Of a DNA stretch of 64,000 nt, positions 1-64,000 are shown piece by piece. The stretch is from Companilactobacillus heilongjiangensis (GTDB lineage Bacteria > Bacillota > Bacilli > Lactobacillales > Lactobacillaceae): assembly GCF_000831645.3 (NCBI RefSeq), contig NZ_CP012559.1, positions 1,240,001 to 1,304,000 on the forward strand. Reading direction: 5' to 3'. The translations under genes and the position numbers were made by a program. A model generated the notes under the pieces. That model was not told where the DNA came from. It worked only from the letters and a program-made list of their open reading frames with translations, and searched no databases. The number at the start of each line of letters is the position of its first letter. Position 1 is the first letter of the stretch.

Positions 1-511
1 CGGATTCCTCAATTTTCATTGAAGCTGAATCAAGTAACCGAATATCCGCTGGAACAATATCCCCAGCTTCAAGCAATACAATATCTCCGGCAACTAGGTT
101 TTCACCACTAACAGTGGCAAATTTACCCGCACGTTTAACATGAGCTTCTGGTGTTGACATTTCCTTTAGGGCATCAATAGCTTCCTCAGCTTTTGACTCT
201 TGGAAAACACCAAAGACGGCATTGATGATTACAACAGCCAAGATCAATGCGGCGTCAGCCCACTCTTGTGCGACTACACCAGAGATAAAGGCAGCAACAA
301 GTAAAACAATAATCATGAAATCTTTAAATTGATTGAAGAATTTCTGAATGATGGTTTGTTTCTTACCTTGAGCTAAAGCGTTGGGACCATCTTTTTCTAA
401 ACGTTGTTTAACGTCTTGTTCGCTCAGTCCCTCCGTACTCGTTTTGAATTGTTGAAATAGTGATGCTTTATCTAAAGAATAGTAACGGGTCGTACTGTTT
501 TTCTCTTTCAA
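1..511 (-). CDS. P-type cation-transporting ATPase, N-terminal part (cut by window edge)
   Basis: Minus-strand reading frame entering from the window edge; about 170 N-terminal residues are visible. They contain a cation-ATPase N-domain, a hydrophobic hairpin (M1-M2) and the start of the actuator domain with the GDIV...GDIVPAD pattern typical of P2A Ca2+/Mn2+ pumps. The start is a TTG at 509-511, 7 nt after a strong AGGAGGA site (518-524). No ATG fits that site. The Mn2+ riboswitch directly upstream argues for Mn2+ (or Ca2+/Mn2+) export, as for YoaB-type ATPases of lactic acid bacteria. The phosphorylation DKTGT motif lies outside the window, so substrate is inferred from context. Confidence 0.88.
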   Translation of the reverse strand, partial: MKEKNSTTRYYSLDKASLFQQFKTSTEGLSEQDVKQRLEKDGPNALAQGKKQTIIQKFFNQFKDFMIIVLLVAAFISGVVAQEWADAALILAVVIINAVFGVFQESKAEEAIDALKEMSTPEAHVKRAGKFATVSGENLVAGDIVLLEAGDIVPADIRLLDSASMKIEES

Positions 512-542
512 AATATGTCCTCCTCTTATTACTCTCAGGGAT

Positions 543-576
543 AAAAAAAGACTTGCACGCTAAATAGCGTACAAGT
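543..576 (-). terminator. Riboswitch-controlled intrinsic terminator
   Basis: The stem ACTTGnACGCTA / TAGCGTnCAAGT lies at 551-576 and is followed on the minus strand by a T7 run at 543-549. Its 5' arm overlaps the 3' strand of riboswitch P1, so it is the regulated expression platform of the ATPase leader. Confidence 0.85.
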
Positions 577-665
577 CTCACTAATTAAGACAAAACCAGA
601 CCAAAAGGTCTTGCTGACGATTTTGTCACAGGCAACTTTAATTCTGCAAGTTACTCCCTTGTGTT
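543..665 (-). promoter_or_regulatory. yybP-ykoY manganese riboswitch with terminator expression platform
   Basis: Read on the minus strand, the leader has the family's conserved blocks: GGGAGTAA (651-658), CGTCA in the P3 arm whose stem pairs GACAAAAT with the downstream GGTTTTGTC, and GTGAGACTT at the 3' side. P1 pairs ACAAG (658-662) with CTTGT (571-575). The same CTTGT is in the 5' arm of the following intrinsic terminator. Ligand-stabilised P1 and the terminator therefore exclude each other, predicting an ON switch in high Mn2+. The family is known to bind Mn2+ and to control MntP or P-type exporters. Confidence 0.88.
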
Positions 666-671
666 GAAATC

Positions 672-700
672 AGTATAAATGATATTTTGAGATAAAGCAA
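672..700 (-). promoter_or_regulatory. Promoter of the riboswitch-ATPase transcript
   Basis: TTGCTT (695-700), a 17-nt spacer and TATACT (672-677) on the minus strand. The predicted start, near 665, falls just before the 5' strand of riboswitch P1, which supports both calls. Confidence 0.7.
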
Positions 701-743
701 TTGATTTCATCCATAATTTGCCTTAAACACCAAACTGGGACAA

Positions 744-1010
744 CTAGTTGATTTTATCCCAATCAATACCACCGGTTATGTCCATTTCTTTGGCATTATC
801 AGTCATATTTTGATGAACTTTGTTCAGAGTTCCATCATTTAATAGATACAACGTCTCTTTAAATGACCGATAATCTTTCAAACTCATAATTACTGCACTT
901 TCATCCGGTGTTGGTCCGATTATTTCAATTGGAGTCGAATTGTTATTCACTGACTTGATGATGTCATTTAGATTTTCTCTAGCATGAGCTAAGTTTGTCA
1001 CTTTTTCCAA
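744..1010 (-). CDS. Phd/YefM-family antitoxin, orphan
   Basis: About 88 residues resembling the Phd/YefM type II antitoxin fold: an N-terminal DNA-binding part (the VTNLAHARENLNDII segment), a strand containing PIEIIG and a helix beginning SLKDYRSF, then a C-terminal toxin-binding tail. I place the start at the TTG at 1008-1010, 8 nt after GGGAG. An upstream ATG (1026-1028) has no ribosome site and lies within a few nt of the predicted transcription start. Neither neighbour is a RelE/YoeB/Doc toxin: ltaS-like lies upstream and the ATPase riboswitch downstream. It is therefore an orphan antitoxin, perhaps a relic or an antidote to a distant toxin. Confidence 0.78.
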   Translation of the reverse strand: MEKVTNLAHARENLNDIIKSVNNNSTPIEIIGPTPDESAVIMSLKDYRSFKETLYLLNDGTLNKVHQNMTDNAKEMDITGGIDWDKIN

Positions 1011-1043
1011 TGTTATCACTCCCAACATTCAACTAATATAGAG

Positions 1044-1071
1044 ATTATATGCAAGTATCAAGGCCGTCAAA
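1044..1071 (-). promoter_or_regulatory. Promoter of the orphan antitoxin gene
   Basis: TTTGAC (1066-1071), a 16-nt spacer and a perfect TATAAT (1044-1049) on the minus strand. Start near 1037 leaves a very short leader and favours the internal TTG start of the antitoxin. Confidence 0.6.
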
Positions 1072-1080
1072 TGATTACAC

Positions 1081-3174
1081 TCAGTTTCCTGCCTCTGGGG
1101 CATTGGTTTCATAGAGTGAGGTAGTTGTCTTATCGTTGTTTTGTGAATATAAACTAGTTGAGGCATTACCCAACGAATTATTAATTTCATTTAATTTGTT
1201 TTCTTCGTGATCGTAATCATATTCTTGAGGATTCGTTGGTTTGAGCCCTGTGGGAGTGTAGAACCTCAAAAGATTTTTATTATTAACAGTATCTGAAGTA
1301 TTTAGTAACTCCTGTTTCTTTTCGTATATTTGAGCAATATTTTCCTCTAAACCTGGATAACTATTCAAATCAATTAGCTTTCCATCTTTATTGTCGTATA
1401 CATCAAAAGATCCTTTAGAATTTTTAAAAATAGTGTAGTTCTTGTTAATCAGATTATTATCCCTAAATACTACGTTTCCATCATGCTGCTTCGATAACAA
1501 ATCCGTACCTAATTGGATATAGCCTCGAGTGTTAACACCTAATAAATGCAAAATTGTTGGTAAAACATCTATTTCTCCGCCATATTCATTGTCGACGTGA
1601 CCTGAAAGTCCCTTCATATTAATCATGAATGGAACCCTTTGTAATTGAGCGTTATCGAATTTATTCCATGTGTTGGGATTTTTGTTCAGCAATGGAGCCA
1701 ATGCAGTGTTTTTATCATCGGAAATCCCATAATGATCACCGTATAAAACAATCATAGACTTATCATACAGACCACTTTGTTTGAGGTATTTAAAGAATTC
1801 TTGTAAAGAAGCGTCGAGATAATGTGCAGTTTCAAAGTAGTTGTTTACCACATTATTTTGAGTTGTTGGCTTCACAAATCCATCATTATCTTCTTCGGAT
1901 AAATCAAATGGATAGTGATTAGTTAGTGTAATATATTTTACGTAAAAAGGCTGCTGTAATTTTTCTAAGTACTTAACACTTTCTTGGAACATCAACTTAT
2001 CTTTTAAGCCAAAGCCGATATTAGAATCTTCCGTTTGGTCAAAGTAACCCTGGTCAAAGAAATAATTATATCCCATATTTTTATAAACTTTACTTCGCGA
2101 GTAGAAGCTACCTACATTTCCATGGAATACTGCACTTGTGTAGCCTTCTTTTTGTTGTAATATGGCTGGTGCGCTTTGAAATGTGTTGGATGGTCCAAGT
2201 TTATTAAAGAATGATCCTGTGGGCATTCCAAATAATCCACTTTCTAACATCATTTCAGCGTCACTAGTTTTCCCTTGACCAACTTCGTGAAAGAAATTAG
2301 GAAAACTTATCGTATTTTTGTCAGAATATAAACTGTTTAAAAATGGTGTTACCTCTTGATTGTTGACCTTCATATTGATCAAAACTTGTTGGAAGCTCTC
2401 TAGATGTATTATGATAACGTTTTTCTTTCGAGCAATCCCGAAGTATTTTTTATTTGGTTTGGCATATATAGAATCAACTACCTTCAAAGGGGAATCTATA
2501 TCAATCGTAGTTACGTTATTTTTTTCAGTATCTTCATTAACTTTGTTTGCTGAATTATATAAAGTATAAAAATTAAGTCCTAGATATTTCACGATATAGG
2601 TTTGATCAAAAGTTCTCCCAAGTAATTGAGGCCGATTCATTTCTGAAATAGTTAAATTTACCACGACTAACAGCATACCAACCGATGTGAGTGCAACCTT
2701 ATTAACCATTCTAGTTGGTTGCGTCTGAAGATATCTATGAATCATAAATGGTAATAATATTATTAATGCCAAATTTATTAAATAAATCCAGTCTTGTGGC
2801 ATTAGTAATGTCGTAATACTCTTTCCCATCGCTCCGTTGAATTTTTGAGCGCTTAATATTGTATCAATGGAAATAAAATCCGAGAATTCACGGTAATAAA
2901 TTACGTTGGCTATTAAAATTATCGTTTCTAAAGCAAACAATATAATAATCGCTGTTGTGAAGGTCTTTTTTCGAACGATGTAATTAGCGATACTTAAAAT
3001 TAACAAGATAAAACCGAATGGGTTGAAGAGAGCTATTAAAATCTGTAGCGGTCCCTCAATTCCTAAATTGAAATCCACAAAGTACGCAATAATCGTCTCA
3101 ATCCAAAGTAAAGCTGAAAGTAATAAAATTACCTTTTGCCTGGTTAAGTTTGTTAAAACTTTTTTATTCATCAT
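1081..3174 (-). CDS. LTA synthase family protein (sulfatase fold)
   Basis: 697 residues. The first ~210 hold about five hydrophobic segments, and the rest is an extracellular alkaline-phosphatase/sulfatase domain. The sulfatase part carries the LtaS landmarks: the IIHLESFQ metal site, the catalytic-threonine region GQGKTSDAEMM, and YGDHYG. The family polymerises glycerol phosphate from phosphatidylglycerol onto a lipid anchor outside the membrane. Length is slightly over the usual ~640 because of a Ser/Thr/Asn-rich C-terminal tail of ~45 residues. The start has an AGGTAG site a few nt upstream. It is monocistronic, with its own promoter and a hairpin in its leader. It could be a paralogue (YfnI/YqgS type) rather than the main LtaS. 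Confidence 0.9.
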   Translation of the reverse strand: MMNKKVLTNLTRQKVILLLSALLWIETIIAYFVDFNLGIEGPLQILIALFNPFGFILLILSIANYIVRKKTFTTAIIILFALETIILIANVIYYREFSDFISIDTILSAQKFNGAMGKSITTLLMPQDWIYLINLALIILLPFMIHRYLQTQPTRMVNKVALTSVGMLLVVVNLTISEMNRPQLLGRTFDQTYIVKYLGLNFYTLYNSANKVNEDTEKNNVTTIDIDSPLKVVDSIYAKPNKKYFGIARKKNVIIIHLESFQQVLINMKVNNQEVTPFLNSLYSDKNTISFPNFFHEVGQGKTSDAEMMLESGLFGMPTGSFFNKLGPSNTFQSAPAILQQKEGYTSAVFHGNVGSFYSRSKVYKNMGYNYFFDQGYFDQTEDSNIGFGLKDKLMFQESVKYLEKLQQPFYVKYITLTNHYPFDLSEEDNDGFVKPTTQNNVVNNYFETAHYLDASLQEFFKYLKQSGLYDKSMIVLYGDHYGISDDKNTALAPLLNKNPNTWNKFDNAQLQRVPFMINMKGLSGHVDNEYGGEIDVLPTILHLLGVNTRGYIQLGTDLLSKQHDGNVVFRDNNLINKNYTIFKNSKGSFDVYDNKDGKLIDLNSYPGLEENIAQIYEKKQELLNTSDTVNNKNLLRFYTPTGLKPTNPQEYDYDHEENKLNEINNSLGNASTSLYSQNNDKTTTSLYETNAPEAGN

Positions 3175-3200
3175 TTTTTACTACCTAATCTGGGTATGAA

Positions 3201-3235
3201 AAGAGCATTAGTAAGATATTTTTACTAATGCTCTT
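3201..3235 (-). other. Hairpin in the 5' leader of the LtaS-type gene
   Basis: A 14-bp stem (AGAGCATTAGTAA paired with its complement, 7-nt loop) lies between the predicted promoter and the ltaS-type start codon. On the minus strand it is followed by only TTTT, so it is a weak terminator or attenuator candidate. No upstream gene needs a terminator here. Confidence 0.55.
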
Positions 3236-3262
3236 TGGTACTCCTGATTTGCTTACACTTTC

Positions 3263-3291
3263 AGTATACAAAGGAGAAATTCCTATTTCAA
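3263..3291 (-). promoter_or_regulatory. Promoter of the LtaS-type gene
   Basis: TTGAAA (3286-3291), a 17-nt spacer and TATACT (3263-3268) on the minus strand. The leader would be about 80 nt and would contain the hairpin at 3201-3235. Confidence 0.65.
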
Positions 3292-3333
3292 TAAGTTTTG
3301 TGAATTTTGTAACTAAATTTCCTGATATTGTCA

Positions 3334-3382
3334 TGTTCCTTTTATACCTAAAAGTCTACTACTTTTGTGTATGAAAGGAACA
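3334..3382. repeat. Long imperfect inverted repeat, unexplained
   Basis: TGTTCCTTTTATAC pairs with GTATGAAAGGAACA with one mismatch, and an inner AAAAGT/ACTTTT extends the stem. There is no T-run on either strand, so it is not a classic terminator. It lies between the ltaS-type promoter and the decayed small gene. Its role is unknown. Confidence 0.5.
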
Positions 3383-3443
3383 AGAACGATTTAGCCTCAT
3401 ATTTAAAACTATTTAAGTTCCTATAATCTGAGAGACGAATTCT

Positions 3444-3560
3444 ATGGACAACAAATCTACACTTGGTCGTCCAAGAAGTGAACTTGACCGTAGAATTAAC
3501 ATTCGACGAAATGAGTGATTTTGCCGAAAAACGGGGGCTATTTGTAAGAAATAACCCCTG
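3444..3560 (+). pseudogene. Decayed small DNA-binding protein gene (ribbon-helix-helix-like)
   Basis: A 24-residue frame from ATG 3444 contains GRPRSELDRRINIR and stops at 3516-3518. The overlapping frame from ATG 3511 continues with SDFAEKRGL. Placed end to end, the two pieces resemble one ribbon-helix-helix protein (GRP linker, RINIR strand, FAEKRGL helix) split by a frameshift. A possible TATAAT lies at 3422-3427. This is pattern recognition only. Two genuinely overlapping tiny ORFs are possible, but the second would run across the recombinase promoter. Confidence 0.4.
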
Positions 3561-3561
3561 T
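3531..3561. promoter_or_regulatory. Inverted repeat upstream of recombinase promoter (arms a and b)
   Basis: ACGGGGGCTATTT (3531-3543), 5-nt spacer, AAATAACCCCTGT (3549-3561). The arms pair almost perfectly and match the arms at 3603-3641. The site ends 7 nt before the -35 box of the recombinase promoter. It is a candidate operator or recombinase core site. Confidence 0.5.
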
Positions 3562-3567
3562 AAAAAG

Positions 3568-3596
3568 TTGACGTATCAGCGTGTAAAAAATACAAT
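3568..3596 (+). promoter_or_regulatory. Promoter of the tyrosine recombinase gene
   Basis: TTGACG (3568-3573), a 17-nt spacer and TACAAT (3591-3596). The predicted start, near 3603, coincides with the first arm of the second inverted repeat. Confidence 0.6.
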
Positions 3597-3602
3597 ATAT
3601 TT

Positions 3603-3641
3603 ACAGGGTCTATTTAATTAAAATACTAAATAATAGTCCCC
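3603..3641. promoter_or_regulatory. Inverted repeat at recombinase transcription start (arms c and d)
   Basis: ACAGGGTCTATTT (3603-3615) and AAATAATAGTCCCC (3628-3641), 12-nt spacer. With the upstream pair this gives four arms of the form ACrGGGGnCTATTT bracketing the promoter and reaching to the ribosome-binding site. The layout suits autoregulation or recombination by the adjacent recombinase. Confidence 0.5.
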
Positions 3642-3655
3642 ATGATGGAGGACCT

Positions 3656-4243
3656 ATGAAACAGCTAGTTTTACCAATAAAAGACACTAATGTACTAAAT
3701 GAAGTCAAAAATACCCTCTTACGAAATTTCAAATATGGTCGACGCAACTACACAATTTTTCAAACTGGCAAAGCAACACTTTTGCGTGTCTCCGATGTCA
3801 TGTCTTTAAAATACAGTGATGTTTTTGATGACTACGATGAGCTGCGAAAGAATGCCTATATTCACGATAAGAAAACCGGTAAACCAAATACGTTATATTT
3901 GCGTCCAATTAAGCGTGACCTATTAATTTACCAAAAATGGTTGCTAGAGAATCATGTACAATCAGATTGGTTGTTTCCTTCAATGGAACGTCCCGAACGC
4001 CATGTGTCTGAAAAACAATTTTATAAGATCATGGCCAAAACTGGAGATTTGTTAAATATCAATTATTTGGGTACGCATACGATGCGAAAAACTGGAGCCT
4101 ATCGTGTTTATATTCAGTCAAATTACAATATTGCTTTAGTAATGCGTTTGTTAAACCACAGTAGTCAGCAAATGACCCTTGCCTATTTGGGATTGGATCA
4201 GGAATCACGTGAACAGATGTTAGATCAGGTTGATTTTGGATAA
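3656..4243 (+). CDS. Short tyrosine recombinase / integrase-family protein
   Basis: 195 residues corresponding to the catalytic domain of the phage-integrase/XerCD family, without the usual N-terminal core-binding domain. Catalytic landmarks are present: Arg in LLRVSDVMSLK, the HTMRKT His-x-x-Arg box, LLNHSS and the nucleophile context LAYLGL. A GGAGG lies 4 nt before the ATG. It stands alone, with no excisionase or phage genes. Two paired inverted repeats flank its promoter. Plausible roles are a resolvase, an invertase or a domesticated integrase. No invertible segment was recognised. Confidence 0.85.
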   Translation: MKQLVLPIKDTNVLNEVKNTLLRNFKYGRRNYTIFQTGKATLLRVSDVMSLKYSDVFDDYDELRKNAYIHDKKTGKPNTLYLRPIKRDLLIYQKWLLENHVQSDWLFPSMERPERHVSEKQFYKIMAKTGDLLNINYLGTHTMRKTGAYRVYIQSNYNIALVMRLLNHSSQQMTLAYLGLDQESREQMLDQVDFG

Positions 4244-4426
4244 AGTGAGACAAAACATGACTAATTTATAAGTATTAAAAAAATGACCGGTAACCTAATT
4301 TTAGGATTACCGGTCGTTTTGAGCTAAAATGAAAAATTTAAATTTCAAATCTACAATAACAGTCCTAGTTCAAAGTAATAATTAAAACTTTCCATTGAAT
4401 ATTCCATGTAATAAAAAAATAAACTA
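4244..4426. other. Intergenic stretch after the recombinase gene
   Basis: It contains the recombinase terminator at 4285-4320, then about 100 nt of AT-rich sequence leading to structured repeat copy A. I see no ORF or promoter in it. Confidence 0.5.
4285..4320 (+). terminator. Intrinsic terminator of the recombinase gene
   Basis: The stem GACCGGTAA-CCTAA / TTAGG-ATTACCGGTC (4285-4315) has one bulge and is followed by TTTT. The reverse strand has an A/T-rich tail as well, so it may work both ways. Confidence 0.75.
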
Positions 4427-4605
4427 GTTGGAAGAGTTGAGAGTATTCATCTGCCGCGAAAGTGGCGTTATGGCTTTAGTCATTACACCACCGGGCGAGT
4501 TGGAGCCTTTCCGCTTTTTGGAAAGGCTTCAACCGAGGTTCGAGACCGTACTGTGGCTCGAACCGTACCGCGCAGCAGAATGAATACTCTCAGCTCTGGA
4601 AACGG
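4427..4605 (+). repeat. Structured dispersed repeat, copy A
   Basis: 179 bp. Outer stem P1 begins GTT-GGA-AGAGTTGAG and ends CTCAGCTCT-GGA-AAC. The terminal GTT/AAC pair replaces the GTC/GAC of other copies, a compensatory change. P2 is GTGG...CCAC around a TTTA loop, P4 pairs GGAGCCTTTCC with GGAAAGGCTTC, and P5 is GGTTCGAG/CTCGAACC (perfect). P3 is partly degenerate. It lies between the recombinase terminator and the IS630 insertion and has no coding potential. Confidence 0.85.
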
Positions 4606-4673
4606 CATACTTCAATAAAAAAAACCAACAAACTAATTTACTAGTGGAGTATAGCTTTCATATCTAGACATAA

Positions 4674-5300
4674 TCAGTCTTCTATCTTTGGATAAAGCGA
4701 ATGTAACTTTATGCGTGCATCTGCTGTTGTAAATTGCCAATCTATTGATAGATTCTTTTCATTACGTTCGCTACACCATGTTGTCACTTCTTGACGTAGT
4801 TGTTTGATTTCTGGAATACGCCGATTCAGACATTGACGACTCAACAAGTTCAAGCCAATTTCAGCTATATTTAACCAGCTCCCATGCTTGGGTGTGTAGT
4901 GTATTTCTAATTTACCAGCCAATCGACGAGCCTCTTTTGGCTCGAAACGTTGATATAGTGATCCTATTTTATGAATATTCAAATTATCCATTACTAAAAT
5001 TATTTTATCGGCAGATGGGTACAGGTCATCCACCAACCATTTTATAACCTCCGCGAAATCGCGTGAGGTTCTGCGTTTTCGGACGTCCACATATTGTTTA
5101 CCGGTTAATGGTTCAATCAAACTGATTATTGCGCAATACCCATTACGAGTGTATTCATAGTCAATTTTCTTGGGTTTCATTCTACGAGTTGGAAGTGGTT
5201 TGGAAACATCGCCGTGAAGTACATACGGCTTCTCATCCAAACAAACTAATGGTCGATTACTATCATATGGTAGGGCATATGTGTCTAGAACATCCTCCAT
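4674..5300 (-). CDS. IS630-family transposase, DDE catalytic part (OrfB)
   Basis: The DDE domain: first Asp in LVCLDEKPYVL, second in LVMDNLNIHK, Glu in SWLNIAEIGLNLL. Coordinates start at the first ATG, but the frame is open upstream to about 5376. There the residues (a VESWANPKPDDGEYVAHMED stretch) match the family and fuse in -1 frame to OrfA. The natural product is therefore probably an OrfA-OrfB fusion of about 370 residues, and OrfB is unlikely to be made alone. Confidence 0.9.
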   Translation of the reverse strand: MEDVLDTYALPYDSNRPLVCLDEKPYVLHGDVSKPLPTRRMKPKKIDYEYTRNGYCAIISLIEPLTGKQYVDVRKRRTSRDFAEVIKWLVDDLYPSADKIILVMDNLNIHKIGSLYQRFEPKEARRLAGKLEIHYTPKHGSWLNIAEIGLNLLSRQCLNRRIPEIKQLRQEVTTWCSERNEKNLSIDWQFTTADARIKLHSLYPKIED

Positions 5301-5347
5301 GTGGGCAACGTATTCACCATCATCTGGCTTGGGGTTCGCCCAACTCT

Positions 5348-5824
5348 CTACTTGGTATGGTTTAATTTCATTTTTTTAAGCTTGCGTGCAATGGCATCAC
5401 GCTTCACAGGATGTTCGAGTATAGTCGCTGACTTTTCTTCCAATAAGCTATATGACCATCTCGTGTAGCCTTCTGGAGCGGGGCCACAGGCTAACGCAAT
5501 CAGTTTTGCCTCATCTTCTGCTGTTAATTTTTGGTTTGCGTGATCCGAATTACTATTACGTTTTATAGTGATGGCCTCATCGATACCGCCTTCGAAGAAA
5601 AGGTTGATGACGGCATAAACCACTCCAGTACTGCAACGATTCATCTTAGCCACTTCAATTCTAGTCATGATTTCACCATGAGATTCATCTAAGTCTAGCA
5701 ATACTTGAATCCGACGTTTGACGGTTTTATTAAGACTTTTAGAATTCAAAAGATTTTTTAGACGAGTAACTTGATCATCAGAAAGAAAAATATGTTGTTT
5801 AACTGGTCTGTTATTCGATTTCAT
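5348..5824 (-). CDS. IS630-family transposase, DNA-binding part (OrfA)
   Basis: 158 residues with helix-turn-helix segments (MNRCSTGVVYAVINLFFEGG) that bind the terminal repeats. AAGGA lies upstream of the ATG. Near its end, at 5371-5377, there is an A7 run on the coding strand where a -1 shift enters the OrfB frame. This is the expected programmed frameshift site. Without the shift, OrfA ends 12 codons later at TAG. Confidence 0.88.
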   Translation of the reverse strand: MKSNNRPVKQHIFLSDDQVTRLKNLLNSKSLNKTVKRRIQVLLDLDESHGEIMTRIEVAKMNRCSTGVVYAVINLFFEGGIDEAITIKRNSNSDHANQKLTAEDEAKLIALACGPAPEGYTRWSYSLLEEKSATILEHPVKRDAIARKLKKMKLNHTK

Positions 5825-5901
5825 GAGGATTGTCCTTTTTGAATTGATTATATCGAAATACAGATATGAAAGCTACGCTCCACTAGTCTGTTGGTTTAAC
5901 A

Positions 5902-7149
5902 TTAATTTTGAACTAATTGATTTTGTTGAATCCAAGCGTTGGTACTGATACGGTACATTTTAACACCAGTTAATGGATTTACGGCACGTCGATCAGTGCT
6001 CCATTTGCTGTTAGCATTTACTGTATTACCAGTATAGTGACCGTTGTTGTCATAAATTTTAGCATTAGTTGTAGCTGTGACGCTAGCACCTGCTAGGAAT
6101 GATGCCCAAGGTAGCGCGTCATTAGCTGAAACGAATCCATTGGTACTTACATGATAGAATGTACTACCGTTGATAATAGCAATCATATCAGAGATCCAGT
6201 CAGTACTTGGTGCTAGTTCCAAATCTGTTCGTCTATTACCATAGCGGTCGTATAGTGGTGTGACAACATTCTTTGTTGAAACTCCACCACGTAAATCAGC
6301 AGTAACGTAATTATCACGTTTGACATAATCGGCACTTGTCTTACCAGCATCGGCTACATCATATTTAGAAACGTTAGCGTAATCATTGTTGTTAGTTAAG
6401 AAGTATGAGTAAACGTCACTAGGATCATACTTGCTGTATGAAGCTTGGTCATTACCCATTTCTTGTGAAAAGTAAACCATACCGTTATTAGAAATACTTA
6501 CACCAATTCCGACATAATTAATATAAGGATTGAGCATATTCTTTCTGTGACCAAAATTTGGTTCTGAATCATACATTTCGCTATAAAATTCGTGCGTAAT
6601 CTTTTGTGCAATTGCAGCCGCATCAGTTGTACCAATCATTGAGAAAGGCATCTGAGCAATATTTTCTTCAGCGGTCAAATTGTAAGGATACATGTTAGTT
6701 GAATTCCAGCCAGCATGGTTATCAACGCCACCGGTACTTGTAAATGAATCTGTTCTAGCTTGAGCATAATTGTTCAAAACGCCTACAGATGTCAAAGCTG
6801 ACAATCCATTTTGAGCTCTCAAACGGTTCAATTCTGACAACATGGCCATTTTAACTGAAGCAATATCAATATTGTTATAACTTGCTTGAGTATTTGCAAC
6901 TGTTGAAGAATTAGAATTTGTAGTGTCATTGGTTGAAGTGGTAGTAACCGTCTTATTAGGGTCGACACTATCATTAGTGGCAGTGGCTACATCTGTATCA
7001 CTACTAGAGTTGGTATTAGTCGTTGTTACTGTGGAAGCGTTATTGACGTTTGCAGTTGCATCGGCATACGCAATATTACCTCCCAAACTTGTAGCAAGAA
7101 GTGCACTTGCAGCTACTAAAATAGCTGCTCTCTTCGTTTTAGAAAACAT
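5902..7149 (-). CDS. Secreted CAP (SCP/PR-1) domain protein with SLAP repeats
   Basis: 415 residues. Start at ATG 7149, after AAGGGGAG; an upstream in-frame ATG at 7179 has no ribosome site. A signal peptide ending near AYA is followed by a Ser/Thr/Asn-rich linker. A CAP domain (~residues 90-245) has the NHAGW, AEENIAQ and FGHRKNML patterns of YkwD-type proteins. Two C-terminal SLAP-like modules follow (TPLYDRYGNRRTD, AKIYDNNGHYTG), which in this group attach proteins to the wall. Bacterial CAP function is unsettled. Its terminator has been split by the IS630 element. Confidence 0.85.
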   Translation of the reverse strand: MFSKTKRAAILVAASALLATSLGGNIAYADATANVNNASTVTTTNTNSSSDTDVATATNDSVDPNKTVTTTSTNDTTNSNSSTVANTQASYNNIDIASVKMAMLSELNRLRAQNGLSALTSVGVLNNYAQARTDSFTSTGGVDNHAGWNSTNMYPYNLTAEENIAQMPFSMIGTTDAAAIAQKITHEFYSEMYDSEPNFGHRKNMLNPYINYVGIGVSISNNGMVYFSQEMGNDQASYSKYDPSDVYSYFLTNNNDYANVSKYDVADAGKTSADYVKRDNYVTADLRGGVSTKNVVTPLYDRYGNRRTDLELAPSTDWISDMIAIINGSTFYHVSTNGFVSANDALPWASFLAGASVTATTNAKIYDNNGHYTGNTVNANSKWSTDRRAVNPLTGVKMYRISTNAWIQQNQLVQN

Positions 7150-7336
7150 GAATACTACTCCCCTTTTCAATGTGAACATAATGGTTATGTTTATTTTAAC
7201 TCAATGGATGTATTAATAAAGTACTATTTATAATAAACATTTTATATTATTCCGGTAAATAAAGGAACTTTTCCACTTACTTAAGTATAACTTTCTTTGA
7301 AAAGGTTTGAAATAAATATTTTTCTTTTGGTTTGTG
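7150..7336. other. Upstream region of the CAP/SLAP gene
   Basis: AT-rich, 187 nt, no ORF. It must hold the promoter of the CAP/SLAP gene, but several AT-rich hexamers compete and I cannot choose a -35/-10 pair. Confidence 0.4.
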
Positions 7337-7513
7337 CCGCCGAAGACAGTAAGAAATGTAGCCGCTATGAGGACCGGCCCGAGCCACAGTACGGTCTCGG
7401 CCCTCGATTTGAAGCCTTGCAAGTTCAGCAAGTCTCCAAAGTCGCCCTGTGGTGTAAGTGCTAAAGCACTAACGCCACCTCCACAGCTGTCTACATTTCT
7501 TACTGCCTTCGGC
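7337..7513 (-). repeat. Structured dispersed repeat, copy B
   Basis: 177 bp, inverted relative to copy A. P1 is fully paired at its end (GCCGAAGGCAGTAAG with CTTACTGTCTTCGGC). The P2 tip is AGTGC-TTTA-GCACT, P3 AGGGC/GTCCT, P4 TTTGGAGACTTG with CAAGGCTTCAAA. P5 has one mismatch. The P2 and P3 variants are compensatory relative to copies E and G. Short open frames through it are structure artefacts. Confidence 0.87.
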
Positions 7514-7719
7514 TAGTTTATTCGTTGCTGTTATTTAATACGTTATTTGTAATTTATCCATCGATTATTTAATAAAATCAATTTATATCGCACTCATATT
7601 CATAATATTGAATTCCTATCTTTCAGTATTATTTCACAAGTGACTCCAAAATCAGCAGTCAATGTTCGATTGGTTATTATTAATTATGTAAAATAATACT
7701 AAAATCAAGTCCAAGAATA
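7514..7719. other. AT-rich spacer between repeat copies B and C
   Basis: About 205 nt with no ORF, no terminator and no repeat match. I see nothing in it. Confidence 0.4.
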
Positions 7720-7899
7720 GCCGGAGGGCGTCAGTAATATAGTCATGCTATGCGGGTGGAGTTACGGCTTTAGCCGTTACACCACGGGACGAGTTTTGAG
7801 ATTCGCGTACTTTGCGAAGCTCAAAATCGAGGTTCGAGACCGTCTTTTGGCTCGAGCCGGTCCCCATAGCTTGAACTATATTACTGACACCCGTAGGCG
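7720..7899 (+). repeat. Structured dispersed repeat, copy C
   Basis: 180 bp. P1 GCC-GGA-GGGCGTCAG pairs with CTGACACCC-GTA-GGC, keeping the GGA/GTA internal loop. The P2 tip is ACGGC-TTTA-GCCGT, P3 GGGAC/GTCCC (changed on both sides relative to CGGGC/GTCCG), P4 TTTTGAGATTCGC with GCGAAGCTCAAAA, P5 GGTTCGAG/CTCGAGCC. It abuts the degV terminator. Confidence 0.87.
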
Positions 7900-7903
7900 A
7901 CAA

Positions 7904-7939
7904 AACAAAAATACCCTACGAATCTAACCCGTAAGGTAT
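7904..7939 (-). terminator. Intrinsic terminator of degV
   Basis: On the minus strand ATACC-TACG pairs with CGTA-GGTAT (7911-7939) and is followed by TTTTTGTTTTG. It ends just short of repeat copy C. Confidence 0.7.
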
Positions 7940-7951
7940 CAAAAAATTCTA

Positions 7952-8818
7952 TTATGATTTGTCGAAGTCACGTATCCAGGCAAGTGCTAAGGCGCCTTTT
8001 CCTAAATGTACTCCGATAACTGGTCCAAAGTACGAACGCTCTAATGTGGCATCAGGATATCTTTCATGGACTTCATCAGCCCAACGGTCTCCTGCTTCTG
8101 GATCATCAGCATCTAAGACTAGTAGTCTCAAAGGATATGGACTGGCATCCACGGCCGCATTTAATTTCTCTTCTGCCTTTAACTTGGCTTTCTTCATTGA
8201 ACGCACTTTATCGTAAGCAACGATTTTATGTGATTCATTGTCAAATTCCAATAAAGGTTTAATATTTAATACAGTACCAATTACAGCTGAAGTGTTTGAT
8301 AATCTGCCGCCCTTAACTAAATTCTTCAAATCATCAACTACGAAAGTTTCGCCGATTGATGAACGTAGGGCATCTAAACGATCAATGATTTCATCTACTG
8401 GTTTGTTATCTTGTGCCATTCGTGCAGCTTCCTGAGCCAAATAACCCATTAAGCGAACGGTGATGTGCGAATCATAAACAACTACATTGATGTTGTCGAT
8501 TGCTTGAGCAGCACTCTTAAGATTATTAACAAATCCAGAGATTGTACTTGCTAAATGAATTGAAATTACGGTATCATAGCCTTCTTTAGCCAGTTTATCG
8601 TATACCTTTAGCATTTCACCCATTGAGGGTTGAGCTGTTGAAGGTAATTCTGGTGATTTCTGTAGTAAATCATAGAATTCGGATGTAGTGATATCAATAT
8701 CTTCACGATATGTTTTAGTATTAAATACTACCTCTATTGGCACAACTGTTATATTATATTTATCGACTGTTTCTTGTGGCAAATAAGATGTACTATCTGT
8801 AACAATGGCTATTTTCAT
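7952..8818 (-). CDS. DegV family fatty-acid-binding protein
   Basis: 288 residues of the DegV/FakB fold. The N-terminus MKIAIVTDSTSYLP, the STAQPSMGE block and HLASTISGF are typical lipid-binding segments. FakB-type members present bound fatty acid to the kinase FakA; other DegV proteins have unknown partners, and no FakA gene is nearby. The frame is open upstream, but the start is set at 8818 because the predicted extended -10 lies at 8870-8878, so the transcript begins inside the longer frame. It is transcribed divergently from rqcH. Confidence 0.87.
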   Translation of the reverse strand: MKIAIVTDSTSYLPQETVDKYNITVVPIEVVFNTKTYREDIDITTSEFYDLLQKSPELPSTAQPSMGEMLKVYDKLAKEGYDTVISIHLASTISGFVNNLKSAAQAIDNINVVVYDSHITVRLMGYLAQEAARMAQDNKPVDEIIDRLDALRSSIGETFVVDDLKNLVKGGRLSNTSAVIGTVLNIKPLLEFDNESHKIVAYDKVRSMKKAKLKAEEKLNAAVDASPYPLRLLVLDADDPEAGDRWADEVHERYPDATLERSYFGPVIGVHLGKGALALAWIRDFDKS

Positions 8819-8869
8819 AAATTTATCAATTCCTTGTTTGGTTACGTAAAATGTTTGGATAACCATTAG

Positions 8870-8878
8870 ATTATATCA
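8870..8878 (-). promoter_or_regulatory. Extended -10 promoter of degV
   Basis: Minus-strand TGATATAAT, a perfect extended -10, with no good -35. Predicted start near 8863, 45 nt upstream of the chosen degV start. Confidence 0.5.
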
Positions 8879-8955
8879 TATTCACGCTATTTTATATTTG
8901 TTACATATTAAAAGTTTCAGAAATTATCGCTTAGTTTTAAGAAAGGAAGCAAAAT

Positions 8956-10617
8956 ATGTCTTTTGATGGAATGTTTACGCACGCTATGGTAAACGAATTA
9001 AATCAGAACCTCCGCGGTGGTCGTATTAGCAAAATCCAACAACCATTCGCCAATGAATTGATTCTTACAGTGAGAAGCAATCGTAAGAATCGTCAACTTT
9101 TATTGTCAGCACATCCCTCATATGCAAGAGTTCAAATAACGCAACAACCATTTGCCAACCCTGCTAAACCATCGACGTTTGTAATGTCTTTACGTAAGTA
9201 TATTACTAGTGCAATCGTCGAGGATTTCAGACAATTAAATAATGACCGAGTCGTTTCAATCGACCTCTCAGCTAAAAATGAATTAGGAGATATTCACAGC
9301 TATACATTAGTTACCGAAATTATGGCTCGTCACAGCAATATCTTCTTGATCAATAAGGAAACTGGTAAAATTATTGATTTAATAAAACGAGTTTCACCAG
9401 AGAATAATAGTTTTCGTGGTTTGTTACCAGGTGACGATTATAAATTACCGCCCGCACAAAATAAAATCAATCCATTTTCAACAACTGGTGATGATTTAAC
9501 TGGCATGTCAGCCGCTGATATTCGTCAAAAATACGAAGGTATCGGTTTAGACACATCAGCTGAGTTGGAACAGTATATTGCACAAGGCAATAGTTTCGAT
9601 GATTTTCTCAAGAGTTATCAAGAGAATTTACATCCTAACGCTGCCAATAACAATAAGCATAAATTAGGATTCTTTCCAATTAGCTTTAGCAATACTACAA
9701 CTGAGGTCAACGCCTATCCTTCACTTAGCGAGCTACTAGATAATTACTATCTTGATAAGGCTCGCCTTGACCGGATTGAACAGCAAACTAAGAGCGTGAC
9801 CCACCGTTTGGGTATTATCTTGAAGAAGGATAAGTCTAAAGTTAAAAAGCTCAATCAACAGTTATCCGCTACTGATGTGATGGCTAAGTACAATCTCTAT
9901 GGCGAACTATTAACGACTTATATGTCACAGATTAAGCATGGTTCAAGTTCGATTACTTTGACTAACTACTATAATAATGAAGAAGTGACGATCAAGTTAA
10001 ATCCTGAGTACTCACCCTCACTTAATGCCCAAAGTTATTACAAGAAGTATCGTAAGTTACAAAATTCTATTCCTCATATCAAGGAACAACTAGAGATTAC
10101 GACTAACGAGGTCAACTACTTAGAGTCAGTTCTAGCATCCCTTGAATACGTTGATATCGAGGATGTGGACGGAATCGTTGATGAGTTGATTGATTCTGGC
10201 TATATCAAGAAGAAGCGTAAGAACGCTCCTAAGAAACGTAAAAAGAAGATTGGTGAGGATTTCAAGTCAACTAATGGTGTTGAAATTACTGTTGGTAAGA
10301 ACAACTTGGAAAATGATCAATTAACGATGAAATTAGCACAAAAGAATCACTACTGGTTCCATGTTAAGGATATTCCTGGTTCACACGTTATCTTAAAGAC
10401 GAGTGATCCTGACGAACAATCAATTACTGAAGCTGCTACGATTGCTGCTTATTACTCTAAAGCACGTGATTCAAGTAAGGTTCCCGTTGATTACGTTCAA
10501 ATCAAACATATTAGAAAGCCTAATGGCGCTAAACCTGGTTTTGTAATCTTTGAAGGACAAAAGACAATCCTAGTTGATCCTGACCGTAAATTAGTTGCTG
10601 ATTTAAAAGAGGATTAA
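8956..10617 (+). CDS. rqcH: Rqc2/NEMF homologue RqcH (ribosome quality control)
   Basis: 553 residues. The NFACT-N domain begins MSFDGMFTHAMVNEL. HhH and coiled-coil regions follow in the middle, and a C-terminal NFACT-R domain has the HYWFHVKDIPGSHVIL pattern. RqcH binds obstructed 50S subunits carrying peptidyl-tRNA and directs C-terminal alanine tailing that marks stalled products for ClpXP. The family was formerly annotated as fibronectin-binding protein A. AAGGA lies before the ATG. It ends at a bidirectional terminator shared with the CarB-like gene. Confidence 0.94.
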   Translation: MSFDGMFTHAMVNELNQNLRGGRISKIQQPFANELILTVRSNRKNRQLLLSAHPSYARVQITQQPFANPAKPSTFVMSLRKYITSAIVEDFRQLNNDRVVSIDLSAKNELGDIHSYTLVTEIMARHSNIFLINKETGKIIDLIKRVSPENNSFRGLLPGDDYKLPPAQNKINPFSTTGDDLTGMSAADIRQKYEGIGLDTSAELEQYIAQGNSFDDFLKSYQENLHPNAANNNKHKLGFFPISFSNTTTEVNAYPSLSELLDNYYLDKARLDRIEQQTKSVTHRLGIILKKDKSKVKKLNQQLSATDVMAKYNLYGELLTTYMSQIKHGSSSITLTNYYNNEEVTIKLNPEYSPSLNAQSYYKKYRKLQNSIPHIKEQLEITTNEVNYLESVLASLEYVDIEDVDGIVDELIDSGYIKKKRKNAPKKRKKKIGEDFKSTNGVEITVGKNNLENDQLTMKLAQKNHYWFHVKDIPGSHVILKTSDPDEQSITEAATIAAYYSKARDSSKVPVDYVQIKHIRKPNGAKPGFVIFEGQKTILVDPDRKLVADLKED

Positions 10618-10622
10618 AAAAA

Positions 10623-10645
10623 AGTCACCTAACGGTGGCTTTTTT
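10623..10645. terminator. Bidirectional terminator between rqcH and the carB-like gene
   Basis: AGTCACC-taac-GGTGGCT with T-runs on both strands. On the minus strand it overlaps the stop codon of the carB-like gene. Confidence 0.85.
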
Positions 10646-13046
10646 ATTTTTCCTTCAAACGTAGTTCTTTAAGTTTCTCTTGAATCTCTTCTTTATCAAG
10701 TAACTTATAACGTTTGTCGTCAATTGTTAGTAGGTACTTCTCATCGAAGTTATCAAAAACCTTCTCCAACGATAAGTCATCGTCAATCTTATTACCTAGT
10801 AGTAATTTAACTAACGTATCAATCACATGAACTGAACTAGCAAGTTCGTGGCGGATAATATCATTCGTCATCCCCCGGTACTTCTTAGTTACTAGCCAGT
10901 GGTCATTACTCTTAACCATCTCAAAGTTAAAGATATCGACTTTATCATTATCTTCAAGTTCTTGCTTGATTAATTTGGAAATTTCCACACGGTCTTCTGC
11001 AGTCATGAAATTATTAACCGAACTGATTTCATACAAGTGATTATCACGTTTGCCACGATAAATAACCGACGGAGCTAAGAAATTGTTACCATCTGTTACG
11101 ACCATAACCCTAACAGTTGTATCACCCTTCAATTCGATATTCTTAATCTCTTGGGCGCTGAATTGGAAGACACGGTCATCCCCAGTATCAATCAAATTCT
11201 TCGAGAGGTCAATGATATTAAGGACACTATCTTGTTCAATCAAGCCGAGACTCTTCATCTCCATATGGGGATCGTCTATCTCAACGACCTTTCGACGCAT
11301 TGATAATGGTGCATTCCATGGTTCACGTCCAATGATAATAGGCTCAAGTCCATTTTGATCAATTGATTTAGCTAGTTGGAATAAAACGAACTGACGAATC
11401 ATAATATCAGTTTTCGAAGTAATGATTGGCGTTCTAACGATAATCTTCTTTCTATCGCTCAACTCAAGTTCATTACTGATACCGCTAGTAACAAAGTAGT
11501 TGTGATTGATGTACTTGTTATTAGCAACTGACACGGCACGTTTATTCTTCACAACCGTTTTCGTGACAATATCATGACTATCAAGCAACAACTTACTGTG
11601 TCCAACACCTTTAACACCCATCTCAACCATGCGTTCAACATTCTTACCGTCAATTTCGCCTTCACGAATAATCAAGCTGTTATTGATGATATTTTGCAAC
11701 GCATTTAGATATGGCACATTGACACCAGTAATCTCAGATAGCACAGGCATTTCAAATTTTCTACGTAAAGCTTCAGACAAGACATCCAGTATCCAGTTAG
11801 TTGGGTGAATGATTTTTTCAAAGAGTTCATCATCATCTAACTTGCGCAATTCATTGTAACGGTCAAAGTTATTGTTCAGCTTGTCATTTAAGGCGCCCTT
11901 GTTCAACACCTCTTCCAAACTAAAGCCATTGACCACAATACTAGAGTCAGATGTCTTGCTTGGTCCCAAGTATTTTTGACCAGGAGTCTTCCATTGAGGG
12001 AAGCGTGATGTTAAATGGTCTACATACGGCTCAGTCGCTCCGTTGAAGTAGTTTCCGGCATCTAACTGTAACTTGTCCAAGTGATAGCCTAAACAAAGCT
12101 GAGCCACAGCTGTCGCAATTGGATAACTTGTCGCATATTCCAAAAATTTGGTTTCCTCACTCAAACGCGGGATAAATTCCGTAATATACGATTCCTTAGT
12201 CGTATGGTTGTAAGCAAAGTGGACTGTACAAATACCAACGATATTAAATGCTCGAGCTAATTTGATTGAATAGTTACGCAATCGTTGTAATTTCGAATCG
12301 TTCAATGAAATAGCTGGCGAAATCAAATTTGAATCCAAATGATGAATACCAATTGGTTCAATATCTTCAATCGTTCCAATCAATGATGAATTATCATAAC
12401 GATCACGTAAGATAGTAAATGAATATTCACTGAAGCCTCTGATACTACGTTCAATTTCAATCCGACTATCGGAGATATCTTCCATAGCCATAAAGTTATC
12501 TAGCTCAAATAAATTGTTGATATTCGTCCAGCCACTAGAATGACGGTTAGAATAACGTCTTCTAGCAATAATTGGAAAACCGATTGATCGAATAAAACTA
12601 TAAATTTCCTTCTCATCATCGGAAGAAATGAACTTAATTACGGGCAAATTAGCCTTAGTCAATTTCTTGATAAATAGTTCACGCTTAAAAGTTGCCAGTG
12701 AAGCAGAAAAACTAGCTCCCAAAACTTTAGTAGTACCGATTTTACCATTTAAACTAGAAATAATTCCTAAGGCATTACGATCACCAACAGTTGGCAAAAT
12801 AGCATCGGGATGATATTTCTGAATAAATTTCAAAACATTATCGCCAGTGACCTTCTCAACGACAGTTTTGTCATAAAAGACACCTGAAGATAGCAACGAA
12901 GTTGGGTCTTCTACGATGATAGATGTTTTGTAACCGAGTTGATGCAAAATATCGACTGTATCATAAAGAGCGGTAGAGAGATCAACGTTTTTGTCACTAC
13001 TAGTAGGACCGATAATTAAAATAGTATGTACATCATCTAATTCCAT
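10644..13046 (-). CDS. Carbamoyl-phosphate synthase large-subunit homologue, probable pseudoenzyme
   Basis: 800 residues against ~1060 for CarB. The order of CarB domains can be followed: pre-ATP-grasp, first ATP-grasp (to ~330), oligomerisation helices, second pre-ATP-grasp (~530-610), then only remnants of the second ATP-grasp, with no room for the allosteric MGS domain. Signature elements are lost. The first glycine-rich loop reads RRRYSNRHSSGW, and the metal-binding ExNPR is EFIPR in the first half and KKYRGM in the second. GGGAG lies before the start, which overlaps the carA-like stop. The ORF is long and intact, so it is conserved for something, though probably not normal carbamoyl phosphate synthesis. 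A regulatory or ammonia-using role is speculative. Confidence 0.85.
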   Translation of the reverse strand: MELDDVHTILIIGPTSSDKNVDLSTALYDTVDILHQLGYKTSIIVEDPTSLLSSGVFYDKTVVEKVTGDNVLKFIQKYHPDAILPTVGDRNALGIISSLNGKIGTTKVLGASFSASLATFKRELFIKKLTKANLPVIKFISSDDEKEIYSFIRSIGFPIIARRRYSNRHSSGWTNINNLFELDNFMAMEDISDSRIEIERSIRGFSEYSFTILRDRYDNSSLIGTIEDIEPIGIHHLDSNLISPAISLNDSKLQRLRNYSIKLARAFNIVGICTVHFAYNHTTKESYITEFIPRLSEETKFLEYATSYPIATAVAQLCLGYHLDKLQLDAGNYFNGATEPYVDHLTSRFPQWKTPGQKYLGPSKTSDSSIVVNGFSLEEVLNKGALNDKLNNNFDRYNELRKLDDDELFEKIIHPTNWILDVLSEALRRKFEMPVLSEITGVNVPYLNALQNIINNSLIIREGEIDGKNVERMVEMGVKGVGHSKLLLDSHDIVTKTVVKNKRAVSVANNKYINHNYFVTSGISNELELSDRKKIIVRTPIITSKTDIMIRQFVLFQLAKSIDQNGLEPIIIGREPWNAPLSMRRKVVEIDDPHMEMKSLGLIEQDSVLNIIDLSKNLIDTGDDRVFQFSAQEIKNIELKGDTTVRVMVVTDGNNFLAPSVIYRGKRDNHLYEISSVNNFMTAEDRVEISKLIKQELEDNDKVDIFNFEMVKSNDHWLVTKKYRGMTNDIIRHELASSVHVIDTLVKLLLGNKIDDDLSLEKVFDNFDEKYLLTIDDKRYKLLDKEEIQEKLKELRLKEK

Positions 13047-14125
13047 TGATTTCTAGCTCCCTCTTGTTTCTTAACTGATTCAACTAAATCGATAAACTCA
13101 TCGAAAACATAATAACCGTCAGTAGGTCCGGGTGCTGCTTCGGGTTCAAATAAGACACACATAATTGGCAAGTATTCGTGACGGATACCTTCGATTGTTC
13201 CATCAGCCACACAGACGTTAGTGACGATGAAATCAGAACCACCGATATACTTTTCATCTAAGGTATACGAATGATTGTGGTTAACAAAGTCAATTTTGCC
13301 ACTGGCCACTTCTTTAACAGCCAACGATGATTCGTGGTGTGGTTCCTTCAAAGGTATAATCCGACAGTCGTTGGCTAGTGCAATCAACAGATTACCTAGG
13401 CCAATGCCAAGTAATGGATAACGCTTTTGCAAAATTTGAATTGTTTTAATAGTCTTAGGCAAATCTTCCGGATTACCAGGTCCATTTGAATAGATGATTC
13501 CGTCTGGATGCAAACTTTCAATTTCCTCAGCCGTAGAATTATAGTTGACGATAATTGAGTTGCAATCACGATATGATAATTGCCTTAAAATTGAATATTT
13601 TAGACCCAAGTCGACAATGACAATCTTCAAGCCCATATTGGGATTAGGATATGACTGTCTAGTTGAGACACGCTTTACCAAATCTGGTGGCAAAACTAGG
13701 GCTTTGATCTGGTCCATGGCATGCTCGTCATGAGTGTCCATGATACTTGCCTTCATCTCGCCGTGTTCTGCAATATGCTTAGCCAATGCACGAACATCGA
13801 CATTTTTAATCCCTGGTATTTTAAGTCCGGTGATCCAGCTCTCAAAAGAGACTGAACCATCAACAGTTGATAAACTTGATGAACCAATAACTACACCTTT
13901 ACACTGCGAGTTGATAGATTCATAAAAGTCGCGATTAATTCCTGAGTTACCAACAGAAGGAATCGTGAACGCCAAAATCTGGCCCTCAGTATCAGGGTCA
14001 GTGACGGATTGCTCAATTCCAGTACGATTATTTGATATTACCAACTGTCCCGTGGTAATGATAGAAGATCCAAAACCTTCACCAGGAAACACGGTCCCGT
14101 CTTCTAAAATTAAATAACGTTTCAT
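13037..14125 (-). CDS. Carbamoyl-phosphate synthase small-subunit homologue lacking the glutaminase triad
   Basis: 362 residues, close to normal CarA length, with the CarA N-terminal domain and a class I amidotransferase domain (LSNGPGDP-like YSNGPGNPEDL, EGIRHEYLPI). The nucleophile motif GICLGHQ is GIGLGNL, so Cys is replaced by Gly near residue 242. The triad His of YHPEAS is Glu (FEPEA, near 327), although the Glu remains. It should not hydrolyse glutamine. ATG 14125 follows GAGGAG by 9 nt; a TTG just upstream is too close. It lies between pyrR and the carB-like gene in one operon. Confidence 0.88.
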   Translation of the reverse strand: MKRYLILEDGTVFPGEGFGSSIITTGQLVISNNRTGIEQSVTDPDTEGQILAFTIPSVGNSGINRDFYESINSQCKGVVIGSSSLSTVDGSVSFESWITGLKIPGIKNVDVRALAKHIAEHGEMKASIMDTHDEHAMDQIKALVLPPDLVKRVSTRQSYPNPNMGLKIVIVDLGLKYSILRQLSYRDCNSIIVNYNSTAEEIESLHPDGIIYSNGPGNPEDLPKTIKTIQILQKRYPLLGIGLGNLLIALANDCRIIPLKEPHHESSLAVKEVASGKIDFVNHNHSYTLDEKYIGGSDFIVTNVCVADGTIEGIRHEYLPIMCVLFEPEAAPGPTDGYYVFDEFIDLVESVKKQEGARNQWN

Positions 14126-14148
14126 TTCTAGCAACTCCTCAAAATAAT

Positions 14149-14770
<622 letters not shown>

Positions 14771-14774
<4 letters not shown>

Positions 14775-15685
14775 TGTCGTAATTTATCAAGCGTATCTAA
14801 GAAAACCTTAGGTGGTTCAACGGAAAACTCCATCCACTCGTTAGTCCGTGGATGCACGAAGCCTAATGTCTTGGCGTGTAGGAATTGTCCCTTACCTTGT
14901 AAGGTGTTCTTAGGTCCATATAAAGGATCACCCGCAACGGGATGACCGATATATTGCATATGAACTCTAATTTGGTGTGTTCGACCAGTTTCTAATTTTA
15001 ATTTTAAGAGTGAATAGTTTTCAAATTGTTCCAGTACAGTGAAATGCGTCACGGCATGACGTCCACCTTCGACCACAGCCTGTTTCTTGCGGTCAAATTT
15101 AGAACGCCCTAATGGAGCATTTATCTTACCAGTTCTCTCTTTGAAATTGCCATGTACGATGGCTAGGTATTCACGAAGATTACTTTTTTCCTTCAATTGT
15201 TGCATCAAAGATTGTTTGGCTAAGTTATTCTTAGCAATCATCAGCAATCCAGAAGTATCTTTATCGATACGGTGGACGATCCCCGGACGAATTACATCGT
15301 CGTCATTGATTTGACAATGGTACAAAATTGCATTGACCAACGTCTTATCTGGATGTCCAGCCGCTGGATGAACAACCATCCCTTGTGGCTTGTTGACTAC
15401 CAAGACATCGCTATCTTCATAGACCACATCGATTGGAATATTTTCCGGAATGGCTTTGATAGGCTCCTCTTCAGGAACATTGACTAAAATCTTGTCACCC
15501 TTAGTTAATTTGGCTCCTGTTTTACTAACTGGTGCCTCGTTGACTAGGACATTACCATCTTTGATAAATTTTTGAAGCTGAGAACGAGTCAAATCTTCAA
15601 TCTGCTCATTCAAAAAAGCATCTAAACGAGCCTTTTTAGGTTCGTCGTATTCTAAGTTAAAGGACTTACTAATTATTTTTCTCAC
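14771..15685 (-). CDS. rluD: RluD-type 23S rRNA pseudouridine synthase
   Basis: 304 residues: an N-terminal S4 RNA-binding domain (~12-70) and an RluA-family catalytic domain with the active-site Asp in HRIDKDTSG and the conserved GRTHQIRVH. It isomerises uridines in 23S rRNA (helix 69 in RluD); RluA/C/D specificity cannot be set from sequence alone. The start is GTG 15685, with AGG just upstream, and it overlaps the end of lspA by 17 nt. The lspA-rluD-pyrR order is the common Firmicutes arrangement. Confidence 0.9.
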
Positions 15686-16130
15686 CTGCTACTTGGATAA
15701 TCAATGACACGACAATCAAAATCACACCAATGGTGATATAAGTGTCGGCCAAATTAAAGATTGGGAAGTTCATAAAGTCTAAATTGAACATATCGACTAC
15801 AAAACGCCTTGCAAAACGATCGATACCATTACCAACTGTCCCCGCTAATAAGAATATCAAAGAAAATCGATAAAGATACTCTTTTTTATCAGCTTTAACA
15901 AATAAATATATTAACACGACTACCGCAATAATTGTAACTAAATAGAAGAAAAGCATTTTTCCTTCTAACATACTCCACGCTGCACCAGTATTAGTGATGT
16001 GCGTAATAGACAATAATCCGGGAATAAAGTCGTGAACCGTCATCGGAACGATGTGGTTAGTTACATAATATTTGAGTCCTTGATCACCAGCAACTAAAAC
16101 AACAAAGAGCAGCCAATAAATCAACTGCAC
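15669..16130 (-). CDS. lspA: Lipoprotein signal peptidase (signal peptidase II)
   Basis: 153 residues with four membrane segments and the two catalytic aspartates in GNGIDR and FNLADTYI. NTGAAWSML is the conserved box between TM1 and TM2. It cleaves the signal peptide of diacylglyceryl-modified prolipoproteins. The GTG start overlaps the fhs stop by 1 nt, and the 3' end overlaps rluD, so fhs-lspA-rluD are translationally coupled. Confidence 0.94.
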   Translation of the reverse strand: MQLIYWLLFVVLVAGDQGLKYYVTNHIVPMTVHDFIPGLLSITHITNTGAAWSMLEGKMLFFYLVTIIAVVVLIYLFVKADKKEYLYRFSLIFLLAGTVGNGIDRFARRFVVDMFNLDFMNFPIFNLADTYITIGVILIVVSLIIQVAGEKNN

Positions 16131-17812
16131 TAGAACAATCCTCCGATAGTTCCCTCATTGTCGACATCCATACCTAAAGCAGCGGGCTTCTTTGGAAGTC
16201 CTGGCATAGTCATCACATTACCTGTTAATACAACAACGAATCCGGCACCAAGCTTTGGTACGATATCTGTTACATGTAAGGTAAAGTCAGTTGGGGAACC
16301 AAGGCGTTTAGGATCGTCACTCAAGGAATATTGAGTCTTAGCGATACAGACTGGCAAGTCATCCCAAGCTTGATCTTTCAAAATTTGTAATTGTTTGCGA
16401 GCCTTAGCGCTGTATTCAACGTTATTAGCACCATAGATTTCAGAAGCAATTGTCGCAATCTTGGCTTCAGTTGTTTCGCCATCTTCATAAAGACGTGTAT
16501 AGCTTGCTTCTTTTTCAGTTGCTTTGATAACAGCCTTAGCTAAAGCTTGACCACCTTTACTACCATTGTGGTGGATTTCAGCTAATTCAACGTCAACGCC
16601 TACTTCGTCGCAGAGTGTTGTCAAAAGTTTGATTTCGTTATCAGTATCTGTATCAAACTTGTTGATAGCAACAACTACTGGAATGTGATAGTAACGCATA
16701 TTATGAATGTGACGTTTCAAGTTCTTAAAGCCAAGATTCAAAGCGTTCAAATCTTCATTCTTAATATCATCTAGCTTTTGGCCACCGTTGTACTTCAAAG
16801 CACGAACAGTTGCTACAATAACGATAGCATTTGGAGCATGGTTAAGTCTTGGAGTAACGATATCCAAGAACTTCTCACCACCAAGGTCAGCCCCGAATCC
16901 AGCTTCAGTAACAGCGTAGTCACCTAACTTCATAGCTAATTTAGTAGCTAAGATACTGTTACATCCATGGGCGATGTTAGCGAATGGACCACCGTGGATA
17001 ATAGCTGGTGTATTTTCTAGAGTTTGTACTAAATTAGGTTTCAAAGCATCCTTCAAAAGAACAGTAATTGCACCTTCAACACGCAAATCTCTAACAAAGA
17101 TTGGTTTCTTGTCATATGTGTAGGCAATCAAGATACTTGAAATACGTTCCTTCAAGTCATCGATGTCTTGTGCTAAACAAAGTACAGCCATCAATTCACT
17201 AGCAACAGTAATTTCAAAGTGATCTTCACGAGGCACTGAACTAAATGGTCCACCTAATCCAATAACGATATTCCTCAATGAACGATCATTGATATCTAGG
17301 GCTCTCTTCCATGTAATGCGACGAGGGTCAATATTTAAGGCATTACCTTGGTGAATATGATTATCGATCAAAGCTGCCAAAGTGTTAACTGCACTTGTTA
17401 AGGCGTGCATATCACCTGTGAAATGCAGATTGATATCTTCCATAGGAACGACTTGGGCATAACCACCACCAGTGGCGCCACCTTTCATCCCCATAACTGG
17501 TCCTAATGATGGTTCACGAAGTGCTAGGACGGTCTTTTTACCAAGTGACTGTAAAGAATCTGCTAAACCGATAGCTACGGTTGATTTACCTTCACCAGCA
17601 GGAGTCGGATTGATAGAAGTAACTAGAATTAACTTTCCATCATCTTTCTCCATACTTTTAACAATGCTACGACCTGAGAACTTAGCCTTGTAATGACCAT
17701 ATGGTTCAATATCATCTGATGTCAAACCGATCTTACCAGCAATTTCGTTAATATTTTTCATCTTGTCATGCTCATTGATTTGAGCGATTTCGATATCACT
17801 TGGAAATGACAT
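16130..17812 (-). CDS. fhs: Formate-tetrahydrofolate ligase
   Basis: 560 residues, full length. The P-loop-like [10 protein letters not shown] and the [21 protein letters not shown] regions identify the family. It makes 10-formyl-THF from formate, ATP and THF for purine and fMet-tRNA synthesis. Start at ATG 17812 after AGGTG; the longer frame's GTG is part of that ribosome site. The start overlaps the ebsA-like gene by 17 nt. Confidence 0.96.
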
Positions 17813-18194
17813 TGCTTTCACCTGCTTCTTTTTTTATTAGACTTAAAATCCCTTTTGTGGAAGTAATCCTAAATGGGAAGAAATCACGATTATTAAAATC
17901 GAATTCCATCGTCCATTTATTATTCGCTTTTATATTGACATCGGCGTGGTCAAACGTCCGCGTCTTGTAATAAGGTTCTTTGATGATTACCTGGTTCGCT
18001 GTTATGCTAACCCAAGAGTTAGTTATAATATAGAAAACGTAGATTCCATCAATGATCCAAATTAGAAAAGGAATAAAACTGAGCGTCATGAGCTCCAGTT
18101 GCAAAATGATTCCCAAACATGCGAGACTCAATGCAATTGACCACATAATGATTCCCCATGCGCCAGTTGGTTGAACTAAATGTTTCTTTGACAT
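17796..18194 (-). CDS. EbsA-like membrane protein
   Basis: 132 residues with two adjacent membrane segments (~15-60) and a cytoplasmic ~70-residue C-terminal domain rich in aromatic and charged residues. It resembles the pore-forming/EbsA family that accompanies an RNase H-like gene in lactobacilli and enterococci. EbsA was named for pheromone-response cell-surface phenotypes; its biochemical role is unknown. It is the first gene of a run toward fhs and is divergent from the RNase H-like gene with a 27-nt gap. Confidence 0.7.
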
Positions 18195-18221
18195 AATTTC
18201 TCCTGAAAGGTTCTAAAGAAT

Positions 18222-18626
18222 ATGATTAAATTGTACACCGACGCCGGATTAAATACTAATCTAAATCTTGGTGTTGTAGCGTTCGTTATAAAGCGTGATG
18301 AAAAAACTTATAAAGAGGCAATCCACCAAGATAACACCGATAACCACTATTTAGAATTTTTGGCATTAAAACTTGCCCTACAAAAGATTATAAACGAACA
18401 ATGGAATAATGAGATAGTTTTAATACATTCAGATAGTCAAATTGTCATTGATAGTATTGATAAAAATTATTCAAAACACTATCAACCGATATTGGACGAT
18501 ATTTTAAAACAATTAGAACAGTTTCCAACCTACTTTGCCAAACACATTGCTGACAAGGATAATGGAGCGGCTCATGCCCTTGTTCACCAAAAAATGTTAA
18601 ATATTAGAACACACGGTGACAAATAG
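18222..18626 (+). CDS. RNase HI-like protein
   Basis: 134 residues with an RNase H fold: acidic residues in KLYTDAG, in the YLEFLALKLAL helix, in HSDSQ and in the ADKDNGAAHAL end all appear retained. Proteins of this class occur beside EbsA in lactobacilli. It could cleave RNA of RNA:DNA hybrids, but without the basic protrusion of E. coli RNase HI its substrate is uncertain. AAAGG lies 11 nt before the ATG. Confidence 0.8.
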   Translation: MIKLYTDAGLNTNLNLGVVAFVIKRDEKTYKEAIHQDNTDNHYLEFLALKLALQKIINEQWNNEIVLIHSDSQIVIDSIDKNYSKHYQPILDDILKQLEQFPTYFAKHIADKDNGAAHALVHQKMLNIRTHGDK

Positions 18627-18691
18627 TTTCTGAATTTCACAATCTGTGCTACTATAAAAGCGTTTTCAATTCAGATGAGGGGGTTTTCCTT

Positions 18692-19705
18692 ATGTATTAC
18701 GTTGTTATGAAAGATCGCGATATCCGTGATAACCTGGCTACCGAACAATATTTGATGAATAATGTGAAATTTGATGAACCTTTGGTTCTCTTTTATATTG
18801 AAAAACCATGTATTATCGTCGGCCGCAATCAAAATACGATTGAAGAAATTAATAGTGACTATATCAAGGACAATAATATTACCGTTACTCGCCGAATTTC
18901 CGGTGGTGGCGCAGTTTATCAAGACCTTGGTAATCTTTGTTTCAGTTTCGTAGTTGATTCAGACGATAAAAACTTTGGTGATTTCAAATCCTTTACCCAA
19001 CCTATCATTGATGCCCTACACCAAATGGGTGCTACCACAGCCGAAGTATCTGGCCGTAATGACCTGTTAGTCGATGGCAAGAAGTTCTCTGGTAATGCAA
19101 TGTACTCCAGAAATGGCAAGACATTCTCACACGGAACATTGTCACTTGATGTTGACCTTGATGTTTTGACAAAAGCTTTGCACGTCTCAAAGGATAAGAT
19201 TGCTTCTAAAGGTATTAAATCTATCCGTAGTCGTGTAACTAACTTACGTCCATACTTGGCTCCTGAGTACCAAAATTTAACAACAGAAGAGTTCCGTGAC
19301 CGTTTGTTATTAGAGTTATTCCACGCTAACAGTCTAGATGAAATTAAAGACCGTCAATATATTGTTTCTGCAGATCAACAAAAAGAAATCGATAAAATCA
19401 AAGAACAATATTATTACAATTGGGATTGGGTTTACGGTAAATCCCCTGCTTTCACTGCCAAACAACGTAAACACTTTGACATGGGAACTGTTGATGTTCG
19501 TTACAACATTGCTAATGGTAAAGTTGAGAACATTGAAATTTACGGTGACTTCTTTGGTATGAAAGATGTTAATGATATTAAAGAAAAATTGTTGAATGTT
19601 AAATTTGATCGTGATGAAATTTTAAAAGTTCTTGACCAATTTAATTTAGATGATTATTTCAAAGGTATCCCTAAGGAAGACCTAGGTAAATTATTCACTC
19701 CCTAA
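18692..19705 (+). CDS. lplA: Lipoate-protein ligase A
   Basis: 337 residues: an N-terminal lipoyl/biotin ligase domain with the RRISGGGAVYQDLGN lipoyl-AMP loop and GRNDLLVDGKKFSGNA, and a C-terminal accessory domain (from ~250). It activates free lipoate and attaches it to E2 and GcvH proteins. GAGGGGG lies 7 nt before the ATG. It is monocistronic, with a strong terminator following. Confidence 0.94.
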   Translation: MYYVVMKDRDIRDNLATEQYLMNNVKFDEPLVLFYIEKPCIIVGRNQNTIEEINSDYIKDNNITVTRRISGGGAVYQDLGNLCFSFVVDSDDKNFGDFKSFTQPIIDALHQMGATTAEVSGRNDLLVDGKKFSGNAMYSRNGKTFSHGTLSLDVDLDVLTKALHVSKDKIASKGIKSIRSRVTNLRPYLAPEYQNLTTEEFRDRLLLELFHANSLDEIKDRQYIVSADQQKEIDKIKEQYYYNWDWVYGKSPAFTAKQRKHFDMGTVDVRYNIANGKVENIEIYGDFFGMKDVNDIKEKLLNVKFDRDEILKVLDQFNLDDYFKGIPKEDLGKLFTP

Positions 19706-19732
19706 CATAAATTTTTTGATACTAATTTTAGA

Positions 19733-19775
19733 CAAAAAAATGAGCCGAGAAAATTTATTCTCGACCCATTTTTTA
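19733..19775. terminator. Terminator of lplA
   Basis: ATG-G-CGAGAA / TTCTCG-C-CAT stem between an A7 and a T6 run, so it could work in both directions. It separates lplA from corA. Confidence 0.8.
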
Positions 19776-19810
19776 TTTTTGGTATGATTATCTTTATTGA
19801 GGAGAAAAAA

Positions 19811-20755
19811 ATGATTAATGAAATAGCTTTAAATCACGGAATTCAATTGATAGATGTTCACTCAACTGAATCCTTAAACGATGACGACCGTGCCATTTTA
19901 ATTGAGAAATACAATTTAACTAATGAAATCTTGGATTATGCTGATGATGAAAATGAGCGGGCTCGTTTTGAATATGATGAAATCACCAACACTTATCTAA
20001 TCGTCTATAACGTGCAGAATGAAAATGAACAGACACCTGATATGTCACAGCGTGTCTTACCTATCTCCTTTGCTATCAGAGAACAAAAGCTTTTTCTCTT
20101 CACCAACGATGCGACGCATTACATCAAGGATTATTTAATTTCAGCGAAGAATCATCTTAAACAAACGGATCAACATGAAGTTTGGGAATTCATCTTTAAT
20201 ACGCTCGACCAAATTTCCAGCGACTACAGTGACCAAATCAGTGAAGCTGACGTCCGTCGCAATCGTATCCAAACGTTAATCAAGAAACATCATTCTTCAG
20301 AAAAGCAGATTCTTGAACTAGCTGACCTAGAAGATTTAACCACTTATCTCAATACTGCTATCAATGGCAACCTTACCGTTGTAAAGCAGTTGGAATTAAT
20401 ATCTTCAGGTAATGTTCAAGATTTGCATTTGAATAAAACTTCTCGAGAACATTTACATGATTCTTTGATTGAAATTGAACAAATTAAGAATCAGGTTGAC
20501 CTTAGTTCTGATATTATTGATCGAATTTCTAACACATACAATAATATTTTGAATAATAGAACAAATACGACCATGAAAGTACTGACAATTTACACAATTG
20601 TTCTCAGTATTCCCACGATCGTATCCGGATTTTACGGGATGAATATGAAATTACCCGTTGCTGACCAAGGTTGGTCATGGATTTTCTCATTAATCATCAC
20701 AGTAGTCATTATTTTAGTAATTCTTTGGGACTTGCACCGACGCGATAGCCTCTAG
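19811..20755 (+). CDS. CorA-family Mg2+/divalent cation transporter
   Basis: 314 residues: a long acidic, helical N-terminal cytoplasmic domain and two C-terminal membrane helices with the diagnostic YGMNMKLP between them. It forms pentameric Mg2+ (or Co2+) channels. Start at ATG 19811 after GAGGAG. It is tail-to-tail with the methyltransferase gene and overlaps it by 4 nt. Confidence 0.9.
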   Translation: MINEIALNHGIQLIDVHSTESLNDDDRAILIEKYNLTNEILDYADDENERARFEYDEITNTYLIVYNVQNENEQTPDMSQRVLPISFAIREQKLFLFTNDATHYIKDYLISAKNHLKQTDQHEVWEFIFNTLDQISSDYSDQISEADVRRNRIQTLIKKHHSSEKQILELADLEDLTTYLNTAINGNLTVVKQLELISSGNVQDLHLNKTSREHLHDSLIEIEQIKNQVDLSSDIIDRISNTYNNILNNRTNTTMKVLTIYTIVLSIPTIVSGFYGMNMKLPVADQGWSWIFSLIITVVIILVILWDLHRRDSL

Positions 20756-21867
20756 TGTCTAGCCCAGTATTGATAAAGGTCAGTTCTGATTGAACCATTA
20801 TAAAGCTTACGTTTCTTAGTAGCTTTGTGACCATAGTACTGTTCGAATTCTGTATCACTAGTTAGAATATATTTATTCCATGTGGGAGCGGTCGCAAAGA
20901 CTTCTCCCATTTCTTTATACAATTTACGAACATTTTCCATATCACTCATACGTTGACCATAAGGTGGGTTGGTAATGATTGTACCGTAGTCCCCTTCAAT
21001 CTTTAGATCCTTTACGGCAACTTGTTTAAAGTGAATATCATGCAAAACACCAGCATCATGAGCATTCAACTTAGCAACATCGATCATTGAGCCATCAATA
21101 TCACTAGCAAAGATATCTAAGTCGATATCCTTAACGCCAGCCTTAGCTTCTTCCTTCAAATTAGTCAGAATCTTACCATCGAACCAATCGAAGTTTTCAA
21201 ATGCAAAATGACGTTGGATTCCGGGGGCAATATTTTTAGCCAAACGTGCAGCTTCAATCGCAATTGTACCTGAACCAGTTGTTGGGTCCATGAATGGATC
21301 TTCTTCAGGATGCCAAACAGTTAATAGAATCATTGAAGCCGCAAAGTTTTCCTTCAAAGGAGCAGCACCGTGCTCAATACGGTAACCACGTTTGTAAAGT
21401 GATTCACCAGTTGTATCAAGTGTTATTTCGACAACATCCTTGTGAATTCTAGTTTCAATTTGGAAAGTTGCTCCAGTTTCAGGCAAACGACCACGACGCA
21501 TAAAGACATCAGCCATCTTATTAACGATAGCTTTTTTAGTGATAGCTTGAATATCACGCTCTGAATGCAATTGTGACTTTACAGTTCTAGCCTTGATTGG
21601 GAAAGCAGCGTTTAAAGGCAACCAGTTATCCCATTGAATGGCATAAACTTTGTCAAATAGTTCTTCGAAAGTTGTAGCCTTAAAAGTACCAACTAGGATT
21701 TTGATACGATCAGCACTGCGTAACCATAGATTGGCCTTGGCAATATCTTCATATTCACCATCAAAGTAGACTTTTCCGTTTTCGGTCTTAGTCTCATATC
21801 CTAATTTTTGTAGTTCTTTTGCGGTTATCGATTCAAATCCGCTTGACATCGTTGCAATTAATTTCAT
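20752..21867 (-). CDS. THUMP-domain class I rRNA methyltransferase (RlmL N-half/YpsC type)
   Basis: 371 residues: THUMP domain (~50-155), then a Rossmann methyltransferase with DPTTGSGTIAIEAA (SAM) and the catalytic TNPPYGQRM motif of N2-guanine methyltransferases. It corresponds to the G2445-modifying half of RlmL and to B. subtilis YpsC. AGAGGG lies before the ATG. The neighbouring gpsB and ypsA also match the ypsA-ypsB-rnpB-ypsC order in Bacillus. Confidence 0.9.
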   Translation of the reverse strand: MKLIATMSSGFESITAKELQKLGYETKTENGKVYFDGEYEDIAKANLWLRSADRIKILVGTFKATTFEELFDKVYAIQWDNWLPLNAAFPIKARTVKSQLHSERDIQAITKKAIVNKMADVFMRRGRLPETGATFQIETRIHKDVVEITLDTTGESLYKRGYRIEHGAAPLKENFAASMILLTVWHPEEDPFMDPTTGSGTIAIEAARLAKNIAPGIQRHFAFENFDWFDGKILTNLKEEAKAGVKDIDLDIFASDIDGSMIDVAKLNAHDAGVLHDIHFKQVAVKDLKIEGDYGTIITNPPYGQRMSDMENVRKLYKEMGEVFATAPTWNKYILTSDTEFEQYYGHKATKKRKLYNGSIRTDLYQYWARH

Positions 21868-22039
21868 ATTGCCCTCTATTTTTTTATTATTTAAATTTTA
21901 GTTATCGATTTAATCTTTACACATAGGACTATTTGATAATTTGTTCTAAGCATTCATGTTAATTATACTTCAGTATCCAGAATGGAATGAACATAAAAAC
22001 ATTCGAATATTTTTTCATTCAATTATTACTGATTAATTA
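21868..22039. other. Upstream region of the THUMP methyltransferase gene
   Basis: No ORF. A TATAAT on the minus strand near 21960 could serve the methyltransferase gene, but no good -35 is visible. The last ~35 nt (from about 22005) match the left flank of repeat copy F, at 29430-29464. Confidence 0.4.
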
Positions 22040-22140
22040 GTCGGAAGAGCTGGGAAATATTTGTGTGCCGTGGTTCGAGACCGCACTCCGGCTCGGACCG
22101 TTCCGCACAGCTTGAGAATATTTCCTAGCTCTGTAGACGG
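22040..22140 (+). repeat. Structured dispersed repeat, copy D (internal deletion)
   Basis: 101 bp. P1 is intact (GTC-GGA-AGAGCTGGGAAATATT with the partner ending CTCT-GTA-GAC), and P5 is present. P2, the P3 5' strand and P4 are missing: GTGCCGTGG joins directly to TTCGAGACC. Compared with copy F, the deletion junction falls at a short GG repeat. It lies just downstream of the rnpB terminator. Confidence 0.83.
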
Positions 22141-22170
22141 CAAACTAGCACAACATGTAATTTTTTGTAT

Positions 22171-22194
22171 AAAAAAAGGACGAACAAGTCGTCC
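22171..22194 (-). terminator. Terminator of rnpB
   Basis: GGACGA-CTTG-TTCGTCC on the minus strand followed by T7 (22171-22177). Confidence 0.85.
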
Positions 22195-22573
22195 CTCTGC
22201 CTCGATAAACTCCTATAAGCCACGTTTTGTCCAAGTAATAGGTTGGCGACCTATCACCATAAGTAATCATCTATCTACAATTAAGCCTTCACAGTAGATT
22301 CAGTTCTCGTTGTGAAGCGCCCCTACCAAAGTTTGGGTTGCCCGCTTGCGGGGTTTACCTCGTTCCACCATTGCAATTTCTCACAATAATACGTCTCTGT
22401 GGCACTTTCAAGCTATTCACACATAGCTAAAGCCTTAGTGCTTTCGCTGCCGTTACCCGAAGGTACCTTGGCTTATTGGGCCAAGCACAAACACTGCAAG
22501 CATCTCAGCTCGCGCGGGCGTGGACTTTCCTCAGCCTAGATAACTAGACCGCGATTACTCGTAATTTACCGAC
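22178..22573 (-). ncRNA. rnpB: RNase P RNA, class B
   Basis: Minus-strand sequence contains the universal GAGGAAAGTCC near its 5' end, GAAAGTGCCACAGAGACG, GGTAAACCCC, TTTGGTAGGGG and the 3' GACAAAACGTGGCTTA block. The B-type order matches Bacillus RNase P RNA. It is the ribozyme that matures tRNA 5' ends. Ends are approximate: the 5' end is set by a TATACT at 22580-22585 and the 3' end by the terminator. The promoter -10 overlaps the last codons of gpsB. Confidence 0.95.
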
Positions 22574-22587
22574 TTGAATAGTATACA

Positions 22588-23280
22588 CTAAAATTGATTC
22601 ATATTGTTAGAATTATTAAAATTTCCATTAAAATTATTTTGAGGTTGGTTTGAACCACCGTTCATAGGACGATTTTGTTGGAAATTATTGTTTGAATTAT
22701 TATTATTGAATCCATTGTTATTCATTGGTTGTTGTTGTTGATTCATACGAGGATTGATCTCAGTATGACCACTTTCAACGCCAACGTGATTATTCATATT
22801 AGCAGGATTAGGAACGACAGCTGAAGCAAATTGCTTTGTTTCATGATCTTCAGGTAATCCGTTAGCAAAGTCACGACCAAAGACACGTTTTTCAAGATTT
22901 GAAAGACGTTTCAAAACATCATAATTAGTTGAAGCTTCAGCAGTAGCACTCATAGCAGGCTTTTGTTGAGGTCTCATTCTATTATTAGTATTTTGTCTTG
23001 GTTGTTGAAAATTTTGACCTTGACCATGATTACTTGTATTGCCAGCACCAGCATTGTGAGCTTGCATCAAACGGTCATTTTCTGACTTTAATTGACTAAT
23101 TTCATTTGAGAAAGTTTCGTAGTCCTTGATAATTCCATCTAAGAATTGATCAACTTCAGTTGGGTCATAGCCACGCATCTTAGTTTTAAATTCTTTTTGT
23201 AAAATATCATTTGGTTGATAATTTAAAGAAAGATCATTACCATTACCATTTTGTTGATTCATTCCATTCATGTTGTTCAT
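22588..23280 (-). CDS. gpsB: GpsB/DivIVA-domain cell-division protein with Asn/Gln-rich tail
   Basis: 230 residues, whereas GpsB is usually 100-150. An Asn-rich N-terminus of ~15 residues is followed by the DivIVA/GpsB membrane-binding coiled coil (~18-70; FKTKMRGYDPTEVDQFLDGI). A linker leads to the conserved C-terminal trimerisation motif YDVLKRLSNLEKRVFG (~120-135). Beyond this is a ~90-residue tail very rich in Asn, Gln, Met and Pro. GpsB coordinates PBP1-type synthases with the division site, and pbp1A lies 1.3 kb away. GGGGTG lies before the ATG. Confidence 0.92.
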   Translation of the reverse strand: MNNMNGMNQQNGNGNDLSLNYQPNDILQKEFKTKMRGYDPTEVDQFLDGIIKDYETFSNEISQLKSENDRLMQAHNAGAGNTSNHGQGQNFQQPRQNTNNRMRPQQKPAMSATAEASTNYDVLKRLSNLEKRVFGRDFANGLPEDHETKQFASAVVPNPANMNNHVGVESGHTEINPRMNQQQQPMNNNGFNNNNSNNNFQQNRPMNGGSNQPQNNFNGNFNNSNNMNQF

Positions 23281-23324
23281 TTTTAAACACCCCAGTGTTA
23301 ATTATTGTCGATTTATCTTATACC

Positions 23325-23876
23325 TTAACTATCATATAACATATTAGCAAAGTCTTGCATAGAATCAAAATCAATTAATTCCAACTGATAGTTATTCCCA
23401 CGGTCTTGATAGTCCTTGATAGCTTCATAATCGTACTTTGGTTTTCCACCACTATCGGGATCATAGAATACCAGCGCACCATCAGTATGTTCTAGCATAA
23501 ATTCTTGCCATAGTTTCAATTGCCTAGGATTATGATAACTCATATTACTAACTTTATTAACATAGTCCGCATTTCTTAAAAAAACATTTAACAATGTCTG
23601 ATTGGCTTCATTCCATTGACTGCCAAATTCTGAAAACGGCAACATTACTGCATGTTTAATATTATAGTCTTTTTTCTTTATTTCTTGAACTGCTTTTCCA
23701 ACAATTTGTTCCGTTCCCATTTGCGCCCCAGTTAGGATCCATTCGGTCCCATCTTCGGCGTAATTAGTAATCCTTTGTTCAAAAAAGTCTTGAATTACTT
23801 TAGCTTTTGGGTCATTATCTTTAAAAATACCTAGCTCATAAGAGCGGTACCCGGTGATCCATAAATTTTTAATCAT
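23325..23876 (-). CDS. ypsA: YpsA (DUF1273, SLOG superfamily)
   Basis: 183 residues starting MIKNLWITGYRSYELG, with the Rossmann-like nucleotide-binding ILTGAQMGTEQIVG and MLPFSEFGSQWNE of YpsA. In Bacillus and Staphylococcus YpsA influences division; its ligand is unknown. The start is the ATG after GGGGGG; a TTG five codons upstream is part of that ribosome site. It is divergent from recU. Confidence 0.9.
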   Translation of the reverse strand: MIKNLWITGYRSYELGIFKDNDPKAKVIQDFFEQRITNYAEDGTEWILTGAQMGTEQIVGKAVQEIKKKDYNIKHAVMLPFSEFGSQWNEANQTLLNVFLRNADYVNKVSNMSYHNPRQLKLWQEFMLEHTDGALVFYDPDSGGKPKYDYEAIKDYQDRGNNYQLELIDFDSMQDFANMLYDS

Positions 23877-23943
23877 AAAGAATCCCCCCAATAATTAATA
23901 TCTTTGCCATCATGGTATAATTTGCACAGTAGGAGTTGATATT

Positions 23944-24582
23944 TTGAAAATAAACTACCCCGATGGACGAATCTTTAACAGTCCATCAAAACCTTCTCCA
24001 AAGGTCAGCACCGAAACGACTGCCAAAAAGAAAATGATTTTCGGTGATCGTGGAATGACCTTGGAAGAAGAAATTAATGAAAGCAACAAGTATTACCGTA
24101 GTCACGAAGTTGCCGTAATTTATAAAAAACCAACACCACTTCAAATTGTTAAAGTTGATTATCCAAAAAGAAGTCGGGCTGTCGTTAGAGAAGCCTATTT
24201 CAGACAAGCATCAACAACTGATTACAATGGCGTTTACCACGGTTATTACGTTGACTTTGAGGCCAAGGAAACCAAGAATAAAAATACCTTTCCATTGAAG
24301 AATTTCCATCAGCACCAAATTGACCATTTGAGGATGTGTCAAAAACAAGGTGGCATCTGTTTTGTTATTATAAAATATGTAACCTTAAAACGCTATTTTG
24401 TAATGCCAGCAGATGATCTCTTCGAACACTGGGATGCGCAAAAACATGAGGGTGCCAAATCGATCCAATTGCAAGATATCATCGACTGTTCGATTGAAAT
24501 CAAAGCTAATTACGATCCTACTCTACCCTATATTGATGCGGTACAACAATTAATAGAAAGTGGGAAGGAGAAACATGAATAA
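23944..24582 (+). CDS. recU: Holliday junction resolvase RecU
   Basis: 212 residues. The RecU nuclease core includes GMTLEEEINESNKYY, FRQASTTDYNGVYHG and the metal site YYVDFEAKETKNK. It cuts four-way junctions in recombination and chromosome segregation. The start is a TTG 8 nt after AGGAG; no ATG suits. It overlaps pbp1A by 8 nt, the conserved recU-ponA pairing of Firmicutes. Confidence 0.94.
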   Translation: MKINYPDGRIFNSPSKPSPKVSTETTAKKKMIFGDRGMTLEEEINESNKYYRSHEVAVIYKKPTPLQIVKVDYPKRSRAVVREAYFRQASTTDYNGVYHGYYVDFEAKETKNKNTFPLKNFHQHQIDHLRMCQKQGGICFVIIKYVTLKRYFVMPADDLFEHWDAQKHEGAKSIQLQDIIDCSIEIKANYDPTLPYIDAVQQLIESGKEKHE

Positions 24583-27013
24583 TAAAAGTATATTCACCTT
24601 CAAAAATATTTTTAAATGGGTTGCGTCAATCGCCGCAGTTTTAATTGGAATATTTTTGTTCATCTTCGTATACTATGCCTTCAGAGCTCCAGCAGTCAGT
24701 CAGGAAAATCTTCAAAGTGGTGGCTCTTCAACCATTGTTGATTCCTCCGGTAAGACGATTGCTTCACTAGGAGACAATAAAAGAAATTACGCAACAATTG
24801 ATAAAGTTCCTCAAACAATGCAAGATGCCGTAGTTTCGATTGAAGATAAAAACTTCTACAATGAACCACTTGGAGTCGATCCAATCAGAATTGCTAAATC
24901 AGCCTTCAACAATGTTACTAAAGGAACGTTGCAAGGTGGTAGTACCTTAACCCAGCAACTGATTAAGCTGACCGTCTTCTCGACTGATACCAAAGATCAA
25001 ACCTTTAAACGTAAAATGCAAGAAGCTTGGCTGGCCATGCGTGTCAGTCAAAAGTTCTCTAAGCAACAAATTTTGGAATTTTACATTAATAAGGTCTATC
25101 TAAATAACGGTATATACGGTATGGAAACTGGAGCTAAATACTATTATGGCAAAACTTTGAAACAACTAACTTTACCAGAAATGGCACTTTTAGCTGGTTT
25201 GCCAAATGCTCCAAGTAATTACGATCCGTATACTCACCCTACCGAGGCCAAGCAAAGACGTGATCTCGTCATCAATGCTATGTACGATAACAATAAGATT
25301 ACCAAAGCTCAGGCTGATGAAGCCATCAATACGCCAATCAGCAGTGGTTTGCAACCTTATAAGAAAGTAAGCAACAGCAATAATAACAAACGTATTATTT
25401 CTGACCCTTACATCAAGGAAGCCATTACTGAAGTTAAGAAGAAAGGCTTTGATCCATATCGAGACAATTTAAAGATTACTGTCAATATGGATTACGATGC
25501 CCAAAGAAAACTTTACAACATCGTTAACTCTGCTAATTACGTTCAGTTCCCTGATTCTAAGATGCAAGTCGGAGCTTCAATCGTCAACCCTAACAATGGT
25601 AAAGTCGTTGCCATGGTCGGTGGTCGTAACTTAGGCGATATTCAATTTGGTTTGAACCGAGCTGTTCAGACTGGCCGTAGCAACGGTTCAACTATGAAAC
25701 CTATTTTGGACTACGCTCCAGCAATCGAATATCTTAACTGGTCAACGTTCCATCAAGTTGATGATTCCGAATACACTTACCCTGGTACCGATATTCAGTT
25801 GAAGGACTGGGATGAACAATATGAGGGTGAAATGAGTATGAGAAAAGCGCTTGTTAACTCTCGTAATGTTCCTGCTATCAGAACTTTATCAGCAGTTGGC
25901 TTTACCCAAGCTAAAACGTTTGCTAAAAAGCTTGGCATTACCATCGGTAGTGACGAAGGATTATCAGCCGGTATCGGTAGTAAAGTTTCTTCACTTCAGG
26001 GAGCTTCTGCTTATGCAGCTTTCTCTAATGGTGGAACTTATTACAAACCATACTATGTTTCAAAAATTGAGACAGCTGATGGCTTAGTTCACAACTACAG
26101 CAAGTCTGGTACTGAAGCAATGAAGGATTCAACAGCTTACATGATCACCGATATGCTCAAGGGTGTGCCTTCATCTTACGCTACCTACGCCAACATCTCG
26201 GGACTACATCAAGCTGGTAAGACTGGTACAACTAACTATTCTAATGAAGCTATTGCAACAAATGCTGCTTTAAGCGGTACAGCAATGGATTCATGGTATA
26301 ACGGTTATACAAAGAATTACTCAATGAGTGTTTGGACGGGTTATGATTCACCTAACCAAAGTGGTATTTCATCAACCTACCAATCAGTTGCTGGTAAGAT
26401 TTACAAAGCTGAAATGAGCTACTTGGCAAATCAAACTAACAGCAATCCTAACTGGAAGAAACCTAGTTCAGTTGTGTCTGCGATGATCAAGACTTCAAGT
26501 ACAACTACACCAATTGTAGCTTCTCCAAGTTCTAGCTCATCATCATACACAAGAGAATTATTTGTTAAGGGACACGCTCCATATGACCCTTATAAAGACT
26601 CTGATTACAGCACAAGCAGTGCTTCTAGCTCAAGCACTAACCAAGTAACAACTAGTCGCCCATCAAGTAGCAGTTCCGAATCTAGCGATGAGGAAAATGA
26701 CACTACTTCCGATAGCAACAGTGAAACTGGTACTGGTTCAGACAAGGATAATTCAACTGACAGTAATTCCACGACTTCAGATAATAACTCAACAACTAAT
26801 AACAACAATAATACCGGTTCAAACGACAGCAATGGCGGTACCACTTCAAATAACAATAATGGTGGTACTTCGACCGGCAATAACAATAGTAACGGTGGCG
26901 GTACAACTACTGGCGATTCTAACGGCGGTGGCACATCCACTGGTGGAACTGGCAACACCGGCAGTACAACTAACAGTGGAGCCAGCACTAACGGTTCCTC
27001 AGCTACTGAATAA
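24575..27013 (+). CDS. Class A penicillin-binding protein (PBP1A)
   Basis: 812 residues: short cytoplasmic N-terminus, one membrane helix (~13-35), GT51 glycosyltransferase (~65-240; EDKNFYNEPLG, GGSTLTQQLIK) and transpeptidase (~310-620) with SxxK in GSTMKPIL, SRN in NSRNVPAI and KTG in AGKTGTTN. The last ~150 residues are low-complexity Ser/Thr/Asn/Gly. It polymerises and cross-links peptidoglycan. ATG 24575 follows AAGGAG and lies inside the recU end. Long open frames on the opposite strand of the tail are composition artefacts. Confidence 0.95.
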   Translation: MNNKSIFTFKNIFKWVASIAAVLIGIFLFIFVYYAFRAPAVSQENLQSGGSSTIVDSSGKTIASLGDNKRNYATIDKVPQTMQDAVVSIEDKNFYNEPLGVDPIRIAKSAFNNVTKGTLQGGSTLTQQLIKLTVFSTDTKDQTFKRKMQEAWLAMRVSQKFSKQQILEFYINKVYLNNGIYGMETGAKYYYGKTLKQLTLPEMALLAGLPNAPSNYDPYTHPTEAKQRRDLVINAMYDNNKITKAQADEAINTPISSGLQPYKKVSNSNNNKRIISDPYIKEAITEVKKKGFDPYRDNLKITVNMDYDAQRKLYNIVNSANYVQFPDSKMQVGASIVNPNNGKVVAMVGGRNLGDIQFGLNRAVQTGRSNGSTMKPILDYAPAIEYLNWSTFHQVDDSEYTYPGTDIQLKDWDEQYEGEMSMRKALVNSRNVPAIRTLSAVGFTQAKTFAKKLGITIGSDEGLSAGIGSKVSSLQGASAYAAFSNGGTYYKPYYVSKIETADGLVHNYSKSGTEAMKDSTAYMITDMLKGVPSSYATYANISGLHQAGKTGTTNYSNEAIATNAALSGTAMDSWYNGYTKNYSMSVWTGYDSPNQSGISSTYQSVAGKIYKAEMSYLANQTNSNPNWKKPSSVVSAMIKTSSTTTPIVASPSSSSSSYTRELFVKGHAPYDPYKDSDYSTSSASSSSTNQVTTSRPSSSSSESSDEENDTTSDSNSETGTGSDKDNSTDSNSTTSDNNSTTNNNNNTGSNDSNGGTTSNNNNGGTSTGNNNSNGGGTTTGDSNGGGTSTGGTGNTGSTTNSGASTNGSSATE

Positions 27014-27027
27014 ATATGTTTAAGACT

Positions 27028-27076
27028 CAAAAAAAGCACCCTGCAATCCAACTTTGGACTGCAGGGTGCTTTTTTG
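27028..27076. terminator. Strong bidirectional terminator after pbp1A
   Basis: AAAAAAGCACCCTGCA and its complement form a ~20-bp stem with two small irregularities, flanked by A- and T-runs on both sides. It may terminate pbp1A. The nth end at 27144 is about 70 nt away and may use it from the other strand. Confidence 0.85.
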
Positions 27077-27143
27077 ATTTGGTTGGAAAAGAGTTACGTT
27101 CTATCGCATTTCTTGCAAGTGGCAACTACATCCAACACTATTT

Positions 27144-27791
27144 TTATTTATCTTCATTCTCTTTATTTAAACGATCACAGTCCAAAATCAATTGATTAGT
27201 CTCTTTAGCTGGATCGGTCTTCATTGAATACTTGCGACCATATTCAATCATCGTATGGTGTGCTCGATGCAACTCTTCAGGTTCCATAACGCTGACGATT
27301 TTCTTTTCAACTTGGACCGGATTAGCTTTAGCATCGATGAAATGCAGTCGTTTAGAAATGGCCGATACATGTGTATCAACCGCAAAAGTGGACTGACCAA
27401 AAACATCGCTTAAAACGACATTTGCCGTTTTCCGACCCGCTCCAGGTAACTTCATAATTCCAGCACGAGTTTCTGGTACCACATCATTTAACTCTTCATG
27501 GACAATTCGGGCGGTCTCAATGATATTTTTAGCTTTGTTATGGAATAGACCCACGCTCTTGATAATTTGTTCAACATCCGAAATATTGGCATTCATCAAG
27601 TCTTTTGGTTCAGGATATTTTCCAAACAAAATCGGTGTAACTTTATTAACCGAAACATCGGTTGCTTGAGCGCTCAGAATAACCGATACCAAATACTGAA
27701 ATGGAGTTCTTGAATCAAGTGATGGACCAATTGGTCCAATATCTTCTTCCATCTGGTGAATTGCCCAGACAATTTGCTCATCTTTTAACAT
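27144..27791 (-). CDS. nth: Endonuclease III (Nth) without the [4Fe-4S] cysteines
   Basis: 215 residues. The helix-hairpin-helix with the catalytic Lys region (KLPGAGRKTANVVL) and the catalytic Asp in FAVDTHVSAISKRL are intact. The C-terminal four-cysteine cluster motif of canonical EndoIII is absent: the corresponding segment (YSMKTDPAKETNQL) has none, and only one Cys remains near the end. It removes oxidised pyrimidines with AP-lyase activity. It starts 1 nt after the dnaD stop, the usual dnaD-nth pair. Confidence 0.92.
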   Translation of the reverse strand: MLKDEQIVWAIHQMEEDIGPIGPSLDSRTPFQYLVSVILSAQATDVSVNKVTPILFGKYPEPKDLMNANISDVEQIIKSVGLFHNKAKNIIETARIVHEELNDVVPETRAGIMKLPGAGRKTANVVLSDVFGQSTFAVDTHVSAISKRLHFIDAKANPVQVEKKIVSVMEPEELHRAHHTMIEYGRKYSMKTDPAKETNQLILDCDRLNKENEDK

Positions 27792-27792
27792 A

Positions 27793-28416
27793 TTAATATC
27801 CCAGCTTCTTTCGACGTTCTTGTAATTGTTCCGCTGACTTAATATTACTCTTTTCCCAACTAATTAGGATTCGATCCATGTATTTCAATGAATATGCTTG
27901 ATTCAAAACAGCTTCACGCAATGACAAATCTATTAAATCAATACTGTAATGGTCGTCATCAATCCACTGATGAATCTGTTCTTGTTCAATTGGTGACAAT
28001 GGTCGCCCAAATTCGACTTCAATTTTTTTGAACAATTCTTCCGTATCAGACATCAATTTGTCCTTTTGGTTGGATTGTCTTTCCTGACTCAACAAGTTTT
28101 TAATACGGTGAAAGATTGGTGTCAAAGAATAAATATCACGTTGTTGATGATGATCCATGACCGTCTTCAATTCAATGATACCAAGTTTGATCATGCCCTG
28201 AATAACCGCATAGATACTTGTTTCATCCATACCGGTATCATTGGCTAGGTCCTTGGCCATAGGGAAAGTATTTCCTTGTTGGGCGTACATGGACAAAGCC
28301 AAATAGACTACCAAGTCTTTTTCAGTCATACCTAATTTGTGGTAGTTTTTCAAAACTAAATTGTTGATATTAGTGCTGCCACTGTCGACAAAACTATTAA
28401 ATAATTCATCGTTCAT
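27793..28416 (-). CDS. dnaD: DnaD-domain replication initiation protein
   Basis: 207 residues. A winged-helix N-terminal domain (~30-100) is followed by a C-terminal DnaD/DnaB2 domain (~130-195) with the FGRPLSPIEQEQIHQWIDDD and AVLNQAYSLKYMDRIL patterns. It helps load the replicative helicase with DnaA, DnaB and DnaI in low-GC Firmicutes. It is co-transcribed with nth. Confidence 0.92.
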   Translation of the reverse strand: MNDELFNSFVDSGSTNINNLVLKNYHKLGMTEKDLVVYLALSMYAQQGNTFPMAKDLANDTGMDETSIYAVIQGMIKLGIIELKTVMDHHQQRDIYSLTPIFHRIKNLLSQERQSNQKDKLMSDTEELFKKIEVEFGRPLSPIEQEQIHQWIDDDHYSIDLIDLSLREAVLNQAYSLKYMDRILISWEKSNIKSAEQLQERRKKLGY

Positions 28417-28436
28417 ATTATTTACTCCAGTGAATA

Positions 28437-28475
28437 AAAAAAGCCCGAGAACACAATTAATCTCGACTCTTTTTT
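28437..28475. terminator. Terminator hairpin upstream of dnaD
   Basis: CCGAGA...TCTCG with an A-run on one side and a T-run on the other, directly before the dnaD start. It probably ends transcription arriving from upstream on the minus strand, or acts as an attenuator. Confidence 0.65.
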
Positions 28476-28493
28476 AAGAAAATTTTTATTATG

Positions 28494-28537
28494 CCACCTC
28501 CGGTTGACAACAATTTTCACTGCTATCAACCTCCGGC
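28494..28537 (-). repeat. Relic of the structured repeat, outer stem only (copy M)
   Basis: 44 bp. On the minus strand GCC-GGA-GGTTGA and TCAACC-GGA-GGT keep the P1 terminus with its GGA/GGA internal loop. A loop with AGCAGTGAAAA matches the conserved P1-P2 linker. All inner hairpins are gone. Confidence 0.6.
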
Positions 28538-28640
28538 TAGGGTAATTGTAACTCTAGAGTTTTTGGCTCAAATTACTTTTATCAAATGATTATTTATTTA
28601 ATCTATATAATATTTAAAATTTACCGCAGCCGACAAAAGA

Positions 28641-28820
28641 GTCGGAAGAGCTGAAAGGTATTAACATGCAGTGAAAGTGGCGTTATGGCTTTAGCCATTA
28701 CACCACCGGGCGAGTTTGGATACTTGCGGTTTTTGCAAGCATTCAAACCGAGGTTCGAGACCGCACTATGGCTCGGACCGGTCCGCACAGCAGGTTAATA
28801 CCTTTCAGCTCTGGAGACGG
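28641..28820 (+). repeat. Structured dispersed repeat, copy E (good reference copy)
   Basis: 180 bp. P1 is GTC-GGA-AGAGCTGAAAGGTATTAAC with the partner GTTAATACC...CAGCTCT-GGA-GAC. P2 is GTGG...ATGGC-TTTA-GCCAT...CCAC, P3 CGGGC/GTCCG, P4 TTTGGATACTTGC with GCAAGCATTCAAA, P5 GGTTCGAG/CTCGGACC. It lies between the ypmB-like gene and dnaD. Confidence 0.9.
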
Positions 28821-28825
28821 AAAAC

Positions 28826-29305
28826 CTAAATATTATTGATAATTTGTAAACTCTTCCCTGTTCTGAAATCGATCAAGTTATATCCAACACTACCATTCTT
28901 CTTTTGGAATGCTACTTCCCACGTTGGCTTATTTTTATATAAACCAAGATTGATGTGGAGAATCTTTTTAGCACCATAGTTTGAAGCGACGGTATCAACA
29001 ACTGTTTGACGAACGGGAGCGTTATTTTTGTTAAAGATTTCTGTTTTACCACTCTTGGCATTGATGATGATATAGCGATACTTTTGACCTTTGGTTAAGC
29101 CACCTACGGAATAATATTGCTTTTCTCGCGTATAGTTACCGAAATAATCTGGTTGAACAATACCCGCTTTTTCTTTAGCAATGTCATTAGCTTGCGACTT
29201 TGCACTCGAATATGGTGCAAAAGAAAGGTTCAAATAAGTTAAGGCCGAGACCACTGCCAATGCAATCAGAGATAAAGTCAATAAGATTTTTGTACTTCTA
29301 TTCAT
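28826..29305 (-). CDS. YpmB-like secreted/membrane-anchored protein (DUF5590)
   Basis: 159 residues: an N-terminal membrane anchor (~8-28), then two repeats of a PepSY-like fold typical of DUF5590/YpmB. Start at ATG 29305 after AAGGA. The gene downstream of dinG in many bacilli and lactobacilli is ypmB, which fits. Function is unknown. The expected asnS is not present between it and dnaD; structured repeats lie there instead. Confidence 0.8.
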   Translation of the reverse strand: MNRSTKILLTLSLIALAVVSALTYLNLSFAPYSSAKSQANDIAKEKAGIVQPDYFGNYTREKQYYSVGGLTKGQKYRYIIINAKSGKTEIFNKNNAPVRQTVVDTVASNYGAKKILHINLGLYKNKPTWEVAFQKKNGSVGYNLIDFRTGKSLQIINNI

Positions 29306-29464
29306 AATACGTCCTTTTTTAAATAACAAAGATATTAATAACGCACAGTGCATGTTAAATATGCAAGCACTTCCGACTAATAATGGAAAAAATTCCGTGC
29401 ATTAAAACAAATTATCGGGAAAAGCAATTGAATACTTTTACATTCAATTATTACTGATTACTCA

Positions 29465-29656
29465 GTCGGAAGAGCTGGGAAATATTTGTGTGCCGTGGTA
29501 GTGGTATAAGTACGGGAGAAATTTCCCGTACTTATACCACCGGGCGTGTTTGAAGACTCGACGAACTGTGTCGAGTCTTCAAACCGAGGTTCGAGACCGT
29601 ACTTTGGCTCGGACCGGTCCGCACAGCTTGTGAATATTTCCCAGCTCTGTAGACGG
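29465..29656 (+). repeat. Structured dispersed repeat, copy F (replaced P2 arm)
   Basis: 192 bp. P1, P3 (CGGGC/GTCCG) and P5 are as in copy E. P2 has an unrelated longer stem, GGTATAAGTACGGGA paired with its complement, but keeps the basal GTGG/CCAC region. P4 is TTTGAAGACTCGAC with GTCGAGTCTTCAAA. The left half of P1 and ~35 nt of left flank match copy D. Confidence 0.9.
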
Positions 29657-29700
29657 AATATTTAACTAGCACTACACGTTACATTCTAGCAATATTTTAC

Positions 29701-32520
29701 CTAATTCAAAAATTCATTTATATCTTTTTTAATTAAATCCATATCCTCATTGATTATTGGTAACCCTTTTGGCAATGAATCTAAAATCATTTTACCGTAG
29801 CTCTTCGTCAAAATTCGATTATCTAGCAATAGAATGACACCACGATCTGTCGGTGTTCGAATCAATCTACCTAATCCTTGACGCAATTGTAAAATGGCGT
29901 TTGGCAAAGAGTCCACTTTAAAGACGTTCATATCTTGTTGTTTAAGAATATCTTGTTTAATCTTCACATCTGGTTGTTCAGGAGATTCGAATGGAATTCT
30001 TGTTACAATCAAAATTTCGAGAACTTTCTTAGGAAAATCGACACCTTCCCAGAAGGAATTGGCACCTAATAACACGGAACGTTGACCAATCGCAAAGCGC
30101 TTCTTGATCTTCTCATTCGAACCAGTTACGCCTTGGGCCAAAATTTCCCACTTCTCTTTGACATCAGTACCCATCAAACGCTCGTAGACTTTGCTCAACG
30201 TGTTCAATGAGTTGAAAAGAATCATCGTTTGATGGTCGAGATTATCTAGCACATCAACGATATAACTTGTCACCATGTCAAAGTAGGCATCGCTTGAAAG
30301 TGACTGGATATCTGGCAAATCAGCTGGCAAATAAATCTTACTATTCTTCGAAATACTATTGGTATCAGGCAGAATTACCATTTGATTAATCTGATTCTGA
30401 TTGAGCTGCGTATCCAAGATAAAGTGTGAGAAATCCTTTTGAACGGTAATAGCCGCCCCAATCGCAAAAATCTGACTGAATCGATCGGTCGTTTCCGCAA
30501 TTAAATCGTGAATGTCATACTGTCTCCAGCTAATCTTCAACGTCTTAGGATCATAATAATCACGCATATCCAGTTGAACACCAAATTTATTGTCATCGCC
30601 TTGAAGTGCTTGCAATAGTTCATCCAAGTTCTTCAAAACAGTTTCTAACTTAGAATTTTCAATCGTTAAATTAGAAATAACCTTTGATAACTCAACGGAA
30701 ATAAAGTTCTTTTGGAAATTATATTGATCGAATAATGTCTCAACACGGTTAGAAATCAACGACAACTCAACAATCAAATCTGACAACAATTCAATCATTT
30801 CAGCATTTTTCTTACCAAACTCGTTGCTGCTATCGAGAATTGAAACGAAGTTCTCACGGTCCTTGAATCGAACCTTGTTACGAACGTAGTTGCCAAATAT
30901 ATTGTATTCAAGACGTTCCATCAGTTCATCAACGGCTTGGAAATGAGTCTCCATATTTTGGAGATCTTGATAATTCCAAAGTTGAGTCGTCACCTCGGTA
31001 AAGGCATAACGTAATGTAACTCGATTTTGATACAAAATATCACTGATTTTCTTGACGTATTCATTCATTTGCAAGAAATCAATTGTTGGTGAACTGGCAT
31101 CCCGCAAGCCACTGGCAAAGTGATTAGCTTCATCAATAACCAAGTAAGAATTGCCACCCCAGAATTGACTGTCCAAATGACGTGCTAAGAAAGCCTGATT
31201 GGTAACTAAGATCTTTGACTCCAAGTAACGGTTCTGTTGATACATCCAGAAATCATCATTGCTAAAAATCGTATTTTCTTTTGGCTCACCACGATGACGA
31301 ATAATACTGAACAGCGGACTGTTGTAGTTAGTCAAATGTAACTCGCTCAAGTCCCCTGTTGTCGTCATAGTCAACCAAACGATAATCTTCATCTTCAAAA
31401 TAGCCGTGTGGCTGTGCAGACGATAATTATCCAATGCCTCAAAGAATCTGTCTAAATCGATAAAGTTATAGCTGCTTTTGACAATTTCAGCATGATAATT
31501 ATTGTTCGTTACTTGATTCAACAATGGAATTGACTGTTCCAGAATTTGTTGCTGCAAGACTTTGGTAGTTGTCGCAACGACAAGTTTTTGATCATTATTG
31601 ACCAAATAAGACAATGGCAATAAGTAACCCAAAGTCTTACCGGCACCAGTTGGCGCTTCAATCAAATTCCATTTTTTGACTTTGTCGCGATGTTGGCTTG
31701 TCTTATAAATGTTATCCATCAATTTAGATTGATTTACTCGATAATCCAAAACGCCGTCTAATAGTTCCTTTTTGGCTTCACGTGTTAAAGGATATTTAGT
31801 CGAATGATCAATTTGTTCACTGACGTGGTAATCCTTTTTGCGTAAAATCAAGCCATTTTTTTCAAACAGATAAGCCGGTAAAACTTCTGTCCGAGCTGTC
31901 TGTTCCCGTTCTTCCAAAATAGTTTTAAAAACTAAATTAGTTTCACGGATTGTATTCTTACCAAACTTAGTTAACATTCGTAACGTTTCCAACGGCAATT
32001 GTTGAATCCGTTTCAAAATGATTAAGAATAATTCAGCAGTTACATGGGCATCACTGTTGGCACTGTGCGGATTTTTATGCTCAATGCTTAAATAATGCGT
32101 TAAATCTTGTAACTTATAACTGCTGATTGTTGGGAAAAGAATCTGCGCTAATTCAACAGTATCGATAGCTTTGATATTCAGTTGATTCATTCCGATACGT
32201 TTAAGTTCTCGATTTAAAAAGGTCAAATCAAAATTCACGTTATGTGCAATAAAAACTCGATTTTTTAAAAGTTTAAAAATATCAGGTGCAACTTCTTCAA
32301 ATGTTGGTGAATCCTTAACATCGTCATCACTCAAGCCGGTTAAAGCTGTGATACGACCAGGAATTGGTACCTTGGGATTGATCTTTTGATCATAAATATG
32401 TGTAATTTCACCATCTTCGATAAGGGCACAGCCGAATTGAATTATACGCCCGTTGTCGTGCCAATTAGAATTGGTCGTCTCTAAATCAACAACAGCGTAA
32501 GAATTTTTCAAATCATTCAC
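29701..32520 (-). CDS. dinG: DinG-family helicase with N-terminal 3'-5' exonuclease domain
   Basis: 939 residues: a DnaQ-like exonuclease (~1-180; AVVDLETT, HNVNFD, SANSDAH) fused to an XPD/DinG superfamily 2 helicase (Walker A in APTGAGKTLGY, DEAH-type VIDEANHFA, motif VI GLGRLIRT). This is the Firmicutes DinG arrangement; S. aureus DinG acts as a 3'-5' exonuclease. GAGAGG lies close to the ATG, and a TTG three codons in is an alternative start. The usual dinG-ypmB order follows, with repeat copy F between. Confidence 0.92.
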   Translation of the reverse strand: MNDLKNSYAVVDLETTNSNWHDNGRIIQFGCALIEDGEITHIYDQKINPKVPIPGRITALTGLSDDDVKDSPTFEEVAPDIFKLLKNRVFIAHNVNFDLTFLNRELKRIGMNQLNIKAIDTVELAQILFPTISSYKLQDLTHYLSIEHKNPHSANSDAHVTAELFLIILKRIQQLPLETLRMLTKFGKNTIRETNLVFKTILEEREQTARTEVLPAYLFEKNGLILRKKDYHVSEQIDHSTKYPLTREAKKELLDGVLDYRVNQSKLMDNIYKTSQHRDKVKKWNLIEAPTGAGKTLGYLLPLSYLVNNDQKLVVATTTKVLQQQILEQSIPLLNQVTNNNYHAEIVKSSYNFIDLDRFFEALDNYRLHSHTAILKMKIIVWLTMTTTGDLSELHLTNYNSPLFSIIRHRGEPKENTIFSNDDFWMYQQNRYLESKILVTNQAFLARHLDSQFWGGNSYLVIDEANHFASGLRDASSPTIDFLQMNEYVKKISDILYQNRVTLRYAFTEVTTQLWNYQDLQNMETHFQAVDELMERLEYNIFGNYVRNKVRFKDRENFVSILDSSNEFGKKNAEMIELLSDLIVELSLISNRVETLFDQYNFQKNFISVELSKVISNLTIENSKLETVLKNLDELLQALQGDDNKFGVQLDMRDYYDPKTLKISWRQYDIHDLIAETTDRFSQIFAIGAAITVQKDFSHFILDTQLNQNQINQMVILPDTNSISKNSKIYLPADLPDIQSLSSDAYFDMVTSYIVDVLDNLDHQTMILFNSLNTLSKVYERLMGTDVKEKWEILAQGVTGSNEKIKKRFAIGQRSVLLGANSFWEGVDFPKKVLEILIVTRIPFESPEQPDVKIKQDILKQQDMNVFKVDSLPNAILQLRQGLGRLIRTPTDRGVILLLDNRILTKSYGKMILDSLPKGLPIINEDMDLIKKDINEFLN

Positions 32521-32537
32521 CTCTCATCTTTTGTTTT

Positions 32538-35500
32538 CTAAAGGCTGACTGCTTCGTTAGTCTTCAAGAAATAAAGATATTTACCCTCTACGGGTTGATT
32601 TTTAATGGCAGAGATTGCCTCTGCATATAAATTGACTTGTCCAGAATATTTCGAAATTAATTCCGAATGATTTTCAGCTGTGACATGATCCGTCTTATAG
32701 TCAAAAATCGTTATTCCGCTGTCCAATTCAATCACACCATCAATAATACCATGAACTAATATTTTATCGTTAGTGGAATAGTCTTTGATATCGGTTTTGA
32801 ACAACTTTTCGGCCGGCATCAGGATTGAACAAGGAAATTCACGACTAACACGCTCATGATTTTGAACGATTAACTGTCCTAAATCACTTTGGTAAAAGTC
32901 GGCTAACCCTTGTCGGTCAATTTTTTCAGCTAATTCATCCGTCAATAATTTTTGGTTGACCAAATCTTGAATCAATTCGTCAAAGTCAACGACTGTTGGA
33001 GTTTTTTCAATAGAAATTTTTTGTAAGACTAAGTGCGTTGCACTACCTACTTCAGTATTCGTTACTTTCTTTGATTGTGTCAAAAATTGCGGTTTGTCAA
33101 ATGAACCGAGGTTATAACGATAACGGTCCTCGAGTAAATCTTCAGCCATATTCTCATCATCTGGATCGGCGAATAAGCCCTTAATTTCGGAAACAGATTG
33201 GTATGCGGTTGTTTCAACTGATTCTTGATATGGATATTTGAAATCTAGAATTCCAGAAACTGACTTCTTAAATGTTTCATTGATTGGTTCCGGAGCAGCT
33301 TTAGGAATAATGATTTCTTTAGCTTGATTGGTTGTGGCGGCAACTGGTATGACGTTAAAACGCAGCTTAATCTCGTCATCGTAATACTCTTCAGTATCGA
33401 CACCATTCAAAGTACTCATCCCAACTAAGTTTTGGAAATTGTTAGCACCAAGTCTAGCTGAAGCATTAAGTAGTCCACCGGTTGCTGGTTTATCAAATGC
33501 TTGAAATAGCTTAGATTCATCTTTTGCAAACCCGAACATGATCAATTTTTGCTTAGCACGTGTTAAAGCAACGTACAAGAGGCGCATTTCTTCAGAAACG
33601 GTCGAGATTTTCTTTTGATTACTAATCACGCCACGTTGCATAGTTCGATATTGCAGACGTGTCTCGTTATCAGCCAAGGTAATCCCAATACCTTTTTGGG
33701 CATCAAAGACTGTGTTGGAGTTAACATCCATCATATTGAAGTTCTTACTCATATCCAAATACATGACAATTGGAAACTCCAAGCCTTTAGAGCCGTGAAC
33801 TGTCATAACTTTGACGGTATCATCATTGGCTTCAATACTATTTGGTTGCGCTAAATCCTTATCAAGGTCTTGCATTCGTTGAATAAAACTGATGAATTGG
33901 TGCAATCCTTTGAAATTATTTTCTTCATAGGCATTGGCACGTTGGTATAAAGCATGCAAATTAGCAGCACGTTGTTTCCCACCAGGCATCCCTGAAACGT
34001 ATTCCAACAGACCAGTTTCTTGATAAATTTTCCAAATCAACCGAGCAATACTATTTTTATTAGCAAAGTCGCGATAGTTTTCCAATTGTAGCAAGAACGA
34101 TTTCAACTTATTTTGAATATGTTCATTAGCGTCTTCTTGATTCAAATACTTTTGAATTGCTGTGTAATACATATTTCGTTTGTCGACCAAACGGATTTCA
34201 GCTAATTCTTCCTCATTCAAGCCAACGATTGGCGAACGCAAAACAGCCACCAAAGGGATGTCTTGATATGGATTATCAACAATGTTAAGCATTGCCATCA
34301 TGATTTGTAATTCCGTCGTTTGGAAATAGTTTTGAGCATCAGTTACCATTACCGGCACATTGACCTTCGAGAAATAAGACACAATGTCGGTATTGTTATC
34401 ACGAGTCCGAGCCAAAATTGCAATGTCAGAATATTTCAAAGGACGAATCTTTTCTGCTTCAGTGTCCTTATCCATTTTGCTATCGTATATTTCAAAACCA
34501 CTGCTAATCAAGGATTGAATCTTAGTTGCGGCAGCACTGATCAACGTTTGGCGCTTACTGATTTCAGCTTGATTACTGAGACTTTCTTCATTCAACTCGT
34601 CAGTTGGTTCTTCACCGTCATCTTCGTCATCGGGTGCTAAATAAACGTTAAACTCATTTTCAGTGTCGACACTGTCCGGAAAACTGGTTCCCGTCACCAA
34701 TTTAGCTTTTTCATCATAATCAATATCACCAATTTGCTTGTCAAAAATTCGTGTGAAAATTTGGTTAACAAAGTCATCAACCGCTTTAGAAGAACGGAAG
34801 TTTTTGGATAATTGAACTAATTCGGCGTCATTATCATCCCTTTGGAAACGGTCGTACTTTTCCGTAAATAGTCTGGGAGCAGCTTGACGGAATCCATAGA
34901 TTGACTGTTTGATATCACCAACCATGAAACGGTGATTGCTGTCACACGACAAAAGATCAACGATTCGATCCTGCATTTCATTAACATCTTGATATTCATC
35001 AATCATTAATTCGTTAAATTTATTTTGATAGAACTCTTGAGCAATCTTACGGCCATCAACCGCACCGTTAAGGATATCAACAGCTTTATGTTCTAAATCA
35101 TTGAAATCTAGTACATGACTGTTGGTTTTTAAATCGTCGAACTTCTTGATGAAACGACGTTCAACTTCGACCAATTTATTAATTAATCCTTCAGCGTCAC
35201 GTAAAGATTGATTGATTTCATCTTCAGAACGCATGAAATAATCTTCAATTAATTTGTTACGGCGTGTGGTAAAGTTTGAAGCCATTTTTCCTGCAGCCTT
35301 CATCAAGGTGTCATCTTTACCCTCTTTGTCGGCTTTGCCCACTTTATCCTTCTTAGCATCAATCTTGAAGGTCATCAATTCTTCACGTAACTCTTGATAG
35401 GACATCTGTGACATTGACTCTTCCAAATGACCAATTTTTTCATCACGTTCTCTTAAAACAGGCATATATGAGTTTGCTAATTCATCGTTACCCACGAAGT

Positions 35501-36218
35501 CAACAGTCTCACGGTTATACTGACGTAAATCTTCCAGTCTTTGTTTGATTTGGGGCAAGAACTCTTGCTTATAAAAGTCTGTTTCAATAAAACTATCTTT
35601 AAATTGGTAAGGCGTCACCAAATTATCCAACCAGGTATCCGTGTCTCGGTTAGTAATCGCAAAATCATAAGTTTTAAAAATAACGTCCTTTAAACCATCA
35701 TCAGAGCGGTCGTTGGTAAAGTTATTAGTCAAGTCGATAAAATCGGCATCGTCTTTACTGTAGTATTCGTCGCGAATCAGATCATAAGCTTGCTCTTGAA
35801 TGATCGACTTTTCAGTATCATCACTTAACAAACGGAAGTTTGGATCGAGGTCAATCACGTAGTAAAACTTCTTGATAACACTCAAGCAAAACGCATGAAT
35901 CGTACTGATATTAGCCATCGGTACATGATAAATTTGTTTTTGTAAATGATGTTTAATTTCCGAATCCTGAGTCTTATTGACTTCTTTTTTCAAAGCTCGT
36001 AAGAGTTTTTCTTTCATTTCCTGTGCTGCAGCTTCAGTAAAAGTTACCACAAGTAAATGTTCAATATCTTCTGGCTGATGATCTTCGTCACCAATTAGTT
36101 CACGCAAAATACGCTCGATTAGAATTGTTGTTTTACCAGAACCAGCCGCAGCTGAAACTAAAATATCATGTCCACGGTGTTCAATCGCTTTTTTTTGGTC
36201 AGCAGTCCATTTAGGCAT
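32538..36218 (-). CDS. addA: ATP-dependent helicase/nuclease subunit A (AddA/RexA)
   Basis: 1226 residues: UvrD-like SF1 helicase with Walker A SAAAGSGKTTILIERI, helicase motifs LMIDEYQDVNEMQ and MTVHGSKGLEFP, and a C-terminal RecB-like nuclease (ITIFDYKTDHV). It processes double-strand ends and, in AddAB/RexAB enzymes, recognises Chi. It overlaps the addB end by 8 nt; the pair is one transcript. Confidence 0.95.
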   Translation of the reverse strand: MPKWTADQKKAIEHRGHDILVSAAAGSGKTTILIERILRELIGDEDHQPEDIEHLLVVTFTEAAAQEMKEKLLRALKKEVNKTQDSEIKHHLQKQIYHVPMANISTIHAFCLSVIKKFYYVIDLDPNFRLLSDDTEKSIIQEQAYDLIRDEYYSKDDADFIDLTNNFTNDRSDDGLKDVIFKTYDFAITNRDTDTWLDNLVTPYQFKDSFIETDFYKQEFLPQIKQRLEDLRQYNRETVDFVGNDELANSYMPVLRERDEKIGHLEESMSQMSYQELREELMTFKIDAKKDKVGKADKEGKDDTLMKAAGKMASNFTTRRNKLIEDYFMRSEDEINQSLRDAEGLINKLVEVERRFIKKFDDLKTNSHVLDFNDLEHKAVDILNGAVDGRKIAQEFYQNKFNELMIDEYQDVNEMQDRIVDLLSCDSNHRFMVGDIKQSIYGFRQAAPRLFTEKYDRFQRDDNDAELVQLSKNFRSSKAVDDFVNQIFTRIFDKQIGDIDYDEKAKLVTGTSFPDSVDTENEFNVYLAPDDEDDGEEPTDELNEESLSNQAEISKRQTLISAAATKIQSLISSGFEIYDSKMDKDTEAEKIRPLKYSDIAILARTRDNNTDIVSYFSKVNVPVMVTDAQNYFQTTELQIMMAMLNIVDNPYQDIPLVAVLRSPIVGLNEEELAEIRLVDKRNMYYTAIQKYLNQEDANEHIQNKLKSFLLQLENYRDFANKNSIARLIWKIYQETGLLEYVSGMPGGKQRAANLHALYQRANAYEENNFKGLHQFISFIQRMQDLDKDLAQPNSIEANDDTVKVMTVHGSKGLEFPIVMYLDMSKNFNMMDVNSNTVFDAQKGIGITLADNETRLQYRTMQRGVISNQKKISTVSEEMRLLYVALTRAKQKLIMFGFAKDESKLFQAFDKPATGGLLNASARLGANNFQNLVGMSTLNGVDTEEYYDDEIKLRFNVIPVAATTNQAKEIIIPKAAPEPINETFKKSVSGILDFKYPYQESVETTAYQSVSEIKGLFADPDDENMAEDLLEDRYRYNLGSFDKPQFLTQSKKVTNTEVGSATHLVLQKISIEKTPTVVDFDELIQDLVNQKLLTDELAEKIDRQGLADFYQSDLGQLIVQNHERVSREFPCSILMPAEKLFKTDIKDYSTNDKILVHGIIDGVIELDSGITIFDYKTDHVTAENHSELISKYSGQVNLYAEAISAIKNQPVEGKYLYFLKTNEAVSL

Positions 36219-39200
36219 TATCTTTCTCCTCCAAAACTTCGCCGATTTTATCTAAGACGTCTTCTTTGTTGTAATTAATGATGTCGTGATATTCATTTTC
36301 AGGTAACATCGCATCGAATTCAAAAATTGGTCGATAATCACTGTATTGCAAGGCTGTCTTTTTGGCATAGCGATATGGATTCAACTGCAATTTTCCAGAA
36401 TAAATCTTTTCTCCAGCATTTTTAATCAAATGACGGTTGTAATTGAGAATCTTGAACAAATCATCATCGGTAATAACTTCTTTTTTACTAAAACCGACGA
36501 CTGGTGATTTATCAGATCTCTTAGTGTTTTTATTCCGAGCTTCTAAATCAAAGTTATCCAATAATTCCTCATCATTAAGTAGAATTCCCTGCAATTTGAA
36601 CTTGCTCAAAATCTGTTGTTGCAGTGACGTACTAGTCTTCTTCAAGGGGATAAATGGATTGACAATGTGTTCATACAAAGCTCCACCAATCTTAATGTCC
36701 TTGTTGCCATCCTTAAAGCGGTCCAAGTTTTCACTAACGCTCTGGATGTACGTTGGCATTTGCATCGTAATCCCATCAAGAAATTGTGAGTAATCAAATC
36801 TACGGTCACTGGATTTGTAGTCAATGATGGCCAAATATGAACGGTCATCAAGTTCCATTTCATCAATTCGGTCAATTTTTCCACGAACATAAATTTCATG
36901 CCCATCAGGCAAGCGATAAACCATATATGGCAAATCTTCTTCATTATTCAAACGTCCAAACGTAACTTCTGAACGCTTAGGCACAAACTTATTCCGTTTA
37001 TACTGCAATTTCATATTCTTAACCAATTGCACCAAAGTGCTCTGCAGCTTATTAGAAATATAAAGCATTCGGTCAGATGACTTAAAAATCTTGTTTTCTG
37101 GCAATTCAGCTTGCTCAGCAAATAAATCACCAACTAAAGCCGTGATTTCAGTATCTTCAAAGTCCACGAGATTCTTACCAGTCTTGTTCAAATATTTAAC
37201 CAGTGCATCCAAAACCGCATGGAAAATCGATCCCGTTTGAGCTGGTGTGATTTCAAATAATTGACGCGGATACAAACGCAAGCCATATTTCAAGAAATAC
37301 TCATACTCGTTCATATAGAATGTTTCCAGCTGCGAAATCGAAACTTGAATTTTGTCGCCATACAAAGCACTGACAGTTTCCGGATTCAAAGCGATTGGTT
37401 CATTTTTATATGCCAAAGAACTCAAAGCAAAGTCAGCTACTTCTGGTTCACGCTGTGTTAATTGATTTTTGACATAATTCCAAGCATTCGGCACATCCAC
37501 TCGTTTATCCAATGCAGCACGTGACACACGAATCAAATAATTCAACGTCGATGCTTTGGAGCCAATGTATTCCAAGACGTGATTATAGTCAGCTTCAACA
37601 ATTTCAGGATTGGCTAATTTGTCTTCAATCGTCAAATCAAAATGTTGTTGAATACGTTTAACGTAACTTGATAAATCTTGTTGTTTGCTATCTTCTGACA
37701 AGTTGGGATACGTAAAAATCAAGCGTGTCGAACTAGTCGTGAAAGTAATGTCGTGCAAGAATGGTTCGGAATTATTGACGACTTCATCTGAATCTTTCAA
37801 GAACTTGCCATCGGTCAAATTCTCATTCAAGAAACCACGTTCATCATCGGTAACCAAATTGTTAGAGACGGTTGAACCCGGCATGTTGCTAGTCGTACTG
37901 CCCAGAATAAACGTAACTTTTCGATTATCTGGTTGAATCATCCCTATTTCGGAAATACTGACAGCATCCAAAGTTGATGGAACTTGCGAATAGGTAGCAC
38001 TTTCAAAGGCAGCATCCAAAATACTGATGAAATCCTTAGAATCAAAGGTCTTTTCGCCAAAGACTGATACATATTCATCAAGGATTTGATTGAATAAACT
38101 GACGATTTGAACTGGTTGATCAGCCAAGGTAAGATTTTTCTCCTCGGTTGCTTGTTGTTGCCATTTCAATAGCTCCGTAAAGACACTGTTTTTATTTAAA
38201 AATTCATAGAGAGCAGCAGCACTAGTAGTAGAATCAGCTGGATCATCTAGAAACTTTGTTAATTGCTTAGCAATATTTTTAATAAAGGCTTTGATAACGT
38301 TGATTTGCTTAAATTCATTCAAACGTACTGAATCCGACTTGGAATCTAATTTAACGGTGGGACTAAAAGCATCCCCCATCCAGTTACGTTTGGTAATTCC
38401 ATTTGCTAAAGCATAGTTTTCTGTTAAATCGACTGCTTCACGGAATCCGGCAATATCGTTCGCAAATTCTTCAGGAATTAATAATTCAGTCCGCAAAAGA
38501 CTGATAACATCGTCTTCTTGCATTCCGCGGTCATGAATTGCAAATAAGAGATCCAGTAGGCGTTTAAAGGGATGGTTAGCCATCTTCTTCTGTAAATCAA
38601 TGAAGTATGGCACCTCATTATTTTCCATAAATGATTCGATAAAGGAACCATATTCAGATAAATTACGAGCCACAATCAAGAAATCTTTGTAACGATAATC
38701 TTGGCGGGCCACTAATCGTCTGATATATGAACTAATGGCTGATACTTCGGTCTGCTTATCAGTGGCTTTCCAAATCTGGATTGAATTCTTGTTGTCGAGA
38801 GTACTTGGCTTAATAGCCCCCACTCCACTAGACTGAATCCAATAATCTTCCAATTTAGCCAAATCTTGATTGATACGTAAATCTTTGGCAAAAAGACTGT
38901 GTGTTTCCATACGTTGATTACGAGCAAAATCCGTCAATTGCTGATATGTACGCACTGGACGCATGAAGAACTCGGAATCATCTTTTCCATTGCTAGCTTT
39001 ATCAGTGATCACCAATGAAACATCGAGATTATGACTGTTAATAGCCATCGTTTCGACCAAATTAAGTTCAGCGGCTGTAAATGTTGAGAATCCCTCAATA
39101 TAGAAATGATAATGCGACGTATCAAGCCGTTGATTGAGAAAGTCTGCCAGAGCTTCTAATTGAAAGTCATTTGTCTTATAACCTTGAATTTTTTGCAAAT

Positions 39201-39708
39201 ATTCGCTGTAGATTAAGTTAAGTTCAGCAATTTTATCCGCAAAAACATCTGTCTGATTTTGAGCCAGTACATCCCCAATATCATCTGGTTGAACTTGTCC
39301 GTTCAAAAATTCGTCGAATTGGGAAATCATCTGGTCGATAAATCCTGGCTTATCGATCATGTGCTTAAAAATCTTCAGGTCCTTTTGGTGTACCTGAACG
39401 ATTTCTTTTAATAACATGGCTGATTTAGTTTGCGTTAAGGTTTCTAAATTATAATCGCTACTGTCACGCAAAAAATACCAAGCCAAACGTGAGAAGGAGA
39501 AAGTTTGAACATTGTTTGTAGCAACAATCTTCCCGTCTCCTTGATCAAATGATTTGAGAATATTTATTTCGGATTCAAATTTAATATGATTGGGAACAAG
39601 AAAGAAAAATTGTCCCTGAGGATCTTTTTGGAAATCTTCTTGAAACAATTCCATCATCTTTTGATGGTGGTCATATTGATTTTTACCAAGTACAAAATTT
39701 AATGTCAT
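36211..39708 (-). CDS. rexB: ATP-dependent nuclease subunit B (AddB/RexB)
   Basis: 1165 residues of the RexB type: an inactivated helicase-like N-terminal part and a C-terminal RecB-family nuclease (AIIDYKSSDRRFDYSQF). The four cysteines of the Bacillus AddB iron-sulfur staple are not seen around the nuclease, as is usual for RexB of Lactobacillales. It is the first gene of the addB-addA operon and diverges from the mevalonate operon. Confidence 0.93.
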   Translation of the reverse strand: MTLNFVLGKNQYDHHQKMMELFQEDFQKDPQGQFFFLVPNHIKFESEINILKSFDQGDGKIVATNNVQTFSFSRLAWYFLRDSSDYNLETLTQTKSAMLLKEIVQVHQKDLKIFKHMIDKPGFIDQMISQFDEFLNGQVQPDDIGDVLAQNQTDVFADKIAELNLIYSEYLQKIQGYKTNDFQLEALADFLNQRLDTSHYHFYIEGFSTFTAAELNLVETMAINSHNLDVSLVITDKASNGKDDSEFFMRPVRTYQQLTDFARNQRMETHSLFAKDLRINQDLAKLEDYWIQSSGVGAIKPSTLDNKNSIQIWKATDKQTEVSAISSYIRRLVARQDYRYKDFLIVARNLSEYGSFIESFMENNEVPYFIDLQKKMANHPFKRLLDLLFAIHDRGMQEDDVISLLRTELLIPEEFANDIAGFREAVDLTENYALANGITKRNWMGDAFSPTVKLDSKSDSVRLNEFKQINVIKAFIKNIAKQLTKFLDDPADSTTSAAALYEFLNKNSVFTELLKWQQQATEEKNLTLADQPVQIVSLFNQILDEYVSVFGEKTFDSKDFISILDAAFESATYSQVPSTLDAVSISEIGMIQPDNRKVTFILGSTTSNMPGSTVSNNLVTDDERGFLNENLTDGKFLKDSDEVVNNSEPFLHDITFTTSSTRLIFTYPNLSEDSKQQDLSSYVKRIQQHFDLTIEDKLANPEIVEADYNHVLEYIGSKASTLNYLIRVSRAALDKRVDVPNAWNYVKNQLTQREPEVADFALSSLAYKNEPIALNPETVSALYGDKIQVSISQLETFYMNEYEYFLKYGLRLYPRQLFEITPAQTGSIFHAVLDALVKYLNKTGKNLVDFEDTEITALVGDLFAEQAELPENKIFKSSDRMLYISNKLQSTLVQLVKNMKLQYKRNKFVPKRSEVTFGRLNNEEDLPYMVYRLPDGHEIYVRGKIDRIDEMELDDRSYLAIIDYKSSDRRFDYSQFLDGITMQMPTYIQSVSENLDRFKDGNKDIKIGGALYEHIVNPFIPLKKTSTSLQQQILSKFKLQGILLNDEELLDNFDLEARNKNTKRSDKSPVVGFSKKEVITDDDLFKILNYNRHLIKNAGEKIYSGKLQLNPYRYAKKTALQYSDYRPIFEFDAMLPENEYHDIINYNKEDVLDKIGEVLEEKDNA

Positions 39709-39810
39709 TTTTCATCACCCGCAAAAATTTTATCATAGTTAATTGTAAGAAAGTGGAAATCATTGGAATAGATGTATAAAATAAAGACTTAGAGAATATG
39801 AGGTGAGCAT

Positions 39811-40761
39811 GTGCTTAAAGGAATAGGTAAAAGTCACGGAAAAACGATTATTATGGGAGAACATGCGGTAGTTTACGGCTACCCTGCCTTCGCAATTCCC
39901 CTTTTGAGTACCCCCGTGATTGTTAAAATCAAACAAAGTCAAGCTAGTTTTCTAACTTCAAAGTATTATGCCGGAAAAATTGACCAAATCCCTGACTCAT
40001 TGTCAGGCGTTAAATATTTAATCGATCTACTAGACAAACAGTTAAATCAAGAACATATCAAGTACACCATCAGTATTGACAGTGGTTTGCCAATTGAACG
40101 TGGCATGGGTTCGTCAGCTGCCATTGCGGCCGCAATTACGCATGCATTCTTTGACTGCTTCAATCAGTCACTTGATCACCAGCTATTATTAGATTACGTA
40201 AACAAATCGGAAACTATCACCCATGGTAAAGCAAGCGGCTTAGATGCCTTGACCGTCAGTTCCGAAGATCCAATTAAATTTGGCAAGGATGTTGCTCCTA
40301 AACACTTTAATTTCAATTCCGATGGTTTCATCGTGATTGCTGATTCTGGTGTCAAAGGTAAGACTAAGGAAACCGTCGCTGACGTCAGAAAAATGTATGA
40401 TGCTGACGAAAAGAAAATTGGTGCCTACTTACAACAATTAGGCGACTATGCGACGTCTGCCAGTGAGTATTTAACAACTGGACATCTCAAACAATTAGGC
40501 TTGGTCTTCTCACTTGCCAATGAAATTTTGACTAAACTGAATTTGGCCATCCCTAAAACTGATAAATTAATCGAAGCTGCTAATAGTGCTGGTTCTCTTG
40601 GCAGTAAAATAACTGGTGGTGGCCGTGGTGGCTGTATTATCTGTCTGGCTAGAAATCTGAAAAATGCCCAGATGATTCAAAAAGCTCTGGTTAAAGCTGG
40701 TGCTGAACAAACTTGGATTCAACCACTATCAATTTATGCGGAGGACTCAGACGTTGACTAG
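39811..40761 (+). CDS. mvk: Mevalonate kinase
   Basis: 316 residues, GHMP kinase fold: substrate segment GKTIIMGEHAVVYGYPA, ATP loop IERGMGSSAAIAAA and the C-terminal GGGRGGCIICLA. It phosphorylates mevalonate at C5. The start is GTG 39811, with AGGTGA 4 nt upstream. It is the first gene of the four-gene lower mevalonate operon, overlapping mvaD by 8 nt. Confidence 0.95.
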   Translation: MLKGIGKSHGKTIIMGEHAVVYGYPAFAIPLLSTPVIVKIKQSQASFLTSKYYAGKIDQIPDSLSGVKYLIDLLDKQLNQEHIKYTISIDSGLPIERGMGSSAAIAAAITHAFFDCFNQSLDHQLLLDYVNKSETITHGKASGLDALTVSSEDPIKFGKDVAPKHFNFNSDGFIVIADSGVKGKTKETVADVRKMYDADEKKIGAYLQQLGDYATSASEYLTTGHLKQLGLVFSLANEILTKLNLAIPKTDKLIEAANSAGSLGSKITGGGRGGCIICLARNLKNAQMIQKALVKAGAEQTWIQPLSIYAEDSDVD

Positions 40762-41719
40762 AACAGCTCGAGCTTATACAAATATTGCTTTGATCAAATA
40801 CTGGGGTAAGAAAAATAAGCAACTGAAATTACCCTATACAAACAGTTTATCCTTAACACTTGATCGGTTCTACACCGATACTAAAGCAACGATTATCGAC
40901 TCCGACAAAGATGTTGTTTACCTAAACAACCAATTGCTCGATGATACGCAGAATAAACGTATTTTAAATTACTTAGAAACAATTCGAAATTTTTACTCTT
41001 TTACTGACCACTTTCAAATAGACACAGTCAATCACGTTCCAACTTCAGCTGGGTTTGCTTCATCAGCTTCAGGTTTTGCGGCACTAGCAGCAGCAATCAA
41101 CGAAACTAAGCAGCTTGATTTAAGTCGCCAGGAACTATCCATTTTAGCTCGCAACGGTTCTGGATCGGCCAGTCGCTCCATTTATGGTGGATTCGTTGAA
41201 TGGCAAGCAGGACATGACAATGAGTCTTCTTTTGCTGTGCCAATTGACGAAACGCCAGAGATTGATTTAGCCTTATTGTCGGTAGTGATAAATAAGCATA
41301 GCAAGAAAATTTCTTCGACCATGGGGATGGAAAATAGCGTAAAAAGCTCCCCTTTTTATCCAAATTGGGTTACACTGGTGTCTTCAGAGATAAAAGAAAT
41401 TAAGCAAGCAATTGCTCAAAAAGATCTTCAAAAAATTGGTGAGATTTCGGAACACAATGCGATGAGTATGCATGCTCTGACGCTTTCTGCCGATCCTTCG
41501 TTTACATATTTTGCACCGGAAACTATTCGGATTATTCAACTAATTCAGGAATTACGTCGAAAAGGTTTGTTTGCGTATGCTACAATTGATGCCGGTCCAA
41601 ATGTTAAAATTATATGTACGAAAGAATCGCTCCCTAAGGTTCAGACATACATCGAACAACAATTATCAGACGTCACTACCGTTGTGGCCAATATCGGTCC
41701 TGGTATCCAATACATCTGA
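40754..41719 (+). CDS. mvaD: Diphosphomevalonate decarboxylase
   Basis: 321 residues from TTG 40754, which lies 9 nt after GGAGG. The frame is open further upstream inside mvk, but the protein family begins at TARAYTNIALIKYWGKKN. SAGFASSASGFAALAAA is the phosphate-binding loop and ASRSIYGGFVEW the active-site segment. It converts diphosphomevalonate to isopentenyl diphosphate with ATP. Confidence 0.95.
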   Translation: MTRTARAYTNIALIKYWGKKNKQLKLPYTNSLSLTLDRFYTDTKATIIDSDKDVVYLNNQLLDDTQNKRILNYLETIRNFYSFTDHFQIDTVNHVPTSAGFASSASGFAALAAAINETKQLDLSRQELSILARNGSGSASRSIYGGFVEWQAGHDNESSFAVPIDETPEIDLALLSVVINKHSKKISSTMGMENSVKSSPFYPNWVTLVSSEIKEIKQAIAQKDLQKIGEISEHNAMSMHALTLSADPSFTYFAPETIRIIQLIQELRRKGLFAYATIDAGPNVKIICTKESLPKVQTYIEQQLSDVTTVVANIGPGIQYI

Positions 41720-41743
41720 TACAAATTGAAAGGTATGATATTT

Positions 41744-42823
41744 TTGTCTACAGGAAAAGCACCTGGAAAATTATATTTGGCTGGAGAGTATGCTGTTGTT
41801 GAAACGGGCTTCCCTGCTGTCCTAACTTCAGTTAACAAGTACGTTACCGTGACAGTAAACAAGTCCCAAAATGGTGGTACTATCCAATCCAAAAACTTAA
41901 ATAAAGAATTGATCCACTGGAACCGTCAAGGTACGGAACTAGTCTTCGACGATTCAGAAAGTCAATTGCAATATATTTTGGCAGCTATCAAGTTCGTTGA
42001 AAAATATGCACTGGAAAGTGGCAGTAAATTAAGTTATTACGACTTACTTGTAACTAGCGAACTTGATTCAGAAGATGGCAAAAAATATGGTTTAGGCTCT
42101 TCAGCCGCAGTAACCGTTGCCGTAGTTAAGACTTTAGGCGATTTCTATCACTTGGGTCTCACAGCCATGGATATTTACAAAATCTCAGCTATCTCCCACT
42201 TGTCAGTTCAAGGTAATGGTAGCCTAGGCGATATTGCTGCAAGTGCCTTTGGTGGCATCGTAGCTTATTATTCACCTGACCGTAACTGGATTTTCAACAT
42301 GATCAGAAATCACAGTATCACTGAGATTCTGGCACTTGATTGGCCCCAATTACAGATCAGTAGTCTTGAATTGCCAGACGACTTGGAATTAACTGTTGGT
42401 TGGACTGGTTCACCAGCTTCAACTTCAATCCTAGTTGACCGAATTGCCCTAACAAAGGCTCAAAAGGTCGAAAAGTATCAAAACTTTTTAAGTGCTAGTC
42501 GTCAAAGTGTTGAGAACTTAATCAACGGCTTTAAGACTAACAACGCAACTTTAATTAAAGAAATGTTCAGCAAGTATCGTGAACTATTGAAAGATCTTGC
42601 TGAATTTAGTGATGTACATATTGAAACAGAACTCTTAACAAAGCTCTGTGATATTGCTGAAAACCTCGGTGGTTCAGCTAAGACTTCTGGTGCCGGTGGC
42701 GGTGACTGTGGAATCGTTTTGAGTGATAAAAAGCTCGATATTGCTGAACTTAAAAAAGAATGGCAAGCAGTTGGCATCACCCCATTAACTTTAAAAATCG
42801 GAGACACAATCGCTCATGCCTAA
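41744..42823 (+). CDS. mvaK2: Phosphomevalonate kinase
   Basis: 359 residues, GHMP kinase: APGKLYLAGEYAVVE near the N-terminus, YGLGSSAAVTVAVVK ATP loop and the SGAGGGDCGIV C-terminal loop. Start chosen at TTG 41744, 10 nt after AAAGG. ATG 41735 is only 1 nt from that site and TTG 41726 lacks one, so the exact start is uncertain by six codons. It overlaps fni by 8 nt. Confidence 0.93.
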   Translation: MSTGKAPGKLYLAGEYAVVETGFPAVLTSVNKYVTVTVNKSQNGGTIQSKNLNKELIHWNRQGTELVFDDSESQLQYILAAIKFVEKYALESGSKLSYYDLLVTSELDSEDGKKYGLGSSAAVTVAVVKTLGDFYHLGLTAMDIYKISAISHLSVQGNGSLGDIAASAFGGIVAYYSPDRNWIFNMIRNHSITEILALDWPQLQISSLELPDDLELTVGWTGSPASTSILVDRIALTKAQKVEKYQNFLSASRQSVENLINGFKTNNATLIKEMFSKYRELLKDLAEFSDVHIETELLTKLCDIAENLGGSAKTSGAGGGDCGIVLSDKKLDIAELKKEWQAVGITPLTLKIGDTIAHA

Positions 42824-43862
42824 ACAGGATGCACAAATGCAACGTAAAGTTGAACATCTTTTCTTAGCGGAAAAGTTTTTTACTGACGAGTCATTTGCTG
42901 ATTTTGACAGTGTTCGACTATTGCACGATGCTTTACCGGAATTACGGTTGCAAGACATTGACTTGTCGACTAATTTTCTGGGCAGTAAGATGGCCTTGCC
43001 AATTTATTTCAACGCCATAACTGGTGGCTCTCGTCAATCAGCTCAATTCAATGAAGAACTTTCACAGTTAGCTCATAAGCTGTCAATTCCCGTTTCCAGT
43101 GGCTCAATGGGCGTTTATTTGCGTCTTCCTGCTGAAACTAAGGCATCATTTACTACTTTGCGCGAGAATAATCCAGACGGCTTTGTCATGGCTAATGTAT
43201 CTGCTAAGGCTAATGCTACTCAGGCTCAAGAGACGATTGACTTGTTGCATGCTAATGCGTTGCAGATTCATCTGAATGTTTTGCAAGAGTTAGCTATGCC
43301 CGAAGGTGATCAAGAATTCTTTTGGTTAGATAATATTAAAGATATTGTCAGTCACGTTTCAGTTCCAGTAATCGTTAAAGAAGTTGGCTTTGGAATATCC
43401 CAGAAAAACTTGGCTCAACTTTATCGAGTGGGCGTTCGTAACGTTGATATTTCTGGTTTCGGTGGTACTGACTTTGCTCAGATTGAAAGTGCTAGAAATC
43501 ATGAGTTAGATTTGACCTATCTCGACCGCTTTTCTCTATCAACAGTTGAATCACTCTTGGAATCTCTACCCTATCAAAATAAGATGACCATTTTTGCTTC
43601 TGGAGGCGTTAGAACACCAATGGATGTCATAAAAGCGATTCGGATGGGTGCTAGTGCTGTCGGGATGTCAGGCTTAGTGCTCCATCATTTACAAAAATAT
43701 TCTCTTAGTGAAGCTGAAATCTTCTTCGATGAATTCACTAAGCAATTGCGTTTGATTATGGCAGCAATCGGTGCTAAATCAATCGCGGACATAAAAAAAG
43801 CTCCCATCGTATTCGATGAGAACTTAATTAATTATATGAAACAACGAAATATTAATTTCTAA
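42816..43862 (+). CDS. fni: Type 2 isopentenyl-diphosphate delta-isomerase (FMN-dependent)
   Basis: 348 residues, TIM-barrel flavoprotein: RKVEHLFLAEKF start, FNAITGGS, the SSGSMGVYLR region, VKEVGFGIS, GFGGTDFAQIE and ASGGVRTPMDVIKAIRMGA. It interconverts IPP and DMAPP using FMN and NADPH. It is the last gene of the mevalonate operon, with its terminator embedded in the end of the convergent rsmF-like gene. Confidence 0.95.
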   Translation: MPKQDAQMQRKVEHLFLAEKFFTDESFADFDSVRLLHDALPELRLQDIDLSTNFLGSKMALPIYFNAITGGSRQSAQFNEELSQLAHKLSIPVSSGSMGVYLRLPAETKASFTTLRENNPDGFVMANVSAKANATQAQETIDLLHANALQIHLNVLQELAMPEGDQEFFWLDNIKDIVSHVSVPVIVKEVGFGISQKNLAQLYRVGVRNVDISGFGGTDFAQIESARNHELDLTYLDRFSLSTVESLLESLPYQNKMTIFASGGVRTPMDVIKAIRMGASAVGMSGLVLHHLQKYSLSEAEIFFDEFTKQLRLIMAAIGAKSIADIKKAPIVFDENLINYMKQRNINF

Positions 43863-45211
43863 CGTCTAAGCCCTTTGGGATAGACGTTTTTTATTTGCTG
43901 ATTACTGTAACGACCCCAACTGAACAATTTACCTTGATACGATAAACCAATCCATTTATTGTCAAAGTCAGGCTTTGAATCTAAAATAACTGACTCACCG
44001 TGCAAGTATTTTTCGAATTGCTCTTGAGTCAATTCATAAACCGTCTTCAATTTCTCAGGTTTGAGTGCTAATATCCACGCGATATCAGGCTCGAACCTAT
44101 TTTTTTTGAATTCGCCTAGTTTTAGACCATTTCTTAAAATGTGTAATCCTTTAAAACGATTATCCAAACTGGCTGCTTGATACAAGAAATCACTGATCTT
44201 AAGCCAATTTGTTTGAGTCAAACTGTTGAGATTAGTTTTGGCAAATTGTTGAACAAATTTTAAATCATCTTTCTTAAGACCATCATTGATTTGACGTTCC
44301 TTTGGTTCAACAGTTTCCCCGTCTTTAACTAGCTTACACATGAAGTGTCCTTCACCATTGAATTGATCTGGGAACATGCGTAAAGCCTTTTTCAACTCAG
44401 GATTGCCATTTGCCCATTCTGGACGACCATCTTCCATACCGAGATATTTTTTAACTTCAGCCAAATGCATGTCAGGATACTTATCCAAGAACCAAGCGAC
44501 ATTTTGTTCATTCTCTTCAGGTGAGAAAGTACATGTCGAATAAACTAAGGTCCCACCTTGATTCAGCAACTTGTAAGCAGAGTCTAAAATATGTTGCTGA
44601 CGATTGGCACATTGTTCAACGTAGTCCAATGACCAGTATTCAACTGATTCTGGATCCTTACGAAACATACCTTCACCAGAACATGGCGCATCAACTAAGA
44701 TTTTGTCGAAGAAGTCGTCAAACTTTTTTTCAAAGTCCTTGGGTGAATTATTAGTTACAACAGTATTAGTAATACCCATTCTTTCGATGTTAGAAGACAA
44801 TACCTTGGCACGCTTAGCATTTATCTCATTACTGACTAAAAGTCCCTGAGAAGCCATTTTTGAGGCAATATAAGTAGTCTTACTACCAGGAGCCGCACAG
44901 AGATCCAAAATCTTCTCATTTTCTTGTGGATCAACGATTTCGGTAACGTACATGGCGCTGGGTTCTTGACTGTAAACATAACCTGATAAATGGTCAATTG
45001 AATTACCGTTAATATCACCGAAATAACCGATATTGCTGTATTCCAAGGGTTTATCTAAAGAATACGAAACATTTTGATAGTTAGCTTTGAGTGGATTTAG
45101 TCGGAAAGCTTCTTGACTGTCCTCTTGAATAGCTGCAAAAAGCTTTTCTGACCGTTCCCCCATTAAATTACGATATTTTTCTTTAAAGTCATTACTCAAA
45201 TCGACTTTCAT
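43859..45211 (-). CDS. RsmF-like rRNA (cytosine-5-)-methyltransferase
   Basis: 450 residues of the NOL1/NOP2/Sun family: LDLCAAPGSKTTYIA SAM site, catalytic cysteines in VDAPCSGEGMFRK and YSTCTFSPEENE, and a C-terminal PUA-like/RsmF-specific region. It methylates 16S rRNA cytosines (YebU/RsmF group). Start set at ATG 45211, 11 nt after GGAG; a GTG at 45223 lies inside that site. It follows the FtsX-like gene closely. Confidence 0.9.
   Translation of the reverse strand: MKVDLSNDFKEKYRNLMGERSEKLFAAIQEDSQEAFRLNPLKANYQNVSYSLDKPLEYSNIGYFGDINGNSIDHLSGYVYSQEPSAMYVTEIVDPQENEKILDLCAAPGSKTTYIASKMASQGLLVSNEINAKRAKVLSSNIERMGITNTVVTNNSPKDFEKKFDDFFDKILVDAPCSGEGMFRKDPESVEYWSLDYVEQCANRQQHILDSAYKLLNQGGTLVYSTCTFSPEENEQNVAWFLDKYPDMHLAEVKKYLGMEDGRPEWANGNPELKKALRMFPDQFNGEGHFMCKLVKDGETVEPKERQINDGLKKDDLKFVQQFAKTNLNSLTQTNWLKISDFLYQAASLDNRFKGLHILRNGLKLGEFKKNRFEPDIAWILALKPEKLKTVYELTQEQFEKYLHGESVILDSKPDFDNKWIGLSYQGKLFSWGRYSNQQIKNVYPKGLRR
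43861..43893 (+). terminator. Terminator of the mevalonate operon, inside the convergent gene
   Basis: AACGTCTA-...-TAGACGTT with an inner CCC/GGG, followed by TTTTTTATTT. It overlaps the last codons of the rsmF-like coding sequence. Confidence 0.85.
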
Positions 45212-45215
45212 TAAA

Positions 45216-46190
45216 CTACTCACTCCGTTTTACAAAGAATATTTGCGACACTCCAACTAAGATGGTGATCAAAATTGCGACTGTCATGAATAAATTGAAT
45301 GTTCCGTGACTGATGATAACAATTCGCCAGTTAACAAATGCAAAGCCGGCAGCGAATGGAATCAATGTATAAATTAGATAACGAATCAATAATCCATTAC
45401 GATAATTATTCTTCAAATCACCAGTTAAATGCGATCTCGATAAATCAAATTTCAACGGTACTAAGATGTAAAAATCAATCGCAATTATTAAGAACAATAG
45501 CAACACGATTCCCACAAGATAGAGTTCACCATTATTACTTGCTTCAACATTGGTAAAATCATCCGTCTGTGGCACGTATTTGTGCATGGATTTCACATGG
45601 AGTACCTTTTTGATTTTATTGAGACTCTCTTTATTCGATAAAGCTCGACCATCCAAAACTGTTGTCACTTGATTCAAGTGATATTTAGATTTTGGTTGAT
45701 TGGGCGACAATGATACCAATGTCTGTAAATTCAGAATATCAGCTCCATCGAAACCAACATTCCCGATTACTGAAATATAGCGATTATCAACTTTAATATA
45801 CGATTGACTCTGAGGCTTATATGCTTCAATTTCTGACGACTTACCTTGGACCGCAAAAGGAATCTGGGAAGTAAAGTCATCCATTGAGAAATAGCGGCCT
45901 GAAGTAATCGGCAACTTGTTAATCTTAGTATGACCATAAATATAGCCAATATCACTGTTACTCTTTTCAAAGAAAATCAATTGATAATTAGCAATCTTCT
46001 TTTTTTGATGCAATTCCTGGACAGCAGTGACCAAATTTTTCTTGGACTTAGTATGCAAAACGACTGCTTCTTCACTCATACCCAAACGATTCATCGTATT
46101 ATTATACTTGATAGAATCGCTCTTCGAGACAGCAACGCCAGTCAAAAGAATTGCCAAGAAAATAATAATACTCGAAATTATTTTTTTCAT
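45216..46190 (-). CDS. Orphan FtsX/MacB-type membrane protein (half permease)
   Basis: 324 residues: one N-terminal membrane helix (~5-22), an extracellular domain (~25-220) resembling the MacB periplasmic core, then three membrane helices (~225-250, 270-292, 298-320). This is the layout of one FtsX-type permease half. No ATPase gene or second permease is adjacent. AGGTGA lies before the ATG. It may be a relic, or work with an ATPase encoded elsewhere. It probably shares a transcript with the rsmF-like gene. Confidence 0.65.
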   Translation of the reverse strand: MKKIISSIIIFLAILLTGVAVSKSDSIKYNNTMNRLGMSEEAVVLHTKSKKNLVTAVQELHQKKKIANYQLIFFEKSNSDIGYIYGHTKINKLPITSGRYFSMDDFTSQIPFAVQGKSSEIEAYKPQSQSYIKVDNRYISVIGNVGFDGADILNLQTLVSLSPNQPKSKYHLNQVTTVLDGRALSNKESLNKIKKVLHVKSMHKYVPQTDDFTNVEASNNGELYLVGIVLLLFLIIAIDFYILVPLKFDLSRSHLTGDLKNNYRNGLLIRYLIYTLIPFAAGFAFVNWRIVIISHGTFNLFMTVAILITILVGVSQIFFVKRSE

Positions 46191-46222
46191 AAAAATTCAC
46201 CTATAAATTGTCTTACTGTGTT

Positions 46223-46402
46223 CCGTCTCCAGGTATGAGAATATTTACCTGCTATGCGGACCGGTCCGAGCCACAGAGCGGTCTCGAACCTCGGTTTGAA
46301 GCCTTACCAAAAATCGGTAAGGCTCCAAACACGCCCGGTGGTGTAATGGCTAAAGCCATAACGCCACACCCACAGCGGGTAAATATTCTCATACCTTCCG
46401 AC
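46223..46402 (-). repeat. Structured dispersed repeat, copy G
   Basis: 180 bp on the minus strand. P1 is GTC-GGA-AGGTATGAGAATATTTACC with its complement ending CCT-GGA-GAC. The P2 tip is ATGGC-TTTA-GCCAT, P3 CGGGC/GTCCG, P4 TTTGGAGCCTTACC with GGTAAGGCTTCAAA, P5 GGTTCGAG/CTCGGACC. It is very close to the copy E consensus in the inner part, but its P1 sequence is unrelated. Confidence 0.9.
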
Positions 46403-46505
46403 TAATTTGATTTTTAATTAGTATTACAACCAAATAAATGATTGCTAATTAAGATTATTAAAACCATTTATTAACTAATACTTCATTTTACACTATAACA
46501 ACAAG

Positions 46506-46545
46506 CAAGGCTGAAACAAATTTTCGTTGTCTCAGCCTTGTTTAC
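46506..46545 (-). terminator. Terminator of the methyltransferase gene
   Basis: CAAGGCTGA-ACAA / TTGT-TCAGCCTTG, directly after the stop codon. The T-run on the minus strand is poor (CTTGTTGTT), so efficiency is uncertain. Confidence 0.6.
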
Positions 46546-46546
46546 T

Positions 46547-47308
46547 TTATTTAATTAAATATAGCTGGTCATGGACTAAATCATAACGTGAATAAACTGA
46601 ATTAATTGCATCAATTCGAGGATCATCGACTATTTTAGCATCATCCCAGAACTCCTTACTATCAGTCGCACCATATTTCTCACCGATAACTAAGAAGTTA
46701 ACGTTTAGTTGACGAATCTTTTGTAAAATTTTGAAGTCAATGTCTTCACGGTCAGGACTCCAAGCAACAATCACATTGTCGACTTTGTCACCGTACTTAT
46801 CCAAGGCGGCTAAAGCATCTAAAGATTCAATTTCAGTCATTTTTAAATTACCGGTTTGATTGTATTTCGACCAGCTCAAATCGTCAGTACAATACGTTTC
46901 AACTTCTGCATCGCGTAAACCTTTTGACAAATAGCCATTACCTGCCATTAATTCCAAGAAACTTTCGTCAGGAAATTGCTTTTTTATTTCAGCTGTAAAA
47001 TCTTGGGTAATCGTTGCCCAATAACCAAAGCGGGTTTGTAAATATGTTCGAAACTCACCCAAGTCATGATCAAATTTTTCCAAATGAACTGACATAGTTT
47101 GAAATTCAACCTCATCCAAATTGACGTTGTTTTCCATATAAGACGTTATTTCTTTTTCAGTCAATTGAAGCTGAGGAAAATGATACTTAGGCAATTCATT
47201 ATTATTCAAAGCTTGGCAAATACGTTCCATGAACTTAATCCGTGCGTTAAAAACCATTCCATTCGGCAAAACTGCGGTATCTTCACGTAATCCATCAATG
47301 TAGTTCAT
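46547..47308 (-). CDS. SAM-dependent methyltransferase-like protein, substrate unknown
   Basis: 253 residues from ATG 47308 after GGAGGG. A helical N-terminal ~105 residues precede a Rossmann-like core with FLELMAGNGYLSKGL (SAM-binding GxG), an acidic CTDD at the end of strand 2 and VDNVIVAWSPDRED at strand 4. I do not recognise a specific family. Similar proteins are annotated only as SAM-dependent methyltransferase in lactobacilli. It is monocistronic and flanked on both sides by structured repeats. Confidence 0.65.
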   Translation of the reverse strand: MNYIDGLREDTAVLPNGMVFNARIKFMERICQALNNNELPKYHFPQLQLTEKEITSYMENNVNLDEVEFQTMSVHLEKFDHDLGEFRTYLQTRFGYWATITQDFTAEIKKQFPDESFLELMAGNGYLSKGLRDAEVETYCTDDLSWSKYNQTGNLKMTEIESLDALAALDKYGDKVDNVIVAWSPDREDIDFKILQKIRQLNVNFLVIGEKYGATDSKEFWDDAKIVDDPRIDAINSVYSRYDLVHDQLYLIK

Positions 47309-47408
47309 AAATATCCCTCCAGAAAAAAAGCTTACCGATAATTCAGACATATATCGACAATCATGTTACTAGAAATTGGGTAATACTTAAAGGATTAAGT
47401 TGTGCTTT

Positions 47409-47548
47409 CCGTTTCCGGAGGTTAGAGTATTCATCTGTTCGGTCCGAGCCTTTCCAAAAAACGGAAAGTCTCCAACACGTCCGGTGGTGTAATTGCCAAA
47501 GCAATAACGCCACTTTCGCTGCGAATGAATACTCTAACCTCCTCCAAC
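47409..47548 (-). repeat. Structured dispersed repeat, copy H (internal deletion)
   Basis: 140 bp on the minus strand. P1 is GTT-GGA-GGAGGTTAGAGTATTC with its complement ending CC-GGA-AAC. The P2 tip is ATTGC...GCAAT. P4 runs straight into the 3' strand of P5: GGAAAGGCT joins CGGACC. The missing piece is bounded by a GGCT repeat present in full copies, which suggests slippage between short repeats. Confidence 0.85.
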
Positions 47549-47714
47549 TAATTTATTTATTATTATCGGAAAACTAAATCGCAACTTCTGACTGTTTTAA
47601 TAAATTAATGATGCGATTGTTAACAGCAATCGCTACAAGTGATTAATCCACAATAACTAAAGGATCACGGTAAAGTATAAAAGTTCAAGATCAGTCAAAC
47701 CAACGAACAACTTA
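47549..47714. other. Spacer between repeat copies H and I with a small palindrome
   Basis: No ORF. The only structure is GCGATTG-TTAACAG-CAATCGC at 47613-47633, an unassigned 7-bp inverted repeat that could be an operator or chance. Confidence 0.4.
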
Positions 47715-47894
47715 GCCAGCGAGAGCGAAGGATTGTGCCCGTAGTGAAAATAATATGAGGACGTTAGTCCTTATATTATAGGGCGACTTTGGAGACTTAC
47801 CGAACTGTGGTAAGGCTCCAAAGCGAGGCCCGAGACCGCACTTTGGCTCGGACCGGTCCTCACATCAGGCACAATCCTTCGCTCTCGCTGGCGG
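47715..47894 (+). repeat. Structured dispersed repeat, copy I (replaced P2 arm)
   Basis: 180 bp. P1 is fully paired for ~25 bp (GCCAGCGAGAGCGAAGGATT with its complement). P2 has an unrelated stem, ATAATATGAGGAC with GTCCTTATATTAT. P3 is AGGGC/GTCCT, P4 TTTGGAGACTTACC with GGTAAGGCTCCAAA. P5 has one mismatch. It lies upstream of lepB. Confidence 0.87.
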
Positions 47895-48008
47895 AATACA
47901 AACAAAACATTAATATTCATTTAAATTTTGACGATGAAAATACCACAATTATTTCCAATAATAACGAAAAAGTGTAATATCTTAGGTAGTACATGTACGA
48001 GGTGAAAT

Positions 48009-48674
48009 ATGGCAGAAAATAATAAGAGACGACGGTCTCAAAAGGAAGAAGAAAGCGGTTGGCAATTCTGGTTACAGACCATTGCTCTAACAATTGCAAT
48101 CTATGCAGTTTTCTTCCTCGGATTTAAGTTCATTCTTTCCAACGATAAAGTTTCTGGACCTTCCATGCAGCCGACCTTTGAAAACAACGATAAAGTTATT
48201 GCGACAAGACATTCAAACATTGGTCGTGGTGATGTTATCGTTTTGAAGGCGCCTGACGAACCAGGATCATTTTATATCAAGAGAGTTATCGGTTTACCTG
48301 GCGATACAGTTGTTTCAAAGAACAACAAAATTTATGTTAATGGTAAACTGTATAAAGAAGACTTCCTCAATGCGGGTCACAAAGTTAAGGAACCTGATAC
48401 TAGTCTCTATGCGGGCAAGCCATACAGCTATACGTATAATTTCACTTTAAGCACTTTAGCTAAGAATTCTCCTGAATGGCAACAACGTTATAGCAGTTCT
48501 TATCTAAAGAAAATCGAACAGACTAACAAAGTTCCTGCTGGTACCTATTTTGTAATGGGAGATCACAGAACCGTTTCCAAAGACAGTCGAATCATTGGTT
48601 TTATCAATAAGAAGAGTGTTATTGGTGAAGTCAAGTGGCGTTACTGGCCATTGAATAGATGGGCAATCTTTTAA
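48009..48674 (+). CDS. lepB: Signal peptidase I
   Basis: 221 residues. A charged N-terminus (RRRSQKEEE) and one membrane helix (~20-40) precede catalytic Ser in VSGPSMQPTF, catalytic Lys in FYIKRVIGLPGD and the box GDHRTVSKDSR. It cleaves Sec signal peptides outside the membrane. GAGGTG lies before the ATG. The gene for a small HTH-like protein follows after 36 nt. Confidence 0.95.
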   Translation: MAENNKRRRSQKEEESGWQFWLQTIALTIAIYAVFFLGFKFILSNDKVSGPSMQPTFENNDKVIATRHSNIGRGDVIVLKAPDEPGSFYIKRVIGLPGDTVVSKNNKIYVNGKLYKEDFLNAGHKVKEPDTSLYAGKPYSYTYNFTLSTLAKNSPEWQQRYSSSYLKKIEQTNKVPAGTYFVMGDHRTVSKDSRIIGFINKKSVIGEVKWRYWPLNRWAIF

Positions 48675-48710
48675 ATCGAAGTTAACAGATAACTTATTGG
48701 AGGTATTTTC

Positions 48711-48896
48711 ATGGATAAACCAAATATTGCTGAAATGATAATTCAGTACGAAAAAGATAAAGATATGACTGATACACAATTTGCTTTTGAAAGTCACATT
48801 TCAGTAGAACGTGTTCATAACTTAAAGTCAGGTGACTACGAACCAACAGCAGCTGAAACAAAGACAATCTTAGAATACATTAAGCTACATCAATAA
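48711..48896 (+). CDS. Small helix-turn-helix-like protein (LBP_cg2779-type)
   Basis: 61 residues, predicted all-helical. TDTQFAFESHISVERVHNLK resembles a Cro/XRE helix-turn-helix, with the rest of that domain very short. It resembles short lactobacillar proteins annotated LBP_cg2779 family; function is unknown. GGAGG lies 7 nt before the ATG. It is probably co-transcribed with lepB and ends at a strong terminator. Confidence 0.75.
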   Translation: MDKPNIAEMIIQYEKDKDMTDTQFAFESHISVERVHNLKSGDYEPTAAETKTILEYIKLHQ

Positions 48897-48919
48897 GGCA
48901 GTATTTGTAGTTTACCATG

Positions 48920-48955
48920 ATAGCGATGACCGTTTGGTCATCGCTATTTTTGTTT
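48920..48955 (+). terminator. Terminator of the lepB transcript
   Basis: ATAGCGATGACC-GTTT-GGTCATCGCTAT, a perfect 12-bp stem followed by TTTTGTTT. Confidence 0.88.
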
Positions 48956-48970
48956 ACTCAAAGTCAAATT

Positions 48971-49576
48971 TTAAAGGGAATTATTATCAATACCAAGTAA
49001 ATCATAAGGACTTAAATAACGAGTTTTCATAATAATATCAACTATAGTATCGACATCTTCCGGCTTATCTTTAGAAAGCCAATACTTTATTGTATCCATC
49101 AAACCGGCAACTATAATCTCATATGCGTAATCATTCGGAATTTGTTGGGCCATCTTGTCGTTGCCCTTCTTTAGATACAATCCCTGATCAATCACATATC
49201 TAAGAATCTCCTTAACTCGAGTTTCAAAGGAAGTGCCATTACTATCCATTAGCACTTTCACCAATTCAAATTCTGAAGCTACATATTCCATAATCGTTGT
49301 CAAAACAGTATATGGCTCCACTCCTCGAGTTATATCTTGATATTGCATCGTCGTATTTAAATTGTTTTTTAACTTCTCTTTCAATTCCTCCAAGATACTA
49401 TCCTCGAAATGCTTTTCCAAATCATATTTATCTTCATAGTGTGCATAAAAAGTACTTCGATTAATTTCTGCTATCGATGTAATATCGCTAATACTCAGAT
49501 GTTCAAAGCCCTTAGTCTTCATCAATTTGATGAAGGCTTTTTTGATTTTCTCATTTGTTTTGGTATTTCTTTGCAT
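48971..49576 (-). CDS. TetR/AcrR family regulator
   Basis: 201 residues: an N-terminal TetR helix-turn-helix (~8-55; GFEHLSISDITSIAEINRST, then FYAHYEDKYDL) and a helical ligand/dimer domain resembling TetR_C_7-type regulators. It diverges from the ABC transporter genes, so it is probably their repressor. GCGGGA lies before the ATG. The shared 111-nt intergenic region contains a promoter with a palindrome in its spacer. Confidence 0.9.
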   Translation of the reverse strand: MQRNTKTNEKIKKAFIKLMKTKGFEHLSISDITSIAEINRSTFYAHYEDKYDLEKHFEDSILEELKEKLKNNLNTTMQYQDITRGVEPYTVLTTIMEYVASEFELVKVLMDSNGTSFETRVKEILRYVIDQGLYLKKGNDKMAQQIPNDYAYEIIVAGLMDTIKYWLSKDKPEDVDTIVDIIMKTRYLSPYDLLGIDNNSL

Positions 49577-49647
49577 GTTAATCCCGCCTTAATCCAACAT
49601 ATTTATTTTTTTGCTGGTTGTTATGAATCCTAGTATGCATTAGTCTT

Positions 49648-49676
49648 TTGTTAAAGCAACACAGTGTTTATATAAG
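49648..49676 (+). promoter_or_regulatory. Promoter of the ABC exporter operon with candidate TetR operator
   Basis: TTGTTA (49648-49653), a 17-nt spacer and TATAAG (49671-49676). The spacer holds the palindrome AACACAGTGTT (49658-49668), a suitable position for repression by the divergent TetR-family gene product. Confidence 0.55.
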
Positions 49677-49687
49677 GAGATAATAAC

Positions 49688-50389
49688 ATGTCTTACATTG
49701 AAGTCAAACATAGTTCCAAAATTTATAATATGGCAGGTAAAGATTTTTACGCAAATAATGATATAAGCTTTGAACTCAAAAAAGGTGAATTAACCGTGAT
49801 TGTTGGCGCTTCTGGTGCTGGTAAATCCACATTGCTCAATATTTTAGGTGGAATGGATTCAAACTCTAAGGGACAAGTTGTCATTAATGGAAAAGATATT
49901 TCTAATTATTCTGATAGACAAATGACCACCTATCGTCGGAAAAGTGTGGGATTTGTTTTTCAATTTTACAATCTAATCCCTAATTTAACTTCTATTGAGA
50001 ATGTAGAATTGGCATCCCAAATTGTATCTGACGCTTTGGATCCATTAGCAGTTATGCAAGAAGTTGGATTAAAGGATCGTATCAATAGTTTCCCGGCTGA
50101 ACTATCTGGTGGTGAGCAACAACGAGTTTCAATCGCTCGAGCAATTGCCAAGAATCCTGATTTACTCTTATGCGATGAACCCACAGGAGCACTGGACTAT
50201 AAAACTGGCAAGACTGTTTTGAAAATGCTGCAGGATTTTTGTAATAACTCGCACAAAAATGTCATTATCGTTACTCATAACGGGACGATCAAAGCAATGG
50301 CGGACCACGTAATCGAAATTGGCGACGGAAAAGTCAAATTGGACAAATTAAACACCACTCCCACACCAGTGGAACAGATTGAATGGTAG
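49688..50389 (+). CDS. ABC transporter ATP-binding protein (MacB/LolD-like)
   Basis: 233 residues: Walker [14 protein letters not shown]-loop [11 protein letters not shown], signature [14 protein letters not shown], Walker [13 protein letters not shown] and H-loop VTHN. It belongs to the class that partners with FtsX-type permeases for peptide/antibiotic export or lipid extraction. AAGGAG lies before the ATG. The permease starts 11 nt after the stop. Confidence 0.93.
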
Positions 50390-50399
50390 GTAATCAAAA

Positions 50400-52952
50400 T
50401 TGAAAATATTAAATAAAAATATCTTACGTGAATTCAAGTTTTCCATTGCGCGCTTTATTTCAATTGCTACCCTACTTGCCTTGGGAGTTTTCATCCTAAT
50501 TGGTCTTAAAGTTACTGGCAATGATATGAGACAAACAGCGAACAGTTATTACACTAGTCATAAAATGGCTGATGCAGTAATTAAGAGTACTTCTGATATT
50601 TCAAAGTCTGATCAGACCAAGATGAAAATAATCAATCATATCAAAACAATTGAATTTTCTAATAGTACCGATGGATTAATCTCGAACAGCAATCAAAGCA
50701 TTCGCATACAAGCTAATACGACTAAACTATCAATTAGTAAGCCTACAACTGGCCGTTTACCCAAAAATAATAATGAAATTGCTTTGAGCAGTCGTGCGAA
50801 AGGCAAATATAAGTTGGGTGACTACATTACTATCAATAATAAAAGCCATGAAAAGTTATCAACTTTAAAAAATTCCAAATTGAAAGTGGTTGGCTTTGTC
50901 ACATCTGCCGATTATTTGCTCAAACAAAATCTTGGAGCAACTACTGTAGGCACTGGCCAGATTGATACTTATGGCATAGTGAAGAAAACGAACTTTAAGT
51001 CTAAAACTCCATCATTGGCTCTGATCAGTTATAACAATTTAAAAGGTGCAAGTTATTCTGATAGCTATGCAAAACAAGTTGAAAAAAACGTTTCTAATAC
51101 TGAATCCAAAGTGAGAACCATGTCTCAAAATCGGCAACAAGCAATAATCACTAAATTCAACGAACAAATTACCAAAGAGACACCTGCTTTGTCCAAGTTA
51201 TATGGAAATAAAACTAATCAGGTTATCAAAACTGAAAAGGATAAGGTTTCAAAGAAAGCCTCTGCCCTAACCTATACGATTCAATCACGTAATGACTATA
51301 ATCAGGGATACAACCAATACGGTGAAGATGCTAAAAGAATTGACATACTTTCAAATACTTTTCCGCTGATTTTCTTTGCAGTAGCTATTTTGGTTGTCTT
51401 TATTACAATGTCTCGTATGGGTGAAGAAAAGCGTATTGAATTAGGTACGTTACGCGCACTCGGCTATTCTAAGTTTTCAGCGATGAAAGTCTTCTTACTA
51501 TACGGGTTCTTGGCCAGTGCTATCGGGACAGCTATCGGAGCCTGGTTGGGAACAACTTTTTTGCCACGAAAGATCTTCTCTGCTTACACTGCTAATTTCG
51601 TAATTCCAAATCTCAAGACACCAATTTCTTGGTCATTGATTGGACTATCATTTGTCATTACTATCTTATGCACGGTTTTACCCGCAGTTTATGTGGCTGG
51701 AAATTCGTTAAGAGAAAAACCGGCAACTCTGATGTTACCCAAGCCTCCCAAAAAAGGTTCTAAAATTTTATTGGAGCACATCCCATTCATTTGGAAACAT
51801 TTCTCATTTAACTACAAAGTTACTATGAGAAACTTATTCAGATATAAATTCAAATCATTAATGACCATTGTTGGTGTGCTCGGATGTACTGCATTATTAA
51901 TTACTGGTTTTGGGATCAAAGATTCCTTAAGCGGCATTGTAAACACACAGTATAAGGATATTGTTCATTACGACGTCATTGGAATGTACAATACTTCTGA
52001 CTCAACAAAAAACATTGATCATTATAAAAATTATGTTAAAAACATCGAGGGATTAAAAGAGCAAACATCCGTCTATTATGAAAGCATTACCGCCAAATCA
52101 AAAGAAATGGTTAATAATCAGCAAATTTCAATGGTTATCCCCAAATCCACACGACGATTTTCAAACTATGTGACCTTGCAAACTCCTACTGCACATAAAG
52201 AAACAAGTTTAACTAAAGATGGTGCTGCTATTACTCAGAAATTAGCCAAAGTTATGAATGTTGCGGTCGGTGACAAAATGACTATCAAGGATTCTACCGG
52301 CAAGAAATATAGAATAAAAGTCGCCGCTATTACGGAAATGTACGCGGGGCATAACATCTATATGAGTCCAAGTTATTATAAGAAAGTATTTAAAAAAGCA
52401 GTCTCATACAATTCACTTATGATCCGTTTAAAAAATAGATCTGAGACAAACATCGATAAGGTTTCACGTGGATTGACGAAGCAATCCGCATCAAAAACGG
52501 TAATTCAATCTGATGATGCTAAGCAAACTATCAATAATATTTTGGATGGCTTAAATAACTTAGTCTTGATTATCATCTTTGCTGCCTCGTTGCTGGCATT
52601 CGTAGTTCTATTTACATTAACCAATATCAACGTATCTGAACGGATTCGAGAACTGTCAACTATTAAGGTTCTTGGTTTCTACCCAATGGAAGTCGTTATG
52701 TATATTTACCGCGAGACGTTAATTTTAACAATAATCGGTATCCTTTTGGGATATGCAGGTGGCAGCTGGCTACACAACTATATTATGCAAACCTTACCGC
52801 CAGAAACTGCCATGGCTGATATGACTTTATTGTGGTCCAACTTTACTATTTCCGGATTTATGACAGTCGTTTTCTCGATTATAGTTATGATTTTTATGGC
52901 ACGTAAAATTAAAAACGTCGATATGCTCGGAGCACTTAAATCAGTCGACTAA
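50400..52952 (+). CDS. ABC transporter permease with two FtsX domains
   Basis: 850 residues: an N-terminal membrane helix, a large extracellular domain (~45-300), three membrane helices of the first FtsX module (~320-430), a fourth helix (~490) with a second extracellular domain and a C-terminal second FtsX module (~720-845). Start TTG 50400, with TAGG upstream. Together with the preceding ATPase it forms a TetR-controlled exporter. The substrate cannot be inferred. Confidence 0.9.
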   Translation: MKILNKNILREFKFSIARFISIATLLALGVFILIGLKVTGNDMRQTANSYYTSHKMADAVIKSTSDISKSDQTKMKIINHIKTIEFSNSTDGLISNSNQSIRIQANTTKLSISKPTTGRLPKNNNEIALSSRAKGKYKLGDYITINNKSHEKLSTLKNSKLKVVGFVTSADYLLKQNLGATTVGTGQIDTYGIVKKTNFKSKTPSLALISYNNLKGASYSDSYAKQVEKNVSNTESKVRTMSQNRQQAIITKFNEQITKETPALSKLYGNKTNQVIKTEKDKVSKKASALTYTIQSRNDYNQGYNQYGEDAKRIDILSNTFPLIFFAVAILVVFITMSRMGEEKRIELGTLRALGYSKFSAMKVFLLYGFLASAIGTAIGAWLGTTFLPRKIFSAYTANFVIPNLKTPISWSLIGLSFVITILCTVLPAVYVAGNSLREKPATLMLPKPPKKGSKILLEHIPFIWKHFSFNYKVTMRNLFRYKFKSLMTIVGVLGCTALLITGFGIKDSLSGIVNTQYKDIVHYDVIGMYNTSDSTKNIDHYKNYVKNIEGLKEQTSVYYESITAKSKEMVNNQQISMVIPKSTRRFSNYVTLQTPTAHKETSLTKDGAAITQKLAKVMNVAVGDKMTIKDSTGKKYRIKVAAITEMYAGHNIYMSPSYYKKVFKKAVSYNSLMIRLKNRSETNIDKVSRGLTKQSASKTVIQSDDAKQTINNILDGLNNLVLIIIFAASLLAFVVLFTLTNINVSERIRELSTIKVLGFYPMEVVMYIYRETLILTIIGILLGYAGGSWLHNYIMQTLPPETAMADMTLLWSNFTISGFMTVVFSIIVMIFMARKIKNVDMLGALKSVD

Positions 52953-52995
52953 AACAATTTGAAACAAGAACTTATAAGTATCCAGCTTTACACAA

Positions 52996-53042
52996 AAAGC
53001 GTTTCAGTTCAGACATCTAATGTTTGAATTGAAGCGCTTTTA
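52996..53042. terminator. Bidirectional terminator between ABC permease and DUF2075 gene
   Basis: AAAAGCG-TTCA-TTCA-ACA and its complement form a ~20-bp stem with small mismatches, flanked by A-rich and T-rich runs on both strands. It serves two convergent genes. Confidence 0.8.
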
Positions 53043-53044
53043 TA

Positions 53045-54238
53045 TTATTTTTTTAAATAATCGTAAATACGTGAATCATGAAAATAGACATACACGCCTT
53101 TAACTCCCCGTTTTAGTAAAACATTGATTGAATTCAGAATTATTGCCCTTTTAGCAGCGTCCACATCAGTTAAATCTGCTTGATGACGTTTCTTAAAAGC
53201 CTCTTGATCTTCATACTTGGCAATATCAACTTTTATCCTACCATCACCAGCATAAACAACTGACGGACCGATAATCACTGCCACGTAGTTGAGGTCAAAT
53301 CCTTGCACCGTATAGATTGAACCAATTTCATCAATGGTCGATTCTTTTTGCGCCCACGTGACATTGGAATAATTATATTGGTCCCAAGGTAAATGAAACT
53401 CTCCCTCATTGACAAAGTGTTTCTTGCCATCAAGAGTTGAAGGATAATCAGCTGTCGCAACGATGCGGGACTTTTGATAAGTTGCATTATCCTGGCGTAA
53501 TTGCTGATACATTTTTTCAGCATCTGGATATACTCTAAATTCATAACCATTATAACTGCCACCTAGAAAATCGGATTGTTGCTGATTAACCGGTTTAAGT
53601 TGTAAATTATTCGTCAGATTATCAATCCACTGAACAATTTTCTTTGGAGCTTGCATACGCATTTGAACATGGAGCGTCGCTAATTGGTAATGTAACTGGA
53701 ACCTTTTGACCAGATTATCGATTACTTTCTGTGACCAAAAACTCTTCAATTTCAAAACTTGGCGCTCATCATAAACTATTATGACAACTTTACTCAGCTT
53801 GATTATTTCTTCTAACTGATTGTTCTGCTCAAAATTATTATAACGATCGGCTTCGCTCAACAATAAGTGAGCTTCGTCAATTACGACAACATCCGCTGAT
53901 TTATTTTTCTTATTCATGCGATTGATAAAAGTTGTGGGACGTAAAAATCGATTTTTACGTAACTCTTTATAGCCACTCGCATTTTCTTGGTAGACCTTCA
54001 ACAATTCTGGATGATTAACTAAAAAGTAATTGTCGGTTCCATTATTTTTAGCCAGTTGTTCTAGACGTAAGAATAATTGTGTTAAAATAACGCTCTTTCC
54101 AGTACCAGCATCCCCATTAAGTTGAAATAGGCCTTTAGTCTGGGTGCTTAAATTATTTTGGCAAAAATCAAATATTTCATTAAAAACATCTTGTTGTTCC
54201 GCGGTCAGATGCTTATCGGGTAAAACAGAATCTAGCAT
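53045..54238 (-). CDS. DUF2075 ATPase/helicase-like protein
   Basis: 397 residues of SF1-like P-loop NTPase: Walker A LNGDAGTGKSVILT (~40-55), Walker B VVVIDEAHLLL (~118), a mid motif VQMRMQAPKKIVQWID and a C-terminal SIYTVQGFDLNYVAVIIG. DUF2075 proteins are linked to nucleic acid handling and sometimes to defence loci, but there is no such neighbour here. TAGGAG lies before the ATG. Function is unassigned. Confidence 0.85.
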   Translation of the reverse strand: MLDSVLPDKHLTAEQQDVFNEIFDFCQNNLSTQTKGLFQLNGDAGTGKSVILTQLFLRLEQLAKNNGTDNYFLVNHPELLKVYQENASGYKELRKNRFLRPTTFINRMNKKNKSADVVVIDEAHLLLSEADRYNNFEQNNQLEEIIKLSKVVIIVYDERQVLKLKSFWSQKVIDNLVKRFQLHYQLATLHVQMRMQAPKKIVQWIDNLTNNLQLKPVNQQQSDFLGGSYNGYEFRVYPDAEKMYQQLRQDNATYQKSRIVATADYPSTLDGKKHFVNEGEFHLPWDQYNYSNVTWAQKESTIDEIGSIYTVQGFDLNYVAVIIGPSVVYAGDGRIKVDIAKYEDQEAFKKRHQADLTDVDAAKRAIILNSINVLLKRGVKGVYVYFHDSRIYDYLKK

Positions 54239-54255
54239 ATTTGTCTCCTAACAAA

Positions 54256-54281
54256 AATAGCACACCCTAAGGTGTGCCAAA
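54256..54281 (-). terminator. Terminator of the tautomerase gene
   Basis: GGCACACC-TTA-GGGTGTGC on the minus strand followed by TATTTTTG. It lies between the tautomerase and DUF2075 genes. Confidence 0.75.
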
Positions 54282-54286
54282 GTTAA

Positions 54287-54472
54287 CTATTCGTCACTCT
54301 TTAAAACCCCGCCAACAGCGTAGTGTTCTTTTTCCATTTCGTTCAAAACAACGTGTACGTGTTCTGCAGGTGCACCAGTGTTTTTAACAATGGCGTCAGT
54401 AACATCTTTGACCATTCCCCTTAATTGAGTTTCGGAACGACCGGCGATCAAATCAATATGTACCAATGGCAT
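54287..54472 (-). CDS. 4-oxalocrotonate tautomerase family protein
   Basis: 61 residues, the usual length, with Pro after the initiator Met (MPLVHIDLIAGRS) serving as the catalytic base. Members tautomerise 2-hydroxymuconate-like enols, but in lactobacilli the physiological substrate is unknown. GGAG lies upstream of the ATG. Confidence 0.9.
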   Translation of the reverse strand: MPLVHIDLIAGRSETQLRGMVKDVTDAIVKNTGAPAEHVHVVLNEMEKEHYAVGGVLKSDE

Positions 54473-54578
54473 AAGCTTTCTCCTTTGATTACTTCATAAA
54501 TTAGAATTAAAATTCATTTAAATTGTCTCATAAAATAAGCATTTTATAAACAATTATTCTTTCTAACCGAGGTATGAC

Positions 54579-55133
54579 TTACTTAGTTAAACTTTCCGCA
54601 ATATCCGCAAAAACAGTATTAATATCGTCATGAATAACTAATGATTTGTCTTCAATCTTGGGATGAGTTATGGCATCCTTGGGATTTATATTCACGTATG
54701 AGGCTTGTGGCAAATTATATGTTAAATTCCAAAATGGCTGCTGAATAAACATTGGTGTCATACGTCCTACACCTAATTCCATTAATAATAACTTTTTATT
54801 CTGATTACCTTTAATAAAACTATTTACTTTATCATATTCGGCATTAAACCTCTCACCTTCAAGAAACGTTGGTGATCTTACCCAAGGCTCCAATTCAGCA
54901 CCATCGACTTCGCTTCTGGGAATCATTTCAGATGGAACTTGCATGTTCTTGATATTCTTTATAAGTTTTTCCATATACGGTCCAGTTTCATATAAATTCT
55001 TGTCCGTCAGTGGATTAGAACTTTGAAGGAACTTCCAATCACCTTGAATGTCACTAATTTTATCATCCTCAAAGTAACGATTAAACATCTCGTCTTGATT
55101 AGTTGTCATAATATGAACAACGTTTGGATAATC
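54579..55133 (-). pseudogene. 5'-truncated Sir2-family NAD-dependent protein deacylase
   Basis: The 176-residue frame matches only the C-terminal ~60% of Sir2-like proteins: a TTNQDEMFNR motif, a strand reading IQGDWKFLQSS, a PWVRSPTFLEGERF stretch and LLLMELGVGRMTPMFIQ. The family normally has an N-terminal Rossmann half of ~100 residues with the NAD-binding GAG motif. Here the homologous frame extends only eight codons above the ATG (YPNVVHI) before a stop. There is no ribosome site. The Zn-finger Cys pairs are also gone (EVDGAELEPW). It is a decayed remnant. Confidence 0.75.
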
Positions 55134-55229
55134 CTAAATTGGATTATTTACAACTAATTGCTGATAAATAATGTGTAACGCAAGTTAATTAATTCCTATG
55201 GTTAAGAGATTCAATATTTAGCATTATGC

Positions 55230-55283
55230 AAAGAAGCGTCACATCACACTGATAAACGGCTATGATGTGACGCTTCTTTTTTG
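55230..55283 (+). terminator. 17-bp perfect stem-loop with T6, no obvious client gene
   Basis: AAAGAAGCGTCACATCA and its complement, 16-nt loop, T6 on the plus strand. No plus-strand gene ends here for over 2 kb. It may be the terminator of a lost gene or of an undetected small RNA. Confidence 0.6.
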
Positions 55284-55298
55284 TGCTTCTACAATCAA

Positions 55299-55336
55299 CA
55301 AAAAAAGCTCTGACCTTTATTTCAGTCAGAACTTTT
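55299..55336 (-). terminator. Terminator of the NlpC/P60 gene
   Basis: AAAAG-TCTGAC / GTCAGA-CTTTT stem ending in a T8 run on the minus strand, directly after the stop codon. Confidence 0.8.
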
Positions 55337-55346
55337 AATTTATAAA

Positions 55347-56831
55347 TTAATGAAATACACGTTTTACACCAACAATGTTTCCACGTGATGAGTAGATTGA
55401 GTGTACTTGAACAGCAAATGGCCATGATTCGATCATTGTGTCTCTGTTCAAAAGAATACCAACGTGCCAAACAACGCCAGTTGATGGATCAGCGAAGAAA
55501 ATCAAATCTCCACGTTGACGGTTATTAAAGTTTACACGAGGTAGTCTGTTATCTGCCCAGTAGTCACGACTATTCCATTCGTGGCCTGGTTGAGCGTGTT
55601 GAATATTTGAAATTGGTGATGAATCAATACCAGATGCGTAAAGTGCTTGTGTAACTAATCCAGAACAGTCAACACCATATGATGGCATTGAAGCTGCACC
55701 AGAGATCCAAGGTTGGCCAAGATACTTGTATGCTTGGTTAATCATGGCTTCAATGTGATCTGTACGAGTACTTGTCATATTAGTTTGTAATGGAGCAACA
55801 TATGAGTCAATACCGTACCATGTACTTTCAACAAAGCCCATAGCTTTCCATGTAGCCAAGTTAACAACACCTGTTACAGGAAGACCTTTTCTTGATTGAA
55901 GAGCTCTGACACTAGCAGCTACGGAACCATCATAGATTGTGTGTGCATTAGAGTAGCCAAAGTATTTTCTTACTAAATAAGTCTTGATACCTTCAACACC
56001 ATTGTACAAATCATAACCAACAGCACCACCAGAAGGTTGGATTTGGCTGTTGTGAATTTGTAGCCAACCATTTGGGTTTTGGTATGCAGCAGCAGTTGTA
56101 GCATCGTCACTGTTTAACCAAACGTTGTTAGCAATTTGGTAATAAGTCATACCATTAACTTTGTCAGTACGGTTGTATCTCCAAACAGTGTTAGCAGCTT
56201 GGTTAGCTGAACCATTTCGAGTGAATCCTTTGTCAGAACGTGAAAAGTTAACAGCACCGGATGATTTAACACGAATGATACCGTCAGCTGCGTTACCATA
56301 TGTCAAAACAACATCTTGACCGTCAGTGTATTCGTTAGTAGCAACACGATAGTAAGTCTTACCATTGTATTGTAACTTTTGGTCAGTGAACCATGGAGTG
56401 TTAGGTCCAAGTTGACGGTCAGTAATAGCTGAACCATCTTGTTTGTAAAGTGGAGTTGCTTGGTTTCTAGTTGTAACAATTCCCTTTAATTGAGTGATGT
56501 TTGAGGCTGTAGCATCTGCTTGTGTGTCTGCATTTTGATCAGCAGCTGTGGTTGTTGTTTGGTCATTAGTTGCAGTTGTGTCAGCAGTGTTAGCAACAGT
56601 TGCTTGAGCATTGGCTGTGTCGTCAGTTGCTGTAGCAGGAGTATCAACGGCTTTTTGGTCGTCAGTAGGTGTTGTAGCTGCAGTAGCTTGAGAAACGGCT
56701 TGGTTTTGAGTACTTGTAGTTGTTACTTGATTATCAGTAGTTGTGTCAGCTTTAACATTTTGTTGAGTAGTAATTGCTAACATTGTTAGTGCCATACCAC
56801 AAATAAATGATAGTTTTGCTTTTTTATTCAT
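55347..56831 (-). CDS. Secreted NlpC/P60 peptidoglycan hydrolase with SLAP repeats
   Basis: 494 residues: signal peptide ending near VKA, a Thr/Ala/Asp-rich linker (~30-115), two SLAP-type modules (~117-255; ATPLYKQDGSAITDRQLGPN), a peptidoglycan-binding-like helical domain (~265-330) and a C-terminal NlpC/P60 domain. Catalytic Cys is in YGVDCSGLV and His in VWHVGILL. Such enzymes cut between D-Glu and the diamino acid of stem peptides. AGGGGAG lies before the ATG. It follows the C39-like SLAP gene by 11 nt, one operon. Confidence 0.92.
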   Translation of the reverse strand: MNKKAKLSFICGMALTMLAITTQQNVKADTTTDNQVTTTSTQNQAVSQATAATTPTDDQKAVDTPATATDDTANAQATVANTADTTATNDQTTTTAADQNADTQADATASNITQLKGIVTTRNQATPLYKQDGSAITDRQLGPNTPWFTDQKLQYNGKTYYRVATNEYTDGQDVVLTYGNAADGIIRVKSSGAVNFSRSDKGFTRNGSANQAANTVWRYNRTDKVNGMTYYQIANNVWLNSDDATTAAAYQNPNGWLQIHNSQIQPSGGAVGYDLYNGVEGIKTYLVRKYFGYSNAHTIYDGSVAASVRALQSRKGLPVTGVVNLATWKAMGFVESTWYGIDSYVAPLQTNMTSTRTDHIEAMINQAYKYLGQPWISGAASMPSYGVDCSGLVTQALYASGIDSSPISNIQHAQPGHEWNSRDYWADNRLPRVNFNNRQRGDLIFFADPSTGVVWHVGILLNRDTMIESWPFAVQVHSIYSSRGNIVGVKRVFH

Positions 56832-56842
56832 TTGTTTCTCCC

Positions 56843-58075
56843 CTAATAACTTATTGCACGTCTATTTTGCGTGTTCCAATTGTTAATAAATTGGTTAATC
56901 CCCATTTGAAGTGTTTGGTCAGTCCAACAGTCATTGTAGTAAACATAATTTGGATCATAACCTGTGACAACTAAAGCATGGTATGGGAAGCCATACAATG
57001 TATGCCATGTTACAACTGGATGGCCAATATCAATTTGATATTTGATTGCATCGAAGTTTTGACCAGTCAAATCTTTGGCTGTTCCAGCATATTTTTCAAC
57101 CAAATGCATCAAAGCTGATGGGAAAATAGTGATCCCTGTTTGATCCCATGGTTGACCGATATAACCGTAACTTGGATTGCTGCTACGTGGCATTTCACGG
57201 GCCATTTGCATCTTATTTACCTTGGCACCGGCGTATTGTAGCATCATTGTTACGGCAGTAATTTCACAGCCATTTGGCAATTCAGGACGTTGTGCAATCA
57301 AAGGCACACCAGAAATCCATTTAGATTCCTTATATTGGCCTTGGTTAATAACGACATAATCTTGTGGAACCCATGTGTCATTACCGATTTCATACCATTC
57401 TTTACCGTTGATTTTGGCGTGATTACTTACTTTCCACGTACTACCTGTTGGAACATTGTTACCTTGATAAGTAGCTTTGTTGCCATAGTGTAAGAACGTG
57501 TGAGCACTAGAACCTTTTTGATAAACAACTGTCGCATTACCTTGGTAAGGTTGAACATATGATGTGAATGTTCCGTTGTTACCATTGGCAAATTCATCAG
57601 TAGCTACTCGATAATAATTGTTTCCATCGCTCATAGTCATATGAGTATCGGTATACCAAGCAGTATTTGGACCCAAAGCTCGGTCAGTAATTTGTGAGCC
57701 ATCGGCATGATGTAAATATGTCAATTGTCCCCCGACAGTGTAAACGCCATCAACAGGTTGTGATTGGACTTGTGATGGTTGATTAGCAGTGCCGTTCACT
57801 GTTTGAGCTTGCATCTGTGTTTGTTCCTGTGTTGGAACTTGAACTGGTGCTTGCTCTTGTTTAGTCTGATCAGGTGTTGCTGTTGCAGCATCTGCAGTTT
57901 TAGCTGTTGCTGGTTCAGTCGTATTAGTCGTTTCTTTAGTATCGGTAGTTGCAATACTTTGACTAACGGTTGCTTCAGCGTTGTTATTTACAGTGTCAGC
58001 TTTAACAATATTTGTTGAAAGCAGACAACTAGACGCAAATAAAGTTGCGTAAAGTAGTTTCCTTTTTAACCCCAT
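56843..58075 (-). CDS. Secreted C39-like cysteine peptidase with SLAP repeats
   Basis: 410 residues: signal peptide ending near VKA, a Thr/Ala/Gln-rich linker, two SLAP-type modules (~115-240; ALGPNTAWYTD) and a C39-like domain (~245-400) with Cys in PNGCEITAVTM, His in PYHALVVTGYD and Asp/Asn in YYNDCW. The domain resembles peptidase_C39_2 proteins of the cell wall; substrate is unknown. AAGGG lies before the ATG. It is the first gene of the two-gene SLAP hydrolase operon. Confidence 0.88.
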   Translation of the reverse strand: MGLKRKLLYATLFASSCLLSTNIVKADTVNNNAEATVSQSIATTDTKETTNTTEPATAKTADAATATPDQTKQEQAPVQVPTQEQTQMQAQTVNGTANQPSQVQSQPVDGVYTVGGQLTYLHHADGSQITDRALGPNTAWYTDTHMTMSDGNNYYRVATDEFANGNNGTFTSYVQPYQGNATVVYQKGSSAHTFLHYGNKATYQGNNVPTGSTWKVSNHAKINGKEWYEIGNDTWVPQDYVVINQGQYKESKWISGVPLIAQRPELPNGCEITAVTMMLQYAGAKVNKMQMAREMPRSSNPSYGYIGQPWDQTGITIFPSALMHLVEKYAGTAKDLTGQNFDAIKYQIDIGHPVVTWHTLYGFPYHALVVTGYDPNYVYYNDCWTDQTLQMGINQFINNWNTQNRRAISY

Positions 58076-58308
58076 ATACTTTTACCCTTCGTCTCGTAGA
58101 TTGAAAACAGATATTTTATTTGCTAGCATGCCCCCTATGCCATTTTTTGATAAAAAATTATAGCCAGATAAATTCTAACTCCATTCATCCGTGATAATTT
58201 TTATCAATATTTCAATACAATAAGTATAACATCAGACTAATTCAAAAAAGAATAGCTATTCCTAAAAAATCGGGATAAATTCCTATTTTTATGATTTGTG
58301 TACTGCAG

Positions 58309-58380
58309 CCGGAGGAAATCAGAAAACTTCTCCTTAAATAATTTCACTGCCAATTAATCTTTCGCAGTTCTTCCTCCTAT
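58309..58380 (-). repeat. Possible degenerate relic of the structured repeat (copy N)
   Basis: GGAGGAA (58311-58317) pairs with TTCCTCC (58371-58377). Between them GCAGTGAAA (minus strand, 58342-58350) matches the conserved P1-P2 linker. No inner hairpins remain. A matching left-end motif lies 100 nt away. Confidence 0.35.
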
Positions 58381-58437
58381 AGTGTTGATGTTTATTGAAA
58401 TATGGATATAATTTGTTTTTTGTTTGTTGGTTTTTGA

Positions 58438-58462
58438 ATATATGTTTTCGTAAAACATATAT
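58438..58462. other. Perfect AT-rich hairpin
   Basis: ATATATGTTTT-CGT-AAAACATATAT, an 11-bp stem with TTTT after it on the plus strand. It has no client gene and its role is unknown. Confidence 0.45.
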
Positions 58463-58530
58463 TTTAATCCTTTATAATATACTTCCGACTAAGGTTACAT
58501 AACTTTTTTTCAAGAAGTTAAAGACACAAA

Positions 58531-58575
58531 AAAAACAGGAGTTGATAATTTGACGATTATCAACTCCTGTTTTCC
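58531..58575. terminator. Terminator of pepT
   Basis: AAAACAGGAGTTGATAA-...-TTATCAACTCCTGTTTT, a perfect 17-bp stem with an A-rich run on the far side, giving a T8 run for pepT transcripts on the minus strand. Confidence 0.88.
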
Positions 58576-58588
58576 AAATTTTTAAAAT

Positions 58589-59833
58589 TTATTTCTTTTG
58601 ACTATTTAATCTAATAATTTCAAGAACTACATCAACGGCCTTTTCCATTGCTTCTTCAGAAACATATTCGAAACGTCCATGCATGTTCTCTCCACCGGCA
58701 AATAAGTTTGGGGTTGGCAAGCCCATGAATGAAATTGTTGAACCATCTGTACCACCACGTACCGGTGCTTCGTCTGGTTCGATATCCAAGTTCTTCATAG
58801 CTTCTTCAGCAATTCTTACAACATCCATATGATCTTTCATAATATCGTACATGTTGTAATATTGGTCAACCATATCAATCTTAACTGTGCCCTCTCCATG
58901 CTTTTCGTTTAGAGCCTTAACAATCTCAGTAACTTTGTTCTTACGAGCTTCTAGGCCATCACGTTTGAAATCACGGATGATATAAGACATATCTGTATGA
59001 TCGATTGTACCTTGTTCATCGCACAATAGGTAGAATCCTTGGTCACCTTCGGTCTTTTCTGGAACTTCATCAGCTGGTAACATGCTTTGGAATTCACTAG
59101 CAATCAACATTGAGTTGACCATGATTCCCTTAGCACCTGAAGGGTGAACATCTTTACCAGTAATGTGAACCTTCAAACTAGCAGCACTGAAAGTTTCGAA
59201 TTCTAGTTGTCCAACTGGACCACCATCGACTGTATAGGCAAAATCAGCACCAAAGTCTTTGACATCAAAATGATCAGCACCTGTACCAATTTCCTCATCT
59301 GGTCCAAAACCAATCTTAACTTTACCATGTTTGATTTCTGGGTGATTGATCAAGTATTCCATAGCGGTGATAATTTCTGAGACACCGGATTTATCATCTG
59401 AGCCAAGTAATGTGTCACCACTTGTTGTGATAAGTGTTTGACCAGCATAATTCTTCAATGAAGAGAAGACTGCTGGGTCAAGTGTATACTCGCCTGCCTC
59501 ATCAAGCTTGATAACACTCTTGCCATCATAATTTTCAACGATTTTAGGCTTAATATCCTCAGAATTAAAATCAGCAGTATCAACGTGAGAAAGTAATCCC
59601 AAAACTGGAACATCATAATCAATATTTGAAGGCAATTCAGCGGTCAAATATGAATCAACTTTGCGAATCTTAACATCACTCAAACCAATTTCCATCAATT
59701 CTTCAGCTAACTTCTTGAGGAACTCTGTTTGTCTCTCAGTTGAAGGAATTGTTGTGGAATGTTCATCTGAACGAGTATTCTGCTTTGCATATTCCAAAAA
59801 ACGCGGAATCAATTTTTCATATTTTATTGCCAT
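58589..59833 (-). CDS. pepT: Peptidase T (tripeptide aminopeptidase)
   Basis: 414 residues, M20 metallopeptidase: zinc ligands in GLLSHVDTADF, LLGSDDKSGVSE, GPDEEIGTGAD and AYTVDGGPVGQLE, with the final His region LPTPNLFAGGENMHGRFEYV. It releases N-terminal residues from tripeptides in the cytoplasm. GGGAG lies before the ATG. It stands downstream of the nif3-like gene on the same strand. Confidence 0.96.
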   Translation of the reverse strand: MAIKYEKLIPRFLEYAKQNTRSDEHSTTIPSTERQTEFLKKLAEELMEIGLSDVKIRKVDSYLTAELPSNIDYDVPVLGLLSHVDTADFNSEDIKPKIVENYDGKSVIKLDEAGEYTLDPAVFSSLKNYAGQTLITTSGDTLLGSDDKSGVSEIITAMEYLINHPEIKHGKVKIGFGPDEEIGTGADHFDVKDFGADFAYTVDGGPVGQLEFETFSAASLKVHITGKDVHPSGAKGIMVNSMLIASEFQSMLPADEVPEKTEGDQGFYLLCDEQGTIDHTDMSYIIRDFKRDGLEARKNKVTEIVKALNEKHGEGTVKIDMVDQYYNMYDIMKDHMDVVRIAEEAMKNLDIEPDEAPVRGGTDGSTISFMGLPTPNLFAGGENMHGRFEYVSEEAMEKAVDVVLEIIRLNSQKK

Positions 59834-59846
59834 TTTTATACGCTCC

Positions 59847-60638
59847 CTATAAAAAATTATATGGTTCTGTATCTACCTCTGATTGTACTATATCTAATTC
59901 TAATTTATTAGACCTTTTCCAATCATTTAAAATATTTGCCATTTCTTTTATAAAGATTGCTTCAACATGGTGTCCAGGATCGACGACATTTAAGCCGTTA
60001 GCCATCATATCGTGAGCTGTGTGGTAATAAACATCACCAGTAATGAAAGTATCAGCCCCTGCTTTTAAAACCTCAGGATAAAACTTACCAGCGTCACCAC
60101 CGATAATGGCAACCTTGTGTACCTTCTGACCCAAGTCAGATTTTACATAACGCAGATTCGATAAATGATAGGCATCACGAACCATCTTGGCAAAGTCAAC
60201 CAAGTCCATTGGTTTCTCAGTTTCACCCATGCGGCCAATTGAATAGTCGTCATTTTCATCCAAGAAACGGACATTTTTCAGACCGAGTTCTTCCATCAAC
60301 CAATCATTGGTTCCACCATGTGCCTTGTCGATATTGGTATGAGCAGCATAAACGGAAATATTATGCGATAACAAATCACGATACATTTGGTTTTGTGGTG
60401 AGGCCAAATCTAAATTATGTGCAGCATGAAACATTATTGGGTGGTGTGCCACGATTAAATCAACTTTCTTATCAATAGCTTCAGCGACAACGTTGGGACG
60501 AACATCGAGTGTTGTCATAACGCGGTTCACTATCTGCTCTCGATCACCTAGTTGAAAACCAGTTGGATCGCCATCCATCTTAATTGATAATGGGGCAAAT
60601 TCTTCTATCTTATTCATAATATCTTGAACATTAACCAT
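59847..60638 (-). CDS. Nif3-like dinuclear metal-centre protein (DUF34)
   Basis: 263 residues, the short form without an inserted PII-like domain. Metal-ligand patterns are VAHHPIMFHAA near the N-terminus, AAHTNIDKAHGG, and VDPGHHVEAIF near the C-terminus. The protein forms toroidal hexamers. A GTP cyclohydrolase I type 2 role has been proposed, but the function is unproven. Its start overlaps the trmK stop (TAATG), and trmK-nif3 is a conserved pair. Confidence 0.92.
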   Translation of the reverse strand: MVNVQDIMNKIEEFAPLSIKMDGDPTGFQLGDREQIVNRVMTTLDVRPNVVAEAIDKKVDLIVAHHPIMFHAAHNLDLASPQNQMYRDLLSHNISVYAAHTNIDKAHGGTNDWLMEELGLKNVRFLDENDDYSIGRMGETEKPMDLVDFAKMVRDAYHLSNLRYVKSDLGQKVHKVAIIGGDAGKFYPEVLKAGADTFITGDVYYHTAHDMMANGLNVVDPGHHVEAIFIKEMANILNDWKRSNKLELDIVQSEVDTEPYNFL

Positions 60639-61327
60639 TAGAGTATCTCCTCAATATATTTAATATATTGGTTCATTACATCAATTTTATCTTGATCAAT
60701 CTTTTTAGCATGTTTCATATTAGCAACGGCTTTGTGGTAACCACTCAATTTATGTTGCCACTTAGCGACAAATGTTGCTGTCTTCTTCTGCATCAAAACT
60801 GGTCCCATCAAAAACTCTGCTTCGTTCAAAGTAACGGGTGCAGTGACTTTTTGGGCTTTGATAATCTCGTAAACGTGATGATCTTCTTCAACAATATCTT
60901 CATCAACAATCGCAAAATTATTTTCAACCAACCAGTGACGTACAAGCGGTTCACCGATATTAGGTTGTAATACTAAAGTTTTGACATGCGATAATTGCTC
61001 GGCAGTTGCACGGGTCAGAATGCTTTGAATCAGAATTCCTCCCATACCAGCAATTACAACTGTATCAATTAAATCATCAGCTTTAATGACAGCTAAACCG
61101 TCACCTAAGCGAACGTCAATTTTGTCACTGAGGCCAAACTTTTCAACGTCTTCTTTGGAACGTGACATTGGTCCTTCGGCAACTTCTCCAGCAATGGCAA
61201 AATCCGCCACCTTTTTTTCAATCAATTCCACTGGTAAATAGGCATGATCTGATCCAATATCAGCCACTCTTGTATGTTCATCAACCATTTGGTAAACGGC
61301 TTGTAATCTCTTCGAAAGTAAAGTCAC
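60638..61327 (-). CDS. trmK: tRNA (adenine22-N1)-methyltransferase TrmK
   Basis: 229 residues: Rossmann core with VADIGSDHAYLPVELIEK (SAM), VVIAGMGGILI (NPPF-like position of this family) and a C-terminal coiled coil (~165-229). It methylates N1 of A22 in bacterial tRNAs. The start is GTG 61327, 5 nt after AGAGG. It is coupled to nif3 downstream and lies 8 nt after cfa, so the three genes may form one transcript. Confidence 0.93.
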   Translation of the reverse strand: MTLLSKRLQAVYQMVDEHTRVADIGSDHAYLPVELIEKKVADFAIAGEVAEGPMSRSKEDVEKFGLSDKIDVRLGDGLAVIKADDLIDTVVIAGMGGILIQSILTRATAEQLSHVKTLVLQPNIGEPLVRHWLVENNFAIVDEDIVEEDHHVYEIIKAQKVTAPVTLNEAEFLMGPVLMQKKTATFVAKWQHKLSGYHKAVANMKHAKKIDQDKIDVMNQYIKYIEEIL

Positions 61328-61335
61328 TTTAACCT

Positions 61336-62532
61336 CTATTCTGCAGTCTTCTTGTCTAAGTCTGTCATGTATTCACGTGTCATTGGCATAGCAGTACCAC
61401 TAGGTCCATTTGTTAATAAGAATTGGATAACATCAATGTTACCACTTTCAAATGATGCGGCACAGGCTTGAAGATATAAGTCCCACATACGAACAAATCT
61501 TTCGCCATACATCTCATCAACTTTATCTTCAACCTTATGGAAGTTACGATCCCAAATTTCAACAGTCTTTTGATAGTGACGACGTAATGGTTCAAGGTCA
61601 TCAATTTGTAAACCGGCATCCAAAATGTGACCAACATTTTCCTTAACATCAGGAATATAGCCACCTGGGAAGATGTACTTAACTAACCAAGCATCGACAC
61701 CAACACCATAATGTTGACCAGTAATACCATGAATCAAGGCATTTCCGTTTTCTTTCAAAAGTTTCTTAACCATTTCGAAGTAACCAGGCAAGTTTTCCTT
61801 ACCAACGTGTTCGAACATACCTACGGAAACGACGTGATCGAATTTTTCACTAACTTCACGGTAGTCTTCAAGCATAACTTCCATTTGGTCGCCAAGATTT
61901 TCGTCTTGAATCTTTTGGTTAACAAAATCGTATTGTTCTTGACTAAGAGTAACACCTTTAGCCTTCAAACCATATTCTTTAGCTGCTGTGAACATCATTG
62001 TTCCCCAACCACAACCAATATCAAGAATAGTTTCGCCAGGTTTAGTATTCAATTTGTTCAAAATATGGTGCACTTTGTTCATTTGAGCTTGTTCCAAAGT
62101 ATCTTCTGGTGTGCGGAAATAAGCACATGAGTAAGTCATAGTATCGTCAAGCCACAATTTGTAAAAGTCATTCCCGATATCATAGTGCTCTTGAATTTCT
62201 TTTTTATTGCCCTCTTCAGTGTGACTGAACTTAGGAATATACTTCTTTAGTTTCAAACTTGACATAAAACTGTCTGATTGAGTATAAGCAGAAGTAATCA
62301 ACTTTTGAATTGAACCTTCGATTTCAAGCTTCTTATCCATATAGGCTTCACCTAAAGTCAAAGTAGCATGTTTAACAAGTTCTGAAACTGGAACCTTTTC
62401 ATTAAATTTGATAGTTATATCAGATTTTCCCTCTGGTCCATAACTCTTTTCTTTGCCATCCCAGAAAATCACTTTAATAGGAATAGTAAAGGAACGTGAA
62501 AATATTTCATCATAAATCTTTTTATCTAACAT
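61336..62532 (-). CDS. cfa: Cyclopropane-fatty-acyl-phospholipid synthase
   Basis: 398 residues: an N-terminal lipid-binding-like domain (~1-100), then a methyltransferase with [31 protein letters not shown] (SAM) and the bicarbonate/active-site regions [12 protein letters not shown] and WDRNFHK. It adds a methylene across phospholipid double bonds in stationary phase or acid stress. The start is ATG 62532, 5 nt after GGAGG; a frame start four codons upstream includes that site. Confidence 0.95.
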
Positions 62533-62671
62533 AACATCCTCCAAAAAAATAGATATATTAATTGTAAATCAAATCCTGAAAAAATATAAACGAAAAGTGC
62601 TATTTTTTCAGAAACATATTCAATAAAACGTCTCTTTTATTGAGTTTTATCTAACATGATATTTAAATTTG

Positions 62672-62858
62672 CTGTTTTAGATTGCGAAGGAATGAAGTCT
62701 GCTACGAGACCTGTTCGAGCTTAGAAAGTGGATTCGACCCTCACTTTTGAACTTCGCAAAGTACACCGATTTCAAAAAATGTCCTGTAATGTAAGAAGAG
62801 AGGATTACCGTTCTTACACCACTTCCACTGTCGACTAACTTCCATCACAACTTCCGAC
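62672..62858 (-). repeat. Structured dispersed repeat, copy K (degenerate)
   Basis: ~187 bp on the minus strand. The left end GTC-GGA-AG, a P2-like GTGGTGTAAGAA...TTCTTACATTAC, P4 (TTTTGAAAT...TTCAAAA) and P5-like GGTCGA...TCGAACA are recognisable, but P1 no longer pairs and P3 is damaged. The right end is approximate. It appears to be a decaying copy. Confidence 0.6.
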
Positions 62859-63129
62859 TAATGTACTCTTTGATTCTAATTTCGAGAATTTTACATCCAT
62901 ATTCATAAATAAGCAATACAAATATCTTAATCATCAAGTATCAGTTATCAACACAAATAAGTTGATATTTGTAATATCACATTTAATTTATTAGCCACAT
63001 AATTAATTGTAGTAATTTCAATTTTCAATAATAAATGTTGAAAATAATAGTAACTATAAATCAAATATTTTGTATTTTCCAACTAACAAAGATGAGTCAA
63101 ATCCAACATCCCAGCCAACAGATAAACTA
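62859..63129. other. AT-rich spacer between repeat copies K and L
   Basis: About 270 nt with no ORF, terminator or repeat match. I see nothing in it. Confidence 0.4.
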
Positions 63130-63304
63130 GCCTCCGGGTGCCAGAGATTTCACCAGCTATGGAGGTGGCGTTATTGCTTTAGCAATTACACCACAGGGCG
63201 ACTTTGGAGACTCGCGGGTTATGGCGAGGCTTCAAAGTGAGACTTGAGACCTTGGCTCAAGTCGGTCCTCATAGCAGGCGAAAATCTCTGGCACCCGGAG
63301 GCGG
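63130..63304 (+). repeat. Structured dispersed repeat, copy L
   Basis: 175 bp. P1 is a perfect 20-bp end (GCCTCCGGGTGCCAGAGATT with its complement), the internal loop converted to Watson-Crick pairs. The P2 tip is ATTGC-TTTA-GCAAT, P3 AGGGC/GTCCT, P4 TTTGGAGACTCGC with GCGAGGCTTCAAA, P5 GACTTGAG/CTCAAGTC (perfect, both strands changed relative to E). It lies just downstream of the rpoD terminator. Confidence 0.9.
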
Positions 63305-63323
63305 CATATTTAAAAAAACAAAA

Positions 63324-63348
63324 AAAAGACCACCAATTGGCAGTCTTT
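63324..63348 (-). terminator. Terminator of rpoD
   Basis: AAAGAC-CCAATTGG-GTCTTT with a T8 run on the minus strand, 10 nt after the rpoD stop. Confidence 0.85.
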
Positions 63349-63357
63349 AAATTTTAA

Positions 63358-64000
<643 letters not shown>

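What the first reader, a model, noticed from the sequence alone, without database searches (positions are those of the whole stretch)
4427..63304. A dispersed intergenic repeat family whose nested fold is conserved while its sequence drifts
Eight full or nearly full copies (A, B, C, E, F, G, I, L), two internal deletions (D, H), one decayed copy (K) and two relics (M, N) occur in 64 kb, in both orientations and never inside genes. Every full copy folds the same way: P1 outer stem with a GGA/GGA or GGA/GTA internal loop 3 bp from its end, hairpin P2, and P3 enclosing hairpins P4 and P5. Compensatory pairs are directly visible. The P1 end is GTC/GAC, GTT/AAC or GCC/GGC. The P2 tip is ATGGC/GCCAT, ACGGC/GCCGT, AGTGC/GCACT or ATTGC/GCAAT. 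P3 is CGGGC/GTCCG, AGGGC/GTCCT or GGGAC/GTCCC. P5 is GGTTCGAG/CTCGGACC or GACTTGAG/CTCAAGTC. The fold, rather than the sequence, seems to be kept. I do not recognise the family. It could be a MITE-like element, a substrate for a structure-specific enzyme, or an RNA.
Basis: partly seen in the sequence, partly recalled or inferred. Interest (0 to 1): 0.92.

Follow-up and report, generated by a model that had tools for sequence, protein, structure and literature searches.

The report
Folding repeat widespread in lactobacilli
A short, tightly folding DNA repeat, absent from the RNA-family catalogue, sits in well over a hundred places between the genes of a lactobacillus and occurs in many related genera; the two sides of its long stem tend to change together so that the fold survives while the letters drift, which makes it a natural test bed for how folded sequences evolve.

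Summary
A covariance model from 8 window copies finds 150 copies (the tool's scoring cap) in the 2.79-Mb genome, matches in 28 of 36 genus genomes and in 69 of 301 sampled family genomes, 10 of 40 genera. Rfam has no match at its thresholds. The + strand is the folded one: it folds better than its complement in 136 of 150 copies, and P1 has more G-U pairs on + in 76 copies against 26. Covariation exceeds shuffled and slid controls. Of 53 close neighbours 40 are divergent pairs with 5' ends facing. Sites are empty in some relatives and shared in others. At shared sites P1 changes mostly on both sides (58 two-sided Watson-Crick changes against 27 one-sided), unlike P5, which changes through G-U. 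Best reading: small non-autonomous interspersed repeats; fold kept by selection on one strand plus hairpin-templated (template-switch) correction of stem arms. One subfamily is a MITE-like unit. Neither transcription nor a mobilising enzyme is shown.

The parts
4427..4605 (+). copy A, full hairpin (orientation GTCGGA...GGAGAC taken as +)
   Evidence: 168 bits
7338..7514 (-). copy B, full; left member of divergent pair B-C
   Evidence: 163 bits; pair
7720..7899 (+). copy C, full; right member of pair B-C (spacer 206 bp)
   Evidence: 171 bits; pair
21919..22158 (+). copy D with its F-type unit: outer inverted ends 21919-21934 and 22143-22158 (read by eye), hairpin 22040-22144 lacking P2 and P4; the site is empty in G011
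28641..28819 (+). copy E, full
   Evidence: 187 bits
29465..29655 (+). copy F, full, F subfamily (long perfect P2)
   Evidence: 172 bits
46224..46403 (-). copy G, full; the interval has no hairpin in G012 and G023
   Evidence: (193 bits)
47408..47555 (-). copy H, internal deletion; left member of pair H-I
   Evidence: 87 bits; interval without hairpin in G023 and G034
47715..47893 (+). copy I, full; right member of pair H-I
   Evidence: (179 bits)
62673..62870 (-). copy K, decayed; left member of pair K-L
   Evidence: (48 bits)
63129..63304 (+). copy L, full; right member of pair K-L; positional counterpart in G034
   Evidence: 171 bits; S10
28493..28540 (-). P1-only remnant left of E (perhaps the partner of a former pair; read by eye)

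Best explanation
This is an uncatalogued family of small non-autonomous interspersed repeats of Lactobacillaceae. The core is about 180 bp. One strand (+) folds into P1 (about 25 bp, often with a GGA/GGA loop near its base), hairpin P2, and P3 enclosing P4 and P5; in most window copies P4 and P5 carry a GAG-A-C / G-G-CTC motif. Shown: high copy number, patchy spread among relatives, one-strand folding, divergent pairing, sites empty in some and occupied in other relatives, predominantly two-sided change of P1. Inferred: copies spread by transposition (best seen in the F subfamily, which has inverted ends and some exact 9-bp target duplications; the enzyme is unknown). Once settled, the arms of P1 and of the P2 tip are kept complementary largely by hairpin-templated correction (template switching during replication), which writes a change into both arms in one step. 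Selection on the + strand fold, at the locus or at mobilisation, keeps P3, P5 and the loops.
For: 150 copies scored in the genome, the cap; intervals without the hairpin in relatives; + strand more stable in 136 of 150 copies; P1 G-U pairs 175 on + against 90 on the complement, 76 against 26 copies with 48 ties, p=7e-7; structure 97.4% paired, covariation 0.472 against 0.169 shuffled and at most 0.061 slid; 11 comparisons at shared sites: 58 two-sided Watson-Crick changes (25 transition-type, 33 transversion-type), 12 one-sided to G-U, 15 one-sided to mismatch, 239 unchanged Watson-Crick pairs; independent arms would give about 17 two-sided and 119 one-sided; within the genome P1 50 two-sided: 12 G-U against P5 4: 21, Fisher p=3e-8. 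F-type units: 15 candidate end pairs, exact 9-bp duplication in 3, 8 of 9 in one, 7 of 9 in one. Template switching as maker and keeper of hairpins is published (PMC8794818, abstract and start of the introduction).
Against: No strain-level new insertion was seen and no enzyme was found. Most copies show no inverted ends or shared flanks. Template switching by itself does not predict the + strand G-U excess, so selection must be added; strong selection could also give two-sided changes without template switching. Within the genome the two-sided P1 changes are not mostly transversions (28 transition-type, 22 transversion-type) and 27 one-sided mismatches also occur, in an alignment fitted to the structure; P2 (11 two-sided, 8 one-sided) and P4 (8 and 8) are intermediate and P3 (2 and 12) is like P5. 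Orthology was judged by position and, for some of the 11 comparisons only, by flank. S7 aligns badly; without it 46 two-sided Watson-Crick changes (20 ts, 26 tv) stand against 22 one-sided.
Confidence: 0.55

Rival explanations
1. A functional structured RNA element: each copy acts in the transcripts of its neighbours (3'-UTR or 5'-UTR stability, RNase III processing, insulation or termination) and is kept by selection at its own locus.
For: One-strand fold with G-U excess; intact folds at loci shared by several species although spacers no longer align by eye; among copies alone in their intergenic region the 3' end is nearer a gene in 39 of 57; T-rich DNA beyond the 5' base on the opposite strand.
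Against: No clear preference for gene orientation on the 3' side (81 convergent, 68 co-directional of 149); intervals without hairpin in close relatives and decayed copies; no Rfam family; 8 of 36 genus genomes have no match.
Confidence: 0.25
2. A pure mutational by-product: long palindromes spread as ordinary MITEs and template switching keeps them perfect, with no selection on the fold.
For: Two-sided change of P1; P1 still well paired in copies that have lost inner hairpins (E site of G034; L130).
Against: The G-U excess on one strand is not expected from a strand-symmetric process, and copies show little orientation bias in either half of the chromosome (34+/29- and 48+/39-); conserved mismatches and loops in P2, P4 and P5.
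Confidence: 0.12
3. The hairpin is the substrate of a structure-recognising transposase (REP/RAYT or IS200/IS605-like), so only copies that fold are mobilised.
For: High copy number, both orientations, one-strand fold.
Against: Y1 transposase (PF01797) is absent from G034, G023, G012 and G024, which are rich in copies, and present in G002 and G025, which have none. F-type units have inverted ends and duplications, and one unit without any hairpin (L126) has an exact duplication, though it may have lost the hairpin after insertion.
Confidence: 0.08

Closest known systems
BOX / RUP / SPRITE repeats of Streptococcus pneumoniae (PMC3049150, passages read)
   Same: Small intergenic repeats of a Gram-positive genome with extensive predicted secondary structure, many copies, slow present-day gain; proposed mobilisation in trans by IS elements.
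   Different: Here a nested fold with nearly sequence-free P1, divergent pairing with 5' ends facing, no clear gene-orientation bias, and spread over at least 10 sampled genera. No sequence comparison with BOX was run.
MITEs in general (definition as quoted in PMC3049150)
   Same: The F subfamily has inverted ends (ACGCRTGGTGCTAGTT, my consensus by eye), 9-bp duplications in some units, and a 301-bp full unit.
   Different: For most copies the shared unit is the hairpin core with few bases around it; no related IS was recognised within 2 mismatches of the F end sequence.
REP/BIME elements with RAYT transposases (recalled; PMC2817692 seen in a listing, PMC3733652 in a listing and a term look-up with 0 passages)
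   Same: Many palindromic intergenic copies, often in inverted pairs.
   Different: Cores of about 180 bp instead of 20-40 bp; no correlation with Y1 transposase.
bcr1-type repeats of the Bacillus cereus group (search listing only)
   Same: Recalled: interspersed, RNA-folding, mobile-looking repeats of a Gram-positive group.
   Different: Sequence and structure not compared here.

Membership tests
MITE | terminal inverted repeats | tested here: inconclusive
   Seen in F-type units (15 candidate end pairs, patterns allowing 2 substitutions); across 168 copies with flanks the best inverted match is no better than between flanks of different copies (median 8 and 8).
MITE | target-site duplication | tested here: inconclusive
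   Of 15 F-type candidates 3 have an exact 9-bp duplication, one 8 of 9, one 7 of 9, ten 6 or fewer at that register; 8 bp ACTATAAC at one A-type unit of G011, read by eye; not determined for other copies.
MITE | related autonomous IS with the same ends in the genome | tested here: not met
   62 places within 2 mismatches of the F end sequence, the reversed-pattern control giving 39; the one wide inverted pair that I opened (2.98 kb, L142) holds ORFs that do not look like a transposase by eye. Other end types were not searched.
REP/BIME with RAYT | Y1 transposase in genomes rich in copies | tested here: not met
   Absent from G034, G023, G012, G024.
catalogued RNA families (Rfam 15) | match at or above the gathering score | tested here: not met
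   Only RNase P class B in the window; around copies E and F nine matches at E<=10, all far below their gathering scores.
intrinsic terminator | stem followed directly by a T-run, placed after genes | tested here: inconclusive
   A T-rich stretch follows the stem on the minus strand (flank consensus), but gene orientation is not clearly biased.
BOX element | boxA-boxB-boxC modules | not tested
   No sequence comparison was run; compared only through passages of PMC3049150.

The most novel reading that the evidence does not exclude
Hundreds of dispersed copies and their counterparts in other species form a natural experiment in which stem arms evolve by instantaneous two-sided change (hairpin-templated copying during replication) rather than by stepwise compensation, while other stems of the same element (P5) evolve by the G-U route; the fold has thereby persisted across a bacterial family, with weak matches beyond it, without sequence conservation of its longest helix.
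Probability: 0.4. Interest if true: 0.82.

Novelty: new variant of a known kind. Interest (0 to 1): 0.7.

Why it matters
It looks like a major uncatalogued component of lactobacillus genomes (if the window is typical, about 350 full copies in this one; extrapolation from 8 in 64 kb). It gives many replicated loci for asking whether two-sided stem changes come from selection on RNA or from template switching, a question that single RNA genes settle poorly. It also warns that covariation of this kind, often taken as proof of a functional RNA, may have a mutational source.

Tried and rejected
Autonomous partner by F-type ends within 2 mismatches: none recognised; one 2.98-kb inverted pair encloses ORFs that do not look like a transposase by eye. 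Y1/RAYT transposase as mobiliser: does not track copy number. General inverted ends for all copies: at chance level. Neighbouring terminator as insertion target: 7 of 169 copies have a terminator-like signal beyond the 3' end (5' side 1, shuffled 0), too few to explain placement. Phage and plasmid collections with copy E: no match in phages, one plasmid record. PMC2267715 names only Lactobacillus johnsonii among lactobacilli (one table passage). No structure prediction was run. R-scape is not available; the count of structure pairs served instead. The 11 comparisons are my choice: 7 of the 22 positional matches and 4 between G034 and G023; flanks were compared by eye only for S1-S4, S6, S10 and S11, and the other three (S7, S8, S9) rest on position alone.
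Full report
WHAT IS THERE. The window lies at 1,240,001-1,304,000 of a single-contig genome of 2,790,548 bases; the size matches Companilactobacillus heilongjiangensis as I recall it, which no call confirms. Eight full copies (A, B, C, E, F, G, I, L), the deleted D and H, and the decayed K are real; relics M and N were not recovered at E<=1. An alignment of the eight gives 68 consensus pairs, 42 with two-sided changes. The GGA/GGA or GGA/GTA loop near the base of P1 is in five of the eight; in B, I and L that place is paired. Rfam has only RNase P in the window, and around copies E and F only matches far below threshold.

HOW COMMON. A covariance model R1 from the eight copies finds 150 copies in the genome, the number that the tool scored, all at E<=3e-32. 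In the genus 28 of 36 genomes (own included) have a match, from 1 to 75 (the number scored), and 8 have none. In the family sample 69 of 301 genomes and 10 of 40 genera match at E<=1e-4; in the order sample 7 of 198, own included, among them weak matches in four genomes of other families. The copies from other genera that I folded show P1 around inner hairpins, most of them with the same order of P2, P4 and P5; the weak ones (L042-L046, L048) differ in detail. One plasmid of Limosilactobacillus reuteri carries a D-like copy.

WHICH STRAND FOLDS. In 150 copies from 432 kb (regions other than the window were chosen around hits) the + strand has the lower energy in 136, mean -98.6 against -90.3 kcal/mol. 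Folding both strands with the same program gives 175 G-U pairs in P1 on + against 90 on the complement, and 539 against 233 in the inner part; by copy, P1 G-U is more frequent on + in 76, on the complement in 26, tied in 48 (p=7e-7; related copies are not independent). Copies show little orientation bias in either half of the chromosome (34+/29-, 48+/39-), so a replication-strand mutation bias is an unlikely cause. Across the 150 copies 97.4% of cells pair (shuffled 81.2%), covariation is 0.472 (shuffled 0.169; slid at most 0.061); that alignment was fitted to the structure, which favours it.

ARRANGEMENT. Of 53 neighbouring copies (among the 150 best) less than 1 kb apart, 40 are in the order minus-plus, that is with 5' ends facing across an AT-rich spacer, 35 of the 40 at 114-292 bp (5 plus-minus, 4 plus-plus, 4 minus-minus; against 25%, p=2e-14). 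The two members of a pair are often of different subtypes (by eye). Among copies alone in their intergenic region the 3' end is nearer to a gene than the 5' end in 39 of 57; for those with a second copy it is 90 of 100, which follows almost automatically from the pairing. The direction of the gene beyond the 3' end shows no clear preference (81 to 68 of 149).

MOBILITY AND AGE. Synteny with six relatives shows intervals without the hairpin: the H-I interval measures 36 bp between aligned blocks in G023 and G034 against 517 bp here; D, F and G also have counterparts without hairpin. Other sites are old: pair K-L is seen in G000, G034 and G023 (decayed in part), and pairs in L067 recur at the same places in G011, G034 and G023. 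Of 28 copies tested, 15 have a same-orientation copy in the same interval of at least one relative; I did not prove orthology for each, and the counterpart of E in G011 is of another subtype. The F subfamily is a transposon-like unit, 301 bp when complete, with ends ACGCRTGGTGCTAGTT; of 15 candidate end pairs three (L126, L129, L060) have exact 9-bp duplications, one has 8 of 9, one 7 of 9, ten 6 or fewer. Shorter units of 210, 149 and 97 bp lack parts or all of the hairpin; they may have lost them after insertion. For most other copies the unit looks smaller: even two 98.8%-identical cores share only about 3 bases before and 11 after the core, and 5' flanks resemble another copy in only 42 of 163. 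I found no enzyme.

HOW THE STEM CHANGES. In 11 chosen comparisons of copies at shared sites, P1 has 239 unchanged Watson-Crick pairs, 58 two-sided Watson-Crick changes (25 transition-type, 33 transversion-type), 12 one-sided changes to G-U, 15 to a mismatch, 5 other two-sided, 18 unchanged G-U or mismatch columns, and 23 gap columns set aside. If the arms changed independently, about 17 two-sided and 119 one-sided changes would be expected. One comparison (S7) aligns badly; without it 46 two-sided Watson-Crick changes stand against 22 one-sided. Among 27 reciprocal nearest pairs within the genome P1 has 50 two-sided Watson-Crick changes (28 transition-type, 22 transversion-type), 12 G-U and 27 mismatch changes, whereas P5 has 4 two-sided, 21 G-U and 4 mismatch changes; P2 has 11 two-sided and 8 one-sided, P4 8 and 8, P3 2 and 12 (P1 against P5, two-sided against G-U, p=3e-8). 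Stepwise compensation through G-U passes by one-sided G-U states and yields transition-type changes; P5 behaves so, P1 much less. Template switching, which copies one arm into the other, predicts what P1 shows and has been proposed as a maker and keeper of RNA hairpins (PMC8794818, abstract and start of the introduction). It does not by itself explain the one-strand G-U excess or the conserved loops, so I add selection on the + strand fold. Whether selection acts at each locus (an RNA role) or when copies are mobilised is open.

VERDICT. An uncatalogued family of folding interspersed repeats, comparable in kind to BOX or MITE elements, with unusual pairing and an unusual mode of stem evolution. 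The strongest results are copy number, phylogenetic spread, one-strand folding, divergent pairing and the two-sided change of P1. The weakest links are the mechanism of spread and any cellular function.

Noticed in passing
window 4630-5897: An IS630-like insertion sequence (family name recalled; Pfam HTH_29 and DDE_3 in ORFs 5348-5824 and 4674-5300, inverted ends) sits beside copy A and is itself flanked by short inverted repeats, as if inserted in a hairpin.
   Followed up: partly
L146, L147, L148 (G011 contig starts, positions 1 to about 185): Three contigs begin with the same transposase-like 3' end, which stops at the TA of CTAG at the 5' base of three different hairpin subtypes, suggesting that an IS (IS630-type by recall) uses the hairpins as landing sites.
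   Followed up: no
L040, 2,850-3,173 (Limosilactobacillus reuteri plasmid NZ_CP030091.1): A D-like copy with a similar 5' arm lies near an IS30 transposase gene on a small plasmid, a possible vehicle between genera.
   Followed up: partly
L126, 240-336: A 97-bp F-type unit without any hairpin core, with an exact 9-bp duplication; the core is missing cleanly between TTA repeats.
   Followed up: partly
window 28493-28540: P1-only remnant of a minus-strand copy left of E, so E may once have been part of a divergent pair.
   Followed up: no
window 22211-22566: RNase P RNA, class B, minus strand, directly beside copy D.
   Followed up: no
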